A stretch of 22,130 bases of DNA from a virus. The notes below the pieces were generated by a model. It had not been told where the DNA came from. It was given only the letters and a program-made list of their open reading frames with translations, and searched no databases. The stretch spans positions 1 to 22,130 of the IMG/VR virus record IMGVR_UViG_3300033571_013011; one strand, 5' to 3'. Below are positions 1 through 22,130 of this stretch, piece by piece; positions within the stretch are counted from its first letter, which is position 1; each line of letters begins with the position of its first letter. Position numbers and translations under genes: made by a program.

Positions 1-111
1 GAAGTTAAAACTGCCGGGCGTGTGGTAGAGACAAAGAAGTGGAATTGGATTGTCATATTAATCGCCTTTACTACAGGCGTAATTACAACCGTATTTATAT
101 CTCGTAGATGA
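1..111 (+). CDS. C-terminal end of a membrane protein (partial)
   Basis: The window opens inside a reading frame that runs 36 residues to a TGA. The piece has a polar, basic start (EVKTAGRVVETKKW), then one hydrophobic helix of about 19 residues, and ends in SRR. The TGA overlaps the next gene's start as ATGA, the junction used throughout this phage, which supports the frame. A C-terminal single-pass membrane segment is all that can be read. A small holin- or spanin-like role is possible but not shown. Confidence 0.65.
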   Translation, partial: EVKTAGRVVETKKWNWIVILIAFTTGVITTVFISRR

Positions 112-545
112 ATTTTGTTCAAACGCTTTTCGATAAAAGCGACAACCAAGGCAAGGAATTATTAAAAGCATTCCTAGTCAAAAAAGGCCATCACATTCAA
201 GAGAATGAGGATAAGTATGGTATTGATCTATTCTCTGAGAAAGACGGCAAAGTGTACCGGTGGGAAGTGGAGATGAAATCTCTCAGACCGTGGACCAATA
301 TGGAAGACTTCAACTTTGATACTGTTTCCTTTTTGCAGCGAAAAGAGAAATGGAAAGATGAGCAGTTCTGGTATGTAATTATATGTACTGAGACCAAAGC
401 TATACTAATGTGCGATAGCAATATTATATTTCAAGAAAAGTATAAACAAATTCTAAGGATAAATACACAATACAGAAAACGTACAGATGTTTTTTATCGT
501 GTTCCAAAAGAATTATGTATATTTGTGCCACCAGAAGAATTATGA
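108..545 (+). CDS. PD-(D/E)XK-type nuclease, putative
   Basis: 145-residue soluble protein. Residues 38-57 fit the core of the PD-(D/E)XK nuclease fold: G-I-D40, a short beta-turn, then E53-V-E55-M-K57 in a W-E-V-E-M-K strand. An upstream helix (KELLKAFLVKKG) could hold the usual N-terminal acidic residue. Relatives of this size include phage Holliday-junction resolvases and restriction-like endonucleases, so a role in processing DNA before packaging is reasonable given the terminase downstream. It is coupled to both neighbours by ATGA overlaps. The fold call rests on the motif only; the specific substrate is unknown. Confidence 0.7.
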   Translation: MNFVQTLFDKSDNQGKELLKAFLVKKGHHIQENEDKYGIDLFSEKDGKVYRWEVEMKSLRPWTNMEDFNFDTVSFLQRKEKWKDEQFWYVIICTETKAILMCDSNIIFQEKYKQILRINTQYRKRTDVFYRVPKELCIFVPPEEL

Positions 546-796
546 ATACTCAAATAGAAATCGAAAACACTTGTAATGAAATTAAGCAGTTGCTGCTAGA
601 GAAGAACCGTAAGTATGGAGATTCAGCATTGAATCCTGTGCGTATTTTTGCTAAGAGCGATGCCACAGAACAATTGAAAGTAAGAATAGATGATAAACTG
701 AATAGATTAAAAAACCTACAGGAAGATGAAACAGAAGATACAATTACCGATTTAATCGGTTATCTGATACTACTGAAAATTAAATATAAAAGGTGA
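542..796 (+). CDS. DUF1599 (Nmad1)/MazG-like protein
   Basis: 84 residues, all-alpha. The segment EKNRKYGDSALNP, followed by V-R-I-D-D-K-L-N-R-L-K and then E-D-T-I-T-D-L-I-G-Y, is the pattern I associate with DUF1599, also named nucleotide modification associated domain 1, a MazG-related helical family common in phages. MazG-type enzymes bind Mg-NTP through E-x-x-E/D helices; the E-D-E-T-E-D-T-I-T-D stretch could do this. The ATG at 542 is preferred over an upstream GTG/TTG-type extension because it overlaps the previous TGA as ATGA. The role is probably nucleotide-pool or modified-nucleotide metabolism, by inference from the family. Confidence 0.75.
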   Translation: MNTQIEIENTCNEIKQLLLEKNRKYGDSALNPVRIFAKSDATEQLKVRIDDKLNRLKNLQEDETEDTITDLIGYLILLKIKYKR

Positions 797-1161
797 AAAT
801 CTATTGGACATATTCAAAACCTACACTGAGACCCAGCGAGGTCCATGCCCATGAAAAGGCAAGAACAAGGTTATCTACTGAGACATTCCATATCGGAGGT
901 CTGGGAAGAACACCCTTCTTTACGCATTGTATTACTGAACAAGGCTATATGCACGTTCTTATTCCTTCGGCCTCAGATATACACATCGCCTTGATTGGTG
1001 GTGTGGACGAGGAATACCGGATATGCAATACAGCAACAGTAGATCAGCTGCTGACATTATCAAATTTGGTACGATTTTATCAGTCCCTTGGATATAATGT
1101 AGAAGAAGGAGACTTAATTAATTTTGACTTACAACAATGGCTAAAAGCAATAAACAAGTAA
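793..1161 (+). CDS. N-acetylmuramoyl-L-alanine amidase-2 relative, probably inactive
   Basis: 122 residues, GTG start overlapping the previous stop as GTGA. The middle (HIALIGGVDE, then T-V-D-Q-L-L-T-L-S-N-L-V-R-F-Y) follows the 'GICYIGGVD...T..Q...L..LL..L' core of phage type 2 amidases of the T7-lysozyme fold, and the end (NFDLQQWLK) resembles their closing '(CP)xFDVxxWL'. The zinc ligands seem lost: the N-terminal VHCSAT-type histidine becomes WTYSKPT, the HxE/HRD segment is missing, and the C-P before FD is L-I-N. So it looks like an amidase fold that has shed catalysis and now binds or regulates. The family assignment is inferred from memory of the pattern. Confidence 0.6.
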   Translation: MKIYWTYSKPTLRPSEVHAHEKARTRLSTETFHIGGLGRTPFFTHCITEQGYMHVLIPSASDIHIALIGGVDEEYRICNTATVDQLLTLSNLVRFYQSLGYNVEEGDLINFDLQQWLKAINK

Positions 1162-1325
1162 TCGAAGAAGAAGTTATCAAACTTCAGAAGTTAATGTCAT
1201 GGTGGGAGTATTACACCGCCATTGATAATCCTATCGAGGCAAACAAAGCTCAGAAAGAAATTGAAGAACAAAAAAGAAGAATCAGTGAACTTAGAAAAAC
1301 TCTCGGAGTTCCTAAGAGTAAATAA
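1137..1325 (+). CDS. small coiled-coil protein upstream of terminase
   Basis: 62 residues, rich in K, E and Q, and almost entirely predicted helical (heptad-like from VIEEEVIKLQKL to RRISELRK). The ATG lies 25 bases inside the preceding gene, and the 3' end overlaps the next gene in another frame. No family recognised. Position directly before the terminase genes suggests a packaging or virion-assembly accessory, or simply a phage-specific small protein. Confidence 0.6.
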   Translation: MAKSNKQVIEEEVIKLQKLMSWWEYYTAIDNPIEANKAQKEIEEQKRRISELRKTLGVPKSK

Positions 1326-1608
1326 GCTGAGTGAAGACGATGCGATTGAAAGACTTAAACTGCAAGATTTTGATCCTGCTAAGGATTTCTATGCGACTCT
1401 TGTGTCGGCCTCGAAACAATTAATGGACTCCGTTAAGGATAAGAGTTTGGATCTAGATGATGCTTATCAGAAAGGTCTGTTTCAACTGCTCCAGGCAGGA
1501 GATAAAATTAATAAAAGTTTAAAACTTGCAAAGCTAGAAGCATACCCTGAGGAACAGAAAGAAGATGATGATGCTTCATTCCTGGACAGGGTTAAAAGCC
1601 GCAAATGA
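1285..1608 (+). CDS. putative terminase small subunit
   Basis: 107 residues if the GTG at 1285 is used (preceded by purine-rich AGAAGAATCA); an alternative TTG at 1222 would add 21 basic residues but overlap the previous gene by 104 bases. The protein is acidic and helical (KLSEFLRVNKLSEDDAIERL, later a QLLQAGDKINKSL helix). Its stop overlaps the terminase ATG as ATGA. Gene order and size match small terminase subunits, which recognise the packaging site, but I see no definite helix-turn-helix signature, so this is a positional inference. Confidence 0.6.
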   Translation: MNLEKLSEFLRVNKLSEDDAIERLKLQDFDPAKDFYATLVSASKQLMDSVKDKSLDLDDAYQKGLFQLLQAGDKINKSLKLAKLEAYPEEQKEDDDASFLDRVKSRK

Positions 1609-3425
1609 AGAAGAGTAAATTTGTATATGATGAATGGTTTGCCAAGTATGGTCTGAGCCCCAACGCAACCAAATCTGAGAAGGATAAATGGTGGGCACAA
1701 GAACGTGAGTATTGGATCAATGGTCGCTTCGGGCTAACCGGACCTCATTACTTTGCTCTGACTCAAGGCTTTGTAAAAGATGCCAGGGGTTTCAAAAAGA
1801 GACCGGTCTGGCGAGATATAGATGAGCTGATCTACGAGGGTTATATGGAAGCCCGTAGAACCAACCATGATTTGTTTGTAACTAAAAGGCGAGAAGTTGG
1901 TCTCTCGTTTGTGTTTGGTGGCATTATACCACTATGGATTGCAATGACCAATCCGGGTTCAACATCTCTAATTACTTCTGCCGATAAACAGCGTCTGACA
2001 GCTTTATTTAAAGATAAGACTCGTGTAGTATATGACGAGTTCGATGAGTATGCCAAGCCCGGTATCGTATCGACTCGACAGGAAGGTTATCTGCACCTCG
2101 GCAGAAGAGATACTAAGACAGGTTCTGTTACCGGCTTGGACTCCCAGATTATTACAAAAGAAACTGTCGATACTCCTACAGCGTTTGAGGCATATCGTGC
2201 CATGCACATTTTCATTGACGAGTGTATGCTGCATCCTAAGGCTGACCAGGTTTACAAATCAGCTCAAGCTAGTACGAAATCTGGCTTTATCAAGGTAGCC
2301 CCGATTGTAATCGGTGGTAGTGCCGGTGAAGCTACATCTATCGGACAGAAGTTAGCTAAGACGTTGTGGGATAATGCTGATGCTCTAAAGATTCTTACTA
2401 TCTTTCTTCCTGGTAACCAAGGAATCATGGAAGCCCCGGAGCTCGATGCGAATGGCAAGGAGACAGGGCGCATTCTAAACTTCTGTCCCAATGGGTATAG
2501 CGATGAGAAAGCTGCAACCGAATGGATATTGAAGACCCGGGACACGCTAGATAAATTAGAGGATAAAAGTTATCTGAACTCATTTATCAAACAGTACCCC
2601 CTCGAGATTCAAGAAGTTTTCTCGGTTAGTGGGCATGGTGCTTTCCCTAAGGTTATCATGGATAAATTGGACACTCAGGAGAGAATTATTTTATCATCCC
2701 GGCCTCCGATCGATAGATCCTATCTGCTGAGAGATTACTCCGGGGAGATAATTAAAAAGGCTGACGCATCTAGTGCAATGCATTTTTTAGAAAATCCTCA
2801 TCCGGACCACACCTACATTGCAGGGATTGACCCTATTCCGTTTAACTCAAAAAATATGGGAGATGGTTCTAAACAATGTATAGTAATTAAAGATATTGAT
2901 ACCAATAGGTATGTGGCATACTATACCGAAAGGGACTCAGATCCGGATCAGATTGTCAACAATATGATTCTCATGCAGGAGTACTACAATAACGCAGTAG
3001 CCATGATAGAAATTAACCGGGGTGGTGTAGTTAAACAGAAATACAAGGATGCCGGTAAGATACATTTGTTGGCAAAGAAACCTATCTTCCTGGGCAAAGG
3101 ATTCTGGAAGGACGATGATTCTGTTGGCTATTATAAAAACGATATTACGGCTGAGAGAGGTAATTCTTATCTGATAGATTACCTAAAAGTATATACCGAA
3201 GATATATGGTTTTTGGAGATGGTTTTAGATTTAAAAAATTACCTCGTAGATAATACGGATATTGCTGATGCTATGGTAGCTTGTGAGATTATGCACAAGA
3301 ATATTGTAAAGAAGTTCCAAAAGAAAGCACCTCAAGTTCAGGAATCTAAGGAGATTCCTGTTCTCGAATTTCAAGGTGGTCGGTACGTACGAGTTTGGAA
3401 AAAAGTACGTATAGAAAAATCATAA
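1605..3425 (+). CDS. terL: terminase large subunit (ATPase and nuclease)
   Basis: 606 residues, the usual length for a phage packaging motor. An N-terminal ATPase carries a deviant Walker A at 94-101 (KRREVGLS, R-x-x-G-x-S type), Walker B at 201-206 (HIFIDE, D205/E206) and a coupling segment near S239. The C-terminal RNase H-like nuclease shows the expected acidic triad: D409 in AGIDPIP, E469 in AMIEINRGG, and D552/D555 in TDIADAM. It cuts concatemeric DNA and pumps it into the prohead. It is the last rightward gene of this block and ends 6 bases inside the convergent leftward gene, with no recognisable terminator between them. Confidence 0.95.
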   Translation: MKKSKFVYDEWFAKYGLSPNATKSEKDKWWAQEREYWINGRFGLTGPHYFALTQGFVKDARGFKKRPVWRDIDELIYEGYMEARRTNHDLFVTKRREVGLSFVFGGIIPLWIAMTNPGSTSLITSADKQRLTALFKDKTRVVYDEFDEYAKPGIVSTRQEGYLHLGRRDTKTGSVTGLDSQIITKETVDTPTAFEAYRAMHIFIDECMLHPKADQVYKSAQASTKSGFIKVAPIVIGGSAGEATSIGQKLAKTLWDNADALKILTIFLPGNQGIMEAPELDANGKETGRILNFCPNGYSDEKAATEWILKTRDTLDKLEDKSYLNSFIKQYPLEIQEVFSVSGHGAFPKVIMDKLDTQERIILSSRPPIDRSYLLRDYSGEIIKKADASSAMHFLENPHPDHTYIAGIDPIPFNSKNMGDGSKQCIVIKDIDTNRYVAYYTERDSDPDQIVNNMILMQEYYNNAVAMIEINRGGVVKQKYKDAGKIHLLAKKPIFLGKGFWKDDDSVGYYKNDITAERGNSYLIDYLKVYTEDIWFLEMVLDLKNYLVDNTDIADAMVACEIMHKNIVKKFQKKAPQVQESKEIPVLEFQGGRYVRVWKKVRIEKS

Positions 3426-3767
3426 ACGATAATTTATCTGCCACAACTCTAAATAGGCACACATTATATCGATAGTTCTATCGGAGATTTCGTTGTTCTC
3501 AATATGTGCTGGTATGCGTACCATTCGAGAAGCTGTTCTCATTTCAATATAACCATCTTTATACTTTGTTCTAAACCTTTTCTTTAGTGTGGGTATGACA
3601 ATCTGATAACGATGCTTTACATCGTAGCTAAAAGCTAATCTAGAATGCAGCAATTCATACCGGAGAGCCCGGAGGATAACCCTTAAATCAATTCCATGGG
3701 GTGGAATGTTTAATATTACAGTAGAGAAAGCTGGGTCGGTTGTATAGTCTGGATCAATTTCTGACAT
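3420..3767 (-). CDS. hypothetical protein, last gene of leftward operon
   Basis: 115 residues, moderately basic, no recognised domain. The middle (LRVILRALRYELLHSRLAFSY) looks like an amphipathic helix; the C-terminus is helix-rich. The start overlaps the DNA polymerase stop region by 52 bases, so it is translated from the same message. The 3' end overlaps the terminase gene tail to tail: the shared hexamer TCATAA gives TAA to terL and TGA to this gene. A role linked to replication is suggested only by position. Confidence 0.75.
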   Translation of the reverse strand: MSEIDPDYTTDPAFSTVILNIPPHGIDLRVILRALRYELLHSRLAFSYDVKHRYQIVIPTLKKRFRTKYKDGYIEMRTASRMVRIPAHIENNEISDRTIDIMCAYLELWQINYRL

Positions 3768-5644
3768 TCTAATTCAAAAAATGCAAAGTTTAAATTATTC
3801 CAATCAAAATCAGTTATCTGATTAAATGGCACGGTCTGAAATCCTTCGCAAAGATGATGTTCTCTACCATCCTTATTAACCTTTAGCGAGGTGCCTCCGG
3901 ATTTAACAGGAAGATAGCGATATATCTTGCCAAAGTTAACTCTCTTTTCCTGAGTCCCATCCAAATACACAAAGTCTACAGTCCATCCGGGTGTGGCCTT
4001 GTATCTTCCACAAAAGTCCAATATATCTTTGTGCTCACGGATTGTTTTTTCGACCGGAGTTCCATTGACAAAGTATTCTCTCACAGCCTTGGGTATAATC
4101 ATGAATGTATTATCCTTATGCCAATCCTTTTTGGTTTCAAAGGCCCCTTTTTCTTTTATCTTTCCGCTTGTCGATACAGCAATGTAATTATTTACATCAC
4201 GAATAATCATTTTGCTATACTCAGCGTATTCAAGCGTGAGCTTGGTTTCCTGCTCCCACTTTTTGCATACAGCAAGTATGTGACCTTCTGAATTGTATGG
4301 CATACTGATAGTCACACCATCGGTATTAACTTGTAATAAAGATGCTCCGGCTTCCACAAGGGCTTCGACCAACATAGTAATAAGGAGTTGCCCATTAACC
4401 GTTACAGCGAAGAAAACAAATGGATCATAGAAACACGACACATCCGATCCTGTCTTACCAAATACTCCGTTCAGCGCAAGTTTTAACGCATCGGAAGTTA
4501 ACTTGTCTCCGTCAACCTGTGCCTTGACTCTTTCGTTGAAAATGTCATTGTATACGTTGACGAAAACATCTTGGTCCATCTGCCTGGGATGCAGTCTGTT
4601 CTGAATAAAAAGGTTTGGATAATAAGATTTAACATCGATGTCAAGAATCTTATGAGTTTTGGTTGACTCGTACACCCCAGGAGTAACGCAGCCGTGTATA
4701 CCGCCTACTCCATAATCCAAATGGAGTCCGGCATAGTTGATGGAGAACGAGAAACTTTTCTTAACCTGAGCTAACTTGCGAACAGCGATATTGTTGGCCT
4801 CGAATTTTTCTGCCAGCTCATTAGTGGACATAGAAGTTACAATACCTTCTACAAAATTCTGTAGGTAATTGCTCGAACTTGTGGTCTGTCTCATCAGGCC
4901 CAATAGATACTTTAGCTTTGGGTCTCGGAACTTGACATACGGAAAGATGATATCTTTCAGTGGCACATCAGCTCTTTTACCTCTGATCTGAGATAGCTCC
5001 CGGATACTAGTACCCATGGCCTCAGATAGATACTTCAAAAATATGTTCTCTCCAATAACTACATCACTCTTATTTATGACCTTGAGTTTGTACTTCTTAC
5101 CAATCTGTTTGCGGAGATCTATCTTCTCCTTGCACATAGCATAGAACTGTGCTGTGAAGCGGACATCGTTCCGGTTATACTCAATCAGTCTGCTCAGTTT
5201 ATGCTCATCGATTGTTTCGGTATGGTGCATGGGCATATCCATTACATTATCCCAACCACAGGAAACTTCTAATGCTTTGAGTGAAGTACGCCTAGCTTTG
5301 TTGTCATAATGGTTGAGTAGAAATAAGTCGAGTTGAGGAATCAATTCTTCTACGTATTGTTTTTTCTCCTCACTGATTATGCTCTGAGCCCGATTATAAA
5401 TCTTCTCAGCAGTTATCCTATCACTATTCCATATGTAATGCAGCACAGGCCAGTCAAAATGAATATTGTTAAAGCCTACCATGCCGTACTTATCTTTTCT
5501 TAGTTTTTCTAAATACGCTACCAATTTATCGGTATCGTTCTGCTTATCCCAAATTACAAACAGATTTTCCTCTTGGGTCTCAGGATTATAATCCATGTAG
5601 GTAAAGCAGTTCGAGAATGTTTCTATATCGTATATTACTATCAT
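3716..5644 (-). CDS. family B DNA polymerase with 3'-5' exonuclease
   Basis: 642 residues from the ATG at 5644, chosen because it gives MIVIYDIETF, the exonuclease start, and makes a 4-base ATGA overlap with the upstream gene; a longer frame adds 21 unrelated residues. Exo I is D6-I-E8, Exo II is the N-x-x-x-F-D ending at D64, and Exo III is Y156-N-R-N-D160. Palm motif A is D335-I-D-V-K-S-Y-Y-P, motif B is K388-x3-N392-x-x-F-G396, and motif C is V-N440-T-D442-G. Motif C is NTD rather than DTD; the second, metal-binding Asp is kept. Length is short for family B. A primase-helicase is encoded next door, so RNA priming is more likely than protein priming. Confidence 0.93.
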   Translation of the reverse strand: MIVIYDIETFSNCFTYMDYNPETQEENLFVIWDKQNDTDKLVAYLEKLRKDKYGMVGFNNIHFDWPVLHYIWNSDRITAEKIYNRAQSIISEEKKQYVEELIPQLDLFLLNHYDNKARRTSLKALEVSCGWDNVMDMPMHHTETIDEHKLSRLIEYNRNDVRFTAQFYAMCKEKIDLRKQIGKKYKLKVINKSDVVIGENIFLKYLSEAMGTSIRELSQIRGKRADVPLKDIIFPYVKFRDPKLKYLLGLMRQTTSSSNYLQNFVEGIVTSMSTNELAEKFEANNIAVRKLAQVKKSFSFSINYAGLHLDYGVGGIHGCVTPGVYESTKTHKILDIDVKSYYPNLFIQNRLHPRQMDQDVFVNVYNDIFNERVKAQVDGDKLTSDALKLALNGVFGKTGSDVSCFYDPFVFFAVTVNGQLLITMLVEALVEAGASLLQVNTDGVTISMPYNSEGHILAVCKKWEQETKLTLEYAEYSKMIIRDVNNYIAVSTSGKIKEKGAFETKKDWHKDNTFMIIPKAVREYFVNGTPVEKTIREHKDILDFCGRYKATPGWTVDFVYLDGTQEKRVNFGKIYRYLPVKSGGTSLKVNKDGREHHLCEGFQTVPFNQITDFDWNNLNFAFFELECQKLIQTIQPTQLSLL

Positions 5645-5844
5645 AATGTATAAACTATGTCTTGTACTCTTATTATTCCTTCGGAAGTATAGAACTCCCT
5701 GTACCATCTTTTTCCTTCAAATACCCAACCATGCGATGTAACCGGTATGGGCTTATCGTTGTATCTAAAATATTCCGGTTTGTATTTCTCCTTCAAAGGT
5801 GGAGGGAGGTTGAATTCCTTGACCTCGAGACCACGCTTGCTCAT
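5641..5844 (-). CDS. hypothetical protein between polymerase and primase-helicase
   Basis: 67 residues from ATG 5844 (MSKRGLEVKEFN...); a start at 5883 would add 13 residues but deepen the overlap with the primase-helicase from 80 to 119 bases. The sequence has alternating aromatic/basic strands (EYFRYND, GWVFEGKRWYREFY) that suggest a small beta-barrel. Its TGA overlaps the polymerase ATG. No family recognised; placement suggests a replisome accessory. Confidence 0.7.
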   Translation of the reverse strand: MSKRGLEVKEFNLPPPLKEKYKPEYFRYNDKPIPVTSHGWVFEGKRWYREFYTSEGIIRVQDIVYTL

Positions 5845-7525
5845 CTGCGAACATATCGATCTCAGAATGTGTGATATTAGCATTGTTTAATAGATTATAA
5901 AATTTACCATCTTCACTGTATTGTCCTGTGGCACGATTGAAATCGTATTCAACCTTACCTAATTTGCCCCGGAAGTGCCACTTGATTTTTTGAATGTGGA
6001 CCTCTACCGGATCTTTAACTCCATTGTCAAATGTACGGTGTACAGCAATGCCTACATCCGGTACATTGAAGAAGTGGTGAGAACCGGATATATCGTAAAG
6101 GCGAGGTACATTGTACTGACCGTTGCTCTTATCCATCTTCCGGGGGTGTGCTACCAGAGTGACATTCACATTATTTTTAACTGCGAATTGTTTTAACTTG
6201 CGTAGCAAATTGCCAATCTTCTCGTTGCTGCTTTCTTCTCCGGCTTCCTGTTCGATATAGTTGAAAGGATCCAGGCACAGACAATCAATTCCATTGCGTT
6301 TAATCAATGTTTCTGCAATTCTCAGTAGATTATTTATGGAGTAGTCCTCAAGGGTTTCTACATTGTAAAACCAAAATGAGTTTGAGATAACTTTAGTACC
6401 AACCTCAATCTCCCTGTCATTCATTAGCTTCAGTTCTTTACCCAACAGCTGCTCAGTCATGCGAGTGATTTTCAGTGGTGCTACGTTCTCCGGACTGAAT
6501 ACTCCAAACTTCCAACCCTTGAGATGGGCCAACCGGATGAACATATAGTCGAGCCATGTCGACTTTCCAGATCCGGGGATGCCCGTAACTACAACTAATT
6601 CGCCACGATTCCATGAGATGTGGGCATCGGTCTCAGCCATATCAACGTGACTACCAATTGGATAACCATCTTTGTGGTAGGACTGAATGGTAGAGAGATA
6701 GTCCATGGCATTAGAAATCTCTGATACCGGCAGTGGCTTGGCATCATCAAATAAACGGGTAACGAAGTCCTGACCATATGCTTTGAGGCAATCGTTGGCA
6801 TCCTTTTGAGATACCGGGAATTCAACTATCCGTACATCTGAGGCCGAAAATCTACGTGCTATGTCTTCGCTCAACTTTCTGCCAGGCTCATCGTTGTCGG
6901 TGGCTAGATAGATTGTTTTATTTTCTAACAGCTCGTACACTGAGTCCAACCAATCCAAATTATTATTGTTCTTGCTAGCTCCATTGGGAACAGAGATAGC
7001 AGCGAATCCGGACTGATGCCACACCATGGTTTCTTCCTCACCCTCACAGATAATTACATAATCTTTATCCTTAACAGAATCGATATTGTAAGGTATCTTG
7101 CGAGCATCCTTGACCATCTTGAAATGCTTCTCTCTGGTTTTGAACTTGATGTTTATCAGTTCGCCATCCATAAAGTAATTGAAGCAAATCACCGGGTGTT
7201 CTTTCTGAGTCTGAGGCATCCACTCCACAGCCTGAGAAACACCGAAATGCTCAACTGTTTCTTTCTTTATACCACGTAACGAGAACCAATCGAATATATT
7301 CTGTGAGCTGACCACAGGCTTGGGCTCGGGCCTCACATACTGATTAACAGAACCGGACCATTGGCAGTGGTGACAGTTCCAAACCCCTTCATCTATATTC
7401 ACAGATAAGGAAGGATCTTTACTTTTCTTCCTGGAATTAGCACATTTGGGGCAGGTTGTCTTAACACTGCCGGACCACCGGTTGCGTAAATCGATTCCTA
7501 ATTTTATTAGTCTATCAGCGTTCAC
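5765..7525 (-). CDS. Twinkle/T7 gp4-type primase-helicase
   Basis: 586 residues with a GTG start overlapping the upstream stop (GTGA). In order: a zinc finger with C25-x2-C28 and C51-H-H-C54; a TOPRIM primase-like domain with E161 in CEGEEE and D210-N-D212 in ATDNDEPG; then a RecA-like hexameric helicase with Walker A GIPGSGKS (315-322), E346 in FSPE, Walker B LCLDP (D419), a sensor histidine (LVAHPRK, H460) and a C-terminal arginine-finger region. It should unwind the fork and, if the zinc finger and TOPRIM are active, lay down RNA primers for the adjacent polymerase. The zinc finger of this family sets the primase recognition sequence, relevant to the GGGNCTCAG motif reported below. Confidence 0.95.
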   Translation of the reverse strand: MNADRLIKLGIDLRNRWSGSVKTTCPKCANSRKKSKDPSLSVNIDEGVWNCHHCQWSGSVNQYVRPEPKPVVSSQNIFDWFSLRGIKKETVEHFGVSQAVEWMPQTQKEHPVICFNYFMDGELINIKFKTREKHFKMVKDARKIPYNIDSVKDKDYVIICEGEEETMVWHQSGFAAISVPNGASKNNNNLDWLDSVYELLENKTIYLATDNDEPGRKLSEDIARRFSASDVRIVEFPVSQKDANDCLKAYGQDFVTRLFDDAKPLPVSEISNAMDYLSTIQSYHKDGYPIGSHVDMAETDAHISWNRGELVVVTGIPGSGKSTWLDYMFIRLAHLKGWKFGVFSPENVAPLKITRMTEQLLGKELKLMNDREIEVGTKVISNSFWFYNVETLEDYSINNLLRIAETLIKRNGIDCLCLDPFNYIEQEAGEESSNEKIGNLLRKLKQFAVKNNVNVTLVAHPRKMDKSNGQYNVPRLYDISGSHHFFNVPDVGIAVHRTFDNGVKDPVEVHIQKIKWHFRGKLGKVEYDFNRATGQYSEDGKFYNLLNNANITHSEIDMFADEQAWSRGQGIQPPSTFEGEIQTGIF

Positions 7526-7740
7526 GGTTCTAATCCTTCATCAATACAAGTGGTTACTATAAACTCTTGTAAATCGTGCAACACAAGAAATACTTCCTCG
7601 CTATATTCTTCATGCTTAATCTTTCTTCTAATCTTTTCCTTAATTTCTCCCACTAGTATTTTGTACTTCCACCCATTGGCTGCGGTTTCAAATTCTTCCT
7701 GCTCTTCCGGCAGGGTAAATGTTAATTTAGCTTTGCTCAT
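7522..7740 (-). CDS. conserved small phage protein
   Basis: 72 residues, acidic. It begins MSKAKLTFTLPEEQEEF and continues with a helix carrying G-W-K-Y-K; this opening is a pattern I recognise from small early proteins of many phages, with no known function. GTGA overlap with the primase-helicase downstream and a 14-base overlap with the gene upstream make it part of the replication operon. Confidence 0.8.
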   Translation of the reverse strand: MSKAKLTFTLPEEQEEFETAANGWKYKILVGEIKEKIRRKIKHEEYSEEVFLVLHDLQEFIVTTCIDEGLEP

Positions 7741-8080
7741 ATTTCAATTGTTTATAAAATTCTTCTACTGCATCTCTTTTAGAGAGAAACTCTTTTCCAT
7801 CTACATACCATATTTCCTGGTCTTCTATCCACTCCGGGTACATTCTGGTTTTAAATAGATGAATGAGAACTTCTCTCTCTACTGTGATGTATTTAACTAT
7901 CCGTCCTTTTAGCTCTGGTACTAATGTACCTAAGTCCATTCCCTTCATTATCTGAGGCCCTCCGGGAAAGTCAATCATTACATACTGATTGCTAGGCCAC
8001 CCGAACTGTGATTCAGAACGATAATGAGACCAAGTCCCAACCAATTTGATTAGGTTGGGACTCAGCTCATCAAAGCTCAT
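7727..8080 (-). CDS. hypothetical protein
   Basis: 117 residues from ATG 8080 (MSFDELSPNLIKL), which leaves 4 bases after the upstream stop; an upstream ATG at 8113 would add 11 low-complexity residues and overlap by 29 bases, so the start is uncertain. The protein is mixed alpha/beta with G-W-P-S-N-Q-Y-V-M-I-D-F-P-G-G in the centre and an acidic C-terminal helix. No family recognised. Confidence 0.75.
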   Translation of the reverse strand: MSFDELSPNLIKLVGTWSHYRSESQFGWPSNQYVMIDFPGGPQIMKGMDLGTLVPELKGRIVKYITVEREVLIHLFKTRMYPEWIEDQEIWYVDGKEFLSKRDAVEEFYKQLKYEQS

Positions 8081-8084
8081 TGTC

Positions 8085-8291
8085 TCATTGTTCCGGTTGT
8101 TGTAGGTTGGCATTGTACTTCTCCATTACAGCTGTTTGAATCTCTTTGATATGGTTGAGAGAGAATTCTCCACCAATCTCATTGATCTTCTCATAGGTTA
8201 GGATAATGACTTCCGCAACAATCTCATTAACATTGATTTGCTGAAGAGCGAGTGCGCTCATCATAGCTCCGACTTTTTCTTTCTCTGTCAT
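8085..8291 (-). CDS. hypothetical helical protein
   Basis: 68 residues, predicted all-helical (MTEKEKVGAMMSALALQQ, then a long helix through EVIILTYEKINEI). No recognised domain. A partial -7-like element (TACATTTG on the minus strand, 8312-8319) lies 20 bases upstream, but no matching TTTG is found at the right distance, so internal promotion is doubtful. Confidence 0.7.
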   Translation of the reverse strand: MTEKEKVGAMMSALALQQINVNEIVAEVIILTYEKINEIGGEFSLNHIKEIQTAVMEKYNANLQQPEQ

Positions 8292-8320
8292 ATAATTTGG
8301 ATTAAGGGGTACAAATGTAA

Positions 8321-8572
8321 TTAATTTTGGTCAAAGTTTACGCCTTTACAGGAAATTAAATCTATCAATTGTTTAGCAGAACGATAGGTATAGAACCTAC
8401 AATTGTAGTCAAATACTGATAGATACCATTCTTTGTACTCATCTTCCTGGGCTAGCACCGGAATGCCATTGAACTCATCTTCAAAGAAATGATACAACTT
8501 TTCATCTCCGGTTTGCTGTGTGGGCACGGTTACTTTCCGCAACTTGAGCCTCAATACTTCTCGTAATGTCAT
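8321..8572 (-). CDS. hypothetical protein
   Basis: 83 residues. A basic N-terminus (TLREVLRLKLRKV) is followed by an acidic aromatic centre (YHFFEDEFNGIP, EYKEWYLSVFDYN) and a C-terminal helix. No family recognised. It overlaps the upstream gene by 71 bases in another frame, the largest overlap in this operon; both frames look coding because each has start, stop and amino-acid composition like its neighbours. Confidence 0.65.
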   Translation of the reverse strand: MTLREVLRLKLRKVTVPTQQTGDEKLYHFFEDEFNGIPVLAQEDEYKEWYLSVFDYNCRFYTYRSAKQLIDLISCKGVNFDQN

Positions 8573-8708
8573 ATATTTGTTTTAATTGGTGTCTGATATT
8601 TGCGTTGAACTCATTGTAATCAATCCTGCTTTCAGGCTCTGCAATCTGCATAGCCTTTGGGTTGTGCTCTTGAATGCTTTCTGTCAGTCTGTCTAATACT
8701 TGTATCAT
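8502..8708 (-). CDS. hypothetical small helical protein
   Basis: 68 residues, predicted coiled-coil-like helix (MIQVLDRLTESIQEHN, later NIRHQLKQIYDITRSIEAQVAES in two pieces). The ATG overlaps the glucosaminidase TGA as ATGA, so it is translationally coupled to the cell-wall enzyme. By position and helical shape it might be a lysis accessory, but nothing in the sequence proves that. Confidence 0.6.
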   Translation of the reverse strand: MIQVLDRLTESIQEHNPKAMQIAEPESRIDYNEFNANIRHQLKQIYDITRSIEAQVAESNRAHTANRR

Positions 8709-9199
8709 TTCATTTTCTTTATTGTTTCGACATAGTCCGGAGCTTCAGCATATCTGCCATTGATTGCCCGGAGGTAGTGATCTTGTATGTGAATATAGCA
8801 TTTTATATTATCCCGGTACGTATTGTAGGTAGCGTAGGGACCATACTTGCCTGTCACATATTTGCAGTTGTGGTATGTAATACCAAATAGATTCTTAGCT
8901 CTTCTACCTACATTGCTTTTACCTAAGCCGGATTCTATTTGTGCCTGGGCGACAGCTACGTTTGCTAACACACATCCGTTCTCTACCAAACATTTGGTTA
9001 CGCTGTCCCGGGTTAACGGCACATCACCGGTACGTGTGGGGTGAATGTAACGATAGATAACTTGCGCCTGGGGATTGTCGAACAGCAGGTGCAGATTGAT
9101 TGCTATGAGACCTAAAACAATGAAGATAACTGCAATGGTTTTAGGCCAATTCTTTTTTACAACTTTGTAGTTGAGCTCGGAATCTATTTGGATTTTCAT
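8705..9199 (-). CDS. membrane-anchored glucosaminidase (GH73/Bax-like)
   Basis: 164 residues. A basic N-terminus (KVVKKNWPK) precedes one membrane helix at about 21-40 (TIAVIFIVLGLIAINLHLLF), acting as an uncleaved signal anchor with no lipobox. The outer domain has AQAQIESGLGKSNVG with the catalytic-type E89, KNLFGI (102-107) and Y-x-T-Y in GPYATYNTYRD, the core of glucosaminidase domains that cleave the GlcNAc-MurNAc backbone. It sits among replication genes rather than with the other lysin at 20951. Roles could be lysis or local wall remodelling. ATGA overlaps exist on both sides. Confidence 0.88.
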   Translation of the reverse strand: MKIQIDSELNYKVVKKNWPKTIAVIFIVLGLIAINLHLLFDNPQAQVIYRYIHPTRTGDVPLTRDSVTKCLVENGCVLANVAVAQAQIESGLGKSNVGRRAKNLFGITYHNCKYVTGKYGPYATYNTYRDNIKCYIHIQDHYLRAINGRYAEAPDYVETIKKMK

Positions 9200-9495
9200 A
9201 CTATTAAACCTTGATTTTCTTTTTCAAACTTCCACGTTTTAATTGCTGCCTTCCAATTCTTCATCTTATTCTTACCAATCATCCAACCTTTGGACTCATA
9301 AAAATTAAAGAATCGTTCAGCATTTTCTTTAGGGTCACGCACCTTCTGAGACCGAAGATAATCCTCGACCTCCTGGAGGGTGGGCAGATCAAAAGATTTG
9401 TTAGTCAATGCCTTGACTAGATCTTCGTTAGACCTCCAATGCGGATCCACCTTGTTCAACAAGTGAACTAATACAGTCCGGATATTTTTCTCCAT
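9196..9495 (-). CDS. replication-module protein with C-terminal F-Y-[ED]-x-K-G-W domain
   Basis: 99 residues. The second half, A-E-R-F-F-N-F-Y-E-S-K-G-W-M-I-G followed by K-N-K-M-K-N-W-K-A-A-I, matches the closing segment often found on phage and plasmid replication proteins and helicase-loader-like proteins of Bacteroidota. Here it stands almost alone without the usual long N-terminal winged-helix part. Its gene follows and overlaps the DnaA domain IV-like gene by 68 bases, so the pair may form an origin-binding/helicase-loading set. The functional link is inference. Confidence 0.75.
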   Translation of the reverse strand: MEKNIRTVLVHLLNKVDPHWRSNEDLVKALTNKSFDLPTLQEVEDYLRSQKVRDPKENAERFFNFYESKGWMIGKNKMKNWKAAIKTWKFEKENQGLIV

Positions 9496-9811
9496 ATTCT
9501 TTTTCGATTGCTTTAATTATCTGACATTCTCTTCTGTACATTGTTGGCATACTTAACCAATTCTCCACGAGCTTTAGGGAGTTAATAATGGTTGTGTGAT
9601 TGCGGTGGCCCATCTGATTTGCAATGCTTTGCAGTGTCATATCAGCTTTGATCCGCAGGAAATAACCGTAGATGTGCCGGATAGTGACCTCATCATTCTT
9701 TCTAGTTCTTCTGTATTCCCACAATTCACGAGGCACACCCAATACTTCCTCCATACATTCGAGGATTTGCTCTTTAATCTTTCTCTGTTGTTTAGTTTCT
9801 ATCTGTAGCAT
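9428..9811 (-). CDS. stand-alone DnaA domain IV-like DNA-binding protein
   Basis: 127 residues. Residues about 5-85 reproduce DnaA domain IV: a long N-terminal helix (V-L-G-V-P-R-E-L-W), T-I-R-H-I-Y-G-Y-F-L-R, then the helix-turn-helix with the DnaA signature form M-G-H-R-N-H-T-T-I-I-N (67-77), comparable to the host LGxRDHSTVxxA. There is no AAA+ ATPase domain, so it can bind DnaA boxes but cannot form the ATP-dependent initiator filament by itself. A perfect 9-base DnaA box occurs at 19740-19748 in the control region. It may direct host DnaA, or the helicase, to the phage origin, or block host initiation. Confidence 0.9.
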   Translation of the reverse strand: MLQIETKQQRKIKEQILECMEEVLGVPRELWEYRRTRKNDEVTIRHIYGYFLRIKADMTLQSIANQMGHRNHTTIINSLKLVENWLSMPTMYRRECQIIKAIEKEYGEKYPDCISSLVEQGGSALEV

Positions 9812-10478
9812 AAATTTTGTTGTTGATTATTTTTTTAACTGTAGAGGCATAGAACACACCCCCCTTACTTCCTTTGATTCCCTTATCGTTCAGTGTTTTG
9901 GCAATGCGATACAGCGGTACGCCCTGGCGATGCATCTGTAGCACATTATCTACCACAGCCATACCCTCCGGGTCGGGGCTCAGAACACCATCTTGATTCT
10001 TATATCCAATAGGGGGATAAGGACAATAGACTTTATAATTCTTTTTGAGATTAGCTTTTACGCTCCGGGTATGCTCACCGGTAACATCAGATTGATATTC
10101 GGCAAACACAGCCATAAGATTACGCATAGCTTTTCCTGATGATCCGGATAACATAGGTTCCTCAATGGAATAGAACTTAATCTTACGATGCTCAAGCTCA
10201 GCCATGTGGATTATATTATCCTTCAAGTTACGAGCAAAGCGTGTGCTGTGCCATACGATTACAGCATTGATGCCACCCTGCCTCAGCCGGGTAAACATAC
10301 TTTGGAAGCCTGGTCGTTTGGTATTGCGACCTGAATAGCCGGCATCCTCGTAGATGTGCTCGAGCTCATAACCTTTGTCCCGGGCGTACTCTTTGATACG
10401 AGCAATCTGGTTATCTAAAGATGTGCCCTTGTCTGCTTGCATATCTGTCGATACACGAATGTAGCCTACTGCTTTCAT
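9792..10478 (-). CDS. serine recombinase/resolvase
   Basis: 228 residues. The catalytic domain has S10 in GYIRVSTDMQ, D/R residues through YEDAGYSGRN, V-I-V-W-H-S-T-R-F-A-R-N with the active-site arginines, and the long helix A-V-F-A-E-Y-Q. It continues into a recombinase domain (P-P-I-G-Y-K, then Y-R-I-A-K-T-L-N-D-K-G-I, V-K-K-I-I-N-N-K-I-Y), but ends there, without the zinc ribbon and coiled coil of integrases of the large serine type. It is therefore between resolvase/invertase and large recombinase size. It may resolve multimers, invert a segment or integrate. No paired inverted site was found in this window. Confidence 0.9.
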   Translation of the reverse strand: MKAVGYIRVSTDMQADKGTSLDNQIARIKEYARDKGYELEHIYEDAGYSGRNTKRPGFQSMFTRLRQGGINAVIVWHSTRFARNLKDNIIHMAELEHRKIKFYSIEEPMLSGSSGKAMRNLMAVFAEYQSDVTGEHTRSVKANLKKNYKVYCPYPPIGYKNQDGVLSPDPEGMAVVDNVLQMHRQGVPLYRIAKTLNDKGIKGSKGGVFYASTVKKIINNKIYATDRN

Positions 10479-10759
10479 TTGCTTAATTTTTTAATTAGTT
10501 TAGCGACCATTTCTTTTTTTGACATTTTGCGATGTATACAATACTCGTTGAGATACGGGAACAGATATTCCTTGATGTGAACGCTGACAACTGTCTTATC
10601 TTCGAGATCCGGCTTTCTTTTTCTTATTAGCCATCGCTCCATTTTGATTGTCTGCTCAATCTTAAGGGACAAAAGATCTGTTGCCGGTTTATCTCCACCG
10701 TACTTCTCAACGAACTTTTCGTATAGCTTGGTTGGTATTTCAATATCTATCTGTTTCAT
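10475..10759 (-). CDS. small DNA-binding-like protein coupled to the recombinase
   Basis: 94 residues from ATG 10759, which overlaps the upstream micro-ORF stop as ATGA; a longer start at 10789 is possible but would break that junction. It begins KQIDIEIPTKLYEKFVEKYGG, like the strand-helix start of ribbon-helix-helix proteins, and is basic (RKRKPD, KKEMVAKLIKKL). It overlaps the recombinase start as ATGA. A recombinase accessory or autoregulator is plausible; an 18-base palindrome lies 33 bases upstream (10792-10809). Confidence 0.75.
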   Translation of the reverse strand: MKQIDIEIPTKLYEKFVEKYGGDKPATDLLSLKIEQTIKMERWLIRKRKPDLEDKTVVSVHIKEYLFPYLNEYCIHRKMSKKEMVAKLIKKLSK

Positions 10760-10872
10760 TTTTCCCACGTAGATATGCCAAACTCCCATAACTTATACTG
10801 GAGTATAAGACCACCTATAAAAAGAAGCAGTATGTATAACGCCTCCAATATATCACCTATATTATTCCTCAT
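10756..10872 (-). CDS. 38-residue membrane micro-protein
   Basis: ATG at 10872, TGA ending at 10756; reads MRNNIGDILEAL, then a hydrophobic helix (YILLLFIGGLIL), then a polar tail ending STWEK. The start lies 11 bases inside the upstream acidic gene (GATGAGGAATAA) and the stop overlaps the ATG of the downstream DNA-binding-like gene (ATGA), so both ends match the operon's coupling style. Single-pass membrane protein; function unknown. Confidence 0.6.
   Translation of the reverse strand: MRNNIGDILEALYILLLFIGGLILQYKLWEFGISTWEK
10792..10809. repeat. 18-base palindrome CTTATACT-GG-AGTATAAG
   Basis: Perfect 8-base arms with a 2-base centre, 33 bases upstream of the small DNA-binding-like gene at 10759. 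It also lies inside the 38-residue micro-protein codons (G-L-I-L-Q-Y-K-L), so it may be coincidental; a dual coding and operator role is possible. Confidence 0.45.
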
Positions 10873-11263
10873 CTTCTATTTCTACTATGTTTCCATCTTC
10901 ATCTATATAAATGTAATCGCTGTACTCGCTGTCGAATATCTCGTACACTTCGTTTTTGAGAGCAGTAGCAATGGTCTCTTCCAAATCATCTGAGGCCCAA
11001 TCACAAGTGACACAGTACATAGAATCAGTAGTGCCAACATCTATGAACATATTTTCTTTGGGTTCGGCCTCAGCAAATACTTCTACATAATCACTTGCTT
11101 CTTCCTGTAGGAACTTAATGTATTCCTCCGGGGTATAGTCTGAGATATACTCTTCTGTCCACCCGGCAACAGTAAATATGTAGCGACCACGTTTGAGTGA
11201 TGGGTCGAATGGATTAAAACATACCGAACCGGTATTAGTTAATTTGTCAACTATCTGTTTCAT
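10862..11263 (-). CDS. highly acidic hypothetical protein
   Basis: 133 residues from ATG 11263 (MKQIVDKLTN); a start 10 residues earlier is possible. Strongly acidic: the last 60 residues (D-W-A-S-D-D-L-E-E-T ... D-E-D-G-N-I-V-E-I-E-D-E-E) carry few basic residues. Such charge is seen in DNA-mimic inhibitors of restriction enzymes, but it is also common among the small proteins of this block, so this is only a possibility. Overlaps the upstream 53-residue gene by 17 bases. Confidence 0.75.
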   Translation of the reverse strand: MKQIVDKLTNTGSVCFNPFDPSLKRGRYIFTVAGWTEEYISDYTPEEYIKFLQEEASDYVEVFAEAEPKENMFIDVGTTDSMYCVTCDWASDDLEETIATALKNEVYEIFDSEYSDYIYIDEDGNIVEIEDEE

Positions 11264-11408
11264 TTTCTTCTGTTTTAGCTTTTTGATAACCAATCTCGTA
11301 CATTTGGTACAATGCTTCTCTTACTACCTCCATTTCTTGAGGCACGAGCATTATCTTGCCATCAAACGAGTCTAGCATTTCTTTTACGGATATATCTTGA
11401 TGTGTCAT
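11247..11408 (-). CDS. 53-residue small acidic protein
   Basis: ATG at 11408 overlaps the methyltransferase-like gene's TGA (ATGA); TGA ends at 11247, 17 bases inside the next gene. Sequence starts MTHQDISVKEMLDSFDGK and contains I-M-L-V-P-Q-E-M-E-V-V-R-E-A-L-Y, a helix, before an acidic tail (KTEENETDS). No known family. Both junctions follow the operon pattern, which supports it as a real gene although it is short. Confidence 0.65.
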   Translation of the reverse strand: MTHQDISVKEMLDSFDGKIMLVPQEMEVVREALYQMYEIGYQKAKTEENETDS

Positions 11409-12076
11409 ATTTCTTTACTCCATTGTTCGGCAATAGCACGAGCCATACCGGGAAAGGTTTTGCTTCTTAGTGTTTGTCTTTCTGCTTTTGTTTTAGCTTG
11501 TGCTAGAGCATCAGCATACCATTTGGGATGGCTTTTGCCTGAGCCAAAAACAGTTCGCTCTCCCTTGCCTACAACATCAGTATGTTCTAATTGTGGTAAT
11601 CCTTTCAACCATAGGCAGGTTGTCTTAGTTGCCTCATCTCCAAAGTGATAGGGTTGAATAATCTGGTCTGGCTTTCTCCAACGTGAGGACAATAAGCCAA
11701 CCGGGTTTTCTATAGCAACCTTGGGTATGTTGCAGTTGTACAATGCTTTGACAAATTCAACGCTGTCGAGCATATCTTGTCTGCGGTTAGGATATTTAGG
11801 ATTGGGCCTCCGATCCTCAAAGGGAAGATGTTTATCTTCCGGATGCGATAACCATTGAACAGCACTACCGGTAAGATATGTGCAGGGTGGATGAGCTATC
11901 ATTAAATCCCAACCCTGGTCAATGATATTAAATACATCGCCTTGTATGTGCCATTCAGGATGTCCACCTGAGCAAGGAAGTAAATCGCATGAGAATGCTT
12001 CGTGTCCGAGTTTGCGAAACTCTTTTGTTATCGCCTGGCTTTCTTCGCAAGCTACTAATACTTTAAGTTTTTTCAT
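11405..12076 (-). CDS. phage DNA methyltransferase-like protein (cytosine-C5-like P-P-C motif)
   Basis: 223 residues. Features in order: a nucleotide-binding-like start K-V-L-V-A-C-E-E-S-Q, D-L-L-P-C-S-G-G-H-P near 31-40, a WDLMIAHPPCTYL segment with the P-P-C catalytic-like loop (63-65), and AIENPVGLLS (E123-N-P) resembling the ENV motif of C5 methyltransferases. The C-terminal G-S-G-K-S-H-P-K-W and R-S-K-T-F-P-G-M-A-R-A-I-A-E-Q-W are typical of a family frequently annotated as a DNA methylase in phage genomes. It is shorter than standard C5 enzymes and I do not see a classic target-recognition domain. Likely role: DNA modification against host restriction. Its leader repeats that at 15456. 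Confidence 0.85.
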   Translation of the reverse strand: MKKLKVLVACEESQAITKEFRKLGHEAFSCDLLPCSGGHPEWHIQGDVFNIIDQGWDLMIAHPPCTYLTGSAVQWLSHPEDKHLPFEDRRPNPKYPNRRQDMLDSVEFVKALYNCNIPKVAIENPVGLLSSRWRKPDQIIQPYHFGDEATKTTCLWLKGLPQLEHTDVVGKGERTVFGSGKSHPKWYADALAQAKTKAERQTLRSKTFPGMARAIAEQWSKEI

Positions 12077-12088
12077 GGTGTGTGTTTT

Positions 12089-12499
12089 TTATTTAGATTT
12101 ATACATAGATATTCTTTTTTCTGCTATATCTATTTTGCTTTTGAGCATTTTTACATTATTCTGTAGCGATAATAAATTTTGTTTCATATCCTCGATTTCT
12201 TGATGCAAATGAACATAGTCCCATATCATTTCATCTATGCATTCGATGATTTCTTCATAGTCCGGGGACGGCAGAATCCATTGCATTTCCTCGTGATGGT
12301 CAGCAAAATTCGTATCGAACCAACAGTTTTTTACATAGTTTGTCAGCTCTTCATCGGCAGTAAGTTGATGTGGGATTAATTGATTTGCCGCATCGATGCC
12401 TTGAAAATAATTGATACCTTTGACTGCGCCATCAGTAAGGTGCAGAATAATGACTCTGTCGGAGTCTTGAATTTTTTCAATAATAATTGTGTTTTTCAT
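12089..12499 (-). CDS. hypothetical protein with C-terminal coiled coil
   Basis: 136 residues. A beta-rich start (NTIIIEKIQDSDRVIILHL) is followed by an acidic middle and a C-terminal coiled coil of about 45 residues (L-H-Q-E-I-E-D-M-K-Q-N-L-L to A-E-K-R-I-S). No family recognised. ATGA overlap with the upstream gene. Confidence 0.75.
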   Translation of the reverse strand: MKNTIIIEKIQDSDRVIILHLTDGAVKGINYFQGIDAANQLIPHQLTADEELTNYVKNCWFDTNFADHHEEMQWILPSPDYEEIIECIDEMIWDYVHLHQEIEDMKQNLLSLQNNVKMLKSKIDIAEKRISMYKSK

Positions 12500-12762
12500 G
12501 CGGTAAAAGAATGATGAGTGTGGTTTTTCTTCTCCTCAATTTTGCGGAGTTTGGTTGTAATAAAGTCTGCGTAGTATGAAGTGGTTAATCCTTCGAGATA
12601 AGATGTAAGCTCTTCTTGGCTGTAGCAGTATGCCCAGGTAACCGTATTACCTGAGTCCCAATCTAAAGCCGATACTTTCCAAACTTTCTTTTTTGCCTTA
12701 GGTATTTCTACCCGGATGATACCGCCAATGGCGTACTCACCGATTTTAAATGTCTTAATCAT
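12496..12762 (-). CDS. hypothetical protein
   Basis: 88 residues. Beta-rich start (FKIGEYAIGGIIRVEIPK, K-K-K-V-W-K-V) then a helical half ending in a histidine-rich tail (KNHTHHSF). The tail could bind a metal, but no domain is recognised. The stop overlaps the downstream ATG (ATGA). Confidence 0.75.
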   Translation of the reverse strand: MIKTFKIGEYAIGGIIRVEIPKAKKKVWKVSALDWDSGNTVTWAYCYSQEELTSYLEGLTTSYYADFITTKLRKIEEKKNHTHHSFTA

Positions 12763-12800
12763 GTTGCTGTTTTGTTATTAGGTTGTGCAATATTACTATC

Positions 12801-13046
12801 TTATTTCAAATTGTGCAAATTTATTTTTTCTTTTAGCTTTTCGTACTCATCCTGATTGATAATGGCATAGCCACCCCATCCATCGTATGCTGCGATGAGA
12901 TCAATTGCGCTATCGCCTGGTCCGTGTTTGCAAATCGCACATTGAATATCATCAATGTCTTCGAGTAGTTCATCGAATTCGTTGTTGAGATAAATGTCCG
13001 CAGCTTCTTGGCCGAACAAAAAGTAAGTTGTGATTAGGTTGCTCAT
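12801..13046 (-). CDS. hypothetical acidic protein with C-x2-C pair
   Basis: 81 residues, acidic, with C-A-I-C in the centre (DDIQCAICKHGPGDSA) and a G-W-G-G-Y-A-I-I turn-strand. The single C-x2-C is too little to claim a zinc site unless the protein dimerises. A -7-like box (TAACTTTG on the minus strand, 13054-13061) lies 7 bases upstream of the start, but no -33 TTTG accompanies it. Confidence 0.7.
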   Translation of the reverse strand: MSNLITTYFLFGQEAADIYLNNEFDELLEDIDDIQCAICKHGPGDSAIDLIAAYDGWGGYAIINQDEYEKLKEKINLHNLK

Positions 13047-13058
13047 AGTTGTTCAAAG

Positions 13059-13604
13059 TTATTTATTTTTTGTGATTATGTCGTTAAGAAAATCTACTTC
13101 ACCGGGTTGGTATTCTTCGTATGTGTAGTTAACCTGGTCGGGCGGTGGACAATCGTTACAGATATACTGAGGTATGTAATAGCAGTTTCTGAATAGATCG
13201 TGGACGCTAACACTATAGTTACCTGTGTTCTGAAGATTTTTTATTGCGTTCTCAATAATTGCGTCATGTCCATCTTGGTCACCGATATACCATTCAAGGA
13301 AAGCAGATGCACTAACACTATTCTTAATTTGGTGTTCCTTGCCATCGAACATATGGTATTGATTACCATCAGCATCGAACCATGAATCATCATCGACCTC
13401 TTGCCACTCCGTGTAGTACCATTCATCCAATTGGAATGATTCAGTAAATAGATAATCATCACTTAGTCCCTCAGTATTATCTCGGCTTCGAAGCCACTCG
13501 ATAAGATACTTGTCTTCTGAGAAGTAATGCTCGCCATCTAAAACTACGTAGCCATGATTCATGCCACGTCCTGTAGCACTACATTTTCTTGCAAATTTTT
13601 CCAT
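13059..13604 (-). CDS. paralogue 1 of tandem C-x2-T-G-x-G-M family
   Basis: 181 residues from ATG 13604 (MEKFARKCSATGRGMNHG); the open frame continues 23 residues upstream, but these derive from the duplicated neighbour's DNA read through and lack its composition. It shares with the next gene the start A-R-K-C-x2-T-G-x-G-M-N-x-G and the segment T-E-W-Q-E-V-D-x-D-S-W-F-D-A-D-G-N. It has an extra C-terminal half with A-S-A-F-L-E-W-Y-I-G-D-Q-D-G-H and cysteines (CYYIPQYICNDCPPP). Small zinc-ribbon-like proteins with this start occur on Bacteroidota mobile elements; their function is unknown to me. Confidence 0.8.
   Translation of the reverse strand: MEKFARKCSATGRGMNHGYVVLDGEHYFSEDKYLIEWLRSRDNTEGLSDDYLFTESFQLDEWYYTEWQEVDDDSWFDADGNQYHMFDGKEHQIKNSVSASAFLEWYIGDQDGHDAIIENAIKNLQNTGNYSVSVHDLFRNCYYIPQYICNDCPPPDQVNYTYEEYQPGEVDFLNDIITKNK
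13362..13411 (-). repeat. direct repeat, copy 1 (inside paralogue 1)
   Basis: About 50 bases nearly identical to 13642-13691, including 27 identical bases in a row (13362-13388). It encodes the shared E-V-D-D-D-S-W-F-D-A-D-G-N segment of the two paralogous proteins. The copies are 280 bases apart, so recombination between them would delete one gene unit. Confidence 0.8.
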
Positions 13605-13626
13605 GTTTTGTTTTGTTAAGTGTTTT

Positions 13627-13923
13627 TTAGTTTTGATATTCATTACCATCAGCATCGAACCATGAATCCTCATCTACCTCTTGCCATTCGGTCCAATAGA
13701 AGATATCATTTTCCCATGCATAGTCCATCAGTTCATCATCGGTTTTCTTCAGCAATTCTATCGCACCAACTTCATCAAAGTCATAACCACCGCTGCTGAT
13801 ATCGTTTCTCAATTCTTTAATGGTTACTTCTTTTGTTGATGTGTAAAATGCACCGTCACCCCAAACCCATCCGGAGTTCATGCCACATCCAGTGACATCA
13901 CATTTTCTTGCATACTTTTTCAT
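13627..13923 (-). CDS. paralogue 2 of tandem C-x2-T-G-x-G-M family
   Basis: 98 residues, beginning MKKYARKCDVTGCGMNSGW and ending with W-F-D-A-D-G-N-E-Y-Q-N. It corresponds to the N-terminal half of the downstream paralogue and stops right after the shared W-F-D-A-D-G-N motif. DNA identity in the shared part is high (27 identical bases in a row), so the pair arose by recent tandem duplication or recombination. Function unknown. Confidence 0.8.
   Translation of the reverse strand: MKKYARKCDVTGCGMNSGWVWGDGAFYTSTKEVTIKELRNDISSGGYDFDEVGAIELLKKTDDELMDYAWENDIFYWTEWQEVDEDSWFDADGNEYQN
13642..13691 (-). repeat. direct repeat, copy 2 (inside paralogue 2)
   Basis: Partner of 13362-13411. It encodes the final E-V-D-E-D-S-W-F-D-A-D-G-N-E segment of the 98-residue paralogue, next to its stop codon. 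Confidence 0.8.
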
Positions 13924-13927
13924 TTTG

Positions 13928-14146
13928 TTATTCGTTAATTGTTTCTACTTCTATTATGTTACAGTAATCCGGCAAGTCCATGATATGAATCCTGCCGTAG
14001 TTCATACTACTATAGTAGCCTTGGAATTCATACTGCTTAGCCCATTGTTGTAAGGCTTCGTGTGCTTCCTCGATAGTAGCATAGGTGTCGCTGAAGTGGA
14101 TGCTGAATCCATCGGGACTCAGAACATCATATTGTTTATTGCTCAT
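13928..14146 (-). CDS. conserved small protein, 'YDVLSPDGFSI' family
   Basis: 72 residues. The start Y-D-V-L-S-P-D-G-F-S-I-H-F-S-D-T-Y and the helix E-E-A-H-E-A-L-Q-Q-W are a pattern I recognise from many small genes on Bacteroidota phages and plasmids, function unknown. A GGGNCTCAG copy (14114-14122) lies in the LSP codons. The start overlaps the previous gene by 11 bases (ATGAGCAATAA). Confidence 0.8.
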   Translation of the reverse strand: MSNKQYDVLSPDGFSIHFSDTYATIEEAHEALQQWAKQYEFQGYYSSMNYGRIHIMDLPDYCNIIEVETINE

Positions 14147-14369
14147 CTTCTGTTTTTGTTAAATTAAATTCGTCTTGTGCTATGTAGTTAATGGTATAAA
14201 AAACTTGTTCTGTAATGTGACTATTCTGTAGTGCACGAGATAGAATCTGCTGTGCTGTATCTTCGTCTACATTAAAGTTCATCAATACATCATCTATGTG
14301 CCATAGGTTGTCGGTAAAATAACCGGCTTCCTTCAGAACTTGCTTTGCTTCTTTTATTTTATTGCTCAT
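14136..14369 (-). CDS. conserved small helical protein, 'LWHIDDV' family
   Basis: 77 residues with L-W-H-I-D-D-V-L-M-N-F, then E-D-T-A-Q-Q-I-L-S-R-A-L, a helix-rich pattern I know from Bacteroidota mobile elements, where it usually lies beside the 72-residue family, as here. Starts at MSNK and overlaps its upstream neighbour by the same 11 bases found at the downstream junction. Confidence 0.8.
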   Translation of the reverse strand: MSNKIKEAKQVLKEAGYFTDNLWHIDDVLMNFNVDEDTAQQILSRALQNSHITEQVFYTINYIAQDEFNLTKTEDEQ

Positions 14370-14559
14370 TGTTTTCTTCTTTAAATAATTCGCTACGATA
14401 CAGCACTTCTCCTGTGCTGATTTCTATTTCATGTTCATTGTATATAAAATACCCCTCCGTACTTTTTACATAAATGTATACAGCATCGTTAACTTCTCTT
14501 GCTTCGATACCACGACTGCGATACCATGCAATGGCTTGTTTGATTTCTTCTTTGTTCAT
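14359..14559 (-). CDS. hypothetical small protein
   Basis: 66 residues. A helix (KEEIKQAIAWYRSRGIEAREV) is followed by beta strands (AVYIYVKS, YFIYNEHEIEI). It has an alpha-beta-beta layout but no recognised family. Ends in NNEQ with an 11-base overlap into the next gene. Confidence 0.75.
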   Translation of the reverse strand: MNKEEIKQAIAWYRSRGIEAREVNDAVYIYVKSTEGYFIYNEHEIEISTGEVLYRSELFKEENNEQ

Positions 14560-14571
14560 TTTTAATTTGAA

Positions 14572-14871
14572 TTAATCTACTATTCCATTGCCATAGTAAA
14601 GATCAAAAGATTTCTTTTTGTAATCATCTGACTTCAACCACGCTTGATACTTTTGTTCCCATTCTTTATCTTGAAACTTGTAATAACTACCATTGCAATA
14701 TCTTAATCTATTATTCAGTTTATAGAATTGCTCAAACAAACCTATCTCGGTTATGTCCGCAATGTCCTTTGTACTGGTGATAACCGATGTCCTATCAAGG
14801 TAACGAAAACCTGTTTCGGTTACAACCGTTTCGTTTTTGGGATTCCAATAGTCTAATGTTGCTTTGTACAT
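14572..14871 (-). CDS. hypothetical protein
   Basis: 99 residues, aromatic-rich (LDYWNP, YKFQDKEWEQKYQAWL), no cysteine pair or membrane helix, and no recognised domain. Separated from neighbours by 12 bases on each side, with an A/T-rich leader (TTAATTATTAGTT type) in place of a Shine-Dalgarno site. Confidence 0.75.
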   Translation of the reverse strand: MYKATLDYWNPKNETVVTETGFRYLDRTSVITSTKDIADITEIGLFEQFYKLNNRLRYCNGSYYKFQDKEWEQKYQAWLKSDDYKKKSFDLYYGNGIVD

Positions 14872-14883
14872 ACGATTTAATTA

Positions 14884-15456
14884 TTAGTTATTTTCTGTCT
14901 CCTTTACTGTATAGTTAATCCACATTTCGCTGTCTGCCCAATAGATGATATCATCAGTATCGAGGTGGACATGGGCAAGTGCTTCCATCAGAGCCCCAAC
15001 CCTATGCTCAAGGTTCTCCATGATGTACTCCGGGTTGCACCAATCTTCCACATCATTGCTGTGCCAGGATATAAAACCATCACGAGAGGTGTAGTTTTGG
15101 CGAATGTACTCACGGATATTTTCTTTGTTCTCGTTGACAATTACCATGAAGTTATTGAAGTTCATGTTGACCTCGATGTTGATACTATCGTTACGGAAGT
15201 TGTACTCTCTGGGGCTCACAACTTTTTGGAATTTAATATCAATACCGGGCATGATATCTTTGAATTCACGTTCAAACGATTCAACAAAGGCAGATGCTAC
15301 TCTATCCTGATAATCACTATAGTCCCATTCAAAATCATCATAGGACAAATCAGTGCTGTTCTCCTGATTGTGTGAGTAAATTTCATTCTCTTCACAAGGT
15401 TCAAACATAGTGTTGTAGAACCCTGGAAATAGTGGGCAAAATGTTTCGATTTTCAT
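14884..15456 (-). CDS. conserved hypothetical protein of Bacteroidota mobile elements
   Basis: 190 residues, strongly acidic. The opening F-C-P-L-F-P-G-F-Y-N-T-M-F-E, the D-F-E-W-D-Y-S-D-Y-Q-D-R-V-A segment and S-P-R-E-Y-N-F-x-N-D-S-I are landmarks I recognise from hypothetical proteins carried by Bacteroidota phages and conjugative elements. The charge suggests DNA mimicry or protein binding, but no activity is known to me. The leader (AAAACACACACC before ATG) is nearly the same as that of the methyltransferase-like gene at 12076. Confidence 0.8.
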   Translation of the reverse strand: MKIETFCPLFPGFYNTMFEPCEENEIYSHNQENSTDLSYDDFEWDYSDYQDRVASAFVESFEREFKDIMPGIDIKFQKVVSPREYNFRNDSINIEVNMNFNNFMVIVNENKENIREYIRQNYTSRDGFISWHSNDVEDWCNPEYIMENLEHRVGALMEALAHVHLDTDDIIYWADSEMWINYTVKETENN

Positions 15457-15470
15457 GGTGTGTGTTTTTT

Positions 15471-15740
15471 TTATTTTTGTTTAAGTGAATTGTATGTAAC
15501 GCCTTCGCTGTCAGTGTAAACATTTTGTTCTACCTCAAAGTTCTCAGTCAGATACTTTATATGCTCGTCATAGATACGTTCAAATGTTTCCTCGCCTAGC
15601 TTTTCTTTGTATGGCAGGATATACCTATTATAGGTAAACGAGCCTTTCTCAAAACCACCATAGGCAAAGGCTGATTCAATCATGTTTCTGAGCCCCTTTT
15701 CATAGATGCTCTGTAACTTTTCATCAATAATGTTTTTCAT
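15471..15740 (-). CDS. hypothetical protein
   Basis: 89 residues from ATG 15740 (MKNIIDEKLQSIYEKG); the open frame extends 42 residues upstream but that part overlaps the neighbouring gene. Predicted helical, with two A-F/Y rich segments (IESAFAYGGF, ERIYDEHIKYL). No family recognised. Confidence 0.75.
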   Translation of the reverse strand: MKNIIDEKLQSIYEKGLRNMIESAFAYGGFEKGSFTYNRYILPYKEKLGEETFERIYDEHIKYLTENFEVEQNVYTDSEGVTYNSLKQK

Positions 15741-15753
15741 AGTTTTTATTTTA

Positions 15754-16020
15754 TTACATCCATCCTTGTTTAACAATGGCAGGTTTGCCAAAACTATCTT
15801 CTTCCCACACCTCAAACCATTCGCCCCATTCTCCACGTCTGCTACGTGATACACGAGCCACGCCATCTATACTTTCTTCTATGATGGAGTCCATGTCTGC
15901 GACAAGCTGACGGTATGTAGGGTACACCCTTACGATTACTGAATGTTTACGCATGGAGTTTCTATACTCCATGATACTTTGCTGTGTGGTATAAGATACC
16001 TGTGGTTTGAATTTTGGCAT
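15754..16020 (-). CDS. hypothetical protein with basic and W-G-E-W motif
   Basis: 88 residues: a basic N-terminus (MRKHSVIVRVYPTYRQL), an acidic helix (ADMDSIIEES), then R-V-S-R-S-R-R-G-E-W-G-E-W-F-E-V-W. No family recognised; the R-S-R-R stretch could contact nucleic acid. Confidence 0.75.
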   Translation of the reverse strand: MPKFKPQVSYTTQQSIMEYRNSMRKHSVIVRVYPTYRQLVADMDSIIEESIDGVARVSRSRRGEWGEWFEVWEEDSFGKPAIVKQGWM

Positions 16021-16022
16021 GA

Positions 16023-16235
16023 TTATTTATTTTTTAAAAGGTTTAAAACTGAATTCAACTCCTCCTTGTCAAGGCATATTGCGACTCGCTTTTGAGAGGT
16101 TATCCAAAAGAATTTATACTCATATACCACTACGTAACCTGCGAAATAACTTCCTTCGTGAAAATATATATGCTCGTAATAAGCATAACCTAAATCTTTG
16201 AAACCGTTTTTGATAAAGTTTAATAATGTTTTCAT
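16023..16235 (-). CDS. hypothetical small aromatic-rich protein
   Basis: 70 residues: MKTLLNFIKNGF, then many tyrosines and phenylalanines (AYYEHIYFHEGSYFAGYVVVYEYKFFW split across two strands) and a C-terminal acidic helix. Probably a small beta-sheet protein; not clearly membrane-spanning. No family recognised. Confidence 0.7.
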   Translation of the reverse strand: MKTLLNFIKNGFKDLGYAYYEHIYFHEGSYFAGYVVVYEYKFFWITSQKRVAICLDKEELNSVLNLLKNK

Positions 16236-16248
16236 TTCTATTTGTTAA

Positions 16249-16608
16249 TTAAAGTTCCGCATCGAATGAGCAACTGCCGTTGTCAATGATACATTGTTCG
16301 ATTTGTTTACCTAAGCCATAGTCAGCATAGTCACTGAGTTCAGCTCTGCTGATACCAGCAGCTTCCAACTTTTCATCGTTGTAGCTCATGTTATCTTCAA
16401 AGAACTTGTCAATGATAGCCATCTTGTCACCGAGTCTATCCTCGATACTTTTGAGTTCTTCTTGTACATCTTCCAAATGGTCTTCGTCAAAGTAGTACTG
16501 AATGTACTGAGGTTCAGATTCAATACCACCAAAGCGTGATGCAGCGTCACTTGATTGTAGGGCAAACCAAAATTTGCCTTCGATGTCTCCAGAATAATAG
16601 CGTCCCAT
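16249..16608 (-). CDS. conserved 'MGRYYSGDIEGKFWF' hypothetical protein
   Basis: 119 residues. The start M-G-R-Y-Y-S-G-D-I-E-G-K-F-W-F-A-L-Q is one I have seen in unrelated Bacteroidota and other phages as a hypothetical protein. Acidic helices follow (HLEDVQEELKSIEDRL) and the end has C-I-I-D-N-G-S-C. Function unknown; a small cytoplasmic, highly acidic protein. Confidence 0.8.
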   Translation of the reverse strand: MGRYYSGDIEGKFWFALQSSDAASRFGGIESEPQYIQYYFDEDHLEDVQEELKSIEDRLGDKMAIIDKFFEDNMSYNDEKLEAAGISRAELSDYADYGLGKQIEQCIIDNGSCSFDAEL

Positions 16609-16610
16609 GA

Positions 16611-16865
16611 TTATTTAATTGTTTTGTTGTTTACTTTAATTAATGTTTGTAGGTTAATAAGGCGATAGTCTTTTATCTGTCTGTCCCATACTTTTTTATA
16701 ACCCAATTCATTTGGATCATATGATGGTTCCTTTGCATTGGGCTTCAGATGTTTTTTTACGCCAGACCTTGCATTGATGGTACGTACACTACCATCTTTC
16801 TTGATAAACTCAGCCGAGAAGAAGAGTCCCGACTTAATGATTTCGATTGCTTGTTTCTTGTTCAT
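16611..16865 (-). CDS. SH3-like beta-barrel protein (DUF2693 type)
   Basis: 84 residues. F-F-S-A-E-F-I-K-K-D-G-S-V-R-T-I-N-A-R, then G-V-K-K-H-L-K, V-W-D-R-Q-I-K-D-Y-R-L-I-N-L follow the pattern of a small beta-barrel family called DUF2693 or SH3 beta-barrel fold protein on phages and integrative elements of Bacteroidota. The many lysines and the barrel suggest nucleic-acid binding, not shown here. The start overlaps the upstream stop (ATGA). Confidence 0.8.
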   Translation of the reverse strand: MNKKQAIEIIKSGLFFSAEFIKKDGSVRTINARSGVKKHLKPNAKEPSYDPNELGYKKVWDRQIKDYRLINLQTLIKVNNKTIK

Positions 16866-17092
16866 TTTATAAATTGTTTTAATAGGTTATCACATTGTTT
16901 CTTTTGTCGTTTGGTCATTGCTACCTCATGCATGAATTCATCTAATGACAACATAACATCAGGATTAATTTCTTCCATTAGCTCTCTTGCTAACTGATGC
17001 AGTTGCTCATATCTTTCTTCCAACAAGCTAATTAGAATTTTCTTAGCTTGCAATTCGGTAAGGCTTGCGACTTTCTTTTCTATTTCTTTCAT
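16862..17092 (-). CDS. small helical/coiled-coil protein
   Basis: 76 residues, almost all helix, with heptads in two halves (VASLTELQAKKILISLLEE and LHQLARELMEEI) and a basic C-terminus. No family recognised. ATGA overlaps on both sides bind it to the DUF2693-like gene and the 62-residue gene. Confidence 0.75.
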   Translation of the reverse strand: MKEIEKKVASLTELQAKKILISLLEERYEQLHQLARELMEEINPDVMLSLDEFMHEVAMTKRQKKQCDNLLKQFIK

Positions 17093-17277
17093 AGTTTTAT
17101 TACTTTAATTGTAGTTGTGTTCAGTTCGTCACCGGTATAGGCTGACTCGAGAAAGGACTCGATATCTTCGGCTTCATATTCGTGTAGCAAATCATCCATG
17201 AAGCTATCCATTACTTCGGTGCCAGTCTCAAGGGTTACTGTGTAACCTCGCCCGGTTTTATCTTTTATTAGGTACAT
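17089..17277 (-). CDS. hypothetical small acidic protein
   Basis: 62 residues starting MYLIKDKTGRGYTVTLETGTE, with strand-turn-strand character, followed by an acidic helix (DSFMDDLLHEYEAEDIESFL). No family recognised. Confidence 0.7.
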   Translation of the reverse strand: MYLIKDKTGRGYTVTLETGTEVMDSFMDDLLHEYEAEDIESFLESAYTGDELNTTTIKVIKL

Positions 17278-17282
17278 AATTT

Positions 17283-17999
17283 TTAGTGTTCAAGTATTAC
17301 AACTGATTTATTGCCCTTGCCCATTGTGCCTGAGCACAAGCCACATTTAGCACAATTACTACGGAAGTTCTGTTCTTCGGATGCAGGGCAGTTAACCATA
17401 CCGCTAAGCAGTTCGGGTGAAGCTACAAAGGACTTCCAACCAAGGGCACGTGCCATAGCTTCGCCACATGGTGCGTGGGTTGATGCCATAAAGTACGCTG
17501 AGTATTCGGGATAAGAAAGCCATTGATGAGTGTAGCCTGTCCAGGATTTTGCCACTGCACATATCTTTTGCACCATATCGAAAGGCACAAGGATAGGTTC
17601 GCCATAAGATCCGAAGCGGACATACTTACCCGTGCAAGCCTGGACGATATCATCCAATAGTTTGGGACTCAGATAAGGTATTGCATCGAACGTACCGTAC
17701 TCCTTACCTATAGAACGTAGGGAAGATAAGAAGCCCGTGTACTGCATCATCTTGTGAGTATAGCACGCTGATAACTTTGCACCATTACTTACACTGAATG
17801 GGCAGTCGAAACAAACTTTGCCATCATGCCCAAAGAATTCTTGCATGGTAGTCTTACGCTGTGCGACTTCGAACTGCTCACGGCTGAAATGGAAAGTTTG
17901 CACAATCTTTTCAGTGGCTGTGGCAATTTTCTTGTTACTTGTTTTGCTAAAGGTGAATAACACTATCGTGTCACCCACACGGAATACTGCTTTTTTCAT
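17283..17999 (-). CDS. cysteine-cluster phage protein, radical-SAM-like
   Basis: 238 residues. Two cysteine clusters frame the protein: C63-x2-C66 with C79 (CFDCPFSVSNGAKLSACY) and C204, C216-x2-C219-x2-C222 (NCPASEE, NCAKCGLCSG). Between them lie the very conserved-looking Y-V-R-F-G-S-Y-G-E-P-I-L-V-P (126-139) and W-T-G-Y-T-H-Q-W (153-160). This set is familiar from an unnamed phage family that resembles an iron-sulphur or radical-SAM TIM-barrel protein, without the canonical C-x3-C-x2-C. It may carry an iron-sulphur or zinc centre. The reaction is unknown. Overlaps upstream gene as ATGA. Confidence 0.82.
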   Translation of the reverse strand: MKKAVFRVGDTIVLFTFSKTSNKKIATATEKIVQTFHFSREQFEVAQRKTTMQEFFGHDGKVCFDCPFSVSNGAKLSACYTHKMMQYTGFLSSLRSIGKEYGTFDAIPYLSPKLLDDIVQACTGKYVRFGSYGEPILVPFDMVQKICAVAKSWTGYTHQWLSYPEYSAYFMASTHAPCGEAMARALGWKSFVASPELLSGMVNCPASEEQNFRSNCAKCGLCSGTMGKGNKSVVILEH

Positions 18000-18181
18000 A
18001 TGGTTTTATTTTGGGACTCAGATTCTAATTCAATTAAGGACTTTTGCACCCCATTACTATCTACTATATAGAAAGTAAGGGATGGATGATACATACATAA
18101 ATCATAGTACGTAGCCAGGGCTTCGGCTGCCGACAAATTACGGTGCGACACACTGCCGTCTAACATGATGGTATATTTCAT
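17996..18181 (-). CDS. hypothetical small protein
   Basis: 61 residues: MKYTIMLDGSVSHRNLSAAEAL, then A-T-Y-Y-D-L-C-M-Y and a strand T-F-Y-I-V-D. It looks like a small alpha/beta protein; no family recognised. ATGA overlaps with both the upstream micro-ORF and the cysteine-cluster gene. Confidence 0.7.
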   Translation of the reverse strand: MKYTIMLDGSVSHRNLSAAEALATYYDLCMYHPSLTFYIVDSNGVQKSLIELESESQNKTI

Positions 18182-18264
18182 AACTTTTCAATTAGGTATA
18201 CGATAATACAAAGAATTACCAGGGTTACCATTGAGGCAAACCCAAACACGATACAGAATTCCAT
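18178..18264 (-). CDS. 28-residue membrane micro-protein
   Basis: ATG at 18264; reads MEFCIVFGFASMV, then T-L-V-I-L-C-I-I-V-Y-L-I-E-K-L, i.e. one hydrophobic helix with a short charged end. Its TGA overlaps the next ATG (ATGA at 18178-18181). Length alone is no proof, but the coupling and the clean membrane helix argue for a real product. Confidence 0.55.
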   Translation of the reverse strand: MEFCIVFGFASMVTLVILCIIVYLIEKL

Positions 18265-18268
18265 ACTT

Positions 18269-18409
18269 TTATTTATTATTTACTACGGTAGCTAAATAGA
18301 TACAGCCTAAGATAATACAAATAAAGCTCAGGAAATACTGAGTAATGGACAAAGATAGGGCAGCAACAATGAAGCTACCAACGGCACAAATTAAGGCAAG
18401 TGTTTTCAT
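18269..18409 (-). CDS. 46-residue double-membrane-helix micro-protein
   Basis: ATG at 18409, TAA ending at 18269. Two hydrophobic segments (A-L-I-C-A-V-G-S-F-I-V-A-A-L-S-L and Y-F-L-S-F-I-C-I-I-L-G-C-I-Y-L-A) separated by a short polar turn, with a basic start and end. The leader is A/T-rich. It could be a holin-like or superinfection-exclusion peptide by shape only. It lies 4 bases before the next micro-protein gene. Confidence 0.6.
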   Translation of the reverse strand: MKTLALICAVGSFIVAALSLSITQYFLSFICIILGCIYLATVVNNK

Positions 18410-18422
18410 GTTTTTATTATTT

Positions 18423-18719
18423 TTATTTTACGTCTATCAATTGACCGTCCCACTTTTGCCCGTTCAAATACCATTGGTAATTCTTTTGGTGTATACTTAC
18501 TCCAGGTATGCCGTTTAATCTTTCTTTTGTGGTATTACTTAGCCACCCACAGGCACAGATTGACACGGTATTTTCGGGGTTGTTATACTTGTAGGCAATT
18601 TCGTTGCCATGCAAAGATAAAACAGTTACATTGGGCAATACGTGTACCTGTGTGTTGCCACTTTTGAACGGCTGTGCATCCAGAAATTTGCGGATGGCTT
18701 GTTGAGTTACTTTTTTCAT
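18423..18719 (-). CDS. hypothetical protein, 'KNYQWYLNGQKWDG' end
   Basis: 98 residues with a basic N-terminal helix (VTQQAIRKFLDAQPF) and a beta-rich C-terminus closing K-N-Y-Q-W-Y-L-N-G-Q-K-W-D-G. I have a weak recollection of this ending in small phage proteins. C-A-C-G is present but without partner cysteines. It follows a 195-base non-coding leader that contains copy A of a duplicated element, so it may head a separately regulated transcript. Confidence 0.75.
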   Translation of the reverse strand: MKKVTQQAIRKFLDAQPFKSGNTQVHVLPNVTVLSLHGNEIAYKYNNPENTVSICACGWLSNTTKERLNGIPGVSIHQKNYQWYLNGQKWDGQLIDVK

Positions 18720-18764
18720 AATATATTGAAATTTAGGTTGTTTTTTACTTTTTGGTGCACAATT

Positions 18765-18830
18765 TCAAATAACGCCCGCCCGTATAAACTTAGCGTCTCC
18801 GCCCTCGAGGGTTGCACCGTAGCGCAACCG
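18765..18830 (-). repeat. duplicated non-coding element, copy A
   Basis: In the 195-base leader before the gene at 18719. Blocks: TCAAATAACGC, 13 variable bases, CTTAGCGTCTCCGC, 7 bases, then GGTTGC-ACCGTAGC-GCAACC, a perfect 6-base hairpin. The blocks recur in the same order in copy B at 19608-19674. Not part of any gene. Strand given as that of the downstream gene; true direction unknown. Confidence 0.7.
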
Positions 18831-18863
18831 TTTATATTTGTCGTTTGGGTAATTTGCACCCCT

Positions 18864-18882
18864 TTGCGGTAACGCTCCGCAA
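18864..18882. repeat. small stem-loop in the 18720-18914 non-coding stretch
   Basis: TTGCGG / CCGCAA arms (18864-18869, 18877-18882) around TAACGCT. It lies just after the stop of the gene at 18915 when read leftward. No T run follows, so it is not a convincing terminator. The rest of this 195-base gap holds copy A of the duplicated element and a GGGNCTCAG copy (18904-18912). Confidence 0.5.
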
Positions 18883-18914
18883 CATGGCAACTTTGCAGGG
18901 GTTGGGGCTCAGAT

Positions 18915-19385
18915 TTACTCGTTCTCAGCTACAAAGGTTAGAACCTCATTATAAGGTGTATCTAACAGCGCACGAACTTGCGCCATAACTTGTTCAGTTT
19001 CGCACGTGTTATTTTCATCTAATAGGTCACAAAACACCTCATCAGTAAGTTCGTGTTTACCGTCCCAAAAAGCGATAGCTAACAAACGTGCAAAACGGTT
19101 CTGCCCTCGTTTAGTTAGTCCGCACGTAATTCGCCCTTTAATTTGCTCGTCAATTTCAAAGGTGTTGAGCAAAGTCACACCTTCAGTTTTTATGACAATT
19201 TCAAACGGCTTGCGTAGGTCAATGCCCGCACCGTTACCGACAAGGCGCATGGTAGCAAGTACGGTGTAAAAACGGTGCGCTAACTTGCCGACAATTGCGC
19301 CCGTAGTGTGGTGTACGTTACTGTTAACAGTTACGTTGATGGTGTGCACATAAGTGCCTTGCGAAATTTCAAATGTAGTTTTCAT
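18915..19385 (-). CDS. hypothetical protein at the head of the leftward operon
   Basis: 156 residues, first gene of the leftward set. Beta-rich start (TTFEISQGTYVHTINVTVN) and a helix-rich second half with T-K-R-G-Q-N-R-F-A-R-L-L-A. Near-neutral and unlike the acidic genes downstream; codons such as ACG, CGC and GCG make it look compositionally distinct. Being first, it could be an early regulator, but no DNA-binding motif is evident. Its leader (AAAACACC before ATG) resembles those at 12076 and 15456. Confidence 0.75.
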   Translation of the reverse strand: MKTTFEISQGTYVHTINVTVNSNVHHTTGAIVGKLAHRFYTVLATMRLVGNGAGIDLRKPFEIVIKTEGVTLLNTFEIDEQIKGRITCGLTKRGQNRFARLLAIAFWDGKHELTDEVFCDLLDENNTCETEQVMAQVRALLDTPYNEVLTFVAENE

Positions 19386-19440
19386 GGTGTTTTATTTTGT
19401 TTAATTTAGTTTGGGCAACGGGGGGGGGATTGCGCCCCAA

Positions 19441-19462
19441 CAAACAAGGTCAAAATTGTTTG
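19441..19462. repeat. inverted repeat in the leader of the leftward operon
   Basis: CAAACAA (19441-19447) and TTGTTTG (19456-19462), perfect 7-base arms with an 8-base loop, preceded by a G9 run and GCGCCCC that can pair with it. Lies 56-77 bases before ATG 19385, so it may form an RNA structure in the leader. Confidence 0.5.
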
Positions 19463-19607
19463 TCACGCTTTTACGTTTGCACCCGTTACGTGGTATATAA
19501 ACATTACATTTATACGTGCCCTACGGTGTCAGCCGACTCGTCACGTATACAAGTGGTAATGTGGCAATGGCGGTAATAAATTCACTTTATATTACCTAAT
19601 TGCTATG

Positions 19608-19674
19608 TCAAATAACGCTACATTGCACGTGCTTAGCGTCTCCGCTTGTCATGGGTTAAACCGTAGTTAAACCG
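19608..19674 (-). repeat. duplicated non-coding element, copy B
   Basis: Same block order as copy A: TCAAATAACGC (identical), 13 variable bases, CTTAGCGTCTCCGC (identical, 19632-19645), 8 bases, then GGTTAAACCGTAGTTAAACC with 16 of 21 bases shared. The hairpin pairing is partly kept, one pair changing from C-G to A-T. Lies 223 bases upstream of ATG 19385. Confidence 0.7.
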
Positions 19675-19739
19675 CACGTGTGAATCTCTGTAGTATATTA
19701 AAGAACTTTGTTACCCGTGTGCATTGTTTGTCATTTGCT

Positions 19740-19748
19740 TGTGGATAA
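19740..19748 (-). promoter_or_regulatory. perfect DnaA box
   Basis: TGTGGATAA, i.e. TTATCCACA on the minus strand, the consensus DnaA box. By chance one such 9-mer on either strand of a 1.1-kb region has under 1 percent probability at even composition. It borders the most AT-rich stretch of the window, as in DNA-unwinding elements. No second perfect copy was seen nearby. Confidence 0.65.
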
Positions 19749-19770
19749 CGAATGCAAACTAAAAACAATT

Positions 19771-19795
19771 CGAAAAAAAAGTCAAGTGTTTTTCG
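19771..19795. repeat. inverted repeat CGAAAAA / TTTTTCG
   Basis: Perfect 7-base arms (19771-19777 and 19789-19795) around an 11-base loop, directly before the 21-base palindrome and 23 bases after the DnaA box. Part of the origin-like cluster; possible binding site or AT-rich hairpin. Confidence 0.6.
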
Positions 19796-19796
19796 C

Positions 19797-19817
19797 TATT
19801 TAGAACGGTTCTAAATA
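19797..19817. promoter_or_regulatory. 21-base perfect palindrome, operator-like
   Basis: TATTTAGAAC (19797-19806), central G, GTTCTAAATA (19808-19817): ten-base arms with a single-base centre. Such tight dyads are usual for dimeric repressors or initiators. No T run follows, so not a terminator. It could control the leftward early transcript or bind an origin protein. Confidence 0.7.
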
Positions 19818-19990
19818 AAAATTGGTAGTTAAGTGATTGAAAATGAATAAGTTAGCAAGCAAAAATAAATTGAAAAAAATTTTTAAGTTTTAATCAGTCC
19901 CCGAAATATAGCCCTATTAGATGGGCAAAAATTGAGCTGAAAAAAAGGGTTGAAATATACCTTTATCGGAAATATGAAGTCCAGGAGCTT

Positions 19991-20125
19991 GCGTGCGTGC
20001 GTATGCGTGCGTGTATGTGCGCCCATGCGTATGTATGCGTGTGCGTATGTGCGCTTGTGTGCCCGTGTGTGGGTGTGCGTGCCTGTATGCGTGTGGGTGT
20101 GCGTGTGTGCGTCCGGGTGCATATG
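19991..20125 (+). repeat. GT/GC alternating purine-pyrimidine tract
   Basis: About 135 bases made of GT, GC and AT dinucleotides (GCGTGCGTGCGTATGCGTGC type), with a few breaks (for example at 20022-20024 and 20055). Stretches of 31-32 bases alternate perfectly. A is nearly absent from the top strand. Sequences of this type adopt Z-DNA under negative supercoiling. Open frames across it (His-Thr repeats) are artefacts of composition. Confidence 0.85.
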
Positions 20126-20261
20126 TTGTCCATTCGTTCGAACGTGTAAGGGTGCAAATTCATTTTCGATTTATTTTATCGAATAAGTTCGAAAGGGTTG
20201 TAATCAGGCTTTTGTAGATTCGTTTTGTAGATATTTGGCTAAGCATAGGGGGGGATATTTT

Positions 20262-20325
20262 ATAGAAAAATGTCTACTTTGTGTAACGTATTATTACCCC
20301 CACCCCCCACACAAAGTTTTTCTAT
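20262..20325. repeat. long interrupted inverted repeat (hairpin)
   Basis: Left arm ATAGAAAAA (20262-20270) plus CTTTGTGT (20277-20284), split by TGTCTA; right arm ACACAAAG (20309-20316) plus TTTTTCTAT (20317-20325). Seventeen base pairs with one 6-base bulge and a 24-base loop that contains C5-A-C6. CACAAAG is also repeated directly at 20327-20333. A structured nucleic acid, for example a single-strand origin, a packaging or regulatory signal, is possible. Confidence 0.7.
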
Positions 20326-20421
20326 GCACAAAGTATCGCTTTCCACTACTTTCCGCATATTTTTACCCTGCCTGCAAAATCTGGAAAAATTCATGCACCA
20401 GGGGGGGGTCTAATTTTACCC

Positions 20422-20477
20422 CCGGGTATAGTACTACCGGGTATAATAGGGGGGGGGATTTATTTTTGCCGGGTATA
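20422..20477 (+). repeat. CCGGGTATA direct repeats upstream of and inside the promoter
   Basis: CCGGGTATA occurs at 20422-20430, 20437-20445 and 20469-20477. TAGTACTA between the first two is a perfect palindrome. The third copy begins immediately after the -33 TTTG. A run of nine G (20449-20457) separates copies two and three. This resembles a set of operators for a repressor or activator of the 20503 operon. Confidence 0.65.
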
Positions 20478-20496
20478 CATATTTATATTATATTTG
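20465..20496 (+). promoter_or_regulatory. Bacteroidales-type promoter for the rightward operon
   Basis: TTTG at 20465-20468, a 20-base spacer, then TATATTTG at 20489-20496, matching TTTG-N19-21-TAnnTTTG exactly. The gap from the last G to ATG 20503 is 6 bases, so transcription should begin at or within a few bases of the start codon. A CCGGGTATA repeat begins directly after the -33 TTTG, suggesting operator control. Confidence 0.8.
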
Positions 20497-20502
20497 TACT
20501 GT

Positions 20503-20979
20503 ATGATAGACATCGCCAAAGAGGATCGTTTAATTAAGGGCATGATAGATAGGATGCCATCTGTTGATGCCTATGACACGGTTATTTTATCTATTAATCC
20601 TGAGTACAGTTCTATTCTGTCTCAGCGAGTGGCTCATGCGGTGTCTAAGCCCAACTTCGTACCAATCATCATTGGCATAGATGTGCCGGAGGAGAAGAAG
20701 GAAGAGGAATATCTGACTTATTTCGGTGTTTCTGCAAAGACATTCCAGGTTCGTTATCACAAGGTTATTATATGTTCTACCTATACCTGTGCGTTTATGA
20801 AAGCTATTAGGGATCGTTTGTATGATATTGGGTATGAGCACGAGGATCTTTTATTCATGTCTTTGGCAGAGCATTGGGATTCGGATTTCCGATCTGATGT
20901 AGTTGGGGAGTACGTGGATAAGGAACCTATTTTCTACTGGCAAAAAGATTATGAAAAGATTACAACAGATATTAAATGA
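20503..20979 (+). CDS. hypothetical protein, first gene of right-hand rightward operon
   Basis: 158 residues from ATG 20503; a TTG at 20494 lies inside the promoter's -7 box, so it cannot be the start. Alpha/beta with strands V-I-L-S-I-N-P, F-V-P-I-I-I-G-I-D-V and Y-H-K-V-I-I-C-S-T, resembling a small Rossmann-like fold, then an acidic C-terminal half. No family recognised. The consensus promoter ends only 6 bases before the ATG. The next gene (lysin) begins 29 bases before this gene ends. Confidence 0.8.
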   Translation: MIDIAKEDRLIKGMIDRMPSVDAYDTVILSINPEYSSILSQRVAHAVSKPNFVPIIIGIDVPEEKKEEEYLTYFGVSAKTFQVRYHKVIICSTYTCAFMKAIRDRLYDIGYEHEDLLFMSLAEHWDSDFRSDVVGEYVDKEPIFYWQKDYEKITTDIK

Positions 20980-21577
20980 GAAGGGTGCTCAGCTAACCGT
21001 TGACGGAATCATTGGGGCTCAGACGTTAACCGCAGCAGATTGGTTTATTACCAATACTATTAAGAGCAGAAAATGGATTAAGCCTAAAGATGGGATTGTA
21101 TTCCTCAGAACAGATCAAGTGTTGAGCAATACCTTTGACGATTTTGCTATTGTGTACAAAGGGGGAGTATGTGTATCTATAGTACCATGTTCTACTACTG
21201 CCGGGGATAAGTATATCTTTAATCCTACTTTTTCTTATCAAGGAGTAACTGGTACTGCTATTACTGCTGAACAGCAGGTGATCGGTAGTCACCGGTTTGT
21301 TACTAATAAGAATTGGAAAACGCTGTGGCTCGGAGCCCCATACTTTATGCAGGTATTGCCTATTACTATTTGGAGAGATGGCAGCCGGGATCGTTCTTTG
21401 GATAGAGTAAATAAACAAGTAGGCCTTTTTGGAATTAACTTCCATCGTGGTGGACAGGGTTGGGCGATTGCTAACTGGTCTGCCGGTTGTCAAGTGATAC
21501 CTGATACCCATTGGTTTCAAGTAGTGAACAACTTTGTCAATGGGCAGGTGATTGATTATACTCTTATAGAAGTTTAG
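20951..21577 (+). CDS. predicted lysin: peptidoglycan-binding helix plus L,D-transpeptidase-like domain
   Basis: 208 residues from ATG 20951 (upstream in-frame start adds 16 residues of the overlapping frame). N-terminus L-Q-Q-I-L-N-E-K-G-A-Q-L-T-V-D-G-I-I-G-A-Q-T-L (4-26) is the peptidoglycan-binding repeat form VDGxxGxxT. The C-terminal domain has G-I-N-F-H165-R-G-G and N-W-S177-A-G-C180-Q-V, the H...SxGC arrangement of YkuD/L,D-transpeptidase folds, used by several phage lysins. No signal peptide, so export would need a holin. A GGGNCTCAG copy lies in the first domain. Distinct from the membrane glucosaminidase at 8705. Confidence 0.85.
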   Translation: MKRLQQILNEKGAQLTVDGIIGAQTLTAADWFITNTIKSRKWIKPKDGIVFLRTDQVLSNTFDDFAIVYKGGVCVSIVPCSTTAGDKYIFNPTFSYQGVTGTAITAEQQVIGSHRFVTNKNWKTLWLGAPYFMQVLPITIWRDGSRDRSLDRVNKQVGLFGINFHRGGQGWAIANWSAGCQVIPDTHWFQVVNNFVNGQVIDYTLIEV

Positions 21578-21824
21578 CGATCCTTTGGGCTAGGTCTACT
21601 AGACTGTGCTTGACGATGTATTGTTCTCCTCCGCTGAATATTACAGATAGGGGCTCCTTTTCTGTATTTCTTTCGTCTTCGTGTATATGGTCTATGTGGT
21701 AGAATAAGACAGGGAAGGTGGGTTCTTCATAAATTGAACTGAGACCCAAATCCTCCAGATATTCCTGGTCTTCCTCATTGCCGTTATTGGCAATTACTTC
21801 GAGTATGAGCGGTAGTCTAAACAT
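21564..21824 (-). CDS. hypothetical acidic protein convergent with lysin
   Basis: 86 residues (MFRLPLILEVIANNGNEEDQ...), acidic, with D-H-I-H-E-D-E-R-N in the middle and a C-terminal helix. No family recognised. It converges on the lysin with a 14-base overlap and no terminator, so the two transcripts interfere or are used at different times. Last gene of the short leftward operon driven from 22053-22084. Confidence 0.75.
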   Translation of the reverse strand: MFRLPLILEVIANNGNEEDQEYLEDLGLSSIYEEPTFPVLFYHIDHIHEDERNTEKEPLSVIFSGGEQYIVKHSLVDLAQRIAKLL

Positions 21825-21958
21825 AATCTTTTTATCTCTTTGACCATATTATTAACCTTGGCATAACGGATGCACAGCAGGGTGAGGCGAAGCTCCTTAT
21901 TATTCAAAGGCGAATTTAACTTCCTCTTCCTCTTTGTACGTAATCTAGCTATCTTCAT
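21794..21958 (-). CDS. 54-residue very basic protein
   Basis: ATG at 21958, TAA ending at 21794. N-terminus MKIARLRTKRKRKLNS is very basic, suggesting nucleic-acid binding or a membrane-surface tail. The 3' part overlaps the next gene by 31 bases. The start overlaps the TGA of the upstream micro-protein as ATGA. No family recognised. Confidence 0.6.
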   Translation of the reverse strand: MKIARLRTKRKRKLNSPLNNKELRLTLLCIRYAKVNNMVKEIKRLCLDYRSYSK

Positions 21959-22047
21959 TTATCTATTCCTCTCAACCAAAGCACAAACAAAGCAAGGGCA
22001 GCTGCAAAAACAGCAAGCCAATCCATCACGATTTTGAATTCGTCCAT
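21955..22047 (-). CDS. 30-residue membrane micro-protein
   Basis: ATG at 22047 (MDEFKIVMDW), then a helix L-A-V-F-A-A-A-L-A-L-F-V-L-W-L and a short polar end (RGIDK). Its TGA overlaps the next ATG (ATGA). The consensus promoter ends 5 bases before the ATG, so this would be the first, possibly leaderless, cistron. A start at 22026 is possible but would leave the promoter farther away. Confidence 0.6.
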   Translation of the reverse strand: MDEFKIVMDWLAVFAAALALFVLWLRGIDK

Positions 22048-22052
22048 ATATA

Positions 22053-22084
22053 CAAAGATACGACATCCCTAACTCTGTTACAAA
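22053..22084 (-). promoter_or_regulatory. Bacteroidales-type promoter for the leftward micro-operon
   Basis: On the minus strand: TTTG (22084-22081), 20-base spacer, TATCTTTG (22060-22053), an exact consensus match. Only 5 bases separate it from ATG 22047, again predicting a leaderless message. The upstream -33 element is embedded in an operator-like repeat array at 22075-22115. Confidence 0.8.
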
Positions 22085-22115
22085 TCTGTCACAAATTTAC
22101 CCCACTTTTGTGACA
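22075..22115. promoter_or_regulatory. operator-like repeat array over the -33 box
   Basis: CTGTTACAAAT (22075-22085) and CTGTCACAAAT (22086-22096) are tandem 11-base repeats differing at one position. A third copy lies inverted: TGTCACAAA (22087-22095) and TTTGTGACA (22107-22115) form a perfect 9-base inverted repeat around 11 bases. There is no T run after the stem on either strand, so it is not a terminator. The first copy covers the -33 TTTG, so a bound regulator would affect RNA polymerase. Confidence 0.7.
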
Positions 22116-22130
22116 AAAAGGTATGACTGC

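What the first reader, a model, noticed from the sequence alone, without database searches (positions are those of the whole stretch)
826..21747. Strongly over-represented 9-mer GGGNCTCAG spread along the phage on both strands
I counted 17 exact copies (9 on plus, 8 on minus) in 22.1 kb. Eight fixed bases on two strands predict about 0.7 copies at even composition and about 0.25 at roughly 40 percent G+C. The copies are spread through the window, on average about 1.3 kb apart. In genes they encode many different peptides (L-S-P in five genes, but also E-T-Q, G-T-Q, L-R-P, R-D-S, W-D-S, W-A-S, G-A-Q, E-S-Q, P-Q-I), and one copy is non-coding, so selection must act on DNA. One idea: it is the priming site of the encoded Twinkle/T7 gp4-type primase. 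The T7 enzyme primes at (G/T)GGTC-type sites, the GGGNC half is similar, and the spacing is close to Okazaki-fragment length. Alternatives: a Chi-like recombination signal, a regulator site, or the target of the encoded methyltransferase.
Basis: partly seen in the sequence, partly recalled or inferred. Interest (0 to 1): 0.85.

Follow-up and report, generated by a model that had tools for sequence, protein, structure and literature searches.

The report
Polar genome-wide DNA signal in phages
A family of uncultured viruses of Bacteroidota bacteria carries the same short DNA word about once per kilobase, far above chance, and the word flips direction at one non-coding spot that looks like a replication start, so it is probably a signpost for the machinery that copies the viral DNA.

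Summary
Observation confirmed. The window has 17 GGGNCTCAG (0.23 expected), and the core GGNCTCAG occurs 26 times. It is the top enriched word in most relatives and across a whole phage family with ~63-69 kb genomes. Under synonymous-codon permutation, 255 sense and 145 antisense copies face ~15 and ~16 expected, so selection acts on DNA. The full site is ~12 bp (TTGGGNCTCAGA) and drifts with phage lineage (CTGGGGNNTCAGA; TTGGGTCTCACA). None of ~490 sampled Bacteroidota genomes stands out; O/E was at most about 1 where computed.

New: orientation is organised. In 12 genomes the site flips direction at one ~1 kb non-coding gap (window 19386-20502): 43+/13- to the left, 10+/41- to the right (none of 5000 random anchor sets matches), and the late-gene arc keeps the right-hand orientation. 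If the gap is the origin, the lagging-strand template carries 5'-TCTGAGNCCCAA-3'.

Best reading: a polar replication-fork site, most likely a priming site for the phage's own primase-helicase. A Chi-like function remains open. The methyltransferase and host-Chi ideas fail. No protein has been shown to bind the site.

The parts
826..834 (-). GGGNCTCAG copy (GGGTCTCAG)
1653..1661 (-). GGGNCTCAG copy (GGGGCTCAG)
2932..2940 (+). GGGNCTCAG copy in the terminase gene; exact bases kept in 21 of 23 relatives
3950..3958 (-). GGGNCTCAG copy in the DNA polymerase gene
5575..5583 (+). GGGNCTCAG copy in the DNA polymerase gene
6628..6636 (+). CGGTCTCAG copy in the primase-helicase gene; kept in 19 of 21 relatives
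7952..7960 (-). GGGNCTCAG copy
8057..8065 (+). GGGNCTCAG copy
9975..9983 (+). GGGNCTCAG copy
10990..10998 (-). GGGNCTCAG copy
12651..12659 (-). GGGNCTCAG copy
14114..14122 (+). GGGNCTCAG copy
15688..15696 (-). GGGNCTCAG copy
17664..17672 (+). GGGNCTCAG copy; one of three consecutive + copies next to the non-coding gap
18013..18021 (+). GGGNCTCAG copy; same run
18904..18912 (+). GGGNCTCAG copy; same run, nearest to the gap
21014..21022 (+). GGGNCTCAG copy on the other side of the gap (does not follow the polarity rule)
21739..21747 (-). GGGNCTCAG copy on the other side of the gap (follows the polarity rule)
388..396 (-). TGGTCTCAG copy of the 7-base core
968..976 (+). CGGCCTCAG copy of the 7-base core
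5017..5025 (+). TGGCCTCAG copy of the 7-base core
5384..5392 (-). CGGGCTCAG copy of the 7-base core
6838..6846 (-). CGGCCTCAG copy of the 7-base core
6940..6948 (-). TGGACTCAG copy of the 7-base core
9346..9354 (-). CGGTCTCAG copy of the 7-base core
11065..11073 (+). CGGCCTCAG copy of the 7-base core
19386..20502 (.). Non-coding gap between divergent ORFs where motif polarity flips; candidate replication origin (AT-rich stretches, a TG-rich tract, runs of G or C)
19740..19748 (-). TTATCCACA (E. coli-type DnaA-box consensus) inside the gap
5765..7525 (-). TOPRIM primase-helicase (phrog_239); inferred reader of the motif
3716..5707 (-). DNA polymerase (phrog_1252), family core gene
1605..3425 (+). 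Terminase large subunit; marker gene of the motif-bearing phage family
9428..9811 (-). DnaA domain-IV-like HTH protein; tested and disfavoured as the motif's reader

Best explanation
The motif is a polar, phage-specific site read at or near the replication fork, under selection at the DNA level through the genomes of one Bacteroidota-phage family. Most likely it is the lagging-strand priming site of the phage's own TOPRIM/zinc primase-helicase. Replication would start in the ~1 kb non-coding gap (window 19386-20502); on both sides of it the lagging-strand template then carries 5'-TCTGAGNCCCAA-3', a start trinucleotide (CTG, or GTG in the most distant lineage) followed by a read 3' flank, spaced at about Okazaki length. 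Shown: enrichment, selection on DNA, family-wide drift of the motif, no enrichment in sampled hosts, polarity switch at the gap and uniform polarity over the late-gene arc.
For: Codon-permutation O/E of about 17 (sense) and 9 (antisense), plus 46 copies in 48.6 kb of non-coding DNA. Exact motif bases kept at identical residues in 92% (terL) and 90% (primase) of comparisons against 28% and 27% for other positions. Polarity at the gap: nearest 2.5 kb 27+/5- on the left and 2+/25- on the right; 5 kb 43/13 and 10/41, Fisher 2.7e-9; concordance 61, random anchors mean 8, maximum 54 in 5000. G525 alone: runs test P=0.001. Late arc 20-60 kb: 29 against 151. The primase-helicase is found in all nine near-complete genomes tested; motif-less phages share only distant primases, 41% identity or less. 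G525, with the most divergent primase (44%) and an altered zinc knuckle, has the altered motif GTGAGNCCC. T7 precedent: 5'-(G/T)2GTC-3' plus a read 10-nt 3' flank, about 26 candidate sites in a 40 kb genome with a strongly off-centre origin, Okazaki fragments 1-6 kb (PMC12839067); here about 0.5-1.2 copies per kb.
Against: About 15 bits is far more than the trinucleotide recognition usual for primases. Polarity is lost 5-15 kb to the right of the gap (45/42). In the late arc the favoured orientation is also the coding sense, and an antisense copy reads a TGA stop in one of three frames, so replication and coding effects are partly confounded there. The gap is an inferred origin: DnaA-type boxes are only 3.2 times denser than in other non-coding DNA (P=0.008) and a reversed-pattern control also rises. 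GC skew follows gene strand and shows no clear flip at the gap. All core proteins co-vary with the motif, so the primase is not singled out. No binding or priming data exist.
Confidence: 0.4

Rival explanations
1. A Chi-like site of the phage's own recombination or end-processing system: an exonuclease complex (the family encodes a RecE/YqaJ-like exonuclease and an SSB-like protein) is slowed or switched at the site, sparing phage DNA and promoting concatemer formation.
For: Chi is an asymmetric 8-mer. Phages that lack recombinases or RecBCD inhibitors over-represent Chi, and in lambdoids Chi is concentrated between the origin and the packaging site (PMC3784561). YqaJ exonuclease is a family core gene. 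Lambda exonuclease pauses at GGCGA(TTCT) (PMC7496540). Polarity towards a single point.
Against: No AddAB/RecBCD-type helicase-nuclease was seen among the core genes. Phages with their own recombinase plus a RecBCD inhibitor avoid Chi in E. coli. No known YqaJ enzyme reads a 12-bp site (own knowledge).
Confidence: 0.25
2. A stoperator-like array: a phage-encoded DNA-binding protein binds the asymmetric site in monomeric fashion and affects transcription or packs the genome.
For: Mycobacteriophage stoperators are asymmetric 13-bp sites, 20-30 per genome, mostly aligned with transcription, with consensus drifting along the phage clade (PMC6550527, PMC9283540). Here late genes have O/E 19 sense against 6.6 antisense.
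Against: Copies are about as dense inside genes as between them. Early genes carry both orientations nearly equally (O/E 20 and 16). The antisense run beside the gap has no transcription rationale. No repressor identified; the conserved DnaA-domain-IV-like HTH protein has a variable recognition helix among genomes that share one motif.
Confidence: 0.15
3. The Chi site (or another polar recombination/segregation site) of an unsampled Bacteroidota host.
For: Phages can exceed their host in Chi over-representation. Promoter-like TAnnTTTG boxes and near-absence of Shine-Dalgarno sites point to Bacteroidota hosts. The true host is unknown.
Against: No outlier remotely near phage density among about 490 Bacteroidota genomes. 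Where expectation was computed, O/E is about 1 or less, including the genomes with the highest motif-to-control ratio.
Confidence: 0.12
4. Self-recognition mark for packaging: the small terminase reads dispersed polar sites so that phage rather than host DNA is packaged.
For: A strongly conserved ~105-aa protein lies directly upstream of terL. The motif tracks the terminase clade.
Against: Polarity centres on the gap, about 16-19 kb from terL in the window, not on the terminase genes. In G515 the terminase is inverted relative to the structural genes while the motif follows the structural genes. No known phage uses ~1 pac site per kb (own knowledge).
Confidence: 0.06

Closest known systems
T7 gp4 primase recognition sites (5'-(G/T)2GTC-3' plus 10-nt 3' flank)
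   Same: TOPRIM/zinc primase-helicase encoded by the phage; sites polar with respect to an off-centre origin; tens of sites per genome; ~1 kb-scale spacing; start trinucleotide plus 3' flank (PMC12839067).
   Different: The motif here is about 12 nt with 7-8 nearly fixed bases and is strongly over-represented; trinucleotide would be CTG/GTG, not GTC; polarity incomplete 5-15 kb from the gap; priming untested.
E. coli Chi (GCTGGTGG) in lambdoid, P1 and T5 phages
   Same: Asymmetric ~8-mer, genome-wide, polar, over-represented in phage DNA (PMC3784561).
   Different: Chi is read by a host enzyme and enriched in the host (O/E 2.3); here sampled hosts are not enriched, phage O/E is about 10-20, and the consensus drifts with phage lineage.
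Mycobacteriophage L5 stoperators
   Same: Asymmetric ~13-bp site, tens per genome, bias for one orientation relative to transcription, consensus drifting within the phage clade.
   Different: Many copies inside genes, both orientations in early genes, polarity around a gap, no repressor found.
DNA uptake sequences (Haemophilus USS, Neisseria DUS)
   Same: About one short word per kb on both strands (own knowledge).
   Different: A phage family rather than a competent bacterium; no enriched host genome found; polarity around a gap.
Lambda exonuclease pause sequence GGCGATTCT
   Same: 9-mer that affects a phage recombination exonuclease; the family has a RecE/YqaJ-like exonuclease.
   Different: Different sequence; genome-wide enrichment of the lambda sequence is not described in the passages read.

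Membership tests
T7 gp4-type primase recognition site | Phage encodes a zinc-binding/TOPRIM primase fused to a helicase | tested here: met
T7 gp4-type primase recognition site | Contains the 5'-GTC-3' core | tested here: not met
   Central base is N (pooled T129/C61/A43/G42) and the complement has CTG or GTG
T7 gp4-type primase recognition site | Sites lie on the lagging-strand template on both sides of the origin | tested here: inconclusive
   Polarity flips at the gap, but the gap as origin is inferred and polarity is mixed 5-15 kb to the right
T7 gp4-type primase recognition site | Primers start at the site | not testable with these tools
   Needs biochemistry or primer mapping
Chi site | Over-represented in the genome of the host whose helicase-nuclease reads it | tested here: not met
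   sampled Bacteroidota only, true host unknown
Chi site | Short asymmetric site with orientation bias | tested here: met
Chi site | Stimulates recombination through RecBCD/AddAB | not testable with these tools
   Needs genetic or biochemical assays
Stoperator | Asymmetric ~13-bp site, tens of copies, consensus drifts with phage clade | tested here: met
Stoperator | Predominantly aligned with transcription | tested here: inconclusive
   Late genes yes, early genes no
Stoperator | Bound by a phage immunity repressor | tested here: inconclusive
   No repressor found; DnaA-IV-like candidate disfavoured
Methyltransferase target | Methyltransferase present wherever the motif is enriched | tested here: not met
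   Window-type methyltransferase not found in G515, G517-G520, G525
DNA uptake sequence | Enriched in the genome of a competent bacterium | tested here: not met

The most novel reading that the evidence does not exclude
A phage primase-helicase with an unusually long (~12-nt) recognition sequence has fixed its lagging-strand start sites across a whole phage family, so that Okazaki start points, origin and fork direction can be read directly from genome sequence and the specificity has drifted visibly between lineages (CTGAGNCCC, CTGANNCCCC, GTGAGNCCC).
Probability: 0.35. Interest if true: 0.85.

Novelty: new variant of a known kind. Interest (0 to 1): 0.72.

Why it matters
Genome-wide polar words such as Chi, KOPS and uptake sequences are few and mostly belong to cells. 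Here one belongs to an uncultured virus family and is carried through many coding constraints. Its direction marks a likely replication origin in genomes known only from metagenomes. If the primase reading holds, it gives a system in which primase specificity, usually only three bases and hard to see in genomes, can be followed through evolution. If instead it is Chi-like, it would be a Chi that belongs to the phage rather than to the host.

Tried and rejected
Host Chi or uptake word: searched 50 named Bacteroidota genomes, 45 of one Flavobacteriales family, 395 across the phylum and 41 of the family of the best outlier. An apparent ~10-fold signal over the reversed control in one family is a GC/codon effect: that genome is GC-rich and O/E is 0.8 by codon permutation. 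DnaA domain-IV-like protein as reader: present in nearly all motif-bearing phages and in none of 8 large motif-less ones, but its recognition helix differs among genomes with the same motif. Methyltransferase: presence pattern fails. T7-like GGGTC reading: central base free. L268 enriched 9-mer: a tandem repeat in one place, not a dispersed motif. Serine recombinase: family-specific, no further information. Even spacing as evidence for Okazaki length: weak and inconsistent between genomes (CV below random in 7 of 10; combined z about -2.3 over non-independent genomes). Terminase in cellular genomes, plasmids and cultured phages: no homologue, so the host could not be named. EM on G520 drifted into CTG repeats and was not used.
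Full report
CHECK. The pattern GGGNCTCAG occurs 17 times at the stated places, 9 on + and 8 on -, against 0.23 expected in dinucleotide shuffles; with one mismatch 36 against 8.6. It is the most frequent gapped 9-mer of the window. The core is GGNCTCAG (26 copies); the base before it is almost never A and the base after is mostly A. The window is an exact part of a longer record of the same phage, G001 (36.8 kb).

RELATIVES. The terminase finds 36 loci in IMG/VR and the motif is the top or near-top enriched word in most. Whole records carry tens of copies while the reversed pattern is near zero. With profiles of primase, polymerase and terminase, the motif is present in nearly all members down to about 58% terminase identity, and near or below chance in phages that share only a distant primase (41% or less) or polymerase (40% or less), apart from G525 and its changed motif. 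A few lineages have weak or shifted versions (L229, G517, G518, G520, G529, G530). Complete genomes are about 63-69 kb; three show short identical contig ends.

DNA-LEVEL SELECTION. Permuting synonymous codons predicts 15 sense and 16 antisense copies where 255 and 145 exist; non-coding DNA has 0.95 per kb and coding about 0.76. At conserved residues, motif bases are identical in 92% (terL) and 90% (primase) of comparisons against 28% and 27% for other positions; polB shows only 32% against 27%. Two sites are nearly fixed and most others turn over, so density as well as individual sites is kept.

THE SITE EVOLVES. EM matrices: TTGGGNCTCAGA in the window's clade and its sister, TGGGGNCTCAGA in the G515 group, CTGGGGNNTCAGA in the G517-G519 groups, TTGGGTCTCACA in G525, about 14-17 bits and 1.0-1.7 sites per kb. 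G525 has 67 GGNCTCAC against 6.6 expected and shares terminase, portal, capsid, primase, polymerase, exonuclease and recombinase with the family at about 30-59% identity. Drift of the consensus with phage lineage suggests a phage-encoded reader, though a change of host cannot be excluded.

HOST. TAnnTTTG boxes upstream of 62 of 408 genes against 7 in shuffles, with few Shine-Dalgarno sites, point to Bacteroidota. None of about 490 Bacteroidota genomes is enriched near phage levels. In eight genomes with a computed expectation, O/E lies between about 0.1 and 1.0; the Pedobacter codon estimate rests on under 1 kb of ORFs, and its base-composition value is 0.56. A host Chi or uptake word is therefore unlikely, with the caveat that the true host is unknown.

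POLARITY. With early genes taken as +, copies run + for the first kilobases after the exonuclease gene and then - (runs test P=0.001 in G525). Twelve genomes were anchored at the largest non-coding gap 1.5-11 kb downstream of the exonuclease start, a rule that does not use the motif, although it was framed after the pattern had been noticed. The result is 43+/13- in the 5 kb to the left and 10+/41- in the 5 kb to the right (Fisher 2.7e-9); the nearest 2.5 kb give 27/5 and 2/25; 5-15 kb to the right is mixed (45/42); the late-gene arc at 20-60 kb is 29/151. None of 5000 random anchor sets reaches the observed concordance of 61 (maximum 54); without G525 it is 44 over 84 sites. Genomes are related, so these P values are optimistic. 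In the window the gap is 19386-20502, between divergent ORFs, with AT-rich stretches, a TG-rich tract, poly-G/C runs and one TTATCCACA. DnaA-type boxes are 3.2 times denser in gaps than in other non-coding DNA (P=0.008), but the reversed control also rises, so this supports an origin only weakly.

SENSE AND ANTISENSE. Late genes: O/E 18.8 sense, 6.6 antisense; early genes 20.2 and 15.8. Antisense copies are thus depleted in late genes only. One antisense frame reads TGA, but that cannot explain the difference between early and late genes. In the late arc, coding sense and fork polarity coincide and cannot be separated. In G515 the structural genes are inverted relative to the terminase and the motif follows the structural genes.

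READER. Core genes found in all nine near-complete genomes by this search include primase-helicase, polymerase, YqaJ/RecE-like exonuclease, an SSB-like protein (C-terminal DLPF), a small serine recombinase and the terminase (tail). The DnaA-domain-IV-like HTH protein is nearly universal but its recognition helix varies among genomes with one motif. The methyltransferase is not universal. Co-variation alone cannot choose among core proteins.

MECHANISM. If the gap is the origin, the lagging-strand template on both sides carries 5'-TCTGAGNCCCAA-3' (GTGAG in G525). T7 primase starts at 5'-(G/T)2GTC-3' and also reads a 10-nt 3' flank, with about 26 candidate sites laid out on either side of an off-centre origin and Okazaki fragments of 1-6 kb (PMC12839067). 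The layout here, with a short left arm, a long right arm and about 0.5-1.2 sites per kb, is similar. This makes a lagging-strand priming site my first choice (0.4). Chi-like action by the phage's own recombination system comes second; Chi over-representation in phages without their own recombinase is documented in E. coli (PMC3784561). A stoperator-like array (PMC6550527, PMC9283540) shares many formal features but not the polarity around a gap. What remains unexplained is the mixed zone 5-15 kb from the gap and the length of the recognition sequence.

VERDICT. A real, family-wide, polar DNA signal, newly described here as far as the literature searches made show. Its reader is not established.

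Noticed in passing
window 19990-20116: TG/CG-rich low-complexity tract with a chance ORF inside the non-coding gap; runs of G or C at 19420-19429 and around 20250-20460.
   Followed up: partly
window 9428-9811 (-): DnaA domain-IV-like HTH protein (PF08299) kept in nearly every member of this phage family and in two unrelated Bacteroidota phages, with a fast-changing recognition helix.
   Followed up: partly
G515 (L404-L407): Structural gene block inverted relative to the terminase compared with the other family members.
   Followed up: no
G520 (L420-L423): About 23 copies of a palindrome-like word AACCTNAGGT-type (AACCNNAGGT, 1.7 expected) beside a weak family motif; distribution not examined.
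   Followed up: no
L268:5878-6115 and L047:11402-11992: 9-bp tandem repeat (CTGTTCCGR) and a Cys-rich C-S-D / C-R-D repeat protein: related-looking cysteine-repeat genes in two phage families.
   Followed up: no
L046:18506-18577 and L060:1638-1711: Phage tRNA genes, tRNA-Gln(ttg) and tRNA-Thr(tgt), that might help to find the host.
   Followed up: no
L229/L550 (G521) and L035: Lineages with few GGNCTCAG but GGNCTCCG (CGGAGNCCC) raised: a possible further variant of the motif.
   Followed up: no
window 9792-10478 (-): Short serine recombinase (catalytic domain plus part of the recombinase domain) kept across the family, function unclear.
   Followed up: partly
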